This document shows positions 1-64,000 of a stretch of 64,000 nucleotides of DNA, piece by piece (position 1 is the first letter of the stretch; every line of letters starts with the position of its first letter). Source of the DNA: Candidatus Thiodictyon syntrophicum. Lineage in GTDB: Bacteria; Pseudomonadota; Gammaproteobacteria; Chromatiales; Chromatiaceae. A program made the position numbers and the translations under genes. The notes below the pieces were generated by a model. It saw only the letters and a program-made list of their open reading frames with translations. It did not search any database and had not been told where the DNA came from. The stretch lies in NCBI RefSeq assembly GCF_002813775.1, contig NZ_CP020370.1:4799501-4863500 (forward strand), in the 5' to 3' direction.

Positions 1-961
1 GCTGGAGAATCCCCAGAGCCACCGCAGGAACCTGTTTTGTCGTGAAGTGGCTGCGAATAAAGTTATGGACAATCCACAACATATCCAATGTTCTTTGCAA
101 ACCAGAAATGCTCTTCGCGTACGTATTCGTTCGGCGGCGATAAGCAGAATTCTTTCGCCGAAATGAAGCGTTCGATGCTTCCAAATGATTAGCATGAATA
201 TCGGCTGGCGTCACATCTTGATCGGTTTCTGGATGCTCCGGATGAGGGGTTTCGTATTTGGGACGCGAGTGCCCCGTTCTATCAGTTCCTTTCCCTTTAT
301 TCTTAAGGCGCACCTTCACACCGCGACGAAGCACTTTCGGTGGGCGGCCGCGTTTTCCGGTTCGCAATACTTCGTGGCAAATTTCAAACAGGAGATTGCC
401 ATACCGACGTTCCCCGTCGGTGACTAGAGTGACATCGCCAGTACGCAGGATGACATCTCTAAGTATTTGTATGGCATATGAAAATAGGCTGCGATCCTTT
501 TTCCCGCACTGAAGCGCCCAGATAAATCGACTTGCCCTTTCCATCAGTACGATCGTCCAGCCTTCACAATCCTCCGGGGGGACATTCCTATTCACTTTCG
601 TATAAAGCTCATCACCTTCGATCAGTTGCTCAATAAAGGTGTGCGTCAGGGCATATATGACCAGCACATCCTTGCAATCGGCCAGGCGACGCTCCCATAG
701 GAGCAACGTATTCTTCGCAATCGCGAAGGCCCGGCAGGCGGCGTTCAAGCCGATCCCCTCAGTGCGCGTTTTGAGCACTTGAATGATGAAGCTGGTCGGT
801 TTCCTGAGCCCCTCGATAAGGGTGGCTTTGGTCTCGGAAAAGAGCCTATTGCAACTTTGACATCGCCACAGCAAACGCGTACCGTTATGACCGGTTTGAT
901 ACGTCTTGTGATGCCGACAATTCTGTGAATTGCAATGAGGGCATGTCCATTGTCCGTTCAA
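1..961 (-). CDS. IS1-like transposase, copy 1 (partial, C-terminus outside window)
   Basis: Minus-strand transposase reading from TTG at 961 leftwards past the window start; 320 codons are visible and the last 16 known from copy 2 are cut off. The N-terminus carries a zinc-ribbon of CPHC...CxxC type (about residues 6-38) and the middle has acidic residues of a DDE-type core, as in IS1/ISNCY-like elements. It catalyses cut/copy and strand transfer of its own element. No disabling change is visible in this part, so it could be a functional source copy. The family name rests on the zinc ribbon plus the 8-bp target duplication seen at copy 2. Confidence 0.8.
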   Translation of the reverse strand, partial: MNGQWTCPHCNSQNCRHHKTYQTGHNGTRLLWRCQSCNRLFSETKATLIEGLRKPTSFIIQVLKTRTEGIGLNAACRAFAIAKNTLLLWERRLADCKDVLVIYALTHTFIEQLIEGDELYTKVNRNVPPEDCEGWTIVLMERASRFIWALQCGKKDRSLFSYAIQILRDVILRTGDVTLVTDGERRYGNLLFEICHEVLRTGKRGRPPKVLRRGVKVRLKNKGKGTDRTGHSRPKYETPHPEHPETDQDVTPADIHANHLEASNASFRRKNSAYRRRTNTYAKSISGLQRTLDMLWIVHNFIRSHFTTKQVPAVALGILQ

Positions 962-1063
962 GAAGTTCTCACTTATTCAAAAAGTGACGGAAACCCGCGC
1001 CGAACTAGATATATTACATATATTTCAATGTCTTGTAAACAGGAATTAAACTGAACCAGTGCC
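1..1063 (-). mobile_element. IS1-like insertion sequence, copy 1 (cut by window start)
   Basis: Positions 1-1063 match 2128-3190 essentially base for base, so this is a second copy of the element at 2028-3190, missing its first 100 bp because the window begins inside it. It shares the right terminal sequence ending AAACTGAACCAGTGCC and then diverges from copy 2. Same orientation as copy 2. Its target duplication cannot be checked because the left end lies outside the window. Confidence 0.9.
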
Positions 1064-1066
1064 GAT

Positions 1067-1116
1067 GGGGTCAGGTCTTGACTTATTCCTCAGGGCATAA
1101 GTCAAGACCTGACCCC
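1067..1116. repeat. REPIN-like perfect hairpin
   Basis: The arms GGGGTCAGGTCTTGACTTA (1067-1085) and its exact reverse complement (1098-1116) enclose a 12-nt loop. The same 19-bp arm bounds the three REP-associated transposase copies further right, so this looks like a non-autonomous hairpin mobilised by that transposase family. Degenerate arms follow at 1117-1165. Confidence 0.8.
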
Positions 1117-1196
1117 TTGCCCCTGTGACCCCTTGCCCCTGCCTTGCCCCGGACCCCTTGCCCTAGAAACCTCTCCTTGGACAACGGAGAATCAAG

Positions 1197-1679
1197 ATGG
1201 CCAAGGTCTACATTGAAACTTCGATCGATTCCTATCTTACAGCCCGGCCATCCAGCAACCTGATCGCCGCTGCTTGGCAAAAGGAGACGACTGATTGGTG
1301 GGAATCTCAACGACACAGGTTTTCCCTTTGCGTATCTGACCTTGTAATAGAGGAAGCAGGGCGGGGAGACAAAGGGGCTGCGAGAAGGCGTCTTGCCAAG
1401 CTGGCCGGCGTAGAGGTTTTGCCACTGAACGAACAGGTCCTTATTTTGTCCAAAGCCCTGATCGGCGAAGGCGGCCTACCCGAGAAAGCAATAGATGACG
1501 CGTTGCACATAGCGATTGCTGCCGTTCATGGTGTCGGCTATCTATTAACCTGGAACTGTCGGCATATCGCCAACGCTGAGACAAGGCCGAAGATCAGAAG
1601 TATATGCCTGACGCACGGCTTCCAGTGCCCGGAAATTGCAACTCCAACTGAGCTTATGGGAGTTACCGAAGATGACTGA
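1197..1679 (+). CDS. PIN-domain protein, probable VapC-like toxin
   Basis: A 160-aa protein starting MAKVYIETSIDSYL. The early acidic position typical of PIN ribonucleases is a Glu here (YIET), followed by the conserved Ser and Asp. Further acidic residues appear in the middle (VIEEA) and late (DDALHIAIA, about residues 101-109), and LLTWNCRHIAN is a hallmark of the large PIN group that keeps a T-W-N core. The family cleaves RNA, usually as the toxin of a type II pair. ATG at 1197 is preceded by GGAG at good spacing. Its stop overlaps the next start (ATGACTGA), so the two genes are translationally coupled. It lies between the two IS1-like copies. Confidence 0.75.
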   Translation: MAKVYIETSIDSYLTARPSSNLIAAAWQKETTDWWESQRHRFSLCVSDLVIEEAGRGDKGAARRRLAKLAGVEVLPLNEQVLILSKALIGEGGLPEKAIDDALHIAIAAVHGVGYLLTWNCRHIANAETRPKIRSICLTHGFQCPEIATPTELMGVTEDD

Positions 1680-1845
1680 TCAGACGCTAAGAGAGCTTTG
1701 GAAAATTAAGGACGATATCGCCAAAGAGCACGGCTACGATTTGGATTCCCTCGTCCGCTACCTCCGTTCCAAACGTACAGCAGGAGATGCTGGTGCTTCC
1801 CGATCCGATCAAAGAGGAGGCGCAGAACACTTGACTAAAGATTAA
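1672..1845 (+). CDS. Small protein coupled to PIN toxin, putative antitoxin
   Basis: A 57-aa protein, MTDQTLRELWKIKDDIA..., whose ATG lies inside the stop region of the PIN gene. The N-terminal half is helical with a pattern often seen in small partners of PIN proteins: helix, then an AKEHGYDLDSLVRYLR segment. The C-terminal 20 residues are low-complexity and end close to the RAYT element boundary at 1853, so the tail may be altered by that insertion. Antitoxin function is inferred from position and coupling, since no DNA-binding motif is clear. Confidence 0.55.
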   Translation: MTDQTLRELWKIKDDIAKEHGYDLDSLVRYLRSKRTAGDAGASRSDQRGGAEHLTKD

Positions 1846-2027
1846 GGGGGATGGGGTCAGGTCTTGACTTATGCCTTTCCTGAACTATCTTTACGATCAT
1901 GGCTAGGCCGTTACGGCTTGAGTTTGCCGGTGCGCTGTACCATGTCACCTCACGCGGTGACGGACGGGAGGACATTTTTCGGGCCGTCGGGGACCGGCGG
2001 GTGTTTGTCGACGTGCTCGCGGGCGTG

Positions 2028-3190
2028 GGCACTGGTTCAGTTTGGTTCTTCCTTATCCTTATGTTTTTGTAGTATTTTTATAACCTGGGCTGTCGAACTC
2101 TAAGGACCTCATCCCACGAGAGTCCCTGCTGGAGAATCCCCAGAGCCACCGCAGGAACCTGTTTTGTCGTGAAGTGGCTGCGAATAAAGTTATGGACAAT
2201 CCACAACATATCCAATGTTCTTTGCAAACCAGAAATGCTCTTCGCGTACGTATTCGTTCGGCGGCGATAAGCAGAATTCTTTCGCCGAAATGAAGCGTTC
2301 GATGCTTCCAAATGATTAGCATGAATATCGGCTGGCGTCACATCTTGATCGGTTTCTGGATGCTCCGGATGAGGGGTTTCGTATTTGGGACGCGAGTGCC
2401 CCGTTCTATCAGTTCCTTTCCCTTTATTCTTAAGGCGCACCTTCACACCGCGACGAAGCACTTTCGGTGGGCGGCCGCGTTTTCCGGTTCGCAATACTTC
2501 GTGGCAAATTTCAAACAGGAGATTGCCATACCGACGTTCCCCGTCGGTGACTAGAGTGACATCGCCAGTACGCAGGATGACATCTCTAAGTATTTGTATG
2601 GCATATGAAAATAGGCTGCGATCCTTTTTCCCGCACTGAAGCGCCCAGATAAATCGACTTGCCCTTTCCATCAGTACGATCGTCCAGCCTTCACAATCCT
2701 CCGGGGGGACATTCCTATTCACTTTCGTATAAAGCTCATCACCTTCGATCAGTTGCTCAATAAAGGTGTGCGTCAGGGCATATATGACCAGCACATCCTT
2801 GCAATCGGCCAGGCGACGCTCCCATAGGAGCAACGTATTCTTCGCAATCGCGAAGGCCCGGCAGGCGGCGTTCAAGCCGATCCCCTCAGTGCGCGTTTTG
2901 AGCACTTGAATGATGAAGCTGGTCGGTTTCCTGAGCCCCTCGATAAGGGTGGCTTTGGTCTCGGAAAAGAGCCTATTGCAACTTTGACATCGCCACAGCA
3001 AACGCGTACCGTTATGACCGGTTTGATACGTCTTGTGATGCCGACAATTCTGTGAATTGCAATGAGGGCATGTCCATTGTCCGTTCAAGAAGTTCTCACT
3101 TATTCAAAAAGTGACGGAAACCCGCGCCGAACTAGATATATTACATATATTTCAATGTCTTGTAAACAGGAATTAAACTGAACCAGTGCC
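2028..3190 (-). mobile_element. Complete IS1-like insertion sequence, copy 2
   Basis: The 1163-bp element has terminal inverted repeats beginning GGCACTGGTTCAGTTT (16 bp, left at 2028, right ending 3190). It is flanked by an 8-bp target duplication, CGGGCGTG (2020-2027 and 3191-3198). The uninterrupted target sequence is visible in RAYT copies B and C, which makes both ends certain. An 8-bp duplication agrees with IS1-family behaviour. Confidence 0.95.
2078..3088 (-). CDS. IS1-like transposase, copy 2 (complete)
   Basis: 336 aa from a TTG start (MNGQWTCPHCNSQNC...) to a stop 50 bp inside the left inverted repeat. The N-terminal zinc-ribbon has two CxxC pairs (about residues 7-37). A helical linker follows, then a DDE-type integrase core with acidic motifs near EGDELYT and TDGERRYG, and a C-terminal basic region. 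It mobilises the surrounding element. No frameshift is seen, and the near-identity with copy 1 means recent transposition. An ATG start is absent in this frame near the end of the element, so the TTG is chosen by position. Confidence 0.85.
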   Translation of the reverse strand: MNGQWTCPHCNSQNCRHHKTYQTGHNGTRLLWRCQSCNRLFSETKATLIEGLRKPTSFIIQVLKTRTEGIGLNAACRAFAIAKNTLLLWERRLADCKDVLVIYALTHTFIEQLIEGDELYTKVNRNVPPEDCEGWTIVLMERASRFIWALQCGKKDRSLFSYAIQILRDVILRTGDVTLVTDGERRYGNLLFEICHEVLRTGKRGRPPKVLRRGVKVRLKNKGKGTDRTGHSRPKYETPHPEHPETDQDVTPADIHANHLEASNASFRRKNSAYRRRTNTYAKSISGLQRTLDMLWIVHNFIRSHFTTKQVPAVALGILQQGLSWDEVLRVRQPRL

Positions 3191-3692
3191 CGGGCGTGTG
3201 GGGACGGTTTAATTGGATCATCCACGCCTACTGCCTGATGACCAACCATTACCATCTCCTCGGGCAAGGGACAACCTTCGCCCTGGGAGCACCTCAAGCA
3301 GCAGGTCTATCTGGGCTCAGACGCCTTCGTGGAGGCCATGCAACGCAAGGTCCCGCACGACCGCGACCTGCGCGAAGTGCCCCAAGCCAAACGTCGGCCC
3401 GTCCCGCGATCGTTGGCGGAATACGACCAGACGCATGCGGATCGAGATCAGGCGATCAAGGCCGCCTACGCCAGCGGCGGGTATACCATGCAGGAAATTG
3501 GCGACTACTTCGCGCTGCATCAGTCGCGTATCAGCAAGATCGTCTGCGGTCTACCTCGGCGTAGCGGCGAGGAATAAGTCAAGACCTGACCCCATCCGCG
3601 CCCATGAGTCAAGACCTGACCCCATCCGCATGCATCCGCATGACCCCATCCGCATAAAGACGCCAAAGGCGGGCACATCGGAAGAAGAAGAT

Positions 3693-4205
3693 ATGGCAAA
3701 AGGCGAGACAAGTAAATCGACACAGGTGCCGGCGGCACTCCAGGGTCACTATGACGAGATCATCACGCTCACCGATGAATTCTGCAAGCAACATTTGAAC
3801 AAGGAGTATCGGGATCTCTGCCGGCTCCTCACGGCTAAGTTGTGCCGCAAGCGTCCATCACCGTTAGTCACCGGCAAACCCCAGACGTGGGCCTGTGGGA
3901 TCGTCTACGCGATGGGTCGAGTCAACTTCCTGTTCGACAAAAGTCAGAAACCGTACATGCGGGCGGATGACTTATGCTCACACTTCGGCCTCAGCGCGAG
4001 CACAGGATCGGCGAAATCCACGGCGATCATGAAGATATTAAACTCGGGACAGGCCGATCCCGAGTGGACTCTTCCGAGCCAGCTCGCAAATAACCCAATG
4101 GCTTGGTTTATCCGGGTAAATGGCTTTCTCATGGACGCTCGACAAGCGCCTCGTGAGGTACAAGAGGAAGCCTTTCGGCTTGGCCTGATCCCGTATCTGC
4201 CATGA
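3693..4205 (+). CDS. DUF6398-type protein
   Basis: A 170-aa protein (MAKGETSKSTQVP...) with a conserved core: an alpha-helical start, then EYRDLCRLLTAKLCRKRPSP, then WACGIVYAMGRVNFLFD and a helix-turn-helix-like stretch around LCSHFGLSASTGSAKS. I recognise this as the DUF6398 pattern; its biochemical role is unknown. ATG at 3693 is preceded by GAAGAAG. The frame is open much further upstream, but that part is RAYT-copy-A debris, so the downstream ATG is chosen. It sits between RAYT elements A and B, and so may have been carried in or simply flanked by them. Confidence 0.7.
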   Translation: MAKGETSKSTQVPAALQGHYDEIITLTDEFCKQHLNKEYRDLCRLLTAKLCRKRPSPLVTGKPQTWACGIVYAMGRVNFLFDKSQKPYMRADDLCSHFGLSASTGSAKSTAIMKILNSGQADPEWTLPSQLANNPMAWFIRVNGFLMDARQAPREVQEEAFRLGLIPYLP

Positions 4206-4317
4206 GCGAAAAGTCGAAGAGGCCCTTGCCCCCGCGCGAGGGGATGGGGTCGGGGATTGGGTCACGGGGATGGGGTCAGGTCTTGACTTATGCCTTTCCT
4301 GAACTATCTTTACGCTC

Positions 4318-4571
4318 ATGGCTAGGCCGTTACGACTTGAGTTTGCCGGCGCGCTGTACCATGTCACCTCACGCGGTGACGGACGGGAGGACATTTTTCG
4401 GGCCGTCGGGGACCGGCGGGTGTTTGTCGACGTGCTCGCGGGCGTGTGGGGACGGTTTAATTGGATCATCCACGCCTACTGCCTGATGACCAACCATTAC
4501 CATCCCCTCGTGGAGACGCCGGACGGGAATCTCGGCAAAGGCATGCGGGAACTCAACGGAGTTTACACGAG
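4318..4571 (+). pseudogene. RAYT transposase copy B, N-terminal fragment
   Basis: Begins MARPLRLEFAGALYHVTSRG and follows copies A and C closely through NHYH (catalytic metal region) to NGVYT near 4571. There homology stops abruptly at AGGCTCCAGGGTCAAGG and unrelated sequence begins. The catalytic tyrosine region and C-terminus are absent. The left arm is intact at 4272-4290; only a partial right arm (CAAGACCTGACCCC, ending 4658) remains. This copy shows the intact target of the IS1-like element. Confidence 0.85.
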
Positions 4572-4679
4572 GCTCCAGGGTCAAGGCTCCAGGGTCAGGT
4601 CGTGCAATCATGCATTCCGCCGTCTTGTAGCCGATGCTGGATTGCAAGACCTGACCCCTTATTTTTCTTATTTTTCTCC

Positions 4680-4892
4680 CTCGCAAAGTGCCCTCAGTGT
4701 AATGCTTTTGTTCAAGAGGATCGCTTGGTCAGTCATATCCAGCGGGTTCATGTTCTTCGTACACCGAAGAAAAGGTCTCAGCAAGGGATCGGTGGCTGGA
4801 CATCCCAGACTAATTCATCGTTCCGAAAATGTATGGTATGCGGAAGGCCAGCAATCCCCGGTGATAACGTCTGCTACACTCACTCTCGATAA
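4680..4892 (+). pseudogene. C-terminal fragment of a small zinc-binding protein
   Basis: The open frame reads LAKCPQCNAFVQEDRLVSHI, then QRVHVL, and ends with CMVCGRPAIPGDNVCYTHSR. The C-x2-C...H-x4-H pattern plus a second C-x2-C...C-x2-H set look like two small zinc-binding motifs. There is no start codon in frame, and the left edge abuts the end of RAYT copy B, so the N-terminus was probably lost by that insertion or deletion. Function unknown. Confidence 0.5.
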
Positions 4893-4915
4893 CGCTTTGT
4901 AGGAAGATATGACCG

Positions 4916-5170
4916 ATGCCTGAGATATCCCGATTTTATGGAATAGTTATCAGAATGTATTTGATCGACCGGGAGCATCCGCCGAAACACATTCATATCA
5001 AGTATGGCGAACATGAAGCCGCCATGGAACTGGTGAATCTTAACGTCATTGAGGGCGACCTTCCGAAAAAGTGTCGCCAGCTAGTTCGGGAATGGGCAGA
5101 GATTCACCAGAAAGAGCTGATAGAAATGTGGGAGACGCAAGATTTCCACTCCATTCAACCTCTGGAGTAA
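4916..5170 (+). CDS. DUF4160 protein, putative toxin-antitoxin component
   Basis: An 84-aa protein starting MPEISRFYGIVIRMYL with the typical DUF4160 core: HPPKHIHIKYGEHEA, a short beta-rich stretch, then LVREWAEIHQKELIEMW near the C-terminus. DUF4160 genes are repeatedly found just upstream of DUF2442 genes, as here (3-nt gap), and the pair is generally regarded as a candidate type II toxin-antitoxin module. Which member is toxic is not established. The gene is complete and shows no damage, in contrast to its RAYT-littered surroundings. Confidence 0.85.
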   Translation: MPEISRFYGIVIRMYLIDREHPPKHIHIKYGEHEAAMELVNLNVIEGDLPKKCRQLVREWAEIHQKELIEMWETQDFHSIQPLE

Positions 5171-5173
5171 CGT

Positions 5174-5404
5174 ATGAAGCTAAAGCATTTCGAGCATCAA
5201 GATGCGTATCGGTTCTTGCTAACATTCGAGAACGGGGAAATAAGAGACGTTGATCTTCTGAATTTGGTCGGTCAGCATGTCGCTGAGGATCTCTTGCATA
5301 CTGCACGTATAGATCCTGAGTGGGGATGCTTAGAATTCTTAAATGGCAGTGTAGATGTAGAACCTAGGACACTTTACCGGTATGCCAACGCTATTGAAAA
5401 CTAG
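5174..5404 (+). CDS. DUF2442 protein, putative toxin-antitoxin partner
   Basis: 76 aa, MKLKHFEHQDAYRFLLTFEN..., with the DUF2442 pattern: a beta-strand pair ending in LTFENGEIRDVDL, then a short helix, and a closing segment WGCLEFLNGSVDVEPRTLYRYA. It follows the DUF4160 gene by 3 nt, so both are surely one transcript. DUF2442 proteins are small and predicted to act as DNA- or partner-binding antitoxins; this remains inference. It is complete, with an ordinary ATG start. Confidence 0.85.
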   Translation: MKLKHFEHQDAYRFLLTFENGEIRDVDLLNLVGQHVAEDLLHTARIDPEWGCLEFLNGSVDVEPRTLYRYANAIEN

Positions 5405-5550
5405 AAGGCAGCATGAAATATTCCGCGACCCGAACAAGGGGGATAAGGGGATAAAGAAAAGGGGTCAGTACCGAATAGCACTGACTTAAGCTAATTCTCC
5501 ATTTAAATCTTACTGTTATGCCTGACGACCCGATGCAGTTCTGTGCCCTT

Positions 5551-5788
5551 TCACTTCGCTTTCTTGGGGTGCCCGTGGAGTCGAACGTCCTGCCGGGCCA
5601 GTGCCCGGGGCTCCATAAGCAGCGGGAAGTTGCGCGGTCGTCGTTTCAGTGCCCGTGGCTCGATGCGGCCGGGACGCAGACCGACCCGCTGCTCAGCCAT
5701 CATGACCAGCAAGGCCATCAGATCGGACGCCGTGGCGAGGGCGTCGCGGTACGGTTGCCACAGGGTCCACAGTTGCACGGCGGGGGAT
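5551..5788 (-). pseudogene. C-terminal remnant of an IS4-type transposase
   Basis: The minus-strand frame ends GRIEPRALKRRPRNFPLLM, then EPRALARQDVRLHGHPKKAK. This is the distinctive carboxy-terminus (RRPKxxPLL... and HGHPKK) of a large group of IS4-family DDE transposases. Only about 75 residues survive; the rest was replaced where RAYT element C begins (5789). Non-functional. Confidence 0.8.
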
Positions 5789-5834
5789 GGGGTCAGGTCT
5801 TGACTTATGCCTTTCCTGAACTCTCTTTACGCTC

Positions 5835-6688
5835 ATGGCTAGGCCGTTATGACTTGAGTTTGCCGGTGCGCTGTACCATGTCACCTCACGCGGTGACGGA
5901 CGGGAGGACATTTTTCGGGCCGTCGGGGACCGGCGGGTGTTTGTCGACGTGCTCGCGGGCGTGTGGGGACGGTTTAATTGGATCATCCACGCCTACTGCC
6001 TGATGACCAACCATTACCATCTCCTCGTGGAGACGCCGGACGGGAATCTCGGCAAAGGCATGCGGGAACTCAACGGAGTTTACACGCAACGGTCCAATCG
6101 GGTCTGCCAAAGGGTGGGCACGTCTTCCAGGGGCGGTATAAGGCGATTCTGGTGCAGAAGGAAGCCTACCTTCTCGAAGTCGCGCGGTACTTGGTCCTCA
6201 ACCCGGTCCGCGCGCGCATGGTTCGAGCGGCGAGCGATTACCCTTGGAGCAGTTATCGGGCCATGACCGGCGAGGACCCGGCCCCCGAGTGGCTGGAAAC
6301 GCGCGCGATCCTGGCGGCGTTCGGCCAGACCGAAGCGCAAGCCGTGGAGGGTTACCAGTCCTTCATCGCCGCGGGCAAGGGACAACCTTCGCCCTGGGAG
6401 CACCTCAAGCAGCAGGTCTATCTGGGCTCGGACGCCTTCGTGGAGGCCATGCAACGCAAGGTCCCGCACGACCGCGACCTGCGCGAAGTGCCCCAAGCCA
6501 AACGTCGGCCGGTCCCGCGATCGTTGGCGGAATACGACCAGACGCATGCGGATCGGGATCAAGCGATCAAGGCCGCCTACGCCAGCGGCGGGTATACAAT
6601 GCAGGAAATTGGCGACTACTTCGCGCTGCATCAGTCGCGGATCAGCAAGATCGTCTGCGGTGTACCTCGGCGTAGCGGCGAGGAATAA
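5835..6688 (+). pseudogene. RAYT transposase copy C, full length but with nonsense and frameshift
   Basis: This is the most complete of the three copies. It starts at ATG 5835, but codon 6 is TGA where copies A and B have CGG/CGA. Further on the frame slips near 6105-6115, so that NGVYTQRSNRVCQRVG continues in another frame as GHVFQGRYKAILVQKEAYLL, which includes the YKAI catalytic-tyrosine region. The C-terminus (VRARMV, SYRAM, GYTMQEIGDYFALHQSRI) is intact to 6688. It is bounded by GGGGTCAGGTCTTGACTTA at 5789-5807 and a slightly degenerate inverse at 6686-6704. Y1 transposases nick single-stranded DNA at REP hairpins; this copy is dead without suppression. Confidence 0.9.
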
Positions 6689-6795
6689 GTCAAGGCGTGA
6701 CCCCATCCGTGGCGTGACCCTGTCCGTGGCGCCGGGCACGGTTCCCCAGGACCACGCCCCTTGTCGCGCCGACTACGCCTGCCTACACTGCCAAC

Positions 6796-7728
6796 ATGCG
6801 CCATCCCATCGATCCCAAGGTTGACTGCGTCTTCAAGGCCCTGCTGGGGGCCGAGTCCAATCGTGACCTGCTGATCCATTTCCTCAACGCCGTCCTGGGT
6901 GCCGAGCTGTCCCGTCCGATCGTCGCGGTGGAGATCCTGAACCCCTATAATGAAAAGGAATTCCTCGATGACAAGCTCACCGTCGTCGACATCAAGGCCC
7001 GCGACGCGACGGGGCAACTGTTCCAGGTCGAGATCCAATTGCTCAATCACCGCGACCTGCCGGCGCGCATCCTCTACGGCTGGGCCGCCCTCTATCGCGG
7101 CCAGATCAAGGAGGGCGAGAGCTACCGCAAGCTACGCCCCACCTACGCCATCTGGCTGCTGGGTCAAACCCTGCTGCCGGAGGTCCCGGCGTACGCCCAC
7201 GAGTTCCGGTTGCGCGACCGGCACGGTCGCGTCTTTCTGGACCACGGCGGCATCTGGCTGCTGGAACTGAGCAAATTCGCCGCCGACGCGGTCGAAACCG
7301 AGCAGCAGCGCTGGCTGAAGTTCTTCAACGAGGCGGAGCGCCTGGACGAGGACGCCCTACCGGCCTGGATGCAGACCCAAGAGATGAGGCGAGCGATGAA
7401 CACACTGAAGGCATTTTCCGAGCAAGAGCACGCCTACCACGCCTACCAGGCGCGGCAGGACTATCTGCGCGAACAGCAGAGCATCCAGCTCGAATTCGAC
7501 GACCTGCGCGCGGAGGTCGAACAGGCGCGGGCGGACGTGGATCAAGAGCGGGCGGCGAAGGACCAGGCGCGGGCGGACGCGGAGCAGGAGCGGGCGGCCA
7601 AGGAGCAGGCGCGTGCCGACGCGGAGCAGGAGCGGGCCGCCAAGGACGAAGCCTTGGCCGAGATCGAGCGGCTGAAGCGCTTGCTCGCCGACCAGCCGGA
7701 ACCGTCTGACCCCGAGACGCGGCAGTGA
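6796..7728 (+). CDS. Rpn-family PD-(D/E)XK nuclease (recombination-promoting / putative transposase)
   Basis: 310 aa. The N-terminal two thirds show the Rpn nuclease pattern: MRHPIDPKVDCVFKALLG, then LDDKLTVVDIKARDATGQLFQVEIQL, where the Asp and the Glu of VEIQ are the PD-(D/E)XK residues, followed by RILYGWAALYRGQI. Rpn proteins make double-strand nicks and promote RecA-independent recombination. The C-terminal 80 residues are a strongly charged coiled coil built from an almost perfect 14-residue repeat (QARADAEQERAAKD, about residues 250-290), encoded by 42-bp DNA repeats that could vary in number. A second Rpn gene lies at 43556. Confidence 0.85.
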   Translation: MRHPIDPKVDCVFKALLGAESNRDLLIHFLNAVLGAELSRPIVAVEILNPYNEKEFLDDKLTVVDIKARDATGQLFQVEIQLLNHRDLPARILYGWAALYRGQIKEGESYRKLRPTYAIWLLGQTLLPEVPAYAHEFRLRDRHGRVFLDHGGIWLLELSKFAADAVETEQQRWLKFFNEAERLDEDALPAWMQTQEMRRAMNTLKAFSEQEHAYHAYQARQDYLREQQSIQLEFDDLRAEVEQARADVDQERAAKDQARADAEQERAAKEQARADAEQERAAKDEALAEIERLKRLLADQPEPSDPETRQ

Positions 7729-8080
7729 TTTCGGGTGGGTGGGGTCAGGTCTAGCGGGTGGGTGGGGTCAGGTCTTGCCTTTTGCCCCGGGAATGAAGAA
7801 CCGAACAAGCGGGCTCAACAGTGAGCGTGGGCCTTGATCATCGTTCCGGCCAGCGCCGCTCACCCCTGGTCCAGGAATTTCTCTCACGGAGACACAGAGA
7901 CACGGAGAAAGACACGTCCGGATCTCTGCGGGACAATACCACGGTTTCCTTTCTCGAGCAGGACCGTAGGGCGGATCCCTGCCGGGCGATCCGCCATCGC
8001 CCGCGCACCGGGATGGCGGAACCGCTATCGGGTTCCGCCTTATACGGGCTCAAACCATTATCGATGCGTGGCTTAGTCAC

Positions 8081-8332
8081 ATGCTTGCGATTGAGATCGA
8101 CACCGAAATTGCCCCCGACCGCGCCATTCATGTGCAGCTTCCCCAGGGGATACCTGCCACGCGGGCGCGTGTGATTGTGCTTTACGAGAGTGACGACATG
8201 TCGCGGTTGGACCCTGAAGGCCAGCATGGAAATCTCGATGACTTCCTGGCGGCGCTCCCACGCAATACCCTAGGGCGTGATCGCGAGGAGATCGCGGCCT
8301 TGGTCGAGGCCGAGCGGGCAAGTTGGGATTGA
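8081..8332 (+). CDS. Antitoxin-like protein (VapB-type partner of a PIN toxin), left copy
   Basis: An 83-aa protein (MLAIEIDTEIAPDRAIHVQL...) nearly identical to the one at 10414. It has a short N-terminal beta region, a VIVLYES strand and an acidic helical C-terminus ending EEIAALVEAERASWD. This is the usual shape of small antitoxins encoded just upstream of PIN-domain toxins, with the toxin start 2 nt after the stop, as here. The toxin is reduced to a stub, so this copy is an orphan. Confidence 0.65.
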   Translation: MLAIEIDTEIAPDRAIHVQLPQGIPATRARVIVLYESDDMSRLDPEGQHGNLDDFLAALPRNTLGRDREEIAALVEAERASWD

Positions 8333-8334
8333 CC

Positions 8335-8400
8335 ATGACGCGTATCTTCCTCGACGCCTGCATCGTTATCGACCGGTTCGAGGCCAAGCCCGAGCAGTAG
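8335..8400 (+). pseudogene. VapC-like toxin stub, left copy
   Basis: ATG at 8335 opens MTRIFLDACIVIDRFEAKPEQ and stops at TAG. This is the first 21 residues of a PIN-domain toxin (FLDACIVI carries the first catalytic Asp). The remaining ~110 residues are gone; the sequence that follows belongs to an unrelated gene. Confidence 0.75.
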
Positions 8401-8667
8401 AAAGTCCTCACCGACGAGAAGAATAGCCATTCACACCAAGCGAGGGCGATAATGGGATTATTTAATTCTATACAGATGATCAAAGTAGGCATGTTATTTT
8501 TGTGAGACTCGAAAGCGGTAAAATCTGTGAAATCCTCTCGGAAGAGGACTTCTATAAAATCGGAGTGAAAACTTTTGTCGATTATTTATAATTCGCCTCG
8601 GCGATCTGCCGATTTTTCCAGCACACAGATTGCGATATTCCCACGAATGTCCCCCATCAACGGGCGG

Positions 8668-9132
8668 TCAGTTGGCGTGCTGGCCGTGCTCGATAGCGTG
8701 AGTCTTGATCCAGTCGCGCAAGGCCGCATCGATGCGCGTCTGCCAGCCGGGGCCGTCGGTCTTGAAGAAGTCCAGCACCTCAGGGGAGAGCCGGATGGTG
8801 ATCGGGACCTTGGGGAATTCGGCTTTGGGGCGACCGGGCCGCACGAGCGGGCGCAGTTCGGCCAGTTCTTCGTCGGTTAATTCGTAGGTGTCGGGATCGG
8901 CGGCGATCCCCGCGCGGGCCTTGATCATCGTTTCGGCCGCGGCCCCGAGGTCTCACACCGGAGGTCGAGGCTTTAGCCGGACCCGGGGCGCGCTGACGCG
9001 CCGTCGACCGGCTTAAAGCCTCGACCTCCTGTCCCCTGCGGCCGGAACGACGATCAAGGCCGCGAGGATGCGCGCCTCTTCCTCCTCGCCGTTCAAGAGA
9101 AAGACGCGGCCGGATTTAGATGTGACATGCAT
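8668..9132 (-). pseudogene. brnA: BrnA-type antitoxin gene interrupted by a palindromic element
   Basis: The minus-strand 5' part reads MHVTSKSGRVFLLNGEEEEA, then RILAA, and the 3' part (8668-8928) reads AGIAADPDTYELTDEELAEL, then GRPKAEFPKVPITIRLS and FFKTDGPGWQTRIDAAL. The latter is the BrnA signature: a ribbon-helix-helix-like strand plus the GPGWQTRI motif. The halves are separated by a 145-bp palindrome (8917-9061) that introduces a stop. The downstream half can still start at an ATG within the palindrome (8926-8928) and would give an 86-aa BrnA core, so residual activity is possible. No brnT toxin gene is seen next to it. Confidence 0.75.
8917..9061. repeat. Nested palindromic MITE-like element inside brnA
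   Basis: Outer arms: GGCCTTGATCATCGTTTCGG at 8917 and its near-complement ending GACGATCAAGGCC at 9061. An inner pair follows, GGAGGTCGAGGCTTTAGCC with its complement ending near 9030, around a GC-rich tip (GCGCGCTGACGCGC). One arm alone recurs at 7830-7850, 22425-22442 and 37531-37545, which marks a dispersed repeat family. Confidence 0.75.
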
Positions 9133-9155
9133 AATCTCGAACATTTCTCGGGTGG

Positions 9156-9500
9156 CTAGGCCGCCACACGCCAACCAAGCTCGATGCGTACCGCCTCGTA
9201 GGGAAAGTGCAACTTTCCGTCGGCGGTCTTCTCGATCACGCCTGCCTTGGCCAGCGCCTGTGTGTCTGTGTGCGTGCCCTTCACATCGCGCCCGAGTCGC
9301 CGCGCCAACTCGCGCACCCCCACCGGCCCGGCGCCGGTCAACGCGCGCAGCAGCGGCCAGCGGCGGGCAGTCAGCACCGTGAACAGCAACTCCTCAGATG
9401 GGAAGGACAGCACAGCGTCAGATCCACGGTCTTGCAGCGCGTCCAACATGCGCGCCTTGGTGGTCTCAAGATCGCAAACATCGATCATCAGGGTTCTCAT
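9156..9500 (-). CDS. Winged-helix DNA-binding protein, probable antitoxin/regulator of the DUF6516 module
   Basis: A 114-aa protein (MRTLMIDVCDLETTKARMLD...) whose middle shows a winged helix: LFTVLTARRWPLLRALTG, then VRELARRLGRDVKGTHTDTQALAKAGVIEKT, a helix-turn-helix followed by the wing. It matches the HVO_A0114-type regulator group that is typically encoded directly downstream of DUF6516 genes. Its ATG overlaps the DUF6516 stop (ATGA), so the two are translationally coupled. It is intact, and would act as a DNA-binding repressor/antitoxin for its own operon; that role is inferred from family context. Confidence 0.75.
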   Translation of the reverse strand: MRTLMIDVCDLETTKARMLDALQDRGSDAVLSFPSEELLFTVLTARRWPLLRALTGAGPVGVRELARRLGRDVKGTHTDTQALAKAGVIEKTADGKLHFPYEAVRIELGWRVAA

Positions 9501-9800
9501 CGTTCGGTCCTCATCGCGAGCCATGTGGCGACATCGGCAAAGAAATCGTCCAGCAACTGCTGTCGCGAGACGAAGTGGTACGGCTTTTCCAGTTCGTCCG
9601 CGCCGACGTGCTTGTAGTCGCCCTTGCCGGTTTCGTTGTCGTAGCCGCAGCACGCAGCGATCATTCACGACCAAGACCAGTCGATATTTGTACTGATGAT
9701 CGCTTCCCCGCACCGGTTCCGGGACCTCCCATACTTTCAGTTCGACGAACGCCTCAGCGCTCAGGGTACGGCGGATGTCATGGATGGCGACGGCTGGCAT
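9497..9800 (-). pseudogene. DUF6516-family toxin gene with single-base frameshift
   Basis: The reading frame opens at ATG 9800 with MPAVAIHDIRRTLSAEAFVE, then LKVWEVPEPVRGSDHQYKYR, the DUF6516 start. At about 9645-9650 one extra G (GCTGCGGCTACGAC) shifts the frame. Removing it restores YDNETGKGDYKHVG, then FVSRQQLLDDFFADV and TWLAMRTER, ending in TGA at 9497. The uninterrupted-frame product would instead run into the antitoxin gene as a spurious fusion. Either a true inactivating mutation or a sequencing error at a short G run. Confidence 0.75.
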
Positions 9801-10016
9801 GTTGTCATTTTAGAAACACCCGCAAGTGTTGTCAATATAGAAACACGTTGACACCCTGCCCGCCCCCGCCGGGTCTGGCGCTGCGCCCGGCGCGGCGAGG
9901 CACGCAGGGGCTATCCAAGAAGCAAACTCCGCCACTCCAAGCACGGGAAAAGGGGTCAGTACCGAATGGCACCGAGTTAGGCTTTAAGAGCAACAACCGC
10001 ATAAGGAGAGCAGCTA

Positions 10017-10166
10017 TTGGTAATTGAAAATGTCCCTATGGTAAGCTGTCCACATTGTGGCGAAAGCTATTTGACGGCCGCCACTATGCACGAGATTGAG
10101 CGGATAAAGCTCCATAGGAAGAATTTGGCCGTTGAACGCCCCGTTTGCGTTGCCGAGTATGCGTAA
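10017..10166 (+). CDS. YgiT-type zinc-finger protein, short
   Basis: Begins at TTG 10017, with AAGGAGAG 7 nt upstream. It encodes 49 aa: VIENVPMVSCPHCGESYLTA, then MHEIERIKLHRK and a final ERPVCVAEYA. CPHC is one half of the zinc site usual in YgiT/MqsA-like small antitoxins, and the VIENVP lead-in is typical of their second half, so the N-terminal CxxC half seems to be lost. No DUF4258-type toxin is found upstream; the sequence before it is repeat DNA (GGGGTCAGTACCGAAT). Confidence 0.5.
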   Translation: MVIENVPMVSCPHCGESYLTAATMHEIERIKLHRKNLAVERPVCVAEYA

Positions 10167-10413
10167 GTCCTAGCCGCGGGAAAAGGTAAAGGGGTCAGAA
10201 TACTTTAATTAAAAAGGTAAAGGGGTCAGAATACTTTAATTAAGGGACAATAGGGGGCAATAGGCTACAGACCACGGTTTCCTCTCTCGAGCAGGACCGT
10301 AGGGCGGATGCCCGCCGGGCGATCCGCCATCGCCCGCGCACCGGGATGGCGGAACCGCTATCGGGTTCCGCCTTACACGGGCTCAAACCATTATCGATGC
10401 GTGGAGTAGTCAC

Positions 10414-10665
10414 ATGCTTGCGATTGAGATCGACACCGAAATTGCCCCCGACCGCGCCATTCATGTGCAGCTTCCCCAGGGGATACCTGCCACGCGGGCG
10501 CGTGTGATTGTGCTTTACGAGAGTGACGACATGTCGCGGTCGGACCCTGAAGGCCAGCATGGAAATCTCGATGACTTCCTGGCGGCGCTCCCACGCAATA
10601 CCCTAGGGCGTGATCGCGAGGAGATCGCGGCCTTGGTCGAGGCCGAGCGGGCGAGTTGGGATTGA
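10414..10665 (+). CDS. Antitoxin-like protein, right copy
   Basis: 83 aa, differing from the copy at 8081 by a Leu-to-Ser change (MSRSDPEGQHG against MSRLDPEGQHG). It is followed after 2 nt by the start of a truncated PIN toxin. The upstream 140 bp are shared with the other copy and contain an inverted repeat around GGCGGAACC...GGTTCCGCC, possibly its control region. With only toxin stubs present, both copies look like orphan antitoxins. Confidence 0.65.
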   Translation: MLAIEIDTEIAPDRAIHVQLPQGIPATRARVIVLYESDDMSRSDPEGQHGNLDDFLAALPRNTLGRDREEIAALVEAERASWD

Positions 10666-10667
10666 CC

Positions 10668-10784
10668 ATGACGCGTATCTTCCTTGACGCCTGCATCGTT
10701 ACCGACCTGTTCGAGGCCAAGCCCGAGCAGCAGAAAGTCCTCACCGACGAGAAGAATAGCCCTTCACACCAAGCGAGGGCGATA
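10668..10784 (+). pseudogene. VapC-like toxin stub, right copy
   Basis: MTRIFLDACIVTDLFEAKPE continues in frame for another 18 residues into the following gene. The second Asp-containing region and the rest of the PIN fold are missing, so it cannot be an active nuclease. In this copy the stub and the next gene form one uninterrupted frame of 160 codons, but the downstream gene has its own ATG and Shine-Dalgarno. Confidence 0.7.
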
Positions 10785-11147
10785 ATGGGGTTATTTAATT
10801 CTATATTTGCAGATCTCTATTGCCCAAAAACGGGCAGAATGAGCATGGATACGGAGATACAGATAAAATGGCAAGATCCAAGAGTCAGAGGGGCGAGTTC
10901 TTATCACGTAGGAGACATCCTTGAAGAAGTCGAAGATGAATACAATAATACTTGGATAAGGACGGATTTCATTTGCAATGTATGCTCAAGATTTACCAGA
11001 GGCTGGAAAGGAATAGAATATATTAAATCAGACGATCAAAGTAGGCATGTTATTTTTGTGAGACTCGAAAGCGGCAAAATCCGTGAAATCCTCTCGGAAG
11101 AAGACTTTTATAAGATCGGCGTGAGAATTTTTGTCGATTGTTTATAG
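10785..11147 (+). CDS. Conserved hypothetical protein
   Basis: 120 aa, MGLFNSIFADLYCPKTGRMS... The N-terminus contains one Cys-Pro (LYCPKTGR) followed by a beta-rich stretch EIQIKWQDPRVRG, then an acidic turn VGDILEEVEDEYNNTWI and CNVCSRFTRGWKGIEYI with a CxxC. This resembles a small zinc-binding beta protein in which the two Cys groups could share one metal. AGCGAGGGCG lies upstream of the ATG. It is AT-rich compared with its surroundings, which suggests transfer. The left duplicate keeps only its last ~35 codons. Function unknown. Confidence 0.6.
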   Translation: MGLFNSIFADLYCPKTGRMSMDTEIQIKWQDPRVRGASSYHVGDILEEVEDEYNNTWIRTDFICNVCSRFTRGWKGIEYIKSDDQSRHVIFVRLESGKIREILSEEDFYKIGVRIFVDCL

Positions 11148-11321
11148 TTTGCCATAGAGGATTCTCAGGAAGTTGCCTTTCCGTAGAGCCCTCTGTCCCA
11201 ATCCAGCCTGGCCTTTTGCTCCCCGGACATCTGAACGGTCGGCTCACTCCCGCGGGCGCGGGGAATACGGGCGCTTACGGATAGTAATGGGGCCAAGGTC
11301 TTGGGTGATGGGGTGCACACC

Positions 11322-11702
11322 TCATTTCGATGCCTCTCCAGCTAGCCGTAGCGCGTCCTCGACCACTCGGCTTCCAAGGTAGCCAAAGGCTTGCAGCTCC
11401 TGCTCCAACTCTCCGGATCGCGGCCGCGCGACCGGGATGCGCAACCGGCCCAGATGATCAATGAAATCGGGCAGGCTCATCCCCGCCAACCGGGCCGCCT
11501 TGCCCACGGAGATCGCCTCTTCATCGAACAATTTGGTCGCCAGGGCGAGCGCCACACCGCCCCGCAGGAGTTCCTCCTCGAAGGGCACCGCCACGAACAC
11601 CGGCTGGCCGTGTCTGGTGACGATCGAGAGCTTGCCGGACTCGGCCGCCTGTACCAGGTCACCGGTATGGTCGCGGAGTTCTCGGATGCTGAAGGTTTGC
11701 AT
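11322..11702 (-). CDS. Phd-type antitoxin fused to UPF0175 domain
   Basis: 126 aa. Residues 1-45 form a Phd/YefM-like DNA-binding antitoxin domain (MQTFSIRELRDHTGDLVQAA...TRHGQPVFVAVP). Residues 50-125 are a UPF0175 domain (KLFDEEAISVGKAARLAGMS, then LPDFIDHLGRLRIPV). In many genomes such proteins precede a DUF3368 PIN toxin; here none follows, because the next sequence on this strand is repeat and remnant DNA. It is thus probably an orphan antitoxin. The same family with its toxin still attached is present at 37599-38441. Confidence 0.8.
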   Translation of the reverse strand: MQTFSIRELRDHTGDLVQAAESGKLSIVTRHGQPVFVAVPFEEELLRGGVALALATKLFDEEAISVGKAARLAGMSLPDFIDHLGRLRIPVARPRSGELEQELQAFGYLGSRVVEDALRLAGEASK

Positions 11703-11746
11703 GGCGGTCTCTGTATTTTCGTCCGGGGTGATTGGGACAATCTAGC

Positions 11747-12308
11747 CTAAGCGGCGAGCCAATAGCAGCCTTGGATGGACGGGGCGAGGGTCTGGATGAC
11801 TGGCGCGATCTGCGCCTCCCGGCCGATGACGTAGTCGAGCACGATCAGATGGGGCTGTCTGGGCTGCCAGCGCGCCCAAGCGTCGCCGCAGGCCGCGAGG
11901 TCTTGGCCGCTTTCCAGGAAACCCGCTGGCCAGCCCTGGCCCCGCGCCCGCAGAGTCAACTCGCAGCCGAGTCGGCTCTTGCCCTGGCCGCCGACGCCAG
12001 CGATCTGCATCCAGGCGAAACCGCCCTCGCAGGCGAGAAAGGCTCGCCGCCGCATCATCGCCCTGCCCCGGACCAGGCGTTCCACGGCGCGGGTGCTGCA
12101 GCGGGTAAGCCTCTGTTCGGCGACGGGCGGGACACTGAGCTTGGACTCGGGCAGTCTGGCTTCCACAGCGCAGCTTGCCCTTGAGACACTTCAGCGCCAG
12201 GAGCAGAAAGCCGACGACGGCTCCCACCGCGATAAGGAGATCCGGGAGGTCCCTGTGCGCCGTTGCAATCTGTTCGAGCCAGCGAGGCAAGTCCAATACC
12301 GCGTCCAT
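11747..12308 (-). pseudogene. Remnant of a membrane-anchored STAND-type P-loop NTPase
   Basis: The first part (from ATG 12308) reads MDAVLDLPRWLEQIATAHRD followed by a single membrane segment LLIAVGAVVGFLLLAL. The frame then shifts near 12160-12180 and resumes with WMQIAGVGGQGKSRLGCEL, a Walker A motif (GVGGQGKS), then PHLIVLDYVIGREAQIAPVI, a Walker B-like strand. It ends after about 140 residues where several hundred would be expected. NTPases of this kind act as sensors in defence or signalling; this one is truncated and frameshifted. Confidence 0.7.
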
Positions 12309-12459
12309 CAGGGGCCCGGTTCGTTCGTCGATTGGCGGTATGCCAGGCTACCAGGGTCCGCAAGCTCCTGTCACGGTCGGTTCGGGCCTCGGCTGGGGAC
12401 AGCCGTTGTCCATCCGGCCAACGGTCATGAAGGCTCGTCCGTCACCCCGAAACATGTAA

Positions 12460-12565
12460 GTCCGGTGTGGGAGCGGACTGCGGCCGCGCTGCGGCGACCG
12501 CCGATGCCGCGCTCCCCGCGCGGCCCGTCGCGGCTGAAGCCGCTCCCGCAGCTTCGCTGCGCGAC
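12460..12565. repeat. GGGAGCGG...CCGCTCCC hairpin repeat in a gene-free stretch
   Basis: The 300 bp between the NTPase remnant and nifS hold no gene I can support. They contain a repeat with arms GTGGGAGCGG and GCGGCTGAAGCCGCTCCC. Related single arms (GTGGGAGCGGCTTCAGCCGC) occur at about 17765-17785 and 21378-21440. It may serve as a transcription stop for nifS. Confidence 0.5.
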
Positions 12566-12607
12566 TTTCACGGTCAGGCTGAAGCCTGAGACTCCAGGGG
12601 ACTGGCC

Positions 12608-13819
12608 TCAGGCGTAAGCGGGTGCGAAGGCCTTCTCTGGGTCGGCGACCGGGCCATCGACGCCCCAGTAGGGCGAGAGCTTGCGTAACTGGGCGACGAT
12701 GGGCGGGACGGCGCGGATGACCGTGTCGACCTCCGCCATGGTGTTGTAGCGGGAGAAGGAGAAGCGCACGGTGCCGTGGGCGGCGGTGAAGGGGATGCCC
12801 ATGGCACGCATGACGTGGGATGGTTCAAGCGATCCGGAGGTGCAGGCGGAGCCGGAGGAGGCGGCGATGCCCTGCTTGTTCAGGAGCAGGAGGATCGCCT
12901 CGCCCTCGATGTACTCGAAGGCGATGTTGCAGGTATTGGGCAGGCGGTTGGTCGGATCACCGGTGACGAAACAATGGGGGACGGCGGCCAGAATGCCTTG
13001 CTCCAGCCGGTCGCGCATCCGGCGCACCGAGGTCTTCTCGTCGTCGATGTGCGCCAGGGCCATGTCACAGGCCTTGCCCAGGGCGATGATGGAGGCGGTG
13101 TTCTCGGTGCCGGCGCGCCGGCCGCGCTCCTGGTGTCCGCCGCGCAGCAGCGGGCGAAAGCGGGTGTTGCGGCGCAGATAGAGGACCCCGACCCCCTTGG
13201 GGGCGTGGAGCTTGTGGCCGGAGAGCGACAGCATGTCGATGCAGGTCTCCTTCAGATCGATGGGGATCTTGCCGACCGCCTGGACCGCGTCGGTATGGAA
13301 CATGACCCCGGCGGAGCGCGCCAGTTCGGCCATCTCTTCCACGGGGAACAGGGTGCCCGATTCATTGTTGGCCCACATGATGGAGACGATGGCCACCCGC
13401 TCGGACAGCAGGTCCATGTATTCGCGGATGTCGAGCCGTCCCTTGCCGTTCACCTTGAGGCGGTGGACCTTGTAGCCCTCCTTCTCCAGTTGATCGCAGA
13501 GCGCCAGAATGGCCGGGTGTTCGACCACTGTAGTAATAATCTCTTTGCGGTCCGGCTGGGCCTTGAGCGCCGAGAGGATGGCGGTGGAGTCGGACTCGGT
13601 ACCGCAGGAGGTGAAGACGATTTCGGAGTCATGCTCGGCGCCCAGGAGTTGCTGCACCTGTTGGCGGGCCTGCTTGATGGCCAGCCCGACCCGATTGCCG
13701 AACTGGTGCAGCGACGACGGATTGCCGAATTGCTCGGTGAAATAGGGCAGCATGGCGTCCACCACCTCCGGCGAGACCATGGTGGTGGCGTTGTTGTCCA
13801 GATAGATGCCTTGGGTCAT
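12608..13819 (-). CDS. nifS: Cysteine desulfurase NifS
   Basis: 403 aa from ATG 13819 (MTQGIYLDNNATT). This PLP enzyme takes sulfur from L-cysteine for nitrogenase Fe-S cluster assembly. Residues seen: the cofactor Lys at about 203 in SLSGHKLHAPKGVG; the His/Asp pair in MFHTDAVQ; and the mobile-loop catalytic Cys at about 326 in SSGSACTSGS. FTSCGTESD (about 69-77) favours NifS over IscS. Length is normal. The frame is open 40 codons further upstream, but through repeat DNA, so MTQGIY is the start. It lies downstream of nifU on the same strand, separated by a repeat block, the usual order for the nif-specific Fe-S pathway. Confidence 0.95.
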   Translation of the reverse strand: MTQGIYLDNNATTMVSPEVVDAMLPYFTEQFGNPSSLHQFGNRVGLAIKQARQQVQQLLGAEHDSEIVFTSCGTESDSTAILSALKAQPDRKEIITTVVEHPAILALCDQLEKEGYKVHRLKVNGKGRLDIREYMDLLSERVAIVSIMWANNESGTLFPVEEMAELARSAGVMFHTDAVQAVGKIPIDLKETCIDMLSLSGHKLHAPKGVGVLYLRRNTRFRPLLRGGHQERGRRAGTENTASIIALGKACDMALAHIDDEKTSVRRMRDRLEQGILAAVPHCFVTGDPTNRLPNTCNIAFEYIEGEAILLLLNKQGIAASSGSACTSGSLEPSHVMRAMGIPFTAAHGTVRFSFSRYNTMAEVDTVIRAVPPIVAQLRKLSPYWGVDGPVADPEKAFAPAYA

Positions 13820-13931
13820 GGGCGTGCCTCGGTAAAGATGGAGCAGGAAAATCGAAAAATGAACCGCCGGGGGCGTTAAGCGAGGAAGCCCATAAAAGTT
13901 ACGGGGCTGGACAAGCCAGGAAGAAGAATTC

Positions 13932-14083
13932 GTCCGCAAATGAACGCAAATGAACGCAAATAAGAAGCTTGATCTCCGGCGATGATAGACTGGAACGAGG
14001 AGCGCCGCTCGCCTTCAGGCTGACGCTGGCCCCGCCATCAAGCCATTCTCCCATTTGCGTTCATTTGCGTTCATTTGCGGACA
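13932..14083. repeat. CGCAAATGAACGCAAATG palindromic repeat between nifU and nifS
   Basis: The left arm TCCGCAAATGAACGCAAATG (from 13932) is matched by CATTTGCGTTCATTTGCGGA (to 14083), with about 100 bp of loop. It has the same architecture as the CCACAGATGAACACAGATG hairpins of this window but a different word. A shorter version sits at 24245-24285 between truD and ispF. Confidence 0.85.
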
Positions 14084-14140
14084 ATACTCGTTTCGTATTT
14101 CTCCCCCGGCCCCTTTGCCCTGGTGACGGTACAGTCGCGC

Positions 14141-15016
14141 TTAGGCCCGCGCCCGCATCGCGCTCGCCGGCAGGACGCGCACGAATTCACCCAGGTCCTC
14201 GACGATACGCTGCTGTATCCCCTCGATGGTGGTGGAGGCCATCTGGCAGCCGGCACAGGCGCCGGTCATGTTCACATAGATGTTCTTGCCGTCGATCTCT
14301 ACCAGCTCCACGTCGCCGCGGTCGCGCTTGAGGTTGGGACGGATCGCCTCGATGGCGCTCTCGATGCGGCGGATGCGCTGCAGGGTGCCGAGCTTGGGGC
14401 GCTTGGCCGCGGGCGGCGGGGCGCCGGTGGGGTCGAAGGTGCGGCCCTGGTCCTTGAGCACCCGGGTCAGGATCTCCTCCACCCCCTCATGACAGGCGGA
14501 ACAGCCGCCGCCGGCCTTGGTGTAGTTCGTGACCTCCTCGACGCTTGAGAGCCCATTGGCGCGGATGGTCTCCTCGATCAGGACCGCATCGACCGCAAAA
14601 CACTTGCACACCAGCGCGCCTTCCTCATGGTCGTCCTTCCAGACCTCACCGCGGAAGTTGGCGACCGCCGCCTGGAGCGCCTCGCGCCCCATCACCGAGC
14701 AGTGCATCTTCTCCGGGGGCAGGCCGTCGAGATAGTCCGCGATGTCCTGGTTGCTGACCTTGAGCGCCTGATCAATGGTCATCCCCTTGACGATCTCGGT
14801 CAGCGCGGAACTCGAGGCAATCGCCGAGCCGCAGCCGAAGGTCTGGAAGCCGGCGTCTTTGATGACCAGCGTCTCGGGATCGACCTTGAGTGAGAGCCGC
14901 AAGGCGTCCCCGCAGGACAGGGACCCCACGTCCCCCACGGCGTTAGCGTCCGCCAGGGCACCGGCGTTACGGGGGCTGAAAAAGTGGTCTTTGACCTTTT
15001 CCGAGTAATCCCACAT
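14141..15016 (-). CDS. nifU: Fe-S cluster assembly scaffold NifU
   Basis: 291 aa with the three-part NifU layout. Residues 1-125 are the IscU-like scaffold, with cysteines in SCGDAL (about 35), TFGCGSA (about 62) and KMHCSV (about 106). Residues 135-185 are the permanent [2Fe-2S] domain with CKC...[10 protein letters not shown]. Residues 215-291 are the Nfu domain with the CxxC of [10 protein letters not shown]. It builds clusters from sulfur supplied by NifS and passes them to nitrogenase components. It stands between iscA (upstream) and nifS (downstream) on the minus strand, with palindromic repeats in both gaps. Confidence 0.95.
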
Positions 15017-15114
15017 GGCGTGTCTCCGGGGAAATGAAGTAATGATCTGCGCTTCGCGGTACTTAACGGCGCGACCTCAGGTAGCGGGGTGCTCCGGCAG
15101 CCCAGAAAGAGGAG

Positions 15115-15260
15115 TTATCCACAGATGAACACAGATTATCACAGATAATTCATTGACTTATGCTTGGCCAGGGACTCAGCTTGCCGGTGCTTGCGACAAT
15201 GACGATAAGCGCATGACAATCCGAAAGAAATCTGTGTCCATCTGTGTCCATCTGTGGATT
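15115..15260. repeat. CCACAGATG hairpin with long conserved core, copy 1
   Basis: The left arm starts with a perfect TTATCCACA (15115-15123) and runs into ACAGATGAACACAGATTATC. The right arm is TCTGTGTCCATCTGTGGATT, ending 15260. The 80-bp interior (ATTCATTGACTTATGCTTGG...AAGCGCATGACAATCC) recurs at 27358-27503 and 56929-57073 with few changes. Confidence 0.9.
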
Positions 15261-15267
15261 CTCAGGA

Positions 15268-15591
15268 TCAAGCACTGAACGACTTGCCGCAGCCGCAGCT
15301 TTGGGCGGCATTGGGATTCTCGAATCGGAAGCCGTTACCCTCCATGCTGTCCCTGAAGTCGACGGTGACGCCGTCCAGCATCGGCGCGCTGGCGGGGTCG
15401 ACGAAGACCTTCACCGGCCCGCACTCGACGATCGCGTCGTCGGCGCGCGCCGCCCCCTCCAGGGCCACAGCATATTGCAGGCCGGAACAGCCGCCGCCGG
15501 TGACTGAGATGCGCAGCCCGGCGACCGGGTCAGCGGACCCCTTGATGAAACGGCTGACGGCCTTCAGGGCGCTGGGGGTCAGGGTCAACAT
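15268..15591 (-). CDS. HesB/IscA-type iron-sulfur assembly protein (nif-associated)
   Basis: A 107-aa A-type carrier that shuttles Fe-S clusters. It starts at ATG 15591 (MLTLTPSALKAVSRFI); the three conserved cysteines appear in GGGCSGLQY (about residue 36) and in the C-terminal SCGCGKSF pair. It is the first gene of the minus-strand group iscA-nifU-nifS. The longer open frame upstream passes through non-conserved sequence, so the MLTLTPSA start is preferred. The A-type protein just ahead of nifU is a common arrangement in purple sulfur bacteria. Confidence in function is high. Confidence 0.9.
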   Translation of the reverse strand: MLTLTPSALKAVSRFIKGSADPVAGLRISVTGGGCSGLQYAVALEGAARADDAIVECGPVKVFVDPASAPMLDGVTVDFRDSMEGNGFRFENPNAAQSCGCGKSFSA

Positions 15592-15818
15592 GGTCGGATG
15601 CTCCAAATGGCTTGAGTCTTGCTTCGCTGTTGAGGAGGAAAAAAGCAATCCCCATGCCATGCAGTGAAGAGACTGTATGTCATTGTTGTTGAAGATCTCA
15701 TAACCCACTGCCGCCGGGCTTGTCGGCTCTGCCACAGCCCTGCGCAGTATTTTGGTCGGATTACCGACAGACCCGCCCAGCCAACCACTGCGCCTGCCAA
15801 AAAAGGGAGCAAGCCCCC

Positions 15819-16094
15819 ATGACGCTCGACCAACCGACCCTCGATCAACTCAACCCCGGCGACCTGGTCTATGCCGCCGCCGCCATCGTCAACGACGGGG
15901 GCATCCCGGACCTGGCGGCGGACGCCCTGATCGCCGCCCCCGGGACACGCGGCGTCATCCTCAAGATCGGGCACCTGGAGGAGGACCCGGAGCGCACCCT
16001 TTATCTGGTCCGCTTTGAGGGACCCGACCTGGTGCTGGGACCACCGACCGGGTGTTGGGCGGAGGAACTCGGCACCGAGCGGCCCGCGGCCTGA
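15819..16094 (+). CDS. nifZ: NifZ, P-cluster maturation factor
   Basis: A 91-aa protein (MTLDQPTLDQLNPGDLVYAA...) with the NifZ consensus: GDLVYAAAAIVNDGGIPD, then APGTRGVILKIGHLEEDPE and a final LGPPTGCWAEEL. NifZ helps complete the second P-cluster of the MoFe protein. It is divergent from iscA-nifU-nifS, sharing a 227-bp gap likely to hold both promoters; I looked for a sigma-54 GG-N10-GC element there and saw no convincing one. AAGGGAGC precedes the ATG. Confidence 0.9.
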   Translation: MTLDQPTLDQLNPGDLVYAAAAIVNDGGIPDLAADALIAAPGTRGVILKIGHLEEDPERTLYLVRFEGPDLVLGPPTGCWAEELGTERPAA

Positions 16095-16232
16095 TCTCCT
16101 CGCGACCCTGAGGCACCGATGGCGGAGCGCCCTACGGCGTCCGCCCGCCGCGGGTTTCCGCAACCCTGGTCGCCTTGTCCGGCGCGTGCGGCCGTCGTAG
16201 ACTCCGAGCCTGGACTCGAATGGTGGCCAGCG

Positions 16233-16673
16233 ATGTGGATCCTGTATGCAGTAGCGGCGTCCGTCATCTGGGGTTTGAGCTACGCCTCAAGCGGGCGCGT
16301 AATCGAGCATGGCATGGCGCCGCTCACGTTCTTCTTCTATTACGCCTGCTTCGGGGCCATCGCGGGCGCACTCGCGCTGGCGGCGGGCGGGAGACTGGGC
16401 GACCTGACGGGCGAGCTGCGGGCACTGGGGTCGGACTGGCCCTGGTTCGCGCTCGCCCTGATCAGTTCCGCCGCCGGCACCCTGCTGATCTACATGGCCA
16501 TCGGCGAGAAGAACGCCACGCTGGCCTCGCTGATCGAGATCTCCTACCCGATCTTCGTCGCCCTCTTCGCCTGGCTCTTCTTTCGGCAGAACCAGATCAA
16601 CACCCTGACCCTCGTCGGCGGCGCCCTGATCATGGGCGGCGTCGTCGTGGTCTTTCTGGCGAATCGGGGCTGA
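16233..16673 (+). CDS. EamA/DMT-type membrane protein (half-size transporter)
   Basis: 146 aa from ATG 16233 (MWILYAVAASVIWGLSYASS). Four to five hydrophobic segments are visible: residues 2-20, 32-54, 70-95, 98-117 and 124-142. The final PIFVALFAWLFFRQNQINTL, then GGALIMGGVVVVFL, is the classical EamA ending. Standard DMT carriers have two such units; single-unit proteins like this probably work as dimers. The substrate cannot be told from the sequence. The upstream part of the open frame is poor coding sequence. Confidence 0.75.
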   Translation: MWILYAVAASVIWGLSYASSGRVIEHGMAPLTFFFYYACFGAIAGALALAAGGRLGDLTGELRALGSDWPWFALALISSAAGTLLIYMAIGEKNATLASLIEISYPIFVALFAWLFFRQNQINTLTLVGGALIMGGVVVVFLANRG

Positions 16674-16716
16674 TCGGGGCGCCGCGGATCGGCTCAACCT
16701 GGCAGAAGTAATTGTT

Positions 16717-16821
16717 TCACGCAAAGACGCAAACATTGACCAGCGTCGCTTGCGCGGCACCGCCCGGCCCCAGAAGCAGCGCCCCCAGTAGCAGTCCCGC
16801 GTCCGTCGGTGTCGTCCTCAT
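16717..16821 (-). pseudogene. Signal-peptide stub of an exported protein
   Basis: The minus strand reads MRTTPTDAGLLLGALLLGPG, then GAAQATLVNVCVFA and stop. A short N-region, a hydrophobic core and an A-x-A-like site look like a secretory signal, but the mature part is missing and the end coincides with a CACGCAAAGACGCAAA repeat. Possibly a gene cut by that repeat; weak evidence. Confidence 0.3.
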
Positions 16822-16835
16822 CGCTTGCCTCCGCC

Positions 16836-17477
16836 TTACAAACCACAGTCAAGCCACCGCCTGATGGCGGCCTCGGTCGTCTGATCGATCAGTATTTGTT
16901 CACGCAGGCACAGCGCCTGTACGTTGTCGATCGTCTTTCGACTCAGCGTCCGTGCGTCATCCTCACCCGTGCCGAATTCGTGTCCCCGCAACAGCAGTCC
17001 GCGCAGTACCCAGTTGACCTCCACTCGACTCACGGAATGGCCGAGTGCGCGAATATTGTCGCGAACCCGCTTGCCGGTTCCCTTGAGATCAAAGGGGTGT
17101 TTAACCAAGTCGGATGCGATTAGTTTGAACAGCACACGGTAATCGGCCGGACTCAGCAGGGGCACGCTGGTGACATCGTGGATCTGGGTAGCAAGCGGAA
17201 GAAGATCGCGATCCGTGCCCCAGTCGAAAACCGAGGTGCCATTGCCACCTGCCTTATTGTCTCGATCGCTGACAAGCGCATGTCGGCGCGGGTCGTAAAT
17301 GCGGCCACCCGACCCGTTCCAGTCGACCTTCAGCGGTCCGATGTTCAACGAATCGAGGAACCTGCGGAAACTACCCATGCCGTTCCAGTCGAAATCGACG
17401 AATAGGGCACTTTTCAAACCAATACTCCATCTCGAACCGGGCATCACCTCAGGGGTTACCCCGGGCTGGTATCTCAC
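16836..17477 (-). pseudogene. NYN-domain protein remnant with C-terminal OST-HTH/LOTUS-like part
   Basis: 213 codons are open. The first stretch has the NYN strand ALFVDFDWNGM, but most of the nuclease domain is missing; sequence jumps to DPRRHALVSDRDNKAGGNG, then SVFDWGTDRDLLPLATQIHD. The C-terminal half follows the usual pattern of this family: SADYRVLFKLIA-like helix, HPFDLKGTGKRVRDNIRALG, VNWVLRGLLLRGHEF and TIDNVQALCLREQ. Intact relatives are about 250-300 aa. The open frame could still express a shortened protein, but the catalytic acidic cluster looks incomplete. Confidence 0.55.
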
Positions 17478-17500
17478 GCCCCTTCGGAGCCTAAGTCAAG

Positions 17501-18531
<1,031 letters not shown>

Positions 18532-18567
18532 CCCCCCGTTACATTACTTTTAGTATTTGAGACGACC

Positions 18568-19614
18568 ATGCTCCAGGAACTCGACCAACTCCCCGCCGGC
18601 CTGCTTGCGACCGACAGCCGCGACCTGGCCGGCGCACTCGGCGGCCCGACCCTGATCCACCTGCCCGGGGGGCGGCAACCGCCCCTCTTCGTCTCGGTGC
18701 TGCTGCACGGCAACGAGACGGTGGGCTGGGACGCGGTGCGCGTGCTGCTCGCCGAGCGCATCGCGCGCTTCGGCGAGCCGCGACTGCCGCGCAGCTTGAG
18801 CCTCTTCATCGGCAACGTGGCGGCGGCCGCCCAGGGCCTGCGCCACCTGCCGGGGCAGCCGGACTACAACCGGATCTGGCCCGGGGGCGAACTGCCCCAG
18901 TGCGCAGAGACGCAACTGGCGGCCACGGTGCTCGCGCGCATGACCGAACGCGGGGTCTTCGCCGGCATCGACCTGCACAACAACACCGGGGCTAATCCAC
19001 ACTACGCCTGTGTCGATCGGTTGGACAGCCGGTCCCTGCAACTGGCGACCCTGTTCGCCCGCACCGTGGTCTATTTCACCGGCCCCACCGGGGTGCAGTC
19101 GCTCGCCTTCGCGGACCTGTGCCCGACGGTGACGCTGGAGTGCGGCAAGGTGGGCGAGGCGGCCGGGGTGGCGCGCGCGCGGGCCTTAGTGGACGCCGCC
19201 CTGCACCTGGCGGCGATTACCGACCATCCGGTGGCGCCCCAGGACATCGACCTCTTCCATACCGTCGCCCGGATGTTCGTCCCGCCCGACCTGAGCCTGG
19301 GTTTCCCGCCGGCGGAGGCCGACCTGGTGCTCGATCCGGACCTCGAGCGCTTCAACTTCCGGGAACTGCCGCGCGGGACCGCCTTCGCGCGGCTGCGCGA
19401 CCCATCACTCGGGGTTGGCCTGCAGGTGCTCGACGAGGGCGGACGGGATGTCGCGAGCCGGTACTTTCACCACGAAGACGGCGAAGTCCGGCTGCGCCGC
19501 CCCGTGATGCCCGCGATGCTCACCCACGACCTCACGATCATCCGCCAGGACTGCCTGGGCTATCTGCTGGAGCGTTACAACGACCAGGTCCCGGGGCGCG
19601 GCGCCGGACTCTGA
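18568..19614 (+). CDS. Succinylglutamate desuccinylase/aspartoacylase-family (M14-like) zinc hydrolase
   Basis: 348 aa. Zinc-binding and catalytic motifs are intact: LLHGNETVGWDAV (HxxE, about residues 49-52), GIDLHNNTG (His at about 140) and VTLECG (Glu, about 192). The family removes acyl groups from amino acids or peptides. The motifs resemble AstE/aspartoacylase, but no arginine succinyltransferase pathway genes are nearby, so the true substrate is unknown. It begins 36 nt after the murU-like gene on the same strand, and so probably shares its transcript. Length is typical. Confidence 0.75.
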   Translation: MLQELDQLPAGLLATDSRDLAGALGGPTLIHLPGGRQPPLFVSVLLHGNETVGWDAVRVLLAERIARFGEPRLPRSLSLFIGNVAAAAQGLRHLPGQPDYNRIWPGGELPQCAETQLAATVLARMTERGVFAGIDLHNNTGANPHYACVDRLDSRSLQLATLFARTVVYFTGPTGVQSLAFADLCPTVTLECGKVGEAAGVARARALVDAALHLAAITDHPVAPQDIDLFHTVARMFVPPDLSLGFPPAEADLVLDPDLERFNFRELPRGTAFARLRDPSLGVGLQVLDEGGRDVASRYFHHEDGEVRLRRPVMPAMLTHDLTIIRQDCLGYLLERYNDQVPGRGAGL

Positions 19615-19713
19615 GGGCCGACCGGTCGGCCTGGCTGATGGTCCTTGCCATCACCCGGCGCCGCGGCCCGGTCAGTCATCAGGGGGTGCCGGAATACTCG
19701 CTTGAGTTACGCG

Positions 19714-20376
19714 CTATGGCGAGCCGGGGTGGCCGGCACCAATGCCCAGTGCCCAGAGGCCCAGGTTCAGTGTCACAAAGGACAGGAGCGTGGTCACCAG
19801 GAGCGCCGAGGCGCACTGCTCGCCCTGCCCATAGCGCTGGGCGAGCAAGGGAAAGATCGTCACCATCGGCAGGCCCGCGATGACCAGTGCGGCCTGGGTC
19901 AGCGTGGGGTCGAATGGCGGGACCAGGGCGAGCATGAGAAGGACCGCGAGCGGGTGGACGATCAGCTTGCCCAGCGCGATGCCCGCCGCCGCGCCCAGGC
20001 CGCGGTGCAGACGCTCCCCGGCCAGGCTCCCGCCGACCGCGAACAGGGCGACGGCCGCCGCGGAGGCGGCCAGCAGGTCGATGGTGCGCCCGAGCATCCT
20101 GGGCAGGGTCACCCCCAGCCAGGCGCACAGCAGACCGGCCGCGATGGCCAGCAGGATCGGATTCTTCACCACCAGGAGCGCGACGTTGCGCAGCGGGCGC
20201 AGCACCCCGCCATGGCGGCCCTGGGCGTTGAACTCCGCCAGGATCAGCGTCAGGGGCATGATCAGCAGGATCTCCACCATCATGGTCATGGCCACCGCGA
20301 TCAGGGCCTCGGCACCGAAGAGTTGACCGACCAAGGCATACCCGATATAGCCGCTGTTGGACATGGACAGGCCCAT
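19714..20376 (-). pseudogene. AEC-family transporter, N-terminal third missing
   Basis: The readable product (MGLSMSNSGYIGYALVGQLF...) corresponds to the last two thirds of an auxin-efflux-carrier-type protein. Hydrophobic segments include LIAVAMTMMVEILLIMPLTL, PILLAIAAGLLCAWLGV and LLVTTLLSFVTLNLGLWALG. Complete members have about 310 residues and ten segments; here the first three or four segments are absent. The break lies within 15 bp of the stop of the gene at 20392, so a deletion joined the two. Likely non-functional. Confidence 0.7.
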
Positions 20377-20391
20377 GCCGAAAAAGGCAGG

Positions 20392-20985
20392 TCAGACCGC
20401 GATCCCGCGCGTGCGCAGTTGGGAACGAATTATCGGGTCGGTCCGATTCTTGGATGTCGCCGCCTTCATAAAGACGACGAGGCGGTCGATGTCGCGCACC
20501 ACCCCCAGCAGTTCATCATGGTCTTCATTGCTGGAACTGATCGAGCCGAAGGCCAGTTCCATCAGCGCCTCGTCATGGCGGGCAATGCCGATCGCGTAGG
20601 CCACATAGCAGGCGAGACCGGGGTGCCGATAATGAATATGGACCGCGAAGCTGCGCCAGGCCTTGAGCCATCCGGCCCACTCGGCGTCGGAGATATCGCG
20701 GCGATCGGTGCGCAGGAACAGGATGGTCTTGAGGAACTCCTCGCGCCAGTTCCACTGCGGCGTCACCCCTTGCACCCGCAGACGCTCGATCGCGTGGCTA
20801 TGGTGCACCTGGCAGTGGTCGCACTGATAATAGAGGGCAAGGGCGTAGGCGATATACTCGCGCTCCAATTCGTCCAGGACGAAGGGGTCCGACTCGTCCG
20901 GCACGCCGGTGATCGCGTGCGCATGCAGTTCGTTCAGCACGTCGTTGAACGGCTGGCCCTGGATCGGTTTACGGATGGTTGCCAT
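20392..20985 (-). CDS. AhpD/carboxymuconolactone decarboxylase-like protein
   Basis: 197 aa from ATG 20985 (MATIRKPIQGQPFNDVLNEL). The central ALALYYQCDHCQVHHSHAIE contains the CxxC...H arrangement of AhpD-like proteins, which pass electrons through a dithiol; the rest is helical. The substrate cannot be deduced. It has a good promoter upstream (21022-21050). An open frame extends 31 codons further upstream, but through the promoter, so ATG 20985 is the start. It ends against a truncated transporter. Confidence 0.65.
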   Translation of the reverse strand: MATIRKPIQGQPFNDVLNELHAHAITGVPDESDPFVLDELEREYIAYALALYYQCDHCQVHHSHAIERLRVQGVTPQWNWREEFLKTILFLRTDRRDISDAEWAGWLKAWRSFAVHIHYRHPGLACYVAYAIGIARHDEALMELAFGSISSSNEDHDELLGVVRDIDRLVVFMKAATSKNRTDPIIRSQLRTRGIAV

Positions 20986-21021
20986 GAGTACTTCTCGATA
21001 AGAAAAACAGCATTCTCTAAT

Positions 21022-21050
21022 ATAGTACAACAAAATCTTGTGCAGTGCAA
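21022..21050 (-). promoter_or_regulatory. Sigma-70-type promoter with direct-repeat operator candidate
   Basis: On the minus strand: TTGCAC, 17 nt, TACTAT, 37 nt ahead of ATG 20985. The hexamers sit inside a direct repeat of TTTTGTTGCAC / TTTTGTTGTAC whose two units are 22 bp apart (one per helical face pair). A repressor or activator could bind there. Confidence 0.5.
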
Positions 21051-21234
21051 CAAAATCCGTCTTGTTGGGTCCATCCACCCCTGAAACCAGACTTGGCGCG
21101 CTCCACGGCTGAAGCCTTGGACTCCAGGCGCTTGGGCTGCGGCGCTCAACTTAATGGCAGTCGGCTGCCGACTGGGGTCGCAGGCTGATGCCTTCGCCCT
21201 CGCTACCGAGCCCCGAGACGGTGCAGGTAGTCCT

Positions 21235-21322
21235 GTAGGATGGGTAGAGCGCAGCGAAACCCATCGGTTGCGCGTGCCTGAAGCCTTGCCTGCTGGGTTT
21301 CGCTGCGCCCTACCCAGCCTAC
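21235..21322. repeat. GTAGGRTGGGTAGAGCGCAGCGAAACCC inverted repeat, in a gene-free stretch
   Basis: The left arm GTAGGATGGGTAGAGCGCAG (21235) is matched by CTGCGCCCTACCCAGCCTAC, ending 21322. This is a dispersed hairpin common in gammaproteobacteria. The region 21051-21470 holds no gene; besides this hairpin it contains GGGAGCAGCTTCAGCCGCG arms at 21378-21440. Confidence 0.75.
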
Positions 21323-21469
21323 AGATCGTGCGCGGTCGGGGCCGAAACGTTACCTTAAGAGTCAGGCCGGGACCCGGTGGGAGCAGCTTCAGCCGCGACG
21401 CGATCTGGCAAGGTGCCGTGGCCTCGTCGCGGCTGAAGCGTCGACAAGCCGATCGCGAAAATCCAACAA

Positions 21470-22430
21470 TTCGGCTGGCCGAAGCAGCCGATTGCCGCTC
21501 CCCTGCAGGTGACCCGCCACCGCGGCGCAGATGCGCCATAGCGTCGCCTTGCCCGGTGCGTTGTCCAGTTGGCCGCGCAGCTTGACCTCCTCCCGCGCCA
21601 GCCAACGGTCTACCAGGACCTCGTAGAGGGTGTAGCTGTCCCAGTCACGCCCGCCTCCATGATGTCCTGGATATGCGCTAGCAACAACGGCCGGAAGCGC
21701 AGCGACTCCATGGAGCGGACCACCGCGGCGGCGCGCAGCCGCATCGGATTGTCGCGCGCCAGGAGCCGCTGACCCAGGGTGTCCGGGAAACGTCGGCGCA
21801 GATAGGCATCCACCTGGTCGTCGTCGAAGAGCGAGAGGAAGACCATCGGGCAGGTATAGCCGCCGACCTGGACCCGCCCCGGGCGGCCGAAGGCATCGGC
21901 GGCGGTCTCAGGGAAGAACTGGGTCCGGCAGGAGAGGATGACCCGGCGGTAGTTCCTGGTGGCGTCCAGGATCTCGGTGAGCCGCCCCTCGATGCGGCTC
22001 CAGGCGGTCGGGTCCTCGTCCAAGGCATCGAGCAGCAGGACCGTGCGCGCCTGGTTGGGCTGGGCGCGCACCGTTTCCAGGGTGTCCGAGCCGAGCTTGA
22101 GCAAGCGACAGTCGTAGCCCTTCGGCCAGAAGGCCGTCAGGTGCATGAGCCGGATCATCATGAGGAGCGAGGTCTTGCCCATCCCGGCATCGGAGAGGAT
22201 GAACAACTGGGTGCGCCCGTCCCCGAGGGGCGCGAAATCGCCCTTCAGGAAGGCATCGATGACCTCGAAGGCCGGCTGGCGGACCTGGGCCATGGGCTCC
22301 TGGTCCTCACGGCGGTCGGCGGGGTTGTGGTGCTGGCAGTAGGCTTGAAGTAGTAGCGGGCCAGGAGTTGGGGGTCGCCGAAGACATCGCCGATACGGAC
22401 GAGTTCCTGAGCGCGCCCGGCCGGCACGAT
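21470..22430 (-). pseudogene. NACHT/STAND NTPase fragment, frameshifted
   Basis: From 22430 leftwards the readable pieces are AQELVRIGDVFGDPQLLARY, then after a slip near 22350 QAFEVIDAFLKGDF-like sequence and LFILSDAGMGKTSLLMMIRL (Walker A, GMGKTS), TVLLLDALDEDPTAW (Walker B, DALDE), VILSCRTQFFPE, and YLRRRFPDTLGQRLL. A further slip near 21645 continues as WDSYTLYEVLVDRWLAREEV. These NTPases act as defence or signalling switches. The 5' end abuts a GATCATCGTGCCGGCCGG repeat arm, and the 3' end fades into repeats. Dead as it stands. Confidence 0.75.
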
Positions 22431-22457
22431 GATCAAGACCGCTGCCGCGCCGCCCGG

Positions 22458-22856
22458 TTACAGGAAGTTGGCCGCCGGGATGCCGAAGCGCGCAGCCAGT
22501 GCCTTGACCTGCCGGACATTCAGGCTGCGCCGACCCGCCAGGATGGCGCTGACCACGCTCTGGGCGCCGATCTCGGGCAGGTCGGACTGGCGCAGGCCGT
22601 GCACGTCCATCAGGTGCCGCAGCATGGCGGCGCCGTCGGCCGACTCGGGCATCGGGTCCCGACGCTCCCATTCGGCAACGGTCTCGCCGATCTGCTGGGC
22701 GAGGGCGGCGAGCGGGTGCGACTCGTCCGCGCCGCCGGCATCCAGCACCGCGTCCAGGGTCTTGACCACCTCCAGGTACTCGCCATCGGTGCTCGGCGGG
22801 CGCAGTAGGGGCGCCACGTAGGGCCAGTGGGCGATGGCCTCTTCGACTCGGTTCAT
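22458..22856 (-). CDS. higA: HigA-type antitoxin, XRE helix-turn-helix
   Basis: 132 aa from ATG 22856 (MNRVEEAIAHWPYVAPLLRP). The C-terminal half is an XRE-type DNA-binding domain: DVHGLRQSDLPEIGAQSVVS, then AILAGRRSLNVRQVKALAAR. The N-terminal half, with EVVKTLDAVLDAG, is typical of HigA partners. It binds HigB and represses the operon. Its ATG overlaps the higB stop (ATGA), giving the reversed toxin-first order characteristic of higBA. Confidence 0.9.
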   Translation of the reverse strand: MNRVEEAIAHWPYVAPLLRPPSTDGEYLEVVKTLDAVLDAGGADESHPLAALAQQIGETVAEWERRDPMPESADGAAMLRHLMDVHGLRQSDLPEIGAQSVVSAILAGRRSLNVRQVKALAARFGIPAANFL

Positions 22857-23140
22857 GACTGCCAACCCCCTTGATCGTACTCGGCGTGGGTCAACACCGC
22901 ACGCACAAAGACCTTCTGCCGATTGAAGTGGATGGCGGCGATCAGTCTGAGCTTGTTGCCGCCGATGTTGAACACGAACAGGTCACCGACCTTGTCGACC
23001 CCCGGAAACAGGTGACGCAACTGGCTGAAATTCAGAACCTGGGCGCGCCTTGCGATCCGGTACCAATGGTCCAAGGCCCCCGCGCACTCCGGATGTTCGC
23101 GGGCCGCGTCGGCGATACGGCGCTGAGTGATGATATGCAT
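22853..23140 (-). CDS. higB: HigB-type mRNA interferase toxin
   Basis: 95 aa, MHIITQRRIADAAREHPECA... The family pattern is clear: an N-terminal helix pair, then ALDHWYRIARRAQ, VFNIGGNKLRLIAAIHFNRQ and VFVRAVLTHAEYDQGGW with the terminal basic/aromatic residues needed for RNase activity (HAEYD). HigB cleaves translated mRNA on ribosomes. The partner higA follows with a 4-nt overlap. Both genes look intact, one of few complete TA modules here. Confidence 0.9.
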   Translation of the reverse strand: MHIITQRRIADAAREHPECAGALDHWYRIARRAQVLNFSQLRHLFPGVDKVGDLFVFNIGGNKLRLIAAIHFNRQKVFVRAVLTHAEYDQGGWQS

Positions 23141-23182
23141 TTACCCTAAATATAGCAGATTGCTATGAAGCGGGTGAACATA

Positions 23183-24244
23183 TCAGTCTTCGCCGGCCTG
23201 CCCCCAGTCCATCAGTTCGCGCAGAACGGCGGTCGCGTAGGCCCCGGCCGGGAGCTCAAAGGCCAACTCGCAGCCGCGGTCGGTCAGATCCCAACCCAGG
23301 TCCGGCACCAGCAACCGCAGGGCCCGGCGGTCCTGCTCCAGGCCGAAGCGGGCGAGGCCGGCGGGCCAGCCAGGGTGGGCGGCGGCCACGGCGTCCTCCA
23401 GGGCGCGGACCTCGCCTTGGCTGGGCGGGTCGCCGCGGCCCCAGAGGGGGCCGGTGGGGTGCAGGTCCAGGCGGGCGGTGCGCCCGCGCAGGGTGTCGTC
23501 GATGGTGTCGGCGGGAAACCAGGAGTGGCTGCCGTCCAGGTTGAGACAATCCCCGGGGAGCGGCCGGTCCCAGTCGCCGCGGGTCAGGCGTGCGGCCAGG
23601 ACCTGGTTGAAGACCTGGGAGCGGGCGGCGGAGAGCCAGAGGCCCTGCTGGTGGCGCGAGGGGCGGCGGATGGCGCCGTGAAAGAGGGCGTCGGCGCGGG
23701 CCAGGTTGGCGCCGTTGCGGCCGAAACGCTGTTCGCCGAAGTAGTTGGGGACGCCCAGGGTGCGGATGGCGGTGATCCGCTCGGCGAGTCGGTCCGGGTC
23801 AGGCGCCCAGTTGCGCACCCGGATACGGAAGCGGTTGCCGGCCAGGGCGCCGCGGCGCAGTTTGCGGCGGTGGGGGTGGACCGCCAGGACCTCGATGCCC
23901 TCGACGGCCAGGGCGGACCAGTCGGGTTCGCGCTCGCGCGGGCGCGGCAGGGAGAACCACTGGCTGGTGACGGCGCGGCGGTCCTTGAGCCCGGCGTAGC
24001 CCAAATCCTTCGGGTCGACCCCAGCGGTCGCGGCGAGTCGGCCAGCGACCCATTCGGTGTTCTGGTCGGTCTTGCGCACCCAGAGCAGGAGGTGGTCGCC
24101 GTCACCGTCCGGCGGGAAGCCCAAGACCTCCTCGACTTCAAAGTCTGCGGGTTCGACCCGCAGGCGGCCGGTGCCCAGGGGGGCGCCGTGGGCGCGCGGG
24201 AGGGCGTGGAAGGGGCTCCAGGTCGGTCCAGTCGGGTGCGTCAT
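23183..24244 (-). CDS. truD: tRNA pseudouridine(13) synthase TruD
   Basis: 353 aa. TruD converts U13 of tRNA-Glu to pseudouridine. Motifs: RVEPADFEVEEVLGF at the start; GYAGLKDRRAVTSQWFS (the catalytic Asp is in the KDR segment, about residue 88); and VPNYFGEQRFGRNGANL. It is the last gene of the conserved run pyrG-kdsA-eno-ftsB-ispD-ispF-truD, all on the minus strand. The ATG lies beside a CGCAAATGAACG-type repeat. Confidence 0.95.
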   Translation of the reverse strand: MTHPTGPTWSPFHALPRAHGAPLGTGRLRVEPADFEVEEVLGFPPDGDGDHLLLWVRKTDQNTEWVAGRLAATAGVDPKDLGYAGLKDRRAVTSQWFSLPRPREREPDWSALAVEGIEVLAVHPHRRKLRRGALAGNRFRIRVRNWAPDPDRLAERITAIRTLGVPNYFGEQRFGRNGANLARADALFHGAIRRPSRHQQGLWLSAARSQVFNQVLAARLTRGDWDRPLPGDCLNLDGSHSWFPADTIDDTLRGRTARLDLHPTGPLWGRGDPPSQGEVRALEDAVAAAHPGWPAGLARFGLEQDRRALRLLVPDLGWDLTDRGCELAFELPAGAYATAVLRELMDWGQAGED

Positions 24245-24278
24245 CTCTTCATTTGCGTTTGTTTGCGTTCATTTGCGG

Positions 24279-24767
24279 CTAATCATCTTTCGGCCTTCCT
24301 TCCTCCAACAGAACCACGGCGCAGGCTGCAATCCCCTCCCCGCGCCCGGTGAACCCCAGCCGCTCGGTGGTGGTGGCCTTGACGTTGACGCGCGCCGGGT
24401 CACAGCGCAGATCCGCGGCGAGCAGGGCGCGCATGGCGGCGATATGGGGGGCCATCTTGGGGCGCTCGGCGACGATGGTCACATCGGCGTTGTGGACCTT
24501 GAGCCCGAGCCCGGTCAGGCTCTCCAGGACACGGCGCAGCAGGATGCGGCTGTCGATCCCGGCGTAGGCGGCATCGGTGTCGGGGAAGTGGTGACCGATG
24601 TCGCCCAGGCCCGCGGCCCCCAGCAGGGCGTCGCACAGTGCATGGATGGCGACATCGCCGTCGGAGTGGGCGACCAGTCCCTGGTCGTGGGGGACCGTTA
24701 CCCCGCACAGGATCAGGGGGCGCCCGGGGGCGAAGCGGTGGACGTCGAAACCCTGGCCGATCAGCAT
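24279..24767 (-). CDS. ispF: 2-C-methyl-D-erythritol 2,4-cyclodiphosphate synthase IspF
   Basis: 162 aa. It forms the cyclodiphosphate of the non-mevalonate isoprenoid route. Metal-binding DVHRF (Asp8/His10 in the opening [12 protein letters not shown]), [10 protein letters not shown] and the [10 protein letters not shown] loop are present, with the C-terminal [16 protein letters not shown] signature. It overlaps the end of ispD by 7 bp, which is standard in gammaproteobacteria. Isoprenoids feed bacteriochlorophyll and carotenoid synthesis in a phototroph. Confidence 0.97.
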
Positions 24768-25468
24768 GAGGATGCCTGTGTGTCGAGATAGAAGCGGGCG
24801 AGCGGAAGGTCCTCGGCCCTGGTGATCTTGAGATTGTCCGCATGTCCCTCGATGAGGCGCGGGGCGAGCCCCATGCGCTCCATGGCGCCGGCGTCATCGG
24901 TCACGAGATCCCCGGCCGCGATGGCGTCCTGCAGCGCCGCGCGCAGGGCGCCCAGGCGGAACATCTGGGGGGTGTAGGCGTGCCACAGGGTCGTACGGTC
25001 CAGGGTACAGCGGATGCGCCCGGCGGCATCGGCGCCCTTCATGGTGTCGCGCACCGGCACGGCGAGGATGCCGCCCACCGGGTCGGCGGCCAGTTCGGTG
25101 ATCAGCCGGTCGAGATCGGCCCGGCGCAGACAGGGACGGGCGGCGTCGTGGACCAGCACCCAGTCGGCCGGATCGGCCTCCGCGGCCAGGGCCTCCAGGG
25201 CGTTCATCACGGAGTGACAGCGCTCGGCGCCGCCCGCCACCCGCCGCACCTTGGGGTGATCGGCATAGGCGGTCGCGGGCCAGAAGCCGTCCTCCGCGCC
25301 CAGGGCGACCCAGACGCCACTGATGCGCGCGTCCTCAATGAAGGGGGCCAGGGTCCAGTCGATGACCGGGCGACCGGCCAGGTCCAGGTATTGTTTGGGG
25401 ATGGCGGCACCCAGACGGCGGCCGACACCGGCCGCCGGGAGCACGGCCCAGAAACGCTGATCAGTCAT
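24761..25468 (-). CDS. ispD: 2-C-methyl-D-erythritol 4-phosphate cytidylyltransferase IspD
   Basis: 235 aa. The N-terminal [20 protein letters not shown] contains the CTP-binding loop with the catalytic Arg and Lys. [13 protein letters not shown] and the closing [18 protein letters not shown] are IspD hallmarks. It works immediately before IspE/IspF in the MEP pathway. It overlaps ispF at its 3' end and begins 6 nt after ftsB. Confidence 0.97.
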
Positions 25469-25474
25469 TCGTGT

Positions 25475-25867
25475 TCATTGGCGTTCTTCGCGGGCTGGCG
25501 GCTCTTTCTTCGGTCCGGCCGGACTGCTTTTCTTGTGGCGTGGTGCCGGTGTCGCAGGCTCGGTATCGGGCGGGGCCGGGACCGCGGGGAGCGGGGAGCG
25601 CTCGATGACCTGGATGAAGGCCTCACCGCCCTTGATCATGCCCAGTTCGTCGCGCGCCCGCTCCTCTAGGGCGGCCTCACCGGAGCGCAGGTCCTCGACC
25701 TCCGCCTGGAGTTCCTGGTTGCGGGTGCGCAGCCGCTCAAGCTCGGCCTTCTGGGCGACGATCTCCAGATTCAGCCCGTGCAGGTCCGCACGGCTCCCCG
25801 GTCCGACCCAGAGCCGGTATTGGAGTGCCGCGAGCAGCACGATCAGTACGAGGATCAGCAGGCGCAT
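25475..25867 (-). CDS. ftsB: Cell division protein FtsB, with long C-terminal tail
   Basis: 130 aa from ATG 25867. The layout is classic: residues 1-20 are one membrane segment (MRLLILVLIVLLAALQYRLW), followed by a heptad coiled coil (IVAQKAELERLRTRNQELQA, then EVEDLRSGEAALEERARDEL), ending GMIKGGEAFIQVIE. FtsB links FtsL and FtsQ in the divisome. Residues 96-130 are an unusual Pro/Lys/Ala-rich extension (PAPPDTEPATPAPRHKK...). It sits upstream of ispD, the normal neighbour. The longer open frame upstream is not conserved. Confidence 0.92.
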   Translation of the reverse strand: MRLLILVLIVLLAALQYRLWVGPGSRADLHGLNLEIVAQKAELERLRTRNQELQAEVEDLRSGEAALEERARDELGMIKGGEAFIQVIERSPLPAVPAPPDTEPATPAPRHKKSSPAGPKKEPPAREERQ

Positions 25868-25928
25868 GGACGGGAGCGGCAGGGCACTGACCGCCGACCG
25901 GAGGGTACCGGCCGGCGGTGCGTCGGCC

Positions 25929-27263
<1,335 letters not shown>

Positions 27264-27357
27264 TCAGCGCAGCGGAGGGCACCTTCACAGGCTGGAAATT
27301 AGATAGGATTAACAGAATTTTTCAAGCTTTACAGGATGATGACCCTAGAAAGAGCAG

Positions 27358-27503
27358 TTATCCACAGATGAACACAGATTATCACAGATGATTCATTGAC
27401 TTACGCTTGGCCGGGGGCTCACCTTGCCGGTGATTGTGACATCAGCGATAAGCGCATGACAATTCAAAGAAAATTTGTGTTCATCTGTGTTCATCTGTGG
27501 ATT
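27358..27503. repeat. CCACAGATG hairpin with long conserved core, copy 2
   Basis: Begins with TTATCCACA (27358-27366) and ends TTCATCTGTGGATT. The interior is about 90% alike to 15115-15260, including ATTCATTGACTTACGCTTGG and GCGATAAGCGCATGACAATT. It is nested inside another weaker inverted repeat, GGATTAACAG...CAGGAT (27306-27336) with ATCCTGTCAATCCTG (27550-27564). It fills most of the eno-kdsA gap; no gene is seen there. Confidence 0.9.
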
Positions 27504-27572
27504 TTAGGATTACTGGGCAGGACCCAGGATCGGAAAGGCCTGCGAAATCCTGTCAATCCTGACCATTTATTA

Positions 27573-30187
<2,615 letters not shown>

Positions 30188-30389
30188 TCAACGCGGCAAC
30201 GCGCCGGTCGGCGACCCAAGGCCCCTGCCGGACCCGAGCGCACACCGGTTTGCCTATCAAAGTCAGGGGTTCGCGCGTATAGTCGGCGAGGACCTCGCAA
30301 ACGCGAGACACACGGCCGACGCAGGATCGCGGTGGATCGACGCTGGCTGCCCAATCTGAACGACAACCCACTGCGGAGCATCCATCCTA

Positions 30390-30938
30390 ATGCATTCTTT
30401 TGCCAAGCTGATCAGCGTCGCCGCCATCGTCGGCACCGCCGTCTTTGCCGCCAACCCCGCGCAGGCCTGGGGCGGCCCCGGCGGCGGCAACGGCTGGGGT
30501 AACGGCAACGGCAACGGCGTCGGTGACATGTGGAACGACATGCTGGGCGACGGTTCCGGTGATTTCAACATGAACATGAGCGGCCGCGGCAACGGCAACG
30601 GCCGTGGTTACGGCAACGGTCGCGGTTATGGCGACGGGCGCGGTTACGGCGACGGACGCGGTTACGGCGGCTACCCGGGCTACGGTGGTGGCTACCCGGG
30701 CTACGCCGCACCGGGTTACGGTTACGGCGCACCGGGTTATGCAGCCCCGGGCGGCGGCTACCCGGGCAACGGGGCGCCGGGCTACGGCCCTGGAGCACCC
30801 GGCTATGGAGCGCCTGGTTACGCGCCCCAGGCCAACGCCTACGGCGGCGGCTACCCCGGCTATGGCTACGGGGCCCCGACTGCCCCCTACGGTGCACCCC
30901 CGGCGCCGCCCGCCCCGCCGGTCGGCGAAGCCAGGTAA
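30390..30938 (+). CDS. Sulfur-globule-envelope-type protein (glycine/tyrosine-rich, secreted)
   Basis: 182 aa. Residues 1-26 are a clean signal peptide ([20 protein letters not shown], then cleavage after NPAQA). The mature start [17 protein letters not shown], then [19 protein letters not shown], resembles the N-terminus of Allochromatium SgpA/SgpB. After that come repeats of [23 protein letters not shown], ending in a Pro/Ala tail. Such proteins form the protein coat around sulfur globules in the periplasm of purple sulfur bacteria. It is single, with a terminator behind it. The exact paralogue (SgpA, B or C) is not assignable. Confidence 0.8.
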
Positions 30939-30965
30939 GACGTCCAAGGTCCTGAGGGACACCCC

Positions 30966-30997
30966 AGGCCGCGCCCCCCGGGCGCGGCCTTTTTTTT
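30966..30997 (+). terminator. Rho-independent terminator of the sulfur-globule-type gene
   Basis: The stem AGGCCGCGCC / GGCGCGGCCT (30966-30975, 30981-30990) has a 5-nt loop and eight Ts. It lies 28 nt after the stop codon and separates this gene from fnr. Confidence 0.9.
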
Positions 30998-31027
30998 CGT
31001 CGTCGCACCCCCGGCGGCATCCGTGAC

Positions 31028-31041
31028 TTGATCCAGATCAA
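31028..31041 (+). promoter_or_regulatory. Perfect FNR box upstream of fnr
   Basis: TTGATCCAGATCAA matches the FNR consensus TTGAT-N4-ATCAA exactly and is fully palindromic. It is 46 bp before the fnr start and points to autoregulation by oxygen. Because no terminator is visible between fnr and brxA, the site could influence the BREX genes too. Confidence 0.8.
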
Positions 31042-31086
31042 GAATCGACCCAATATAGAGTATTGAGAAAAGCGGGGGATGTCGTC

Positions 31087-31845
31087 TTGAGTCAACCAAC
31101 CATCATTTCCATCGAGACGATGCGGGTTGCGTGCAAGAGTTGCTCGCTCTCAACCCTCTGTCTGCCCATGGGGCTCTGCCCCCAAGACGTGGAGCGGCTC
31201 GAAGATATCGTCAAACACGCCCGGCCGCTGCACCGCGGGGACCTGCTGTTTCGCAGCGGTGATCGCTTCCGCTCGCTCTACGTGGTCAAGACCGGCTCGC
31301 TCAAGAGCTTCGCGCCCAGTCCGGAAGGCGGCGAGCAGGTGCTGGGCTTTCACCTGCCGGGTGAGGTCATCGGACTCGACGCCATCGACCGACGCACCCA
31401 CAGTTGCTTCGCCAAGGTGCTGGAAACCTCCTCAATCTGCGAGGTCCCCTTCCAGCTACTGACGCAACTGACGGCGATCATCCCCGGCCTCCAGCATCAC
31501 CTCTACCGACTGCTCAGCAAGGAGATCGGCCACGACACCGACATGCTCCTGCTGCTCGGCAAGAAGAACGCGGAAGAACGCCTGGCGGCCTTCCTGCTCG
31601 ACATGTCCAAGCGGCTGCAACGGCGCGGGCTGTCGCCGACCGATTTTTATCTGAGCATGTCGCGCCACGAGATCGGCAACTATCTGGGGCTCGCGGTGGA
31701 GACGGTGAGCCGCATCTTTACCCGCTTCCAGGACGACCGCCTCCTGGGAGTGGAGCGCAAGCACATCGAGATCTTCGATCTGGACGCGCTGGCGACCCTG
31801 GCGGATGGTATGGGCACGATGCGGCAGCAGCAGCAGCGGACCTGA
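31087..31845 (+). CDS. fnr: FNR-type oxygen-sensing transcription regulator
   Basis: 252 aa from TTG 31087, with GCGGGGGA upstream. The N-terminal cysteines C-x2-C-x5-C (CKSCSLSTLC, residues 16-25) plus the later Cys in SSICEVPF bind the oxygen-labile [4Fe-4S] cluster. A cyclic-nucleotide-type beta barrel follows (RSGDRFRSLYVVKTGSLKSF, HLPGEVIGLDAI), a dimer helix (LGKKNAEERLAAFLLDMSKR), and the DNA-reading helix ETVSRIFTRFQDD, where E..SR is the FNR specificity pattern. It activates anaerobic genes. An in-frame TTG at 31063 is a possible alternative start. BrxA starts 17 nt later. Confidence 0.9.
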   Translation: MSQPTIISIETMRVACKSCSLSTLCLPMGLCPQDVERLEDIVKHARPLHRGDLLFRSGDRFRSLYVVKTGSLKSFAPSPEGGEQVLGFHLPGEVIGLDAIDRRTHSCFAKVLETSSICEVPFQLLTQLTAIIPGLQHHLYRLLSKEIGHDTDMLLLLGKKNAEERLAAFLLDMSKRLQRRGLSPTDFYLSMSRHEIGNYLGLAVETVSRIFTRFQDDRLLGVERKHIEIFDLDALATLADGMGTMRQQQQRT

Positions 31846-31862
31846 GGTATCAGGTTTCCCAA

Positions 31863-32474
31863 GTGACCCATGACGGACGCTACCAGGCCAACTTCACCAA
31901 GGGCGGACTCATGGTCCCGGAGAGCCGCCGCGTGGCCGAGCTCCTGCTCGCGGGCGTCGATGCGGCCGGCTGGAAGCAGGCCATCGAAGGGGACAACCTG
32001 CTGCGCAAGCGCTCGCCCACCACGGCATCGACCAAGGCCCTGCTGATCCGCGCCCGGCTGCGGACCATGACTGAGGGTTTATGGCGCCTGGTACGTGACG
32101 GCGACAGGCCGGTAGCGACCCAGGCGCTCTTCGCCGCAACCATCACCTACTCCCCCCTGGTCGGAGACTTTATGGACCTGGTCGTCCGCGACCTCTACCG
32201 GCGCTTCGAGGAACGGCTCAAGGCCCAGCACTGGGACCGCTATGTCGAGGACTGCCACACCCGCGACCCCCGCACACCTGACTGGTCCGCCGGGACCCTG
32301 ACCAGCCTGCGCACCCGCGTCTTCGGCATGCTGACCGAGGCCGGTTACCTGTCCGACGCGCGCACCCGGACCCTGAGGCCCCTGACGGTCGCGCCGACGG
32401 TGGCGGGCTACCTCAGGACCCACGGCCGGGACTATGCCCTGCGCTGCATGGAGGTTGACCCCCGGGCGAGTTGA
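31863..32474 (+). CDS. brxA: BREX-1 protein BrxA (DUF1819)
   Basis: 203 aa from GTG 31863 (VTHDGRYQANFTKGGLMVPE). DUF1819 features: an opening strand then ESRRVAELLLAGVDAAGWKQ, KRSPTTASTKALLIRARL, and FAATITYSPLVGDFMDLVVR with the closing TLRPLTVAPTVAGYL. BrxA is a small DNA-binding BREX component, needed for defence in several hosts. It is the first gene of the island and lies 17 nt from fnr. The GTG start is inferred, since the only nearby ATG (31870) is out of frame. Length agrees with characterised BrxA (about 200 aa). Confidence 0.9.
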   Translation: MTHDGRYQANFTKGGLMVPESRRVAELLLAGVDAAGWKQAIEGDNLLRKRSPTTASTKALLIRARLRTMTEGLWRLVRDGDRPVATQALFAATITYSPLVGDFMDLVVRDLYRRFEERLKAQHWDRYVEDCHTRDPRTPDWSAGTLTSLRTRVFGMLTEAGYLSDARTRTLRPLTVAPTVAGYLRTHGRDYALRCMEVDPRAS

Positions 32475-32485
32475 AGAACAGGAAT

Positions 32486-32602
32486 TGTCCACAGATGAAC
32501 ACAGATGAAGAAACCAGCGAGGCTTCGGCAATCGATGACGAATAATCAACCCTTTAAGAATTCGTTTTTCTTATCTGTGTTCATCTGTGTCATCTGTGGA
32601 CA
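32486..32602. repeat. CCACAGATG hairpin between brxA and brxB
   Basis: TTGTCCACAGATGAACACAG at the left and CTGTGTCATCTGTGGACA at the right, with about 60 bp of interior (GAAGAAACCAGCGAGGCTTC...). The interior resembles that of the four tandem units at 33221-33800. Confidence 0.9.
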
Positions 32603-32617
32603 TCTTGAGGGCGAAGC

Positions 32618-33193
32618 ATGAGCGGCGTCTTCAACCAACGTCTCGACCAGATCCTGGAGCGCGTCACCGCCGACGACTTCCTCCAAGGCAAGGGCCTGGG
32701 CAACGAGATCCCGTTCTACGCCTTCGACTATCCCGCCGAACGGGAGTTGGAGGTGCGCGGGCACCTCGCCTTCCTCCTCACCCAGATCCCCAAGCGTCGG
32801 CCCAGCTTGCGCTTCACGCACATCAACCTGTTCGACCTGATCATCCGCCACCTGAAGGACCGCGGGTTTTATGACAAGGCCCTGGCCCTCCACCAGAAGC
32901 AAGGTGATGCGGCGCTACGCAAGGCGCTCGCCGCACCGCTGGACGCGGGCAAGCTGGCGGCCGTGCTCGCCACCGAGGTCAAGCCCGCGCAACAGGACCT
33001 GGTGCTCGTCTCCGGAGTCGGCGCAGCCTACCCCTTGCTGCGCACCCACAACCTGCTGAACAATCTCCACCACCGCATGGGCAGCACGCCGCTCGTGCTG
33101 TTCTACCCCGGCGACTACGACGGTCAATCCCTGCGGCTGTTCGGCACCTTACAGGACAAACCCTATTACCGCGCCTTCAGGCTCGTGAGCTGA
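32618..33193 (+). CDS. brxB: BREX-1 protein BrxB (DUF1788)
   Basis: 191 aa. DUF1788 pattern: ERVTADDFLQGKGLGNEIPF, YAFDYPAERELEVRGHLAFL, INLFDLIIRHLKDRGF, VLVSGVGAAYPLLRTHNLLN and the ending TPLVLFYPGDYDGQSLRLFG. BrxB is an essential BREX core protein thought to bridge BrxC and PglZ. Complete, with normal length. The repeat-filled gaps on both sides (143 bp and 632 bp) are much larger than in typical BREX operons. Confidence 0.92.
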   Translation: MSGVFNQRLDQILERVTADDFLQGKGLGNEIPFYAFDYPAERELEVRGHLAFLLTQIPKRRPSLRFTHINLFDLIIRHLKDRGFYDKALALHQKQGDAALRKALAAPLDAGKLAAVLATEVKPAQQDLVLVSGVGAAYPLLRTHNLLNNLHHRMGSTPLVLFYPGDYDGQSLRLFGTLQDKPYYRAFRLVS

Positions 33194-33220
33194 TCCACAG
33201 ATTCACCGGATGAAGAATGG

Positions 33221-33800
33221 TCCACAGATGACACAGATTGACACAGATGAAGAAATCAGCGAGGCTGCCGCAGCCGATAACGAATCATCGATCCTCCGAG
33301 ATCATTTCTTTTCTTATCTGTGTTCATCTGTGTCATCTGTGGACAACTCTTCCGATCAGCCGGATGAAGAATATCCATAGATGACACAGATTAACACAGA
33401 TGAGGAAATCAGCGCGGCGGCGGCCGATAACGAATCATCGATCCTCCAAGATCATTCCTTATTATTATCTGTGTTCATCTGTGTCATCTGTGGACAACTC
33501 TTCCGATCAGCCGGATGAAGAATATCCACAGATAACACAGATGAACACAGATGAAGAAATCAGCGAGGCGGCGGCAGTTGATAATGAATCATCGATCCTC
33601 CAAGATCATTCTTTTTCTTATCTGTGTTCATCTGTGTCATCTGTGGACAACTCTTCCGATCAGCCGGATGAAGAATATCCACAGATGACACAGATTAACA
33701 CAGATGAGGAAATCAGCGCGGCGGCGGCCGATAACGAATCATCGATCCTCCAAGATCATTCCTTTTCTTATCTGTGTTCATCTGTGTCATCTGTGGATAA
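33221..33800. repeat. Four tandem ~152-bp palindromic units between brxB and brxC
   Basis: Units begin at 33221, 33374, 33525 and 33678 (spacings 153, 151, 153). Each has a left arm TCCACAGATGACACAGATTR, a ~55-bp middle with GCCGATAACGAATCATCGAT, and a right arm TCATCTGTGTCATCTGTGGA, followed by CAACTCTTCCGATCAGCCGG. The last right arm ends in TGTGGATAA. No gene is supported here; the open frames are readings of the repeat. Confidence 0.95.
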
Positions 33801-33825
33801 CTCTTCCGCCGCAGGAGTGTAGGTC

Positions 33826-36800
33826 ATGTTGATCAAGGATCTGTTCACCAAGCCGATCGACCGCCCCATCAACGGCGTCATCAAGGCCGATCAGGCCGAC
33901 AGTGCGTCGGTCTGGCAGGAGCTCGACGAGTACGTCGTCACCAAGGAACTCGACATCCATTTCCGCCGCTTCTTCGGCGCCTACCTGGATGCGATCGACC
34001 ACGCCGGGGACCCCCAGGTGGTCGGCAAGGTCGGGGTCTGGATCTCCGGGTTCTTCGGCTCCGGCAAGTCCCACTTTCTCAAGATCCTTTCCTACCTCTT
34101 GGAGAACCTTGAGATCAGCCATGCCGGGCAGACCCGGCGTGCCATCGCGTTCTTCGACGGCAAGATCCAGGACGCCATGTTGGCCGCCGACATCAAGCGC
34201 GCCGTCGGCACCGCGGTGGATGTCTGCCTGTTCAACATCGACAGCAAGGCCGACACCGCCAGCGGGCGTGACGCCATCCTGCGGGTCTTCCTGAAGGTGT
34301 TCAACGAGAAGCTCGGGTTTTGCGCCGATCATCCGCACATCGCCGACCTGGAGCGGCACCTCGCGGCGTCGGGCAAGCTCGACGCCTTCAAGGCCGCATT
34401 CCGCACCATTGCCAAGTGCGACTGGGAGCAGGAACGCGACGGCTACAGCTTCTACGCCGACGAACTGGTGCTGGCCCTCTCGCAGGCCCTGGGCAAGACC
34501 CCCGAGGGTGCACGCGCCTGGCTCGAACGCTGCGAGGACGATTTCAAGTCGCTCCTGACCGTCGAGAACTTCGCCGGCTGGATCAAGGCCTACCTGGACA
34601 GTCGGGGCCCCGCGCACCGCATCTGCTTCCTGGCGGACGAGATCGGCCAGTTCATCGGCCAGGACACCCACCTGATGCTCAACCTCCAGACCATCGCCGA
34701 GAACTTGGGCACCGTCTGCGGCGGCCGGGCCTGGGTCGTGGTCACCTCCCAAGAAGACATCGACGCGGTGCTGGGCGAGGTCCGTGCCGCCCGCGCCAAT
34801 GACTTCTCCAAGATCCAGGGTCGTTTCAAGACCCGCCTTTCGCTCTCCAGCGCCAACGTGGATGAGGTCATCCAGAAGCGCCTGCTGGACAAGACCGACG
34901 CCGCCCGCGCGACCCTGGCGGCCCTCTACCGCGACCAGGCCGACATCCTCAAGAACCAGCTCAGCTTCAGCAATGTTGGCATGACCTTCAAGCCCTATGC
35001 TGACGCACTGGATTTCGTCAGCGTCTACCCCTTTGCCCCCTACCAGTTCCAACTGATCCAAAAGGTCTTCGAGGCCATCCGCCGCCACGGGGTCACCGGC
35101 CTGCACCTGGCTCGCGGCGAGCGGTCCATGCTGGACGCCTTCCAGTCCGCCGCGATCCAACTCGCCGCCGAGCCGGTCGGGGTGCTGGTCCCGCTGCACC
35201 GCTTCTACCCGGCCATCGAGAGTTTCCTCGAAGGCGTCGTCAAGTCGACCCTCGACCACGCCGCCGGCAACGACAAGCTCGAACCCTTCGACTCGCAGCT
35301 TCTGCGCACCCTGTTCCTGATCCGTTATGTCGAGGAGATCCGGGGCAACGTCGACAACCTGGTGACCCTGTTCGTCGACCGCATCGACGCCGACCGCCTG
35401 GCCCTGCGCCGACAGATCGAGGCCAGCCTCCAACGCCTGGAGCGCGAGACCCTGATCGGACGCAATGGCGAGGACTTCTTCTTCCTCACCAATGAAGAGC
35501 GCGACATCAGCCGCGAGATCAAGGACGTTGACCTGAGTTCCGCGGAAGAGGCCAAGTTCCTGGGCGAGCTGATCTTCGATGACCTGCTCAAGGGGCTGCG
35601 CAAGCAGCGCTTCCCCGACAACAACAAAGATTTCGGCATCAACCGCCTGTGCGACCTGCACCCGCACGGCACCCGCACCGACGGCGACCTGGTCCTGTCC
35701 CTCGTCACCCCCCTGGCCGACGATTACCCAATGTACGAAGAGGCCCGCTGCATCCTGCAAAGCGCCGCCGAGGGCGGCCAGCTCATCGTTCGGCTCGACG
35801 ACGACAAGACCCTGGGCCGTGAGCTACGCACCTGGTTGCAGACCGACCGGTACATCGGCCGCAAGAATGACGGCACGGCCGCGACCACCACGGTCAAGAT
35901 CCTGCGCGAGCGCCAAGAGGAGAACCGGGAGCGCCGCGCGCGCCTGGTCCTGCAACTGGAGCGCCTCTGCAAGGAGGCCGCCTACTACGCCGCCGGCCAG
36001 CCGGTCCGGCCCAAGGGCGGCACCGCCGCCGCCTCCTTAAGTGATGCCCTGAACTATCTCATCCGCAACAGCTTCAACAAGCTCGGCTACCTCGCGCACC
36101 TGTCCGCCAACCCCCAGGCCGAGATCAAGGCGGTACTCAGCGCCACCGACGTGGACGATCTGGGCTTCTCGCTGGAGGCCGGTCAGGGCAACCAGCAGGC
36201 ACTCGCCGAGGTCGAGGGCCATGTCAACCTCATGGCCGGCGCCAACCGTCAGGTGATCCTGCAAGACCTCGTGGAAGACCGGTTCGGCCGGCGGCCTTAC
36301 GGCTGGCCGGAGTGGGAGGTCGTCCTGCTGGTGGCCCGCCTGGTCCGCAAGGGCGCCATCAGCCTGGTGATGGACGGTGCGACCCTGTCCGCGGACAAGA
36401 TCTTCGAGGCGGTCGTCACCCCCAGCAAATGGCGCCGCATCACGGCCATCAAGCGCCAGACGGTCGATCAGGGCCAACTCCAGGCCGCCCGCCAACTGGC
36501 CAAAGAGGTCTTCGGCCAGATCGCCCCCGATGGTGAGGACGCGCTCGCCGCCTGCCTGCGCGAACACCTGGGCGGTTGGCGCACCAACCTCGGCCAATAC
36601 AAGACCCTGGCCGACACCGACGCCTACCCGGGCCGGCAGGAGATCGCCGATGCCGCGGGTGTCATCGCCAAGCTCCTGGCGGAGACCGAGAGCTTTGGCC
36701 TGATCGGCACCTTCCTGGAGCGCAAGACCGACCTGCTCGACCTGTCCGACAATGTCCATGAGCTGACGAACTTCTACGAGACCCAGCGCCCCACCTGGGA

Positions 36801-37410
36801 GCGGCTGCGCAAGGCCGCCGCCCGCTTCCAGCCCAACCGCACCTGGCTCGACAAAGACCCCAAGGCGGCCGCGGCCCTTGCGCGCATCCAGACCATCCTC
36901 GACGCCGCCGCCCCCTATGGCATGATCAAGGACGCCGAGTCGTTGATTCAGACCGTCGAAGGCATCGACACCGCCCTGGTCGCGGAGCGCCGAGCCCAGG
37001 TCCTGCAAGGCATCGATGCCCAACTCGGCAAGGTCCAGGTGGAGCTCGACGAGGCCAAGGCCGCAACCGATCTGCGCAACCTGTGCCTCCTGCCGCTGCA
37101 AGTCCTCAGACGCCAGGTCGAGACCCAAGCCAGCATTGCCCACCTCGACCAGGCCGGGCAGGCCGCCATCGACGCGGCGGACGAGGCGTTCGCCAAGATC
37201 GAGGCCGCGGCCAGTCAACGGAAAGACCCTGGTACAGTCGGCGAGCAAGACAAGCCGGTCTACGTCAAGCCGCGGCGTGTCGTGAAGGTCGCGGCCCTGG
37301 CACCGGCCGGGTATCTGGAGACCCAGAGCGACGTGGACGGCTACCTGGATCGGCTCCGCAAGGCGCTGGAGAACGCCATCAGCGCGGGGGAGCGCATCGA
37401 GATCCGGTAA
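33826..37410 (+). CDS. brxC: BREX-1 P-loop protein BrxC
   Basis: 1194 aa, the usual size. The N-terminal segment ends in the Walker A motif VWISGFFGSGKSHFLKIL (about residues 71-86). A Walker B-like strand is ICFLADEIGQFIG (about 266-278). A long helical remainder follows, including FAPYQFQLIQKVFEAIRRHG and a C-terminal region rich in Ala/Glu coiled coil. BrxC is the large ATPase of BREX and is required both for host methylation and for phage exclusion. ATG 33826 is preceded by GCAGGAG. There is no frameshift, and the reading frame is clean from end to end. A TA pair and repeats separate it from pglX, normally its direct neighbour. Confidence 0.95.
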   Translation: MLIKDLFTKPIDRPINGVIKADQADSASVWQELDEYVVTKELDIHFRRFFGAYLDAIDHAGDPQVVGKVGVWISGFFGSGKSHFLKILSYLLENLEISHAGQTRRAIAFFDGKIQDAMLAADIKRAVGTAVDVCLFNIDSKADTASGRDAILRVFLKVFNEKLGFCADHPHIADLERHLAASGKLDAFKAAFRTIAKCDWEQERDGYSFYADELVLALSQALGKTPEGARAWLERCEDDFKSLLTVENFAGWIKAYLDSRGPAHRICFLADEIGQFIGQDTHLMLNLQTIAENLGTVCGGRAWVVVTSQEDIDAVLGEVRAARANDFSKIQGRFKTRLSLSSANVDEVIQKRLLDKTDAARATLAALYRDQADILKNQLSFSNVGMTFKPYADALDFVSVYPFAPYQFQLIQKVFEAIRRHGVTGLHLARGERSMLDAFQSAAIQLAAEPVGVLVPLHRFYPAIESFLEGVVKSTLDHAAGNDKLEPFDSQLLRTLFLIRYVEEIRGNVDNLVTLFVDRIDADRLALRRQIEASLQRLERETLIGRNGEDFFFLTNEERDISREIKDVDLSSAEEAKFLGELIFDDLLKGLRKQRFPDNNKDFGINRLCDLHPHGTRTDGDLVLSLVTPLADDYPMYEEARCILQSAAEGGQLIVRLDDDKTLGRELRTWLQTDRYIGRKNDGTAATTTVKILRERQEENRERRARLVLQLERLCKEAAYYAAGQPVRPKGGTAAASLSDALNYLIRNSFNKLGYLAHLSANPQAEIKAVLSATDVDDLGFSLEAGQGNQQALAEVEGHVNLMAGANRQVILQDLVEDRFGRRPYGWPEWEVVLLVARLVRKGAISLVMDGATLSADKIFEAVVTPSKWRRITAIKRQTVDQGQLQAARQLAKEVFGQIAPDGEDALAACLREHLGGWRTNLGQYKTLADTDAYPGRQEIADAAGVIAKLLAETESFGLIGTFLERKTDLLDLSDNVHELTNFYETQRPTWERLRKAAARFQPNRTWLDKDPKAAAALARIQTILDAAAPYGMIKDAESLIQTVEGIDTALVAERRAQVLQGIDAQLGKVQVELDEAKAATDLRNLCLLPLQVLRRQVETQASIAHLDQAGQAAIDAADEAFAKIEAAASQRKDPGTVGEQDKPVYVKPRRVVKVAALAPAGYLETQSDVDGYLDRLRKALENAISAGERIEIR

Positions 37411-37414
37411 TCAA

Positions 37415-37493
37415 TTATCCACAGATGACACAGATGAACACAGATAAGAACGTTTTCTCTTCATCTGTGTTCATCTGTGTCATCTGTGGATAA
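37415..37493. repeat. CCACAGATG hairpin after brxC
   Basis: The short-loop version begins TTATCCACAGATGACACAG (37415) and ends CATCTGTGGATAA (37493); both ends carry a perfect TTATCCACA in inverted orientation. Confidence 0.95.
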
Positions 37494-37598
37494 ATCCGAG
37501 CGGTTGCTCCGGTGGGTCTTGTCTGGAGAGACGTTCATCGTTCCGGTCGTGGCGCGCGGATGTTATGCTAGATGTACCCCTTAAGCGGAGTAACTTCC

Positions 37599-37928
37599 AT
37601 GCAGACCGTCGGCATCAAAGCGCTGCAAACCAACCCAGGCGTCCTCAGCAAGGCGCTCGACAGCGGCGACTACCTGCTGATCACCCGGCACGGCAAACCG
37701 ATCGGGATCGCCGCCGCCTTCGACGACAGCCTGCTCGATCTGGGATTTCGCAAATGGATCGCCGTGCGCTCCTTCCAGGCGGGCGATCTCAGCCTGGGGC
37801 AGGTCGCGCAGGTGTTCGAGAAATCAAAGGAGGAGACCATGCGGCTACTGTCCGAGCTGGGGATAGCCATCGCCGACTACGACTTGGCCGAAGACCTCGA
37901 AACCCTGGAGTTGCTCGGCAGTCATTGA
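37599..37928 (+). CDS. Phd/UPF0175-type antitoxin
   Basis: 109 aa from ATG 37599, with GGAG 8 nt upstream. The N-terminal MQTVGIKALQTNPGVLSKAL, then LLITRHGKPIGIAAAF, is Phd-like; the rest, with LGFRKWIAVRSFQAGDLSLG and QVAQVFEKSKEETMRLLSEL, is UPF0175. It is expected to neutralise the DUF3368 protein encoded immediately after (no gap between stop and ATG). This pair sits inside the BREX island between brxC and pglX, with CCACAGATG hairpins on both sides, and may stabilise the island. Confidence 0.85.
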   Translation: MQTVGIKALQTNPGVLSKALDSGDYLLITRHGKPIGIAAAFDDSLLDLGFRKWIAVRSFQAGDLSLGQVAQVFEKSKEETMRLLSELGIAIADYDLAEDLETLELLGSH

Positions 37929-38441
37929 ATGGACGCCATCGTCAGCGATACGACCGCCCTGATCGTGTTGGCGGGCCGACAGCGCTTGGACCTGCTCGGG
38001 GCCTGTTTCGAGCGCGTCTTGCTGCCGCGGGCGGTTTACCGGGAGTGGTTGGCAGGCGACGCGTCCGTTGAGAACACAGTCGCGCATCTCAGCTTCCTGG
38101 AAGTCGTCGCGGTGGAGGACTTCCCATTGCTCGGTGAACTGCGCACGCTGCTCGACGCGGGCGAGGCGGAGGCCTTGGCGCTCGCCCGAGCGCGAGGACT
38201 GCCGCTGTTGGTGGACGAAAAAAAAGCGCGGACCATCGCACGGATGATGAAGATCCCGATCTTGGGACTGGTCGGCGTCCTGTTACTCGCGGTGGAGCGC
38301 GGTATCCTGGAGCCGCAGGTGGCCAGCGCACTCCTGCAGGAATCGATCGACCATGGATTTCGCTTGTCCGAGCGGCTCCATCAGGTGTTCCTGAGCCGGC
38401 TGGCGTTGTCGGCCGATCCGCAGATGAACAACAAGGCTTGA
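37929..38441 (+). CDS. DUF3368 PIN-fold toxin
   Basis: 170 aa. The first catalytic Asp lies in MDAIVSDTTALIVLAGRQRL, followed by LPRAVYREWLAG, GEAEALALARARGLPLLVDE (two acidic positions) and KKARTIARMMKIPILGLVGV. DUF3368 proteins are PIN-like nucleases paired with UPF0175 antitoxins. The start ATG directly follows the antitoxin stop. Complete. Confidence 0.88.
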   Translation: MDAIVSDTTALIVLAGRQRLDLLGACFERVLLPRAVYREWLAGDASVENTVAHLSFLEVVAVEDFPLLGELRTLLDAGEAEALALARARGLPLLVDEKKARTIARMMKIPILGLVGVLLLAVERGILEPQVASALLQESIDHGFRLSERLHQVFLSRLALSADPQMNNKA

Positions 38442-38496
38442 AAGGCGATCTTTGCCGGGAAATGCGAGAGCATGATCGCTGAAATCCAGAGGCATC

Positions 38497-38706
38497 ATGA
38501 GAGAGACAATGGTTGAAACGATGGTGACCTACACGATCGAGTATAACGGCAAGCTGTATGTCATCGACGACGTGCCGGCGCGCGTCTGCCGCGAGACCGG
38601 TGAGGAGTTCTTCGCACCAGAGACCGTTGAGCACATCCAAGCACTGGTGAAGGGAAGCAAACCGCCGGTGCGAATGATACAGACTCCGGTTTTTCAGTAT
38701 GCCTGA
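38497..38706 (+). CDS. YgiT-like small protein lacking the zinc cysteines
   Basis: 69 aa, with a likely start at ATG 38497 or one of the two later ATGs (MVETMVTYTIEYNGKLYVID). It follows the fold of YgiT/MqsA N-terminal proteins: YVIDDVPARVCRETGEEFFA, then TVEHIQALVKG and VRMIQTPVFQYA. However, only one Cys remains of the usual CxxC pairs, so metal binding is doubtful. The cognate toxin gene is not adjacent; position suggests a detached antitoxin. Confidence 0.6.
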   Translation: MRETMVETMVTYTIEYNGKLYVIDDVPARVCRETGEEFFAPETVEHIQALVKGSKPPVRMIQTPVFQYA

Positions 38707-38768
38707 TATCTGCACCATTCTGTGGTTGGCGCACGACGCTCAGTCCCTTTTGCCAACGGCACGGAAGA

Positions 38769-38974
38769 TTATCCACAGATGACACAGATGAACACAGATG
38801 AAGAGAAGAAGGTATTTATCTGTGTCCATCTGTGTCATCTGTGGACAATCATTCTTCCCCCGCCCCCGCAGGTATCATTCATGCCGCAAGAGAAGAATCC
38901 ACAGATGACACAGATGAACACAGATGAAGAGAAGAAGGCATTTATCTGTGTTCATCTGTGTCATCTGTGGATAA
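38769..38974. repeat. Two consecutive CCACAGATG hairpins upstream of pglX
   Basis: The first is 38769-38846 (starts with TTATCCACA, ends CTGTGGACAA). The second is 38898-38974 (ends CTGTGGATAA). Between them lies CATTCTTCCCCCGCCCCCGC, a spacer resembling the interiors of the pglX 120-bp units. Two extra arms, AATCTGTGGACAATCCG, lead into the pglX ATG. The gap contains no gene. Confidence 0.95.
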
Positions 38975-39007
38975 TCCGAATCTGTGGACAATCCGAATCT
39001 GTGGATC

Positions 39008-39934
39008 ATGAATACTAACAAGATCAAGACCTACGCCCCCAAGGCCCGGCGCGACTTCATCGCCGCCGTTACCCGCCGCGCGGGCACCTTCGGCCTCAGC
39101 GCCAAGGGCACCGCGCCCGTACGGGAGGAGGGGCAACTGGTCTTTATCGAGGGGCAGCCCTACCCGCGGTCGGTCGGCACCCAGCGCCAGAAGCTCGCCG
39201 CGCGGGTCACGCAGCACGGCTTCGAGCAGACCATGGAGGCGGCGGCCTACACCTGGTTCAACCGCCTCGTCGCCATCCGCTTCATGGAACTGCACGGGTA
39301 CCTGGACCACAGCTTCCGGGTGCTGAGCCATCCCGCGGGACTGCTCCTGCCGGAGGTCCTGGGGCACGCCGAGCATCTGGACCTGCCCGGTCTGGATCGG
39401 GAGCGGGTCATCGAGCTCAAGATGGACGGTAACCGTGACGAAGAACTCTACCGCGACCTGCTGCTGGCCCAGTGCCGGGCCCTGCACCGGGCCATGCCCT
39501 TTCTGTTCGAGCGCGTGGACGACGAGACCGAACTGCTGCTGCCCGACAACCTGCTTCAGACCGACTCACTGATCCGCGACCTGGTCAGCACCATCCCGGA
39601 CGAGGACTGGCAGGAGGTCGAGATCATCGGCTGGCTCTACCAGTTCTATATCTCCGAGAAGAAGGATCAGGTGATAGGCAAGGTGGTGAAGAGCGAGGAC
39701 ATCCCCGCCGCCACCCAGCTCTTCACCCCCAACTGGATCGTCCAATACCTGGTGCAGAACAGCGTCGGGCGCCTGTGGCTCATGGCCAACCCGGCGTCCA
39801 CGCTCAAAGACCAGTGGCCTTATTACATCGAGCCGGCGGAGCAGACGCCGGAGGTGCAGGCGCAGTTGGATGCGTTGATTGCTGCGAGAATTGCTGAAGA
39901 TGATCCACAGATGAACACAGATGAACACAGATGA
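39008..39934 (+). pseudogene. pglX: pglX, 5' part (BREX-1 adenine methyltransferase, N-terminal domain)
   Basis: 309 codons from ATG 39008 (MNTNKIKTYAPKARRDFIAA). It is the N-terminal part of PglX: FGLSAKGTAPVREEGQLVFI, AYTWFNRLVAIRFMELHGYL, EVEIIGWLYQFYISEKKDQV, ATQLFTPNWIVQYLVQNSVG and WPYYIEPAEQTPEVQAQLDA. It then runs into a CCACAGATG half-repeat that supplies the tail PQMNTDEHR and a TGA, just where the SAM-binding motif should follow. The 3' part continues in another frame at 40054. PglX places N6-methyladenine on host DNA to mark self; without its catalytic half this polypeptide alone cannot. Could be one chain of a split enzyme. Confidence 0.85.
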
Positions 39935-40053
39935 AGACTTCGCCGATTCCCAAGCTCCGCTTGGGAATCCGCTCCGGGAAGCTCCGCTTCCTGAAAGCCC
40001 AGGGCGATATGGATTGCTATTGATGCATTACGTCGATACCAGCGTCCCGCAAG

Positions 40054-43000
40054 ATGATCATGCTGAATCCTGAAACCATCACGGTATTGGACCCTGCCTG
40101 CGGCTCCGGGCACATCCTGGTCGTGGCCTATGACGTGCTCAAGGCCATCTATCTGGAGCGCGGCTACCGCCCCCGGGACATTCCACGGCTGATCCTGGAG
40201 AAGAACCTCTACGGGCTGGATATCGACGACCGGGCCGCCCAGTTGGCCGGCTTTGCCTTGTTGATGAAGGCGCGCGCCGATGACCGGCGGTTGCTCAACG
40301 ATCCGCCCAGGCTCAATGTATTGGCCTTGCAGGAGAGCAAGGGCTTGAATGCGGACGAATTGACCCGTTCTTTGCAACCGATCGGCGCAATGGTAGGTCG
40401 GGCTAACCCTGCGGGTGTAACCCGACAACAAGCCGCCGGGTTCGCTCAAGATGACCTCTTCCCCGACACCCTCCCGCAGATGAACCTCGGCGAATCGGTT
40501 GCGCCGGACGCGTCAGGTAACGCTGCGCTGACCCGATCGACGATTGCCGCCCTGATCGACACCTTCGCCGAGGCCAAGACCTTTGGGTCGCTGATTCCGA
40601 TTCCGCCCGCGCTGGCTAAGGTGTTGCCGGAGATGGAGTCGGGCCTGTTGCAGGCGCTGGATAGTGGCGACGTCTTCGCGTGGGCGGCGGCGGAAGGGCT
40701 GTTGCCGCTGGTGCGACAGGCCCGGGTGCTGGCGATGCGGTTCGATGCGGTGGTGGCGAATCCGCCGTATATGGGCGGCAAAGGGATGAACGCCGCGTTA
40801 AAGGATTACGCCAAGAATGTCTTTCCGGATAGCAAATCCGATCTGTTCTCGATGTTTATTGAGCGCGGCTTTGACTGGTGTAGGTCTTGCGGCTTCAACA
40901 GCATGGTGACGATGCAGAGTTGGATGTTCTTGTCGTCGTTCGAGGCGATGCGGGAAAAGATCCTTCAAAGGCGAACCGTCGTCACGATGGCGCATTTGGG
41001 CGCACGGGCTTTTGGCGAAATCTCTGGGGAAGTAGTTCAAACTACAGCTTTCTCCCTCCAAATTTGCCATTTCAATGGATTCAAGCCGGTGTTCTTCCGG
41101 TTGGTTGATGGGCAGGAAGAAAAAAAGGCAATGGCGCTACGCGCTGGGCAAAACCGTTTCGATAACGCGATTCAGGATGACTTTAAGATAATCCCAGGAA
41201 GCCCTGTAGCGTACTGGGTCAGCGAGAAACTAAAGCAGAGTTTTGCTTCGTATCCCGCACTGTCGGATATCGGAAAACCCCGCCAAGGTTTAGCGACTAT
41301 GGATAACGAGCGTTTTCTCCGGTTGTGGCATGAATGTTCTATTAGCAATACTTTATTTGATGCAATATCTGCGGAAGAAGCCTTTAGCTCCAGAAGGCGC
41401 TGGTTTCCCTGTCAAAAAGGCGGGGCATTTAGGAAGTGGTATGGTAATCATGAATATCTCGTTGACTGGGAAGATAACGGCGAAAGAATAAAAGCGCTCG
41501 CGGTCGCAAGATACGGAAGCGCCTCAAAACGCGTCGTTAATGAAGCGCTCTATTTTAAACCAGGCATCACTTGGTCAACGATCTCTGGCGGATTGTTTTC
41601 GATGAGATATGTTCCGGCAGGTTTCATATTTGAAACCAAAGGTGCCATGTGCTTTTTTGATAGAGAGGATATTCTCAAGCGCGTACTTGGATTCTGCAAC
41701 TCTGCTATCGTTAGTCAAATATTGAAGTGCATAAGCCCAACCCTTGATTTTCATGAAGGTCCGGTAGGAAAAGTCCCGGTTGCTGAGATTGAGAGTGAAG
41801 TCTTGAGAAGCGGTGTGAGCCAATGCGTAAGAATCGCGAAGAATGACTGGGATGCTGCTGAATGCTCATGGGGATTTCAATCTTTTCCGTGGATTCGTTC
41901 GGGGGCGCATAATCCTCCAGCTAACTCTAATGCCAGGAAGCAATTTGGCTCGCGCCTAGAAAATGATTGGGAAACTTGGGAAGCCAATACGGCATTTCAA
42001 ATAGCCCAAATAAGAGAAATAGAAGGCGAAAACAACCGCATTTTTATCGAAGCCTATGGCCTGCAAGACGAACTCTCCCCGGAAGTCCCCGAAGACCAAA
42101 TCACCCTCGCCCGCGCCGACCGCGAGAAGGATTGCCAGCGCCTGATCTCCTACGCCATCGGCTGCATGATGGGCCGGTATCGCCTGGATCGGCCGGGGCT
42201 GATTTACGCGCATAGCGGCAACCAGGACTTTGAAGCAATCTATAATGTCGTAAGAGAAAAATCCACAGATGACACAGATGAACACAGATCAAGAAATGAC
42301 TATCTGTGTTCATCTGTGTCATCTGTGGACAATTCCTCTTCCCCCGCCGCCAACGGTATCACTGACGCCGTAAGAGAAAAATCCACAGATGACACAGATG
42401 AACACAGATCAAGAAATGACTATCTGTGTTCATCTGTGTCATCTGTGGACAATTCCTCTTCCCCCGCCGCCGACGGCATCACTGATGCCACAAGAGAAAA
42501 ATCCACAGATGACACAGATGAACACAGATCAAGAAATGACTATCTGTGTTCATCTGTGTCATCTGTGGACAATTCCTCTTCCCCCGCCGCCGACGGCATC
42601 ACTGATGCCACAAGAGAAAAATCCACAGATGACACAGATGAACACAGATCAAGAAATGACTATCTGTGTTCATCTGTGTCATCTGTGGACAATTCTTCTT
42701 TCCCCGCCCCCGACGGTATCACTGATGCCACAAGAGAAAAATCCACAGATGACACAGATGAACACAGATCAGGAAATGAACATCTGTGTTCATCTGTGTC
42801 ATCTGTGGACAAAAATCCCTTCCCCCCCGACGCCGACGGCATCGTCCCCATCACTGATGCAAACTGGTTCGACGACGACGCCTCGAACCGCATCCGTGAA
42901 TTCCTGTTGGCCGTCTGGGGCACGGAGACACTGAACGAGAACATGGCCTGGCTGGCGGAGAGTCTGGGGCCAAAGTCCGGCGAGACCCCGGACGAGACCA

Positions 43001-43446
43001 TCCGCCGCTATCTCTCGGCCAGCTTCTTCAAGGACCATCTGCAAACCTACAAGCGGCGGCCCATCTACTGGTGCTTCTCAAGCGGCAAGCAGAAGGCATT
43101 CGAGGCCCTGGTCTACCTGCACCGCTACCACGAGGGCACCCTCGCGCGCATGCGCATGGAATACGTGGTCCCGCTGCAAGGCAAGATGGCCGCCCGCATC
43201 GACCGGCTCGCCGATGACATCGCGTCCGCGTCCACCACGGCCCAAGCCAAGCGGCTGCAAAAGGAGCGCGACAAGCTGACCCGCCAGCTCGACGAATTGC
43301 GCCGCTACGACGAGCAACTGCGCCACTACGCCGACCAGCGCATCGCCCTGGACCTGGACGACGGCGTCAAGGCCAACTACGCCAAGTTCGGCGACCTGCT
43401 CGCCGAGGTCAAGGCCGTAACCGGGCAGAAAGAATCCACAGATTGA
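40054..43446 (+). CDS. pglX: pglX, 3' part (BREX-1 adenine methyltransferase, catalytic and recognition domains)
   Basis: 1130 codons from ATG 40054. SAM motif I is LDPACGSGHILVVAYD (about residues 12-27) and the catalytic NPPY lies in VVANPPYMGG (about 236-239). A long target-recognition region follows, with AT-richer DNA (41100-42000) than the rest. The C-terminus is typical: SASFFKDHLQTYKRRPIYWC, FSSGKQKAFEALVYLHRYHE and DLDDGVKANYAKFGDLLAEV. Two foreign blocks are read through in frame: a GGTCGGGCTAACCC repeat (40394-40437) and five 120-bp CCACAGATG units (42250-42850). The promoter and ribosome site for ATG 40054 are weak (GCAAG). Whether it is translated, and combines with the 5' part, is open. 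Confidence 0.85.
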   Translation: MIMLNPETITVLDPACGSGHILVVAYDVLKAIYLERGYRPRDIPRLILEKNLYGLDIDDRAAQLAGFALLMKARADDRRLLNDPPRLNVLALQESKGLNADELTRSLQPIGAMVGRANPAGVTRQQAAGFAQDDLFPDTLPQMNLGESVAPDASGNAALTRSTIAALIDTFAEAKTFGSLIPIPPALAKVLPEMESGLLQALDSGDVFAWAAAEGLLPLVRQARVLAMRFDAVVANPPYMGGKGMNAALKDYAKNVFPDSKSDLFSMFIERGFDWCRSCGFNSMVTMQSWMFLSSFEAMREKILQRRTVVTMAHLGARAFGEISGEVVQTTAFSLQICHFNGFKPVFFRLVDGQEEKKAMALRAGQNRFDNAIQDDFKIIPGSPVAYWVSEKLKQSFASYPALSDIGKPRQGLATMDNERFLRLWHECSISNTLFDAISAEEAFSSRRRWFPCQKGGAFRKWYGNHEYLVDWEDNGERIKALAVARYGSASKRVVNEALYFKPGITWSTISGGLFSMRYVPAGFIFETKGAMCFFDREDILKRVLGFCNSAIVSQILKCISPTLDFHEGPVGKVPVAEIESEVLRSGVSQCVRIAKNDWDAAECSWGFQSFPWIRSGAHNPPANSNARKQFGSRLENDWETWEANTAFQIAQIREIEGENNRIFIEAYGLQDELSPEVPEDQITLARADREKDCQRLISYAIGCMMGRYRLDRPGLIYAHSGNQDFEAIYNVVREKSTDDTDEHRSRNDYLCSSVSSVDNSSSPAANGITDAVREKSTDDTDEHRSRNDYLCSSVSSVDNSSSPAADGITDATREKSTDDTDEHRSRNDYLCSSVSSVDNSSSPAADGITDATREKSTDDTDEHRSRNDYLCSSVSSVDNSSFPAPDGITDATREKSTDDTDEHRSGNEHLCSSVSSVDKNPFPPDADGIVPITDANWFDDDASNRIREFLLAVWGTETLNENMAWLAESLGPKSGETPDETIRRYLSASFFKDHLQTYKRRPIYWCFSSGKQKAFEALVYLHRYHEGTLARMRMEYVVPLQGKMAARIDRLADDIASASTTAQAKRLQKERDKLTRQLDELRRYDEQLRHYADQRIALDLDDGVKANYAKFGDLLAEVKAVTGQKESTD
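40394..40437. repeat. GGTCGGGCTAACCC...GTAACCCGACA repeat read through within pglX
   Basis: TAGGTCGGGCTAACCCTGCG followed by GGTGTAACCCGACA is a known kind of dispersed intergenic repeat (usually near TAGGTCGGGTTAGCG). Here it lies within the coding frame and adds about 15 residues (VGRANPAGVTRQQ) between two conserved PglX segments. Confidence 0.7.
42250..42850 (+). repeat. Five in-frame 120-bp repeats inside pglX
   Basis: The unit starts near AAGAGAAAAATCCACAGATG at 42252, 42372, 42492, 42612 and 42732; the spacing is exactly 120 bp (40 codons) each time. Every unit is itself a CCACAGATG hairpin plus a spacer encoding SSSPAADGITDA. The protein repeat reads REKSTDDTDEHRSRNDYLCS, then SVSSVDNSSSPAADGITDAT. 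It sits between conserved GNQDFEAIYNVV and TDANWFDDDASNRIREFLL, a linker position in PglX. Confidence 0.97.
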
Positions 43447-43520
43447 CACAGATGAACACAGATAAGAATCGTTCTCTTCATCTGTGTCCATCTGTGTCCA
43501 TCTGTGTCATCTGTGGATAA
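43434..43520. repeat. CCACAGATG hairpin at the 3' end of pglX
   Basis: ATCCACAGATTGACACAGATG overlaps the pglX stop and supplies its last codons (KESTD). The right arm ends CATCTGTGGATAA at 43520. Confidence 0.9.
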
Positions 43521-43555
43521 TAAATAGCTTTACGGAGTCCTGAGCCCCCGCCGCC

Positions 43556-44632
43556 ATGCCCCGCCCCCCTCGCCAACGTCCGCCTGTTCGCCAGCCTGCC
43601 GCGTCGGCACGCGCGCCGCAGGACGGCTCTTACAAGCACCTGTTCTCCCATCCCGAGATGGTCGAGGGCCTGCTGCGTGACTTCGTGCAGGAGGACTGGC
43701 TGGGGCTGATCGATTTCACCACCTTGGAGAAACAGGGCGGGAGCTATGTCACCGACGACCTGCGCGAGCGCGAGGATGACATCATCTGGCGGGTACGGGT
43801 AGCCGGGGAATGGCTCTATGTGTATTTGCTGATCGAGTTCCAAAGTCAGGTCGACCCTTGGATGGCGGTGCGGGTGATGGTCTACACCGGGTTGCTTTAC
43901 CAGGACCTGATCAAGAGCGGTGCGGTGGCGGCGGGTGAACGCCTGCCGCCGGTGTTTCCGCTGGTGCTCTACAACGGCACCGGGCGTTGGACGGCGGCGC
44001 GCGACATCGCCGAGCTGATCGTTCCGCTGCCGAACGCTTTGGCACGCTACTGTCCCCAGCACCGCTATCATTTGATCGACGAGGGCCGGATTGGCGTGGA
44101 GACCTTGGACCAAGCCGGCAGTGTGGCGGCTGAACTGGTCCGATTGGAGGTCCTGGCAACCGACGGCCCGGACGCGGTGCGCCCGATCCTGCGTCGGCTC
44201 AGCGCCCGGTTGCAGGGGCCAGGCTACGCCAGCCTGCGCCGGGCGCTATCTGTATGGTTCGCGCGGGTCTTACTCAGGCGACTGATGCCTGACGAGAAAA
44301 TTCCGGAACTGCATGATTTAGTGGAGGTTGAGACGATGTTGGCCGAACACGTTGAAGAGTGGACGCAGAAGTGGAAGCGGGAGGGCATCCAAGAGGGCAT
44401 ACGGGAGGGCATTCTGGAAGGCGAGCGCAGAGGCGAGCTGCAAGGCAAGGCCGATGCCTTGAAGCGCCTGCTCCGGCGTCGTTTTGGTGAGCTGCCGCAG
44501 TGGGCGGATGCCCGCATTGACACAGCAACCCTCGACCAAGTTGACGGCTGGCTGGACGGTATGCTCCAGGCCTCGACTCTGGAGGGTCTGCTCGGCGGTC
44601 AGCCTCCGGAGTCTCGACGGCCCGCAGGCTGA
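43556..44632 (+). CDS. Rpn-family PD-(D/E)XK nuclease, cargo in BREX island
   Basis: 358 aa. The Rpn start is QDGSYKHLFSHPEMVEGLLR. Nuclease residues lie in REDDIIWRVRVAGEWLYVYL, then LIEFQSQVDPWMAVRVMVY (the E-x-Q is the active-site strand). The C-terminal MLAEHVEEWTQKWKREGIQE, GIREGILEGERRGELQGKAD is the repeated RxGxxEGxxxG tail usual in this group, and RLLRRRFGELPQWADARI follows. These proteins promote recombination by DNA cleavage; a role in the repeat-rich rearrangements around it is conceivable but unproven. It stands between pglX and pglZ. Confidence 0.85.
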   Translation: MPRPPRQRPPVRQPAASARAPQDGSYKHLFSHPEMVEGLLRDFVQEDWLGLIDFTTLEKQGGSYVTDDLREREDDIIWRVRVAGEWLYVYLLIEFQSQVDPWMAVRVMVYTGLLYQDLIKSGAVAAGERLPPVFPLVLYNGTGRWTAARDIAELIVPLPNALARYCPQHRYHLIDEGRIGVETLDQAGSVAAELVRLEVLATDGPDAVRPILRRLSARLQGPGYASLRRALSVWFARVLLRRLMPDEKIPELHDLVEVETMLAEHVEEWTQKWKREGIQEGIREGILEGERRGELQGKADALKRLLRRRFGELPQWADARIDTATLDQVDGWLDGMLQASTLEGLLGGQPPESRRPAG

Positions 44633-44635
44633 CCA

Positions 44636-44720
44636 ATGGAAGTCCAACGCAAGCATCCCGGAGGGCCAGTTCGACGCGCTCCCGCCCGCGCGGGAGGAGA
44701 TGGGGAAATTCGGGGAAGAC
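44636..44720 (+). other. Vestige resembling pieces of pglZ
   Basis: ATGGAAGTCCAACG (44636) resembles the pglZ start ATGGATAGTCAACG (46515). The following TCCCGGAGGGCCAGTTCGAC, through about 44714, matches pglZ 47035-47093 with only a few changes (59 bp). The two parts are 500 bp apart in the real gene but adjoin here, as in an internally deleted copy. Suggests that pglZ once began here and that the AAA gene and its neighbours were inserted. Confidence 0.55.
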
Positions 44721-44725
44721 AGCCC

Positions 44726-45961
44726 ATGAAATCCACTGACAGCGGGACTCGAACGCGCCCCGATGACGGGGAGAGCGTGGCTATCCCCATGCGCTTGACC
44801 GGGCTCAGCGTTGACAACTTCAAGTCGCTGGTCGATTTCAAGCTCGCTTTGGCGGACTTCACCTGTCTGATTGGTTTGAATGGTTCCGGGAAATCGACCG
44901 TCATTCAAGCCGTTGATTTCATCGCCTGCTTGTTCAAAGGGCGGATGTCGCGGTGGCTGGAGCAGCGCCAATGGAGTCCCGCCGACCTGAATTCCAAGCT
45001 GATCCGAAAGAGCAATATCACTGTCACCACCGGATTGCGGCAAGGGGACGAGGTGCTGAACTGGGCGGCAAGATTTAATCGCACGTCGCTGAAATGCACT
45101 CAAGAAGTGGTCAGGACCGACCAGCGCATCATCTTCGCCGTCGATGACGGCAGCTATGCGATTGCGGACGAGCACGGGCAAATGGCCCGGACAAAGATCA
45201 CGTTCGAGTACGAAGGGTCCCTGTTGTCCCAACTCAAGGACGAAATGCTTACTCCCCAACTTCTTGCTCTCAAGCTGTTTTTGCAGAACACTGTAGCACT
45301 GGACGTGCCGGCGCCACAATTCCTCAGAACGAAGACGTCATCGCGCCATGGGGGCCGCGGTTCGGCTGGCGAGTGCCTGCCGGCGTTCCTTCACGAACTT
45401 TCGGCGGCGCAGCGAACGGCGTTGTTGGCGCAACTTCAGGCGTGCTATCCGCGATTGACCCACTTCGTCATCCGTTCACTAGGTGCCGGCGGGAAGGAGT
45501 TGAACATCAGTGAGCAGTTCGGAAACACCCAGCTTTACACCGAGGCCAAACACGTCAACGACGGCATGTTGCGGCTTATGGCAATACTTGCTGAGATTCT
45601 GACGAAACGCGAGTTTGTGCTTTTCGATGAAATCGAGAATGGTATCAACCACGAATTGGTGGAATTTCTGCTCGACACCCTTGTGGGCTCGCGGCAGCAG
45701 GTACTGATAACGACCCACAGCCCGATGATCCTCAATCATCTGGATGATGGTGTGGCGCGCGCGGGTGTCCACTATCTCTATCGAACGCCGGAGGGCTACA
45801 CAAACTCAGTTCCCTTCTTCTCGATACCCTCAGTCTCGGAAAAGCTGGATTTCATGGGGCCGGGGGAGGCATTCGTCGATACCAACTTGACCCGACTGTA
45901 CGAAGAAATCCAGGCGATGCAGGAAAACGAACTGGGGCCGGACAATGCTGATTCTCGTTGA
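44726..45961 (+). CDS. AAA_21-type ATPase (OLD-like/ABC-fold), cargo in BREX island
   Basis: 411 aa from ATG 44726; the frame is open 30 codons more, but through the pglZ-like vestige. Motifs: LTGLSVDNFKSLVDFKLALA at the start; Walker A GLNGSGKST (about 50-58); a late signature-like segment KHVNDGMLRLMAILAEIL; Walker B FVLFDEIENGIN; and the H-loop LITTHSPMILNHL. Proteins like this are common in defence islands, frequently with a nuclease or Toprim-like partner gene. The partner here is broken (45945-46052). Function otherwise unknown. Confidence 0.8.
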   Translation: MKSTDSGTRTRPDDGESVAIPMRLTGLSVDNFKSLVDFKLALADFTCLIGLNGSGKSTVIQAVDFIACLFKGRMSRWLEQRQWSPADLNSKLIRKSNITVTTGLRQGDEVLNWAARFNRTSLKCTQEVVRTDQRIIFAVDDGSYAIADEHGQMARTKITFEYEGSLLSQLKDEMLTPQLLALKLFLQNTVALDVPAPQFLRTKTSSRHGGRGSAGECLPAFLHELSAAQRTALLAQLQACYPRLTHFVIRSLGAGGKELNISEQFGNTQLYTEAKHVNDGMLRLMAILAEILTKREFVLFDEIENGINHELVEFLLDTLVGSRQQVLITTHSPMILNHLDDGVARAGVHYLYRTPEGYTNSVPFFSIPSVSEKLDFMGPGEAFVDTNLTRLYEEIQAMQENELGPDNADSR

Positions 45962-46052
45962 TGCGGTATTCATCTACAAGGTGAGTTTTCTCTTCATCTG
46001 TGAACATCTGTGTGCATCTGTGGATAATCTTTTCCTCACTTTGGGGCATTGA
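45945..46052 (+). pseudogene. Partner of the AAA ATPase, truncated by a repeat
   Basis: ATG 45945 overlaps the ATPase stop. It reads MLILVDAVFIYKV and then becomes the translation of a CCACAGATG half-hairpin (SFLFICEHLCASVDNL), ending after 35 codons. The first 13 residues look like a genuine beta-strand start with an acidic residue (LVDA). The rest of the gene has been lost. Confidence 0.5.
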
Positions 46053-46055
46053 AAC

Positions 46056-46355
46056 ATGCGCCTGACCGAAGCACAGATCGGCTCGATTCGCCGCATCATC
46101 GGCGACGCCGCAGGACCGGCGGCCCAGGTGCGGGTTTTCGGGTCGCGCCTGCACGACGACGCGGCCGGCGGGGATCTTGATCTCTTGATCGAGTTCCCCG
46201 CCGCGGTCGAGCACCCGGCCGCGCTGTCGGCTCGGTTGTCGACGCGCATCTCTCGCTCGCTGTATGGCCGCAGGGTCGATGTGCTGCTCCTGGCTCCGAA
46301 CCTGCGCCGATTACCCATCCACGAGATTGCGCCGCATGAGGGACAGCCGTTATGA
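46056..46355 (+). CDS. MNT-type minimal nucleotidyltransferase (putative antitoxin)
   Basis: 99 aa. The VRVFGSRLHDDAAGGDLDLL segment (about residues 27-46) is the GS...DxD nucleotidyltransferase motif, with metal-binding DLDL; a third acidic position is in RRVDVLLLAP. MNT proteins AMPylate and thereby block HEPN-domain RNase toxins. The following overlapping frame (46352) has only the start of such a partner. Family certain, role inferred. Confidence 0.8.
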   Translation: MRLTEAQIGSIRRIIGDAAGPAAQVRVFGSRLHDDAAGGDLDLLIEFPAAVEHPAALSARLSTRISRSLYGRRVDVLLLAPNLRRLPIHEIAPHEGQPL

Positions 46356-46498
46356 CCTTGCCACCTGCCACCGCCCAGCGTCTGCGATTTCGGACTTATC
46401 CACAGATGTCACAGATGTTCACAGATGAAGAGAAAGAATCTTATCTGTGTTCATCTGTGACATCTGTGGATAACGAATTCCTCCTGATCGACGAATAG
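46352..46498 (+). pseudogene. HEPN-like partner, truncated by a repeat
   Basis: ATG 46352 overlaps the nucleotidyltransferase stop (ATGA). MTLPPATAQRLRFRT is followed by translated hairpin sequence (YPQMSQMFTDEEKE...) and a stop at 46498. Only about 13 original residues remain. The overlap with an MNT gene is the basis for the HEPN guess. Confidence 0.45.
46396..46473. repeat. CCACAGATG hairpin upstream of pglZ
   Basis: TTATCCACAGATGTCACAGAT at 46396 (one T to C variant inside) and TGACATCTGTGGATAA ending 46473. Both ends have perfect TTATCCACA sequences facing each other. Confidence 0.95.
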
Positions 46499-46514
46499 GC
46501 GTAGCGGTTTACCA

Positions 46515-49121
46515 ATGGATAGTCAACGTATCGAAAGCGCGCTGAAGGATCAGTTCGTCGCGCAAGGCCATCGCATCGTGTTCTGGAACGACCCGGAGCG
46601 GGAGTTCGAGGAGATCCTGCCTGAACTCGAGCTGGATGATGTGACCCTGTTGCGCCTCGACCAGGTCTGCGGGCTGGAGGTCAAGGTCCGCCTGGAGTTG
46701 ACGGATACCCGGGGCCGCTATCTGCTCTATGCCCCGTGCGAGCCGCCCGAGGTCGAACAGGACTGGCTGCTCGACGTCCGCCTGTACAGCGCGAGCTTCC
46801 GGGCGGACCGCGCCTCAATGATGCTCAATGAACTTGGTTTGACCCAGCAGTCGTTGCGCCTGCACCTGGCGGAGCGGGCGCGGTTCTTCACCAGCCGGGA
46901 CCGGCTGGAGCGGCTGAAGCGGCTCGTGAACCCCACTGACAACGCGCTCGACATCGACCGCAAGATCATCGCGGTGCTCGCCAAGTCCGATCAGCCGGAG
47001 TTCTTCAATGTCCTGATCGCCTTGTTCGATGCCCTCCCGGAGGGCCAGTTCGACGCGCTCCCGCCCGCGTGGGAGGAGATGGGAAAATTCGGCGTCCAGG
47101 CGGCCTTCTGGGACCTGGCCGGGGGCCAGTTCGGTTACCAGGAAGGGGCGCCGACACTCAAGAACCTGCTGATCCGGCTCTTGGTGTCGGATCTCAGTCA
47201 CGCCTGCCGCGGGCCGCTTCCGGAGGGCCTCAAGCCGCTCACGCTGGGGCGCCAGGGGGCCGCCAATGCGGTGGTCTGCCTCGCCCAGTGGCGTGACAGC
47301 AGCACCCGGGGGCCTTCCTATGAACGCCTCTCGGCCGGTGTGGCGGATGCGGTGAAGCTCACGCAACACTTGGGGGCCTTGGAGATCGAGGCCCTGGCCG
47401 AGGTGAAGACCTTCCTGCTGGTCGAGCAGGTCATCGCCAGTCGTTTGCGCGACCGGGTGCTGGAGACCGCGCAGAGCATCAAGCCCCAGGCCGTCCGGGC
47501 CATCGCCGCGCACCGGCAGGACGGTTACTGGGCGTCGCGGGCGCTACCGGACACCCCCCATGCGCCACGCCGCTCACTGTACGCGGTCTACGAGGCCCTG
47601 CAGACCGCCGCGGACCTGTTCGACCTGCGCAACGCGCACCTCGGCGGTTTGGCGCAACCGAACGCGCAGGCGCTGCTGACCGCCTACACGGGGGGCCTGT
47701 ATCGCTTCGATCAGCTCTATCGCCAGTTCTGCGAGGCCGCGGATTACGCGGAGTCCCACGACTGGGATATCCTCAAGTCCTTGCGCAAGGAGGTCGAGCA
47801 GGTCTATGGCGCGGGCTTCGTGGCGGAGTTGGCGCTGGAGTGGAACAAGCATCTGGGGACGGGTCTGCTCGGGTCCTGGCGGATCGACGGGCTACCCAAT
47901 CAGCAGACATTCTTTGACCGGGAAGTCGGGCGTGTGCTGGCAAAAGGGACCGACCGCCGGGTCTTCGTGATCATCAGCGACGCCCTGCGCTTCGAGATCG
48001 CGCAGGAACTGAACGGCCTGCTCAACGGCAAGTACCGCTTCGACGCGAACCTGTCCGCCCAGCTTGGCGTGCTGCCGTCCTACACGGGACTCGGTATGGC
48101 CGCCTTACTGCCCCATCAGGCGCTCGACTATGACGAGGGCGGCACCGTGCGGGTCGATGGCCTGCCGTGCGGTTCGCTGGAGCAGCGGGGTCGAGTGCTG
48201 GAAGCGGTGCAGGGCGTGGCGGTCCGGGCCGAGGTCTTCATGGCCATGAAGAAGGACGAGGGGCGCGCCTTCGTCAAGCCGTACCGGGTGGTCTATGTCT
48301 ATCACGACCAGGTGGACGCGGTCGGCGACAAGGCATCGACCGAGGGGCAGACCTTCGGCGCGGTGCGCAAGGCGATCAATGAACTGTGCGATCTGGTGAG
48401 CAAGATCATCAACAGTCTCAATGGCAATCACCTGGTCATCACCGCCGATCATGGCTTCCTGTTCCAGGAAACACCGCCTGGTGAGACCGACAAGAACACC
48501 CTGGCCAGCAAGCCCGCCAGCACCCTCCTGGCCAAGAAGCGCTATCTTCTGGGTCGAAACCTGCCTGCCAGTGACCAAGCCTGGCACGGCACCACCGCGG
48601 TCACCGCCGGGGCCGGCGGCGGCATGGAATTCTGGGTGCCGAAGGGCGCCAACCGCTTCCACTTCGTCGGCGGCTCGCGGTTCGTGCATGGCGGGGCCAT
48701 GCCGCAGGAGGTCGTGGTGCCGATCATCCGCGTGCACCACATCAAGGAGACGGGCAGCGCGGCCAAGACGCGGACGCGCACCGTCGGCGTGAGCGTCCTC
48801 GGCAGCAACTTCAAGGTCACGACCAACCGCTGTCGCTTCCAGTTGATCCAGACCGAGCCGGTCGGCGAGCGGGTCAAGCCGGTCACGCTGAAGGTGGCGA
48901 TCTACGACGGCGCGGACCCAGTCACCAATGTCGAGACCCTGACCTTCGACAGCCCCTCGACCGACATGAACCAGTGGAAGAAGACGGTGAGCCTGACCCT
49001 GGAGGGGCGGCGTTTCGACAGCAAGAAGGTCTTCCAGTTGATCCTGCGCGACACCGAGACCGGGGTGGAAGAGGCGCGCTTCGACGTGACGATCGACCTG
49101 GCCTTCATTAACGACTTCTGA
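46515..49121 (+). CDS. pglZ: BREX-1 phosphatase-like protein PglZ (type A)
   Basis: 868 aa, normal for PglZ type A. N-terminal: VAQGHRIVFWNDPEREFEEI. Alkaline-phosphatase-fold metal motifs: RVFVIISDALRFEIAQEL (about residues 481-498) and HLVITADHGFLFQ (about 639-651). Between them are LGVLPSYTGLGMAALLPH and VYHDQVDAVGDKASTEGQTF. C-terminal: GGAMPQEVVVPIIRVHHIKE and a beta-rich tail. PglZ is an essential core protein of BREX. Positions 47035-47093 (EGQFDALPPAWEEMGKFG) are duplicated before the AAA gene. Reading frame intact. Confidence 0.95.
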   Translation: MDSQRIESALKDQFVAQGHRIVFWNDPEREFEEILPELELDDVTLLRLDQVCGLEVKVRLELTDTRGRYLLYAPCEPPEVEQDWLLDVRLYSASFRADRASMMLNELGLTQQSLRLHLAERARFFTSRDRLERLKRLVNPTDNALDIDRKIIAVLAKSDQPEFFNVLIALFDALPEGQFDALPPAWEEMGKFGVQAAFWDLAGGQFGYQEGAPTLKNLLIRLLVSDLSHACRGPLPEGLKPLTLGRQGAANAVVCLAQWRDSSTRGPSYERLSAGVADAVKLTQHLGALEIEALAEVKTFLLVEQVIASRLRDRVLETAQSIKPQAVRAIAAHRQDGYWASRALPDTPHAPRRSLYAVYEALQTAADLFDLRNAHLGGLAQPNAQALLTAYTGGLYRFDQLYRQFCEAADYAESHDWDILKSLRKEVEQVYGAGFVAELALEWNKHLGTGLLGSWRIDGLPNQQTFFDREVGRVLAKGTDRRVFVIISDALRFEIAQELNGLLNGKYRFDANLSAQLGVLPSYTGLGMAALLPHQALDYDEGGTVRVDGLPCGSLEQRGRVLEAVQGVAVRAEVFMAMKKDEGRAFVKPYRVVYVYHDQVDAVGDKASTEGQTFGAVRKAINELCDLVSKIINSLNGNHLVITADHGFLFQETPPGETDKNTLASKPASTLLAKKRYLLGRNLPASDQAWHGTTAVTAGAGGGMEFWVPKGANRFHFVGGSRFVHGGAMPQEVVVPIIRVHHIKETGSAAKTRTRTVGVSVLGSNFKVTTNRCRFQLIQTEPVGERVKPVTLKVAIYDGADPVTNVETLTFDSPSTDMNQWKKTVSLTLEGRRFDSKKVFQLILRDTETGVEEARFDVTIDLAFINDF

Positions 49122-49152
49122 TCCACAGAGGGTAACGATGGAAGGAAGAATT

Positions 49153-49464
49153 TTGTCCACAGATGAACACAGATAAGAGGGCTTGCCAGGCTCCGGCCAG
49201 TATCCGCCGGGTATTCCGGTAGACAAGTTTTTCAAAGATGACACAGATGAACTCAGATATTTCTCTTCATCTGTGAACATCTGTGTCATCTGTGGATAAT
49301 GATCTTCACTTACGAATCGTCGGCGACAAGAAAGAGATTGTCCACAGATGACACAGATGGACACAGATGAAGAGACGGGCGCTGCATTTATCTGTGTTCA
49401 TCTGTGTCCATCTGTGGATAAATTCTTCGTCTTTCTTTGCCTGAACCCGGAACCTCTGTGGATA
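49153..49464. repeat. Three CCACAGATG arms/hairpins and the left 140-bp direct repeat
   Basis: A single left arm at 49153-49180, a hairpin at about 49238-49299, and a hairpin at 49338-49421. The last is part of a 140-bp segment (49325-49464, starting GACAAGAAAGAGATTGTCC and ending CTCTGTGGATA) that recurs at 49881-50020. Confidence 0.92.
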
Positions 49465-49499
49465 ATCATTCTTCTTTACCCCATTTGGAGAGAATATCA

Positions 49500-49871
49500 G
49501 TGGATAGAGAAACGGACCCGCAGACCTTTGCGATTATTGGTGCGGCGATGGCTGTTCATTCGGAGTTGGGGCATGGCTTCCTGGAACGGGTTTATCATGA
49601 GGCTTTGACCTTGGAGCTTCGGCGAAGAGATATTCCGTTTCAGACGGAATGTCCGATCCCGATTTTTTATAAAGGCGAAAAGCTGTCTGTGGTCTACCGC
49701 GTTGACTTGGTATGTTTCGAGGCAGTGCTCGTCGAAATCAAGGCACTGTCCGCAATCAGCGGCGGGGAGAAAGCCCAGTTGCTCAACTATCTGAAAGCGT
49801 CAAGACTCAAACGCGGCCTCATCCTCAACTTCGGCGCGGCCAGACTCCAATACGAGCGCTTGATATTCTGA
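49500..49871 (+). CDS. GxxExxY-type protein
   Basis: 123 aa from GTG 49500, with TTGGAGAG upstream. The family name motif is visible as GHGFLERVYHEAL (about residues 26-38). LSVVYRVDLVCFEAVLVEIK follows, with the D...E-x-K of a PD-(D/E)XK-like nuclease fold, then GEKAQLLNYLKASRLKRGLI, LNFGA. Such proteins occur widely in defence islands and near CRISPR or RM loci, with unknown function. The gene is bracketed by 140-bp direct repeats, as a removable cassette would be. Confidence 0.85.
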   Translation: MDRETDPQTFAIIGAAMAVHSELGHGFLERVYHEALTLELRRRDIPFQTECPIPIFYKGEKLSVVYRVDLVCFEAVLVEIKALSAISGGEKAQLLNYLKASRLKRGLILNFGAARLQYERLIF

Positions 49872-49880
49872 TCCGCAGAT

Positions 49881-50154
49881 GACAAGAAAGAGATTGTCCA
49901 CAGATGACACAGATGAACACAGATGAAGAGACGCGCACTGAATTTATCTGTGTTTATCTGTGTCCATCTGTGGATAAATTCTTCGTCTTTCTTTGCCTGA
50001 ACCCGGAACCTCTGTGGATACCGTCGATCTTGACGGCGTGGTGGCGTCATCATGCGTCCATCGATGATAAGAAGGAATCGGTCCACAGATGACACAGATG
50101 AACACAGATGAAGAGAAGAATTTATCTGTGTTCATCTGTGTCATCTGTGGATAA
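49881..50154. repeat. Right 140-bp direct repeat and two CCACAGATG hairpins before brxL
   Basis: 49881-50020 repeats 49325-49464 with few changes and includes a hairpin (about 49895-49977). A second hairpin spans about 50080-50154. The 325 bp between the GxxExxY gene and brxL contain nothing else. Confidence 0.92.
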
Positions 50155-50196
50155 ACTCTTAATCTTCATTCGCCTGACTGTACAGCTTCTGTGGAT

Positions 50197-52221
50197 ATGA
50201 ATGACTTAGATGGCTTGTTGAACCGGCATTTTGCCGGCAAGGTCGTGCGCAAGGATCTCACCAAGCTGATCAAGGAGGGGGCGAACGTCCCTGTCTACGT
50301 GCTGGAGTACCTGCTCGGCATGTACTGCGCGTCGGACGACGAGGCGATCATCCGCGATGGCATGGAGACGGTGAAGACGATCCTGGCCGAGAACTATGTG
50401 CGGCCGGATGAGGCGGAGAAGGTCAAGTCCAAGATCAAGGAGCGGGGCAGCTACAAGGTCATCGACAAGGTAACGGTGCGGCTCAACGAGCGCCGCGACC
50501 TCTACGAGGCCCTGCTGTCGAACCTGGGGGTCAAGGATGCCGTGATCCCGGGAAGTTACGTGAAGCAGTTCGAGAAGCTGCTGGTGGGCGGGATCTGGTG
50601 CATCGTCACGGTTCAATATTTCTTTGAAGAGGGACAGAAGGGTTCGCCCTTCACCATCGGCGACCTCAAACCGATCCAGATGCCCAACATGGACCTGGCG
50701 GGGCTGTTCGAGGGACGCCTGGCGTTCTCCGAGGCCCAGTGGATCGATGTCCTGTGCCGTTCCACCGGGATGGAACCGGCGAATCTGACCGAGCGGGTCA
50801 AGTGGCACCTGCTGGCGCGGATGGTCCCCTTCGTCGAGAACAACTACAACTGCTGCGAGCTGGGACCGCGGGGGACCGGCAAGAGCCACATCTACAAGGA
50901 GATCAGCCCCAACAGCATCCTCATCTCGGGCGGCCAGACCACGGTGGCCAACCTGTTTTACAACATGGCGCGCCGTCTCGTGGGGCTGGTGGGCCTGTGG
51001 GATGTGGTGGCCTTCGACGAGGTGGCGGGCATCTCCTTCAAGGACAAGGACGGCGTGCAGATCATGAAGGACTTCATGGCCTCGGGGTCCTTCGCCCGCG
51101 GGCGCGATGCCATCCAGGCCTCGGCGAGCATGGTGTTCGTGGGCAACCTCAACCAGCCGGTGGACACCCTGGTGAAGACCAGCCACCTGCTGGCGCCATT
51201 CCCGGAGTCGATGATCGACTCCGCCTTCTTCGACCGTTTCCATGCCTACATCCCCGGCTGGGAAGTCCCGAAGATGCGCCCGGAGTTTTTCACCAATCAG
51301 TACGGGCTGATCACCGACTACCTGGCCGAGTTCATGCGTGAGATGCGCAAGCGCAACTTTTCCGATGCCATCGACCGGTATTTCAAGCTCGGCAACAACC
51401 TGAATCAGCGCGACACCATCGCCGTGCGGCGCACCGTCTCGGGCCTGCTCAAGCTGCTCTATCCCCACGGGGCCTACGACAAGGAGGCGGTGCGCCGCTG
51501 CCTGGAGTACGCGCTGGAGGCGCGCCGCCGGGTGAAGGAGCAGCTCAAGAAGATCGGCGGCATGGAGTTCTTCGATGTGCACTTCTCCTACATCGACCAG
51601 GAGACGCGCGACGAGCGATTCGTCAGCGTACCGGAGCAAGGGGGCGACAAGCTGATTCCGGATGGCCCGCTCAATCCGGGCGTGCTGCATACCGTGGCTA
51701 CCGGCGCCAGCGGTCATCTGGGTCTCTACCGACTGGAGACCCAGACCACGGCCGGCAACGGCCGGTTCAATGTGTCCGGCCTGGGATCGAACAGCGGGGC
51801 CAAGGAGGCGGTGAAGGTCGCGTTCGACTACTTCAAGGCGAATCTCAGCCGGGTCAGTGGACTGGCAAGGGCCGGCGATCACGACTATCACCTGCATGTC
51901 GTCGAGTTGCACAACACGGGGGCCACCAGGGCGATGACTTTGCCGAGCTTCGTCGCCTTGTGCTCGGGGATCATGCAGAAGCCGCTGCAAGGGCAACTGG
52001 TCGTCCTCGGCGACATGAGCCTGGGCGGGAGCTTGATCCCCGTGGAGAACCTGGCCGAGTGCCTGCAAGTCGCCTTCGACTCCGGCGCCAAGCGGCTCCT
52101 GTTGCCGATGGCGAGCGTACGCGACATCGCGACCATCCCCGGCGAGCTGTTCGCCAAGTTTCAGACCTCGTTCTACGCGGACCCGGTGGATGCGGCGTTC
52201 AAGGCGTTGGGGGTGGAGTAG
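50197..52221 (+). CDS. brxL: BREX Lon-protease-like protein BrxL
   Basis: 674 aa. Start chosen at ATG 50197 (MNDLDGLLNRHFAGKVVRKD); the GTG two codons earlier belongs to the repeat arm CTGTGGATA. Walker A is ELGPRGTGKSHIYKEI (about 222-229), Walker B WDVVAFDEVAGISF and sensor-like MVFVGNLNQPVDTL. The C-terminal Lon-like domain includes LQGQLVVLGDMSLGGSLIPV and SGAKRLLLPMAS, with the Lys of the catalytic dyad type. BrxL is the DNA-binding AAA+ effector of type 1 BREX. It ends the island; dnaQ follows on the other strand after 21 bp. Confidence 0.95.
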   Translation: MNDLDGLLNRHFAGKVVRKDLTKLIKEGANVPVYVLEYLLGMYCASDDEAIIRDGMETVKTILAENYVRPDEAEKVKSKIKERGSYKVIDKVTVRLNERRDLYEALLSNLGVKDAVIPGSYVKQFEKLLVGGIWCIVTVQYFFEEGQKGSPFTIGDLKPIQMPNMDLAGLFEGRLAFSEAQWIDVLCRSTGMEPANLTERVKWHLLARMVPFVENNYNCCELGPRGTGKSHIYKEISPNSILISGGQTTVANLFYNMARRLVGLVGLWDVVAFDEVAGISFKDKDGVQIMKDFMASGSFARGRDAIQASASMVFVGNLNQPVDTLVKTSHLLAPFPESMIDSAFFDRFHAYIPGWEVPKMRPEFFTNQYGLITDYLAEFMREMRKRNFSDAIDRYFKLGNNLNQRDTIAVRRTVSGLLKLLYPHGAYDKEAVRRCLEYALEARRRVKEQLKKIGGMEFFDVHFSYIDQETRDERFVSVPEQGGDKLIPDGPLNPGVLHTVATGASGHLGLYRLETQTTAGNGRFNVSGLGSNSGAKEAVKVAFDYFKANLSRVSGLARAGDHDYHLHVVELHNTGATRAMTLPSFVALCSGIMQKPLQGQLVVLGDMSLGGSLIPVENLAECLQVAFDSGAKRLLLPMASVRDIATIPGELFAKFQTSFYADPVDAAFKALGVE

Positions 52222-52242
52222 GTAGCGCAAAGGAACGGTTCA

Positions 52243-52971
52243 CTAACCGACCGGTTCCTCCGCCAGCCACAGACACCCCTCGCTACTCGCCCTGTCGATG
52301 GCAGCCAGGCGGGCGCCGTGGGCGGTCTGGGCCTGGGCATCGGCCGCCACCACCCGCAGCCGCGGTCGCAGCGGGTCCAAACGCCCGCGTTGCGTCACGG
52401 CCTTGCGGCCCCCGGGCTCGAACTGCGGCTCCCCGCCCAGATGCATGACCACCTGCCCGCCGGTCATGGCCAGATAGACGTCGGCCAGGATCTCAGCGTC
52501 GAGCAGCGCGCCATGCAGGTCCCGGTGGGAATTGTCCACACTGTAGCGCTTGCACAGCGCGTCCAGGCTGTTGCGTTGGCCGGGGTGCAGGCGGCGCGCC
52601 AGCGCCAGGGTGTCGGTGACCGCGCACAGGGCATTGATTCGCGCCCCGTCGTCGCGCCAGCGCTTGAGTTCGCTGTCGATAAAGCCGCAGTCGAAGGCGG
52701 CGTTGTGGATGATCAGCTCGGCCCCCGTCACATACTCCAGGAAGGCCTCGGCAATCTCCGCAAAGCGGGGCTTGTCGCGCAGCGACTCGTTGGTGATTCC
52801 ATGGACTTCCACCGCCGCGGCGTCGATCTCCCGATCCGGTTGAAGATATTGGTGGAAATTGTTGCGGGTCAGCCGGCGATCGATCAGCTCGATACACCCG
52901 ATCTCGATCAGGCGGTGGCCTTCCCGGGGGTCCAACCCAGTGGTCTCGGTATCCAGGACGATCTGACGCAT
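52243..52971 (-). CDS. dnaQ: DNA polymerase III epsilon subunit (3'-5' proofreading exonuclease)
   Basis: 242 aa. Exo I: IVLDTETTGLDPREGHRL; Exo II: HNAAFDCGFIDSEL; Exo III: SHRDLHGALLDAEILADVY (His/Asp pair). It proofreads during replication as part of Pol III core. It is encoded directly after rnhA in the conserved order mltD-yafS-rnhA-dnaQ and converges with brxL, with only 21 bp between the stops, so the BREX island was placed tightly against this housekeeping gene. Confidence 0.97.
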   Translation of the reverse strand: MRQIVLDTETTGLDPREGHRLIEIGCIELIDRRLTRNNFHQYLQPDREIDAAAVEVHGITNESLRDKPRFAEIAEAFLEYVTGAELIIHNAAFDCGFIDSELKRWRDDGARINALCAVTDTLALARRLHPGQRNSLDALCKRYSVDNSHRDLHGALLDAEILADVYLAMTGGQVVMHLGGEPQFEPGGRKAVTQRGRLDPLRPRLRVVAADAQAQTAHGARLAAIDRASSEGCLWLAEEPVG

Positions 52972-52982
52972 AGTTCAGCCTC

Positions 52983-53414
52983 TCAGCGCGGGATGCCCTG
53001 GTTGGCCAGGCGGTCGGCGCGCTCGTTCTCGGCGTGACCGGCGTGGCCCTTGACCCAGTGCCAACTGACCTGGTGGGGGGTCAGGGCGCCGTCGAGCCGC
53101 TCCCAGAGGTCCCGGTTCTTGACCGGCTGGCGCCCGGCGGTGAGCCAGCCGTTGCGTTTCCAGTTGGTCATCCACTCGGTCACGCCGCGTTTGACATACT
53201 GGGAGTCGGTGGTGACCTTGATGCAGGTTGGCCGCTTGAGCGACTCCAGCGCGGCGATCACGGCCATGAGTTCCATGCGGTTGTTGGTGGTCGCACGCTC
53301 GCCCCCGCACAGTTCCTTCTCGATCGCACCGTAGCGCAGCAGGACGCCCCAGCCCCCGGGCCCGGGGTTACCCTTGCAGGCGCCGTCGGTAAAGGCCAGA
53401 ACCGGCTCAGACAT
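52983..53414 (-). CDS. rnhA: Ribonuclease HI
   Basis: 143 aa from ATG 53414 ([20 protein letters not shown]). Catalytic acids: Asp in [11 protein letters not shown], Glu in NNRMELMAV, Asp in VTTDSQYV and the C-terminal Asp in [13 protein letters not shown], with the WVKGHAG handle. It removes RNA from RNA-DNA hybrids. Its start overlaps the stop of the yafS-like gene (ATGTCTGA). dnaQ follows after 11 nt. Confidence 0.97.
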
Positions 53415-54213
53415 CGTAACCACCGCGGGCACAAGGGCCGCCCCGGCCGGCCCCCGACAGACCCTGGCGGGTGCTCGGCTCCATCGCCCCGCCGGCCAGC
53501 AGCGCGTGGCGGGCGCTCCACGACGGCCGCAACGGGGTCAGGGTAGAGACACGCTTCACCGCCTTGATCGCGTAGACACCACCCAGGGCCGGCCACAACC
53601 CCCGCCCGAGGGCATCGAGCACCGCCAGGCGGCGCCCCTGGGCGCCGCGCATGGGCGGCCTGAACATGAGTTGTTTGCGCACTTCCACATCGAACCCCAA
53701 GAGTGACAACCAGTCTTCGACCCGGTACGTGGTAAGAAAGCGCCCGCACCAGGGCACGCGCCGGCGCGACCGGTACAGCAACCGCAGCAGGCCCCAACTG
53801 CTGAGCGCATTGAACCCCAGGATGATCACACGCCCCTCGGCGATCAGCACCCGCTCCACCTCGCGCAACACCAGCCGCGGGTCCGCCGCGAAGTCCAGGG
53901 TGTGGGGCAGCAGTATCGCATCGACGGCGTCGGCGGCCAGCGGCAGCGCCTGCGGATTCGCCACGACTTCCAGGCCGTGCGGTCCGTTCGGCAACTGGGC
54001 GGGCACCAGCACCCGATGGCGGATGCGGCTCGCCGCCAAGACCTCAGGGAAGCAGGCGCCGACGCCGATCTGCACCAGGTAGTAGCCGAAGGTATCGTGG
54101 AGCAGTTCCATCAGGCAGTCCCCCTCCCTGGCCGCCACCTCCCGGCCAAGGGGCGTGCGGTACCAGTGCTCGAGACTTGCGAAGGAAGAGCCTGGGCCTC
54201 TGCAACCGGTCAT
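53407..54213 (-). CDS. yafS: YafS-like class I SAM-dependent methyltransferase
   Basis: 268 aa. The opening [20 protein letters not shown], then [10 protein letters not shown] (SAM glycine motif, about residues 43-52), [31 protein letters not shown] and [20 protein letters not shown] match YafS, the methyltransferase encoded between gloB and rnhA in E. coli. The gloB gene that normally lies between it and mltD is absent. Substrate unknown. It overlaps rnhA. Confidence 0.85.
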
Positions 54214-54500
54214 TCAATTGCCTCTATGAGGGCGCGGTAAAACGTGAAGGGGCCGCAAGCGCGCGAACCCGGCCCGCGCCGGCGCCCCCCAACGTCAGGC
54301 GCAAGACCACGGCGCACCGGCGCTCGCAGGTCCCCGAAGGCCGCCCATGGTAGCCGGTAACGGGCGCCCTGTCCCCGTACCCCCAGCGCTCATGCCCGGG
54401 TCTAAGGTCTGGTAATGACCGCCAGGTTTGCGTATCATGACCCGTATAACTCGTGAGAAGCGATTTAAACCAAGCACTTACGCTTGGCTCCGGGGGTTCG

Positions 54501-55970
54501 ATGAGATCTTTTACACGCATGGCGCGTCGCTCAGGCACGCCTTTTTCCATTTTTCTTGCCGCGCTTGCCGTCTCCGGCTGCGCCACCAAAGAGGCCCGCT
54601 ACACCGCCGGTGAGGACGGCTACGGCAGTCTCGTTTCCGCCCGCGAATATGGTTACGTCCGCCCCGCCGGGGAGGCACCACGCGGCACCCGCCCGGGGCG
54701 CAGCCCCCAGGGGTCGGGCGCCGATTTGTGGACGCGTGTACGCGCCGACATGAAGCTCAATCTCCACGCCAACGGGCGCATCGACGAGAAGGTCAGCGCC
54801 TTCCGCCGCGACCCGCAATTCCTGGCGAAGCTCTCGGAACGGGCCAAACCCTATCTCCATGTGGTCATCGGCGAGATACAACGGCGTGGGCTGCCGGCCG
54901 AACTGGCCCTGCTCCCCCACATCGAGAGCCGCTACAACCCAGCGGCCACCTCCCCGGTGGCGGCCGCCGGCATGTGGCAGTTCATGCCCTACACCGGCCG
55001 CGAGATGGGCTTGCGCCAGGACGCCTGGCAGGATGAGCGGCGCGACGTCATGGCCTCCACCCGCGCGGCCATGGACTATCTGCAACAACTCCAGCGACGC
55101 CTGGGCGGCGACTGGGAACTGGCCATGGCGGCCTACAACTGCGGCCCGGGCCGGGTCGAGTCCGCGCAGGCGGCCAACCGTGCACGCGGCCTGCCCACCG
55201 ACTTCTGGTCCCTGAACCTGCCCAACGAGACCAAGAACTACGTCCCCCAGATCCTGGCGGCCGCCCGCATGGTGGCAGAGCCGGCGCAAAACGGGGTGCA
55301 CCTGCCGCCGGTGCCGAGCGCGCCCCAATTGGAGGTGGTGCGCACGGATCGGCCCGTGGACCTGGCGCGCGTCGCCGCGGCCAGCGGTATCGGGCTCGCA
55401 CAGTTGCAGACGCTCAATGCCGGGCTCAAGCGCGGCCAGACATCCCCGCAGGGTCCGGGACAATTGGTGGTCCCGGCCGGAACCGGCACGCGCGTCACCG
55501 CCGCGCTGCCCCAGTCCCGGGTCATGGCGGCCACGCCGCTCGCCGTCGCCAACCCAAGGGCGGTCGCCCAGGCACTTGCCCGACCGAGCACACCAGCACC
55601 GACGGCTAAGTCCGCGACCACCGTCTATGTGGTCAAGGGCGGTGACACCCTCGCGTCCGTCGCCCGCGCCCGCAAGGTGGACCTGACCGAACTCGCCGAA
55701 GCGAACGCGATGCAGCCGCGCGAGCCCCTGCTCCCTGGGCAGAGCCTGCGCATCCCAGGCCGGGACAGCGCCGACCCGGGCGGCGGCATGACGGCCGCCA
55801 ACCTGGTCAACCACCGGGTGCGCAAGGGCGACTCCCTGGATGGCATCGCCCGCCGCTACGACGTGAGCGTCGGCGACCTGATGCGTTGGAACCCGGTCGC
55901 GGCCAACGACCTGCGCCACGGCGGGGTGATTCGGATCTATCGGCATGGCCCGGAGTTCGCGTCCTTGTAA
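54501..55970 (+). CDS. mltD: Membrane-bound lytic murein transglycosylase D
   Basis: 489 aa from ATG 54501 (MRSFTRMARRSGTPFSIFLA). It has a lipoprotein signal with lipobox AVSGC (about residues 25-29). The SLT domain has the catalytic Glu in ALLPHIESRYNPAATSPVAA, then GMWQFMP and AMAAYNCGPGRV. LysM peptidoglycan-binding motifs follow near residues 380-425 (YVVKGGDTLASVARARKVDL) and 438-485 (HRVRKGDSLDGIARRYDVSV). It cleaves peptidoglycan and releases anhydro-muropeptides at the outer membrane. It is divergent from yafS-rnhA-dnaQ, with a 287-bp shared control region. Confidence 0.95.
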   Translation: MRSFTRMARRSGTPFSIFLAALAVSGCATKEARYTAGEDGYGSLVSAREYGYVRPAGEAPRGTRPGRSPQGSGADLWTRVRADMKLNLHANGRIDEKVSAFRRDPQFLAKLSERAKPYLHVVIGEIQRRGLPAELALLPHIESRYNPAATSPVAAAGMWQFMPYTGREMGLRQDAWQDERRDVMASTRAAMDYLQQLQRRLGGDWELAMAAYNCGPGRVESAQAANRARGLPTDFWSLNLPNETKNYVPQILAAARMVAEPAQNGVHLPPVPSAPQLEVVRTDRPVDLARVAAASGIGLAQLQTLNAGLKRGQTSPQGPGQLVVPAGTGTRVTAALPQSRVMAATPLAVANPRAVAQALARPSTPAPTAKSATTVYVVKGGDTLASVARARKVDLTELAEANAMQPREPLLPGQSLRIPGRDSADPGGGMTAANLVNHRVRKGDSLDGIARRYDVSVGDLMRWNPVAANDLRHGGVIRIYRHGPEFASL

Positions 55971-56128
55971 TGGGCGATCAGACGGGGCGGTCGGCTCCCC
56001 AACGGGGGAGGCCGAAACGGCCGCTCCGGGAGCGCGGGCGCAACGCCCGCGCTTGCAACCCGGAACCGACCAGGTTGCCACACCGGCGGTCGCGGTAGGG
56101 AACAGCTACCGGACATTCTCACGGACCG

Positions 56129-56195
56129 GTTGTCGTTGTCGTTGTCGTTGTCGTAATCGTGGTCGGATTATTCGATTACGACAACGACAACGACA
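56129..56195. repeat. GTTGTC hexamer palindrome
   Basis: GTTGTCGTTGTCGTTGTCG plus TTGTCGTAATCG at the left is opposed by CGATTACGACAACGACAACG, ending 56195. The same design occurs at 59442-59546. It lies in the 344-bp gap between mltD and the L,D-transpeptidase gene, which has no other recognisable content. Confidence 0.9.
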
Positions 56196-56314
56196 GCGCA
56201 CCCGGGATCTCGGTCACCACGTCAGTTCTGATCGCACCCTGGCGATAGCGCCAGCCGTGCCAGGTGGGTAAACTAGGCAACACCTTAACTTCCCCTCGCA
56301 ACCAGCTGGTCAAC

Positions 56315-56881
56315 ATGCGCAATTTCTACCGTTCACTGCTCTTGCTCGGCGCCCTTGTCAGCCCACTCGCCGCCCACGCCTTCTCCCTGCCCTGGCTGAG
56401 CAAACCCGCCCCGCGGCCGCCCGCGCCCGCCGCCGCACCGGCCGCGGCTGAGCGCACGGACGCACTGCCGCTCGCCGACCGGATCCTCGTCAAGAAATCG
56501 GCACGGCGTCTCTATCTGATGCGGGGCAACACCGCCTTGCGTACCTACAAGGTCGCGTTGGGTTACCAGCCGACCGGCCACAAGCGCTATCAGGGAGACG
56601 GGCGTACCCCAGAGGGGCGCTACTTCATCGATCAGCGCCGCGACCGGAGCAAGTACCGCAAGGCCTTGCGTATCTCCTATCCAAGCCCGAGCGATCGCCT
56701 GCGGGCACGGGTGAAAGGCAACGACCCGGGCGGTCTGATCATGATCCACGGCACCCCCACGGCGGGCAGTGAGAAGCGCTCCGGCGATTGGACCTTCGGG
56801 TGCATCGCCGTCACCAATATGGAAATCGACGAGATCTGGTCACTCACGACCCAGGGTATCCCGGTCGAGATCCTGCCCTGA
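56315..56881 (+). CDS. L,D-transpeptidase (YkuD/ErfK family), exported
   Basis: 188 aa from ATG 56315. The signal peptide is residues 1-22 (MRNFYRSLLLLGALVSPLAA, then HA). A Pro/Ala-rich linker follows, then the YkuD domain from DRILVKKSARRLYLMRGNTA. The catalytic motif is IMIHGTPTAGSEKRSGDWTF, then GCIAVTN, with His and Cys in place (the usual SxGC is FGC here). It would make 3-3 cross-links in peptidoglycan or attach proteins to it. Standing near mltD fits a cell-wall role. Confidence 0.9.
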   Translation: MRNFYRSLLLLGALVSPLAAHAFSLPWLSKPAPRPPAPAAAPAAAERTDALPLADRILVKKSARRLYLMRGNTALRTYKVALGYQPTGHKRYQGDGRTPEGRYFIDQRRDRSKYRKALRISYPSPSDRLRARVKGNDPGGLIMIHGTPTAGSEKRSGDWTFGCIAVTNMEIDEIWSLTTQGIPVEILP

Positions 56882-56928
56882 CGGCCGGCACGCATCGGCA
56901 CGCATCGACAATCCCGGAAAGCGCAGTC

Positions 56929-57073
56929 ATCCACAGATGAACACAGATTATCACAGATGATTCATTAACTTACACTTGACCGGGGACTGACCTCGCCGGT
57001 GCCTGAAACAATAGCGATAAGCGCATGACAAGCCGAAGAAAATCTGTGTTCATCTGTGTCCATCTGTGGATTA
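56929..57073. repeat. CCACAGATG hairpin with long conserved core, copy 3
   Basis: Starts CATCCACAGATGAACACAG (one change from TTATCCACA) and ends CATCTGTGGATTA. The interior shares ATTCATTAACTTACACTTGA and GCGATAAGCGCATGACAAGC with the copies at 15115 and 27358. Confidence 0.9.
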
Positions 57074-57214
57074 TAGGATGATGCGCCCGCGTCGCCCGCC
57101 CGCTGATCCGCGGGGCACTGTTGGGTTTGTGACGCCCTACCGCCGCTTGCGGTCCCGCTTTGCTGTGGTTTGACTATCCGCATCCAGGGCCGGGCGGACT
57201 GCCGCCGGAGCGAA

Positions 57215-57548
57215 ATGTACGACCGTAACGATAGCGCACAGACCATCGAGCCCAAGGTCCTGTACCTCGGTACCGACCCCAAGCTACCCAAGCGTCTCGC
57301 TGCGCTGCTCGCAGAACAGGGGATCGATCTGCGCACCGCCGACGACCATGACGCGGCGGCCCGGCCTGCTACGGGACCCAAGTACCTGGCGCTGATCCTG
57401 GAGACCGCGCTGCTCGCGCCCGGGCCTCGACGACCCCGCCCTGATCGGCCCGGTTTGGGCCAGCGGCGTGCGCTATGCCCAGGGCACCCTCATCCAGCCC
57501 CCGCTGGCCCAGCCGATCTTCGACTGGGATGAGGTGGTGGTCGGGTAG
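57215..57548 (+). pseudogene. Signalling-protein remnant ending in an EAL-type C-terminus
   Basis: ATG 57215 opens MYDRNDSAQTIEPKVLYLGT, a possible receiver- or PAS-like N-terminus. The frame slips near 57425. The adjacent frame continues LDDPALIGPVWASGVRYAQG, then TLIQPPLAQPIFDWDEV, which looks like the end of an EAL c-di-GMP phosphodiesterase (RYxQGxxxxPP). The whole catalytic domain between is missing. Relic. Confidence 0.5.
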
Positions 57549-57594
57549 TGCCGGGCCTGACCTGATCGTGCAGGAATAGGCCGCCGGCAAGCGC

Positions 57595-59358
57595 CTAGGT
57601 GCCGCCGAGGACCGCCTTACGCGAGCGCCGCTTCTGCACAAACTCTCGGGCCGCCGCGGTGGCGGTAAAGAGCGCCAGGTGTTCGTCGCCCGCCTCATCC
57701 ACGGGTGCCATGGCGGCGTCCGTATAGGTACCGGCCGGCTCTGCCAGGACCTGGGCCAGGATGCGTTGGTAGCGCCGGTGCATCAGATAGGCCCCCGCGT
57801 ACTTGCGGACGAACTCCAGCGCGAGTTTGGGGTAAAAGACGGCCGGGTGCTCGATGGGCAGTCCCGGGCGTCGCTCGCGGCGGCGCTTGATGCGCAACAG
57901 GCCGCCCTCCAGGGGGTGGAGGCGCTCATAGACGATCGGGGCGTGGAAGGCGAACAGCTTACTCATCATGTGCTTGGGGTCGTAGCCCCAGACGCGGGCG
58001 CGGCGCAGCACCGTGGCCACATGCGCGGGGCTGTAGAAGCGGTCCCAGGCCTCGCGATAGATGCCCAGCCATTCGTCCGCGCTCATGAGCGGGTGGTCCG
58101 TGGTGACGTGTTGGGTGTCGTAGTTGTTCATGTCCGGGTCCAGCCGGACCCCGGCCTCCACCAGGCGCTGGTGGTCCAGGGAGCCGGGCAGCGGCGTGAG
58201 GATAAAGAACTCCAGGATATCCACGGGCAACTCGCGCTGGATGATGGCCAGGTCGCGCCGAATGGTCTGCGGGGTGTCGTTGGGGAACCCCAGGATATAG
58301 CCGGCATAGGTCAGGACCCCGGCGCGGTGCCAGGCCTGGAGCATGGCGCGGTAGTCGGTGATCTTGTTCTGGCCCTTCTGGGCGCTCTTGAGCGCATCCG
58401 GGTTGATACTCTCCATCCCCATGAAGATGCGCGTGACGCCGGCCTTGCCCGCCTTCTCGATGAAATGGGGGATGCGGTGCGATTGGGTGTCGGCCTGGAT
58501 GACCAGCTGCAGGACGATCCCCTGCCCCTGGAGCGCAATGAGCCGGTCGAAGATCGCCTCCCACTGGGTGTTGCGGGCGAAGTTGTCATCCGTGATGAAG
58601 AAGTTCGTGATGCCCTGGGCCCAGTTGGCGCGCACCAGGCGCTCCACGTCGTCGGCGTCGCGATGCCGGGACTTGCGGCCCTGGACGTTGATGATGGTGC
58701 AGAAGCTGCATTGGTAGGGGCAGCCGCGCCCGGCGTCGAAGCTTGCCCGCCGGCCCATGGTCAGGCGCACCCGGTCGGCGGGCAGGATGGGCGTGGGCGT
58801 ACCGGTCATGTCCGGCAGGTCCAGGAGATAGTTGTAGAGCGGCTTGAGCCCCGCCCCCATCAGGTCCTGTAACATCCCCTCCAGGCGCCCTTCCAACTCC
58901 CCGGCGAAGAGCGTGATGCCGCCGTCCAGGGCCTGCTGTAACTCCACCGGCCGCTCCTTCAACATCGCCAGACAGCCGCTCACATGGAAGCCGCCGATCG
59001 CCACCGCCACGCCCAAGGCGCGGAAGCGGCGGGCCAGGTCCAGCGCCCGGGGATACTGGTTGGTCTGCACCCCGACCAGCCCCACCAGCACCCGAGCGCC
59101 GCCGGCCTGAAGCTCCCGCACCAGGCGGGCGGGGTCGACCCGGCTGTTGGTCTCGTCGAGCGCCCGCACGCGAATCTCGACCTCGGGGCCCAGGACGCGG
59201 CGCTGCGCGCAGTCCAGGGCGATGCCGTAGACCGTGGCCAGGCTGTTGGCCGGCAGAGAGGAGCGCCACCACTGGATCACATAGCCGTCATCGTCGTAAT
59301 GCGACGGCTTGATCCAGAGAATGTGGACGAGGTTGGGCGGTGTCGTGCGCGCGGCCAT
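57595..59358 (-). CDS. B12-binding-domain/radical SAM protein
   Basis: 587 aa from ATG 59358 (MAARTTPPNLVHILWIKPSH). The N-terminal ~170 residues are a cobalamin-binding-like Rossmann domain (VLVGLVGVQTNQYPRALDLA, VAIGGFHVSG). The radical SAM core has FDAGRGCPYQCSFCTIINVQ, the C-x3-C-x2-C motif binding [4Fe-4S], about residues 235-242. ITNFFITDDNFARN and FMGMESINPDALKSAQKGQN follow. The C-terminal part is helical. The substrate cannot be inferred; related proteins modify lipids or tetrapyrroles (for example in phototrophs). The upstream in-frame ATG is less likely. Confidence 0.85.
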   Translation of the reverse strand: MAARTTPPNLVHILWIKPSHYDDDGYVIQWWRSSLPANSLATVYGIALDCAQRRVLGPEVEIRVRALDETNSRVDPARLVRELQAGGARVLVGLVGVQTNQYPRALDLARRFRALGVAVAIGGFHVSGCLAMLKERPVELQQALDGGITLFAGELEGRLEGMLQDLMGAGLKPLYNYLLDLPDMTGTPTPILPADRVRLTMGRRASFDAGRGCPYQCSFCTIINVQGRKSRHRDADDVERLVRANWAQGITNFFITDDNFARNTQWEAIFDRLIALQGQGIVLQLVIQADTQSHRIPHFIEKAGKAGVTRIFMGMESINPDALKSAQKGQNKITDYRAMLQAWHRAGVLTYAGYILGFPNDTPQTIRRDLAIIQRELPVDILEFFILTPLPGSLDHQRLVEAGVRLDPDMNNYDTQHVTTDHPLMSADEWLGIYREAWDRFYSPAHVATVLRRARVWGYDPKHMMSKLFAFHAPIVYERLHPLEGGLLRIKRRRERRPGLPIEHPAVFYPKLALEFVRKYAGAYLMHRRYQRILAQVLAEPAGTYTDAAMAPVDEAGDEHLALFTATAAAREFVQKRRSRKAVLGGT

Positions 59359-59441
59359 AGCGGAACCATTGAGTTGAGGGGCGGCGGATGCGCCGGAGGA
59401 AATCGGGGGGGTGAGGTAACAAGTCAAGCACAAACGCCATG

Positions 59442-59546
59442 GTTGTCGTTGTCGTAATCGGACAACAGATGCAATTCGGGGTGCGAGAGAATCCAGGGCG
59501 TTACGATAACCTCGATTACGACAACGACAACGACAACGACAACGAC
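59442..59546. repeat. GTTGTC hexamer palindrome, second copy
   Basis: GTTGTCGTTGTCGTAATCGG at 59442 is opposed by GATTACGACAACGACAACG plus further CAACGA units ending 59546. It sits between the radical SAM gene and pilU, close to the upstream edge of the former. Confidence 0.88.
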
Positions 59547-59619
59547 GCTGCAGCTACTCCCTAATGGATTTGCCCTGATAGACGTGGTTAACCTCTTAGT
59601 GAACCGTTCCTCGGGGGTA

Positions 59620-60885
59620 CTAATCACCCAGCCGCAACGGCATCCCGTCGTCCTCCTGCTCGATGAGCGAGATCTCCGAGATGGCGCGCGTCATGGCGTC
59701 GTGCTGCTCGCCGCCGCCCTGCAGCTTGATCATGAGCCGGACCTCGTTCGCCGAGTCGGCCAACCGTAAGGCCTCCTCGTAGTTGATCTCCCCCTCCTGA
59801 TAGAGGTCATAGAGGGCCTGATCAAATGTGACCATCCCCTGCTCACGGGATTTCTTCATCAGTTCCTTGAGCTTATGGACCTCGCCCTTGCGGATCATGT
59901 CGGCGGCCAGCGGGGTATTGATGAGGATCTCGATCACGGCGCGCCGCCCCTGACCGGACTTGCGCGGGACCAACTGCTGGGCGACGACCGCCTTGAGGTT
60001 CAATGACAGGTCCAGAAAGAGTTGATTGTGCGCCTCCGAGGGGAAAAAGTTGATGATGCGGTCCAGGGCCTGGTTAGCATTATTGGCGTGCAGGGTGGCG
60101 AGCACCAGGTGCCCGGTCTCGGAGAAGGTGATGGCATACTCCATCGTCGCCCGGGTGCGGATCTCGCCGATCAGGATCACATCGGGCGCCTGGCGCAGGG
60201 TATTCTTCAGCGCCACCTCGAACGACTCCGTATCGACGCCGACCTCGCGCTGGGTGATGATGCACCCGTCGTGGTCGTGGACGAACTCGATGGGGTCCTC
60301 GATGGTGATAATGTGGCCGGTGCTCAGATGGTTGCGGTAGCCCACCAGGGCCGCAAGCGAGGTCGACTTGCCGGTCCCGGTCCCGCCGACGAAGATCACC
60401 ATGCCGCGCTTGGTCAGGGCGAAGTCCTTCAACGTCTTCACGACCGGCGGAAAGGTCGGTTCCTCCTTCGGCGGCGGCGGGCGAACGCCTCCCTCCTGCA
60501 CCTGTGGGGCACGCCGGGGTGCCTCCCGCGGCGCCGGCGGCGGCATGAGTTCCTCCAGCGTGGGAATCTTGGTTTCGATCCGGCGCAGCACCATGGCGGC
60601 GGCGTCGCGCTGCACCAGGGCACTGACGCGGAAACGCCCGAGCGTGGGCCGATCGATGGCGAACTGGCACTCGTTGGTCTTCAGAAACTCGGCCTTCTGA
60701 CGCTCGTTCATGAGCAGGAAGACCAGGTCCCGCACCTGCTCCGCGGTGAGCTTGTCCTTGGCCGCCGGGCGCACCACGCCGTCCACCTTGATGCTTGGGG
60801 GCCAGCCGACGGTGATGAACAGGTCCGACGCCTTCTTCTTCACCATCATCGACAGCAGTTCTTCCATCGCCTGTTTCAGGTCCAT
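59620..60885 (-). CDS. pilU: Type IV pilus retraction ATPase PilU-like, with proline-rich insert
   Basis: 421 aa. PilT/PilU family: SDLFITVGWPPSIKVDGVVR; Walker A FVGGTGTGKSTSLAAL; Walker B region DVILIGEIRTRATMEYA; His box HLVLATLHANNANQALDRII. Compared with family members there is an insertion of about 35 residues (about 113-147, PPPAPREAPRRAPQVQEGGV and PPPPKEEPTFPP) between the N-domain and the ATPase core. PilU supports PilT in pulling pili back. pilT precedes it on the same strand with an 86-bp gap. The C-terminal QHDAMTRAISEISLIEQED is PilU-like. Confidence 0.92.
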   Translation of the reverse strand: MDLKQAMEELLSMMVKKKASDLFITVGWPPSIKVDGVVRPAAKDKLTAEQVRDLVFLLMNERQKAEFLKTNECQFAIDRPTLGRFRVSALVQRDAAAMVLRRIETKIPTLEELMPPPAPREAPRRAPQVQEGGVRPPPPKEEPTFPPVVKTLKDFALTKRGMVIFVGGTGTGKSTSLAALVGYRNHLSTGHIITIEDPIEFVHDHDGCIITQREVGVDTESFEVALKNTLRQAPDVILIGEIRTRATMEYAITFSETGHLVLATLHANNANQALDRIINFFPSEAHNQLFLDLSLNLKAVVAQQLVPRKSGQGRRAVIEILINTPLAADMIRKGEVHKLKELMKKSREQGMVTFDQALYDLYQEGEINYEEALRLADSANEVRLMIKLQGGGEQHDAMTRAISEISLIEQEDDGMPLRLGD

Positions 60886-60971
60886 GGTCAGTACCTTGAA
60901 GCGTTTAGGGTTAGGCAGGCGGCCGCCGGTGCGCGCGCGGGTGGCAGGGTGAACCGAGGGCGGCGGCGCGC

Positions 60972-62009
60972 CTACATGAAGTCGTCCTTATTCTGGGCCT
61001 TGGTCTTGGCATCCTTACGAGAAATCAAGCCCTTCTGCACCATATCCTTGAGATTCTGATCCAGGGTCTGCATTCCGTGGGCCTGGCCGGTCTGGATGGC
61101 CGAGTACATCTGCGCCACCTTGGCCTCGCGAATCAGGTTACGGATGGCCGGGGTGCCGATCATGATCTCGTGGGCGGCGCAACGCCCGCCGCCGATCTTC
61201 TTCAGGAGCGTCTGGGCCACGACCGAGCGCAAGGACTCCGAGAGCATGGAGCGCACCATGTCCTTCTCCGCCGCCGGGAAGACGTCGATGATACGGTCGA
61301 TGGTCTTGGCCGCGGAGGTGGTGTGCAGGGTGCCGAAGACCAGATGGCCGGTCTCGGCGGCGGTCAGCGCCAGCCGGATGGTCTCCAGGTCACGCATCTC
61401 ACCCACCAGGATGATATCCGGGTCCTCGCGCAGCGCCGAGCGCAGGGCCTCGCTGAAACCCAGGGTGTCCTTGTGCACCTCGCGCTGATTGACCAGACAC
61501 TTCTTGCTGGTGTGCACGAACTCGATCGGGTCCTCGATCGTGAGGATGTGGGCGTACTCGTTGTCGTTTAAGTGGTCCACCATGGCCGCCAGGGTGGTGG
61601 ACTTGCCGGAGCCGGTCGGCCCCGTTACCAGCACCAGGCCGCGCGGGACGTTCACGATGTCCTTGAAGATCGGCGGGGCCTTCAGGTCCTCCAGGCTCAG
61701 GACCTTCGACGGGATGGTGCGGAAGACCGCCGCGGCGCCCCGTTTCTGGTTGAAGGCGTTGACGCGGAAGCGCGCCACCCCTGGGATCTCAAAGGAAAAG
61801 TCGGTCTCCAGGAACTCCTCGTAGTCCTTGCGCTGCTTATCATCCATGATGTCGTAGACCAGCGAGTGCACGGTACGGTGTTCCAACGCCGGAACATTGA
61901 TGCGACGCATATCCCCATCCACCCGGATCATCGGCGGCAGGCCGGCCGAGAGATGGAGGTCGGAGGCGTTGTTCTTGACGCTGAAGGCGAGTAATTCTGC
62001 GATGTCCAC
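60972..62009 (-). CDS. pilT: Type IV pilus twitching motility ATPase PilT
   Basis: 345 aa from GTG 62009 (VDIAELLAFSVKNNASDLHL), the normal PilT start and length. Walker A is LVTGPTGSGKSTTLAAM. Also present are the Asp-box HILTIEDPIEFVH, Walker B DPDIILVGEMRDLETIRLA, His box GHLVFGTLHTTSAAKTIDRI and the C-terminal AIRNLIRE motif needed for retraction. It powers pilus disassembly. It is followed by pilU, the standard pair. Confidence 0.97.
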   Translation of the reverse strand: MDIAELLAFSVKNNASDLHLSAGLPPMIRVDGDMRRINVPALEHRTVHSLVYDIMDDKQRKDYEEFLETDFSFEIPGVARFRVNAFNQKRGAAAVFRTIPSKVLSLEDLKAPPIFKDIVNVPRGLVLVTGPTGSGKSTTLAAMVDHLNDNEYAHILTIEDPIEFVHTSKKCLVNQREVHKDTLGFSEALRSALREDPDIILVGEMRDLETIRLALTAAETGHLVFGTLHTTSAAKTIDRIIDVFPAAEKDMVRSMLSESLRSVVAQTLLKKIGGGRCAAHEIMIGTPAIRNLIREAKVAQMYSAIQTGQAHGMQTLDQNLKDMVQKGLISRKDAKTKAQNKDDFM

Positions 62010-62230
62010 GGCTAACTCCGGTTCGGTCCAGGGGACGCCGGCACGGGTCGGAGAGGCCCGACGCGGCCCAGTTCCCCAAGCATAACCTGAAATCGACGCT
62101 GATCGCTGCCGGGAAGGCACCGCAATCTTGACGGACACGCCAAGCCCGGCTATCGTGGGGGCTTAAGCCGTCGCGCTTTTAGTCTTAGTCGCTCGGTGAT
62201 CGATATTACTGGCTCTGGGAGTGCCCGCAC

Positions 62231-63040
62231 TTGCAACCGTCCCCATCTGCTAACGGTTCCGTCGCCGCGGGCCTGCTGCCCACGACCCTGGCGGACATCA
62301 TGACATCCCCGGCCACGGCGGTTCCCGCGGACTATTCGGTCCAGTGGGCGCTGTCCGTGATGCGCGGGCAACGCATCAGCGCCTTGGTGGTGACGGACGC
62401 CGAGCGCCCCGTCGGCATCTTCACCGAGCGCGACGCGGTGCGCTTCGCCGCGCAGCACCGGGACCCCGAGGCGGTACCGGTCAGTGAGGCGATGCGCACG
62501 CCCCCGCTCACCGCCCCGACCGACACGGCCGTTCGCGACGCCTACCACCTGCTGGCCGAACGGCGGGTCCGCCACCTCATCGTCACCGACCAAGCTGGCC
62601 GGGTGGCGGGGATCATCAGCGAAGCGGACCTGATCGACCGCCTGACGACGAAGGACCTCCTGGCCGATACCGACGTGAACGCCATCATGACCCGCGGGGT
62701 GGTCACCCTGCCCGAGGACGCGCTGGTGCGCGAGGCCGTCCGCGTGATGGCCGACCGGCACCTGGGCAGCGTGATCGTCGAGCGTCACGGCCGCCCGGTC
62801 GGGATCGTCACGGAACGCGACCTGGTCCGCCTGGGCGACGAGGGCGTCGACCTGGTCGTGACCCATATGAGCGGGATCATGAGTCACCCGGTCCAGACGG
62901 TGACCGGCGCCACCCCCCTGACCGAGGCGATCGCGCGCATGGAAGAGGCGCGGACCCGCCGACTGGTGGTGGTCGACGAGTCCGGCACCACGGTCGGCAT
63001 CGTCACCCGCCACGACATGTTCAAGGTGGTACACGACTGA
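62231..63040 (+). CDS. Protein with four CBS domains
   Basis: 269 aa, likely from TTG 62231. It consists almost wholly of four CBS repeats: about residues 22-72 (ADIMTSPATAVPADYSVQWA), 80-135 (VRDAYHLLAERRVRHLIVTD), 150-200 (AIMTRGVVTLPEDALVREAV) and 215-266 (GIMSHPVQTVTGATPLTEAI). CBS pairs bind adenosyl nucleotides and usually regulate a partner enzyme or transporter, which is not evident here. There is no membrane segment or catalytic domain. Divergent from pilT. Confidence 0.85.
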   Translation: MQPSPSANGSVAAGLLPTTLADIMTSPATAVPADYSVQWALSVMRGQRISALVVTDAERPVGIFTERDAVRFAAQHRDPEAVPVSEAMRTPPLTAPTDTAVRDAYHLLAERRVRHLIVTDQAGRVAGIISEADLIDRLTTKDLLADTDVNAIMTRGVVTLPEDALVREAVRVMADRHLGSVIVERHGRPVGIVTERDLVRLGDEGVDLVVTHMSGIMSHPVQTVTGATPLTEAIARMEEARTRRLVVVDESGTTVGIVTRHDMFKVVHD

Positions 63041-63163
63041 TCAGGGTGGCCCCGCCCGCGCACTGGCGGGGTCCGTCGCGACCACGATGACCTCGGACCC
63101 GGGGCGGGCACCGCTACCGTGGCCGCCGACTCGTCGGTCTGAGGGGCCTCGCTAAGCGTCACC

Positions 63164-64000
63164 ATGACCCGTCGCATCCTCCCCATCGGCATCCAAACCT
63201 TTCGCGAGATCCGCGAGAGCGACTGCTACTATGTCGATAAGACCGGCTTTGCCCTGCAGTTGATCGAACAGGGCAAGTATTATTTCCTGTCGCGCCCGCG
63301 CCGCTTCGGCAAGTCACTGTTCCTGGATACGCTCGCCGAGGTCTTCAGCGGCACCGAGGTACTGTTTCGCGGGCTCCAGGCGCACGGACGCTGGGACTGG
63401 GGGCGGCGCTATCCGGTCGTCCGGCTGAGCTTCGCCGACGGCGTCCTGCGCAGCCGCGTCGAACTGGACGAAAAGATCGGTGAACTGCTGACCGACAACG
63501 AGACCAGGCTCGGCGTCAGGAGCCCCCACCGCAGCATCTCCGGACGCTTCCACGGCCTGATCAGCGCGGCGCACGCCCAGCACGGTGAGCGCGTGGTGGT
63601 CCTGGTGGACGAATACGACAAGCCCATCCTCGACAACCTGACCGACCCGGACGCCGCGCGCGAGATTCGCGACGGGCTGCGCAACCTCTACTCGGTGATC
63701 AAGGGCGCCGACGCCGACATGCGCTTTGCCTTCCTGACCGGGGTCAGCAAATTCAGCAAGGTCAGTCTCTTCTCGGGGCTCAACAACCTGCGCGATATCA
63801 CGGTTTCGCGCGACTACTCGGCCATCTGCGGCTATACCGAGGCGGACCTCGACCAGGTCTTCACCCCCGAGCTCGCGGGTCTCGACCGCGACCTGATCCG
63901 CACCTGGTACAACGGCTACAACTGGACCGGCGAGGCAGTCTACAATCCCTTCGACCTGTTGTTGCTGTTCCAAGAGCGCCAGTTCCGGCCATGGTGGTTT
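63164..64000 (+). CDS. AAA-ATPase-like/PD-(D/E)XK protein (DUF1703 type), partial
   Basis: 279 codons are seen from ATG 63164 (MTRRILPIGIQTFREIRESD); the gene continues beyond the window. Start pattern: YYVDKTGFALQLIEQGKYYF, LSRPRRFGKSLFLDTLAEVF (Walker A-like RRFGKSL), VVVLVDEYDKPILDNL (Walker B), TGVSKFSKVSLFSGLNNLRD and YNGYNWTGEAVYNPFDLLLL. These proteins are abundant in Chromatiaceae and join an AAA domain to a C-terminal PD-(D/E)XK nuclease domain, which would lie outside. Role unknown, possibly mobile-element or toxin related. Confidence 0.85.
   Translation, partial: MTRRILPIGIQTFREIRESDCYYVDKTGFALQLIEQGKYYFLSRPRRFGKSLFLDTLAEVFSGTEVLFRGLQAHGRWDWGRRYPVVRLSFADGVLRSRVELDEKIGELLTDNETRLGVRSPHRSISGRFHGLISAAHAQHGERVVVLVDEYDKPILDNLTDPDAAREIRDGLRNLYSVIKGADADMRFAFLTGVSKFSKVSLFSGLNNLRDITVSRDYSAICGYTEADLDQVFTPELAGLDRDLIRTWYNGYNWTGEAVYNPFDLLLLFQERQFRPWWF

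Follow-up and report, generated by a model that had tools for sequence, protein, structure and literature searches.

The type 1 BREX operon of Candidatus Thiodictyon syntrophicum raises the question of how palindromic repeats came to lie between almost all of its genes, and whether they serve as landing sites for the accessory (cargo) genes found with them. The operon was studied in a window of 64,000 nucleotides (contig NZ_CP020370.1, positions 4,799,501 to 4,863,500), the whole stretch of DNA analysed; its features are collected in Table 1, and relatives are given by our genome (G) and locus (L) labels. The core consists of brxA, brxB, brxC, pglX, pglZ and brxL in the standard type 1 order, as a sequence-only reading of the window had stated and matches to PADLOC profiles bear out. 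That reading counted pglX among the core genes present; the gene is in fact split into two ORFs that lie in different frames, with a half-palindrome and further sequence between them (by eye, another palindromic repeat and the start of a PIN-like gene), and an intact PglX methyltransferase frame is absent here. Profile matches agree with the cargo placed at three junctions (a toxin-antitoxin pair with a YgiT-like protein, Rpn/AAA/MNT, and GxxExxY). The HEPN partner assigned to MNT is missing, and just the first codons of the next gene are left before the palindrome at 46396. At that position G003, whose MNT is a 90% match, retains a 159-aa gene with a weak, below-cut-off match to PF08780 (nucleotidyltransferase-substrate-binding protein). 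The first codons of the AAA ATPase gene overlap a pglZ-like fragment, and GxxExxY has no PDB relative of solved structure by sequence. The belief that BREX operons are compact fits L012 and L019; most relatives examined are otherwise, and several have additional genes or sequence at the corresponding junctions.

Table 1. Genes and palindromic repeats of the BREX operon, with positions in the window.
Feature	Position	Strand	Evidence or remark
brxA	31911..32474	+	PADLOC BrxA 1.2e-61
palindromic array, brxA–brxB	32487..32601		junction without array in G003, G084, G079
brxB	32618..33193	+	PADLOC BrxB 4.2e-68
four 153-bp tandem copies, each palindromic, brxB–brxC	33206..33808		two palindromes in G003
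brxC	33826..37410	+	PADLOC BrxC
palindrome, brxC–antitoxin	37415..37493		RNA hairpin -57.5 kcal/mol, z -13.8
antitoxin-like protein (UPF0175)	37599..37928	+	PhdYefM match below cut-off
PIN-type toxin-like (DUF3368)	37929..38441	+	profile match
YgiT-type zinc finger protein	38497..38706	+	TIGR03831 36.6 bits, cut-off 20.2
two palindromes, YgiT–pglX	38767..38976		sequence comparison and fold
pglX N-terminal ORF	38984..39934	+	PADLOC PglX model positions 1-305
pglX interruption	39905..40053		half-palindrome of three 10-bp units; remainder judged by eye
pglX C-terminal ORF, methyltransferase motifs onward	40054..43446	+	PADLOC PglX; Eco57I/MmeI MTase domains
five 120-bp palindromic copies, in frame in pglX	42252..42843	+	sequence comparison
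palindrome, pglX–Rpn	43434..43519		missing in G002 despite Rpn
Rpn family	43556..44632	+	PF04754
AAA ATPase	44636..45961	+	PADLOC PDC-M25A
half-palindrome, AAA–MNT	45993..46028		unit search
MNT nucleotidyltransferase	46056..46355	+	PF01909 19.4 bits, below cut-off 21
remnant of gene behind MNT (presumed HEPN), palindrome-cut	46352..46395	+	longer gene in G003
palindrome, MNT–pglZ	46396..46473		common to G002
pglZ	46515..49121	+	PADLOC PglZ 5.2e-291
two palindromes, pglZ–GxxExxY	49155..49420		unit search
140-nt repeat flanking GxxExxY, left copy	49325..49464		96% identical to right copy
GxxExxY protein (PDDEXK_3)	49497..49871	+	TIGR04256; D...ExK residues by eye
140-nt repeat, right copy, palindrome within	49881..50020		sequence comparison
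palindrome, GxxExxY–brxL	50081..50160		hairpin -56.9 kcal/mol
brxL	50191..52221	+	PADLOC BrxL

Each palindrome is built of a short unit (in this operon approximately CACAGATGA) repeated in inverted arrays at a spacing of 9-10 bp. The 9-mer CCACAGATG has 43 copies in the window against 0.55 expected (a count reached in none of 100 shuffles), 37 of them within 32-50.3 kb, and the 40 multi-unit arms make up 19 complete palindromes and two half-copies. The claim that almost every junction carries palindromes is close to what we found: nine of the 12 gene junctions checked are occupied (AAA–MNT by a half-copy alone), as is the interior of pglX; all five core-gene junctions carry palindromes, and antitoxin–PIN, PIN–YgiT and Rpn–AAA have none. 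The 120-bp copies inside pglX and the 153-bp copies at brxB–brxC are additional to the earlier reading. The stretch at YgiT–pglX is 86-88% alike over 120 nt to four of the pglX-internal stretches, and a 70-nt comparison of the brxA–brxB copy with the four brxB–brxC copies gives a similarity of 80-83% for two of them and of 61%, in that ungapped register, for the others. The palindrome at pglX–Rpn provides the stop codon of pglX. Folding gave highly stable hairpins for all five palindromes tested, with energies of -50 to -57.5 kcal/mol and z of -10 to -14, and the window holds no known RNA family at the gathering threshold. Hairpins of this stability, present at each of the five core-gene junctions and with several unit sequences recurring at the same junctions in relatives, might have been selected to control the BREX mRNA, setting protein dose through RNase III cleavage, stabilisation or attenuation; RNase III cuts the hairpins of 23S rRNA intervening sequences (IVS), according to the part of PMC4990558 drawn on here. 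We consider such control unlikely, since the related BREX systems of G072, G079, L012 and L019 have no arrays by the array test used, a cut at the copies within pglX and pglZ would ruin the message, and copy number at one site (42252..42843 in pglX) is five in the window, four in G002 and one in G003, with copies absent in G072, G079 and G101.

The repeat family is private to the operon. The 27-bp arm CCACAGATGACACAGATGAACACAGAT (at most two mismatches) has 32 copies in the 7.74-Mb genome, and all 32 lie inside this BREX operon; we have therefore rejected the idea that the palindromes are genome-wide repeats found here by chance. The 9-mer CCACAGATG itself occurs 172 times genome-wide, with a mean of 0.425 and a maximum of 4 per 20 kb when contig C1 is sampled at 40 evenly spaced places, and its dispersed family is a different subfamily with a spacing of about 130 bp (for example at 15119, 27362 and 56931). 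Four other genome sites with one to few copies each (L091-L094) gave no second BREX-like cluster among the 100 places listed for the 9-mer, and one repeat stretch compared with plasmids gave no match. The two densest inverted-repeat samples of the genome (30 and 18 per 20 kb) consist mostly of regularly spaced identical palindromic repeats, which we set aside and read as CRISPR arrays.

The sequence-only reading proposed that the island collects defence modules by way of the repeats, as landing or recombination sites. Cargo does vary among close relatives, as it expected: G003 has AAA and MNT without Rpn, and G002 has Rpn, with AAA and MNT as relics and S23 in place of GxxExxY. Moreover, GxxExxY is flanked by 140-nt repeats that are 96% alike, the toxin-antitoxin/YgiT block is bounded by palindromes, and the gene behind MNT terminates at one. 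Against this, the borders of the Rpn, AAA, MNT and YgiT modules often fall outside repeats. Rpn–AAA is repeat-free, the 23-bp gap between pglX and Rpn in G002 has no palindrome, and similar genes sit at the same junctions in loci that lack repeats there (a YgiT gene at brxC–pglX in G108 and MNT at pglX–pglZ in G072, both loci without CCACAGAT repeats, and, in Planctomycetota L018 and L027, relatives of AAA at pglX–pglZ, where we found no palindrome). For these modules the observations are those that the sequence-only reading had itself named as refuting its proposal. At pglZ–brxL the borders do coincide with repeats and the cargo differs among relatives, but S23 and GxxExxY each have their own class of unit. 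The repeats therefore look like the cargo's own ends and not like pre-existing landing sites, and we judge the landing-site proposal very unlikely, what survives of it being a changed form at pglZ–brxL.

The pglZ–brxL junction holds either GxxExxY (window, G003) or S23 (G002, G084, G101, G108), inside inverted arrays; both the genes and the arrays are missing there in G072 and G079. The BREX locus of G108 contains eight of the 12 genome copies of AAGAAGTTAAGAAGTTAAG, and for TAGTGGWTAGTGGWTAGTGG the BREX share is 9/12 in G084, 11/22 in G101 and 11/32 in G002 (positions converted by hand); the contig with the remaining three copies of G084 also bears a fragment of pglZ and a PIN/MazE-like pair. 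In G002, CACAGATG solos are mixed with an S23 element. Arrays are present without a GxxExxY or S23 gene in the stretch covered of three partial loci (L015, L016, L027), and a single array match in L168 was discounted as GC-rich.

Matching solo arrays lie elsewhere in three of the four S23-bearing BREX operons, in frame in PglX. The sites occupied recur: in-frame arrays are found in the PglX linker (window, G003, G002, L016), near PglX residue 955 (G084, G108, G002, L027) and near residue 180 of PglZ (L015, L016). G108 has a further one at the PglX N/C split site, with a unit that differs from that of its pglZ–brxL element. These insertions keep the host frame open in every locus translated, the exception being the half-copy at the window's pglX split. 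Unlike the split gene of the window, pglX of G108 is open throughout, even through an intact S23 gene that lies in another frame with heptamer arrays on both sides. We dropped a reading of this S23 copy as a complete inverted element because its two nearest arrays point the same way; its inverted partner lies about 0.3 kb upstream, with pglX sequence in between. The break in the window's pglX sits in a run of three 10-bp units, and the copy number of the linker array differs among three relatives (5, 4 and 1), which would suit a hypermutable switch of pglX by phase variation in unit or copy number. However, the comparison is of one genome per lineage, the remaining translated insertions preserve the frame, and the interruption also holds other sequence and is therefore not a simple slip; a switch seems to us highly improbable. 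Inspection by eye of a few filled and empty sites revealed no clean duplication of a target.

A link between the two genes and arrays is also seen genome-wide. Among sampled Pseudomonadota, arrays flank S23 at 14/22 and 13/27 loci and GxxExxY at 13/26 and 13/26, against 11, 1 and 4 of 1000 random places. Here the gene was taken as the locus centre and 14 truncated loci (4, 2, 4 and 4) were left out; a first test (11/26 and 18/30 against 12/1000) was replaced, as it assumed a central gene even in truncated loci. One of the truncated loci, L214, has arrays. Within a tighter span, inverted arrays surround 25 of 49 S23 and 25 of 52 GxxExxY loci, and places shifted by 1.1 kb in the same loci give 0/96 and 0/100 (together 0/196). 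Unit length follows the gene, the modal spacing being 7 or 14 in 26/27 cases for S23 and 8-10 (one 18) in 26/26 for GxxExxY. About half of the loci of both genes have no detectable arrays, three of those sampled are the BREX copies themselves, and several S23 loci come from one genus with a common unit and are therefore not independent. Arrays of CGCAAATGAA are commonest in the two genomes with GxxExxY between such arms (139 and 112 copies), yet G110 has 48 copies and none of its four GxxExxY genes has those arms; the CGCAAATGAA-rich genomes are all from a single genus, whose common descent could account for these numbers. A check for S23 loci in rRNA found that 0/20 match any Rfam family, and the BREX copies of S23 lie in BREX. 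It could still be argued that ordinary MITE- or REP-like repeats pile up in a large dispensable operon and that GxxExxY and S23 merely hitch-hike: several more palindrome families are dispersed over the genome, insertions ought to be tolerated in defence loci, and pglX is broken here. We think this rather unlikely in view of the strong, unit-length-specific link with the two genes, the private arm (32/32), the frame kept in the translated PglX and PglZ insertions of other loci, and G108, where arrays occur in none of ten 20-kb samples and form three groups in the BREX stretch.

We read the palindromes as solo derivatives of two small REPIN/IVS-like families that have repeatedly colonised type 1 BREX. 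On balance we favour a model in which GxxExxY is the gene-bearing copy of a small element and the palindromes are either its ends or solo derivatives that lack the gene, with a parallel S23 family. The solo palindromes would derive from the gene-bearing element at pglZ–brxL and would have spread mainly inside the operon. The likely route is copying from one hairpin-forming repeat to another through recombination or replication, which would make the family private to the locus. Copies would persist where they are harmless, at gene junctions and a few tolerant PglX sites. The parallel family, mostly of 7-bp units, carries the S23 (four-helix, Avd-related) gene; it would have colonised the BREX loci of relatives likewise, occupying the same junction and shared sites in PglX. 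REPINs and their RAYT partner offer an analogy, from which we suggest that the GxxExxY (PD-(D/E)XK fold) or S23 protein probably helps to cut or copy its own arms.

In REP/REPIN systems with RAYT, a gene-bearing copy between palindromes is accompanied by gene-less copies. Both kinds of copy are found here, but S23 or GxxExxY, and not a Y1/HUH (RAYT) transposase, is encoded between the arrays, and the arms are tandem short units of family-specific length. Rickettsia palindromic elements lie in frame within coding genes; likened by description, they share in-frame insertion with our arrays, which differ in hosts and setting, in their tie to one operon and in having gene-bearing copies. The 23S rRNA IVS, in the part of PMC4990558 used here, is a small element with terminal inverted repeats, an S23 gene of unknown function and a stable stem. 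An S23 gene between inverted repeats (27/49 S23 loci) is the point of likeness, for the S23 family only; the 20 S23 loci scanned here lie outside rRNA, their arms are short-unit arrays, gene-less copies abound, and GxxExxY makes a second family. Heptamer repeats such as TAACTGA in Beggiatoaceae are 7-bp tandem units in sulfur bacteria and cyanobacteria; in the portion of PMC4679880 considered they are direct and mostly upstream of genes, with one inverted case, and its main text lacks the words BREX and S23. Sections of PMC12839542 describe type 1 BREX loci with accessory nuclease and HEPN/MNT genes; its text lacks the terms GxxExxY and four-helix, and in the 12 passages considered (out of 17) it describes no palindromic arrays.

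Tentatively, we propose that S23 and GxxExxY may be the partners of two unrecognised REPIN-like classes (7-bp or 8-10-bp inverted arrays), in which the partner fixes the unit length while the sequence changes fast, and whose elements either home in on type 1 BREX or persist there, with in-frame insertion in PglX. Both are widespread small proteins for which we know of no assigned function, and a fixed link between protein family and unit length would give them a testable role. It would also relate S23 outside rRNA to a long-standing question, the way in which 23S rRNA intervening sequences move, and the arrays may be one way for the BREX methyltransferase to vary while staying in frame.

In the window, whose genome measures 7.74 Mb in three contigs, the BREX operon carries 40 multi-unit arms of the CACAGATG type, which form 19 palindromes (two inverted arms) and two half-copies (one arm) and extend from behind brxA to before brxL. 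Four 153-bp copies lie in the brxB|brxC gap, pglX contains five in-frame copies of 120 bp, and five palindromes folded as RNA give -50 to -57.5 kcal/mol (z -10 to -14). Outside this zone, no exact CCACAGATG occurs in the window for more than 4 kb in either direction; in forty 20-kb samples spaced evenly along contig C1, the mean count is 0.425 and the maximum 4. This 9-mer has 172 matches genome-wide, and a whole-genome search with up to 2 mismatches for a 27-bp arm with 9-then-10 spacing placed 32/32 matches in the window's BREX operon. Inverted arrays form six merged groups in the operon, and samples of the same genome have a mean of 1.05 (maximum 3). Among the matches listed, open-access titles and abstract openings contain no report of arrays in BREX; an earlier description in subscription journals is possible.

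The sequence-only reading of a type 1 BREX core with all six genes in standard order and with toxin-antitoxin/YgiT, Rpn/AAA/MNT/HEPN and GxxExxY cargo holds overall, with corrections. The pglX gene is split into two ORFs that differ in frame. Between them lie a half-palindrome and, judged by eye, a further palindromic repeat and the first part of a PIN-like gene. The presumed HEPN gene behind MNT is a remnant, cut by a palindrome after its first codons; in the relative G003, the gene behind MNT keeps 159 aa, has no palindrome there, and matches PF08780 weakly, under the cut-off. The start of the AAA ORF is a pglZ-like fragment. Such a fragment (about residues 155-193) lies between Rpn and AAA in the window and in the relative G002, and it covers the PglZ site of in-frame arrays in the Planctomycetota locus L016 and in L015.

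The same reading took the repeats to be a scaffold for acquiring cargo, which the evidence supports in part. Palindromes stand on both sides of the window's toxin-antitoxin/YgiT block, and at AAA|MNT the window carries a half-copy and G003 an array, but the repeats are dispensable for the Rpn, YgiT, MNT and AAA modules because relatives carry these without junction repeats. Among the three close relatives (G001, G002 and G003; PglZ 91-93%), G002 has Rpn directly 3' of pglX without a palindrome between them, and it also has AAA and MNT relics and S23 in place of GxxExxY; the cargo of G003 is AAA, MNT and GxxExxY, without Rpn. More distant relatives have YgiT (G108) and MNT (G072) at the same junctions as the window, without CCACAGAT repeats, and in two Planctomycetota loci with AAA relatives at pglX|pglZ no palindrome was found at that junction. 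In the close relatives, gain and loss of cargo and of repeats are thus separate, at least partly. A BREX survey (PMC12839542) describes BREX loci with accessory nucleases and HEPN/MNT; the term GxxExxY is absent from its accessible main text.

The pglZ|brxL junction follows a different pattern. An S23 gene, matching PF05635 in every case, is flanked there by inverted arrays in G084, G101, G108 and G002 (units TAGTGGA/TAGTGGT; in G108, AAGTTGGG/AAGTTAAG), and a GxxExxY gene (PF13366) by CACAGATG arrays in the window and G003. G072 and G079 have neither a GxxExxY/S23 gene nor arrays at this junction. It follows that the resident gene comes with arrays in 6/6 Chromatiaceae loci and that 2/2 complete gene-less junctions are array-free, a tally that leaves out G001, whose stretch stops inside the junction, in a CACAGATG arm. 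The BREX locus holds 8/12 genome copies of the matching unit in G108 and, with positions converted by hand, 9/12 in G084, 11/22 in G101 and 11/32 in G002; the remaining three of G084 share a contig with a PIN/MazE-like pair and a pglZ fragment. That stretch (L262, G084:C23:1-6000), where a second, partial pglZ adjoins a TAGTGGT array and a pair resembling a PIN toxin and a MazE-type antitoxin, looks like a relic of another BREX locus. The BREX stretch of G108 has three inverted-array groups; by the test applied, none occurs in ten 20-kb samples from that genome, ten from G079 or eight from other genomes. More distant stretches that contain a PglZ relative number 27, and three of them (L015, L016 and L027) have such arrays; a further match, in L168, was discounted as GC-rich.

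The link between these genes and arrays extends beyond BREX. Among untruncated loci, S23 genes lie between inverted arrays in 14/22 from 38 relatives (26/26 matches taken) and 13/27 from 299 Pseudomonadota genomes, and GxxExxY genes in 13/26 (30/34 matches taken) and 13/26, the second sample counting among the matches listed (30 loci per family from longer lists). The BREX copies themselves account for three of these loci, one S23 locus of the second sample was already in the first, and several S23 cases share one unit in one genus and are not independent. Random places gave inverted arrays in 11/1000, 1/1000 and 4/1000. With a 200-bp span, arrays are found at the gene in 25/49 S23 and 25/52 GxxExxY loci, and at places shifted by 1.1 kb within the same loci in 0/96 and 0/100 (six places were untestable). 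Modal unit spacing is 7 or 14 in 26/27 S23 cases (6 in the remaining one) and 8, 9, 10 or 18 in 26/26 GxxExxY cases. An Rfam scan of 20 S23 loci matched no family (0/20). Among the matches listed, no open-access title or abstract opening links short-unit inverted arrays with S23 or GxxExxY. Two of the listed papers name GxxExxY and a third names PF13366; the accessible text of one of these, PMC8934634, mentions GxxExxY only beside a CRISPR reverse transcriptase.

Gene-less copies are also found in numbers. With up to one mismatch, CGCAAATGAACGCAAATGAACG has 139 copies in the window's genome and 112 in G038, each of which has a GxxExxY gene between CGCAAATGAA arms; G110 has 48 copies and 0/4 GxxExxY genes with such arms, and G082, G121, G119, G120 and G122 have 6, 1, 0, 0 and 0. 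Shared descent may lie behind these counts, as all eight genomes belong to one genus. Arms of the CGCAAATGAA family also flank the other GxxExxY gene of the window's genome (L126). The CCACAGATGAACACAGAT-ended element is a subfamily distinct from the BREX-private one, dispersed inverted arrays of the hexamer GTCGTT are common in this genome (L050, L051, L057, L080 and others), and a TCGTTG array flanks one S23 gene of G110 (L119). The regularly spaced repeats of L060 and L076 are probably two CRISPR arrays.

Features of the window and of compared loci
Feature	Location	Positions
Inverted CGCAAATGAA array, second dispersed family (22-mer, 139 copies, up to one mismatch)	window	13935-14079
Dispersed element of ~150 bp with CCACAGATGAACACAGAT ends, three copies	window	15119-15257, 27362-27500, 56931-57069
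Glycine-rich-looking region of repeats (units of 12-21 bp), upstream of BREX operon	window	30471-30865
Type 1 BREX operon	window	31.9-52.2 kb
pglZ-like fragment between Rpn and AAA	window; L010 (G002)	44652-44714; 2720-2836
Identical palindromic repeats, regular spacing	L060; L076 (window's genome)	75-4248; 16526-19238
Intact S23 gene within pglX, read in a different frame (overlapping coding)	L046 (G108)	16559-16903

Arrays also lie inside core genes. The PglX linker has five in-frame copies in the window, four in G002 and one in G003, and that of L016 has an independent CACGGAA-type array, also in frame. In-frame arrays recur near residue 955 of the C-terminal ORF of PglX (G084, G108, G002 and L027), in G108 where the window's pglX is split, and near residue 180 of PglZ (L015 and L016). 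This in-frame pattern suggests that PglX, kept intact by selection, tolerated array insertions, and on that view the split pglX of the window is the exception. The pglX frame of G108 is open end to end and, near the linker site, passes through the intact S23 gene. Heptamer arrays lie on either side of this gene; the two nearest have the same orientation, and the inverted partner lies ~0.3 kb upstream, past a pglX piece. This weakens the point, on which our interpretation of S23 and GxxExxY genes with their arrays as elements does not depend.

The CCACAGATG palindromes are most readily explained as solo copies derived from the GxxExxY element that resides in the operon. Their copying would be local, within the BREX operon, as supported by the private arm and the whole-element likeness among copies. 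REPINs occur around a RAYT gene, and the palindromes around a gene-bearing copy resemble them, with GxxExxY or S23 as the different partner. The palindromes are likewise similar to the intervening sequences of 23S rRNA with S23, differing in partner gene or in place. PF05635 is akin to Avd, a protein from diversity-generating retroelements (PMC10053308), and 3/4 BREX S23 proteins match bAvd, all below threshold. From position, unit-length specificity, the Pfam-named nuclease fold and the PF05635-Avd kinship, we infer that the GxxExxY or S23 protein would move or cut its own arms. Elements of this general kind are a better account of the repeats than an acquisition scaffold.
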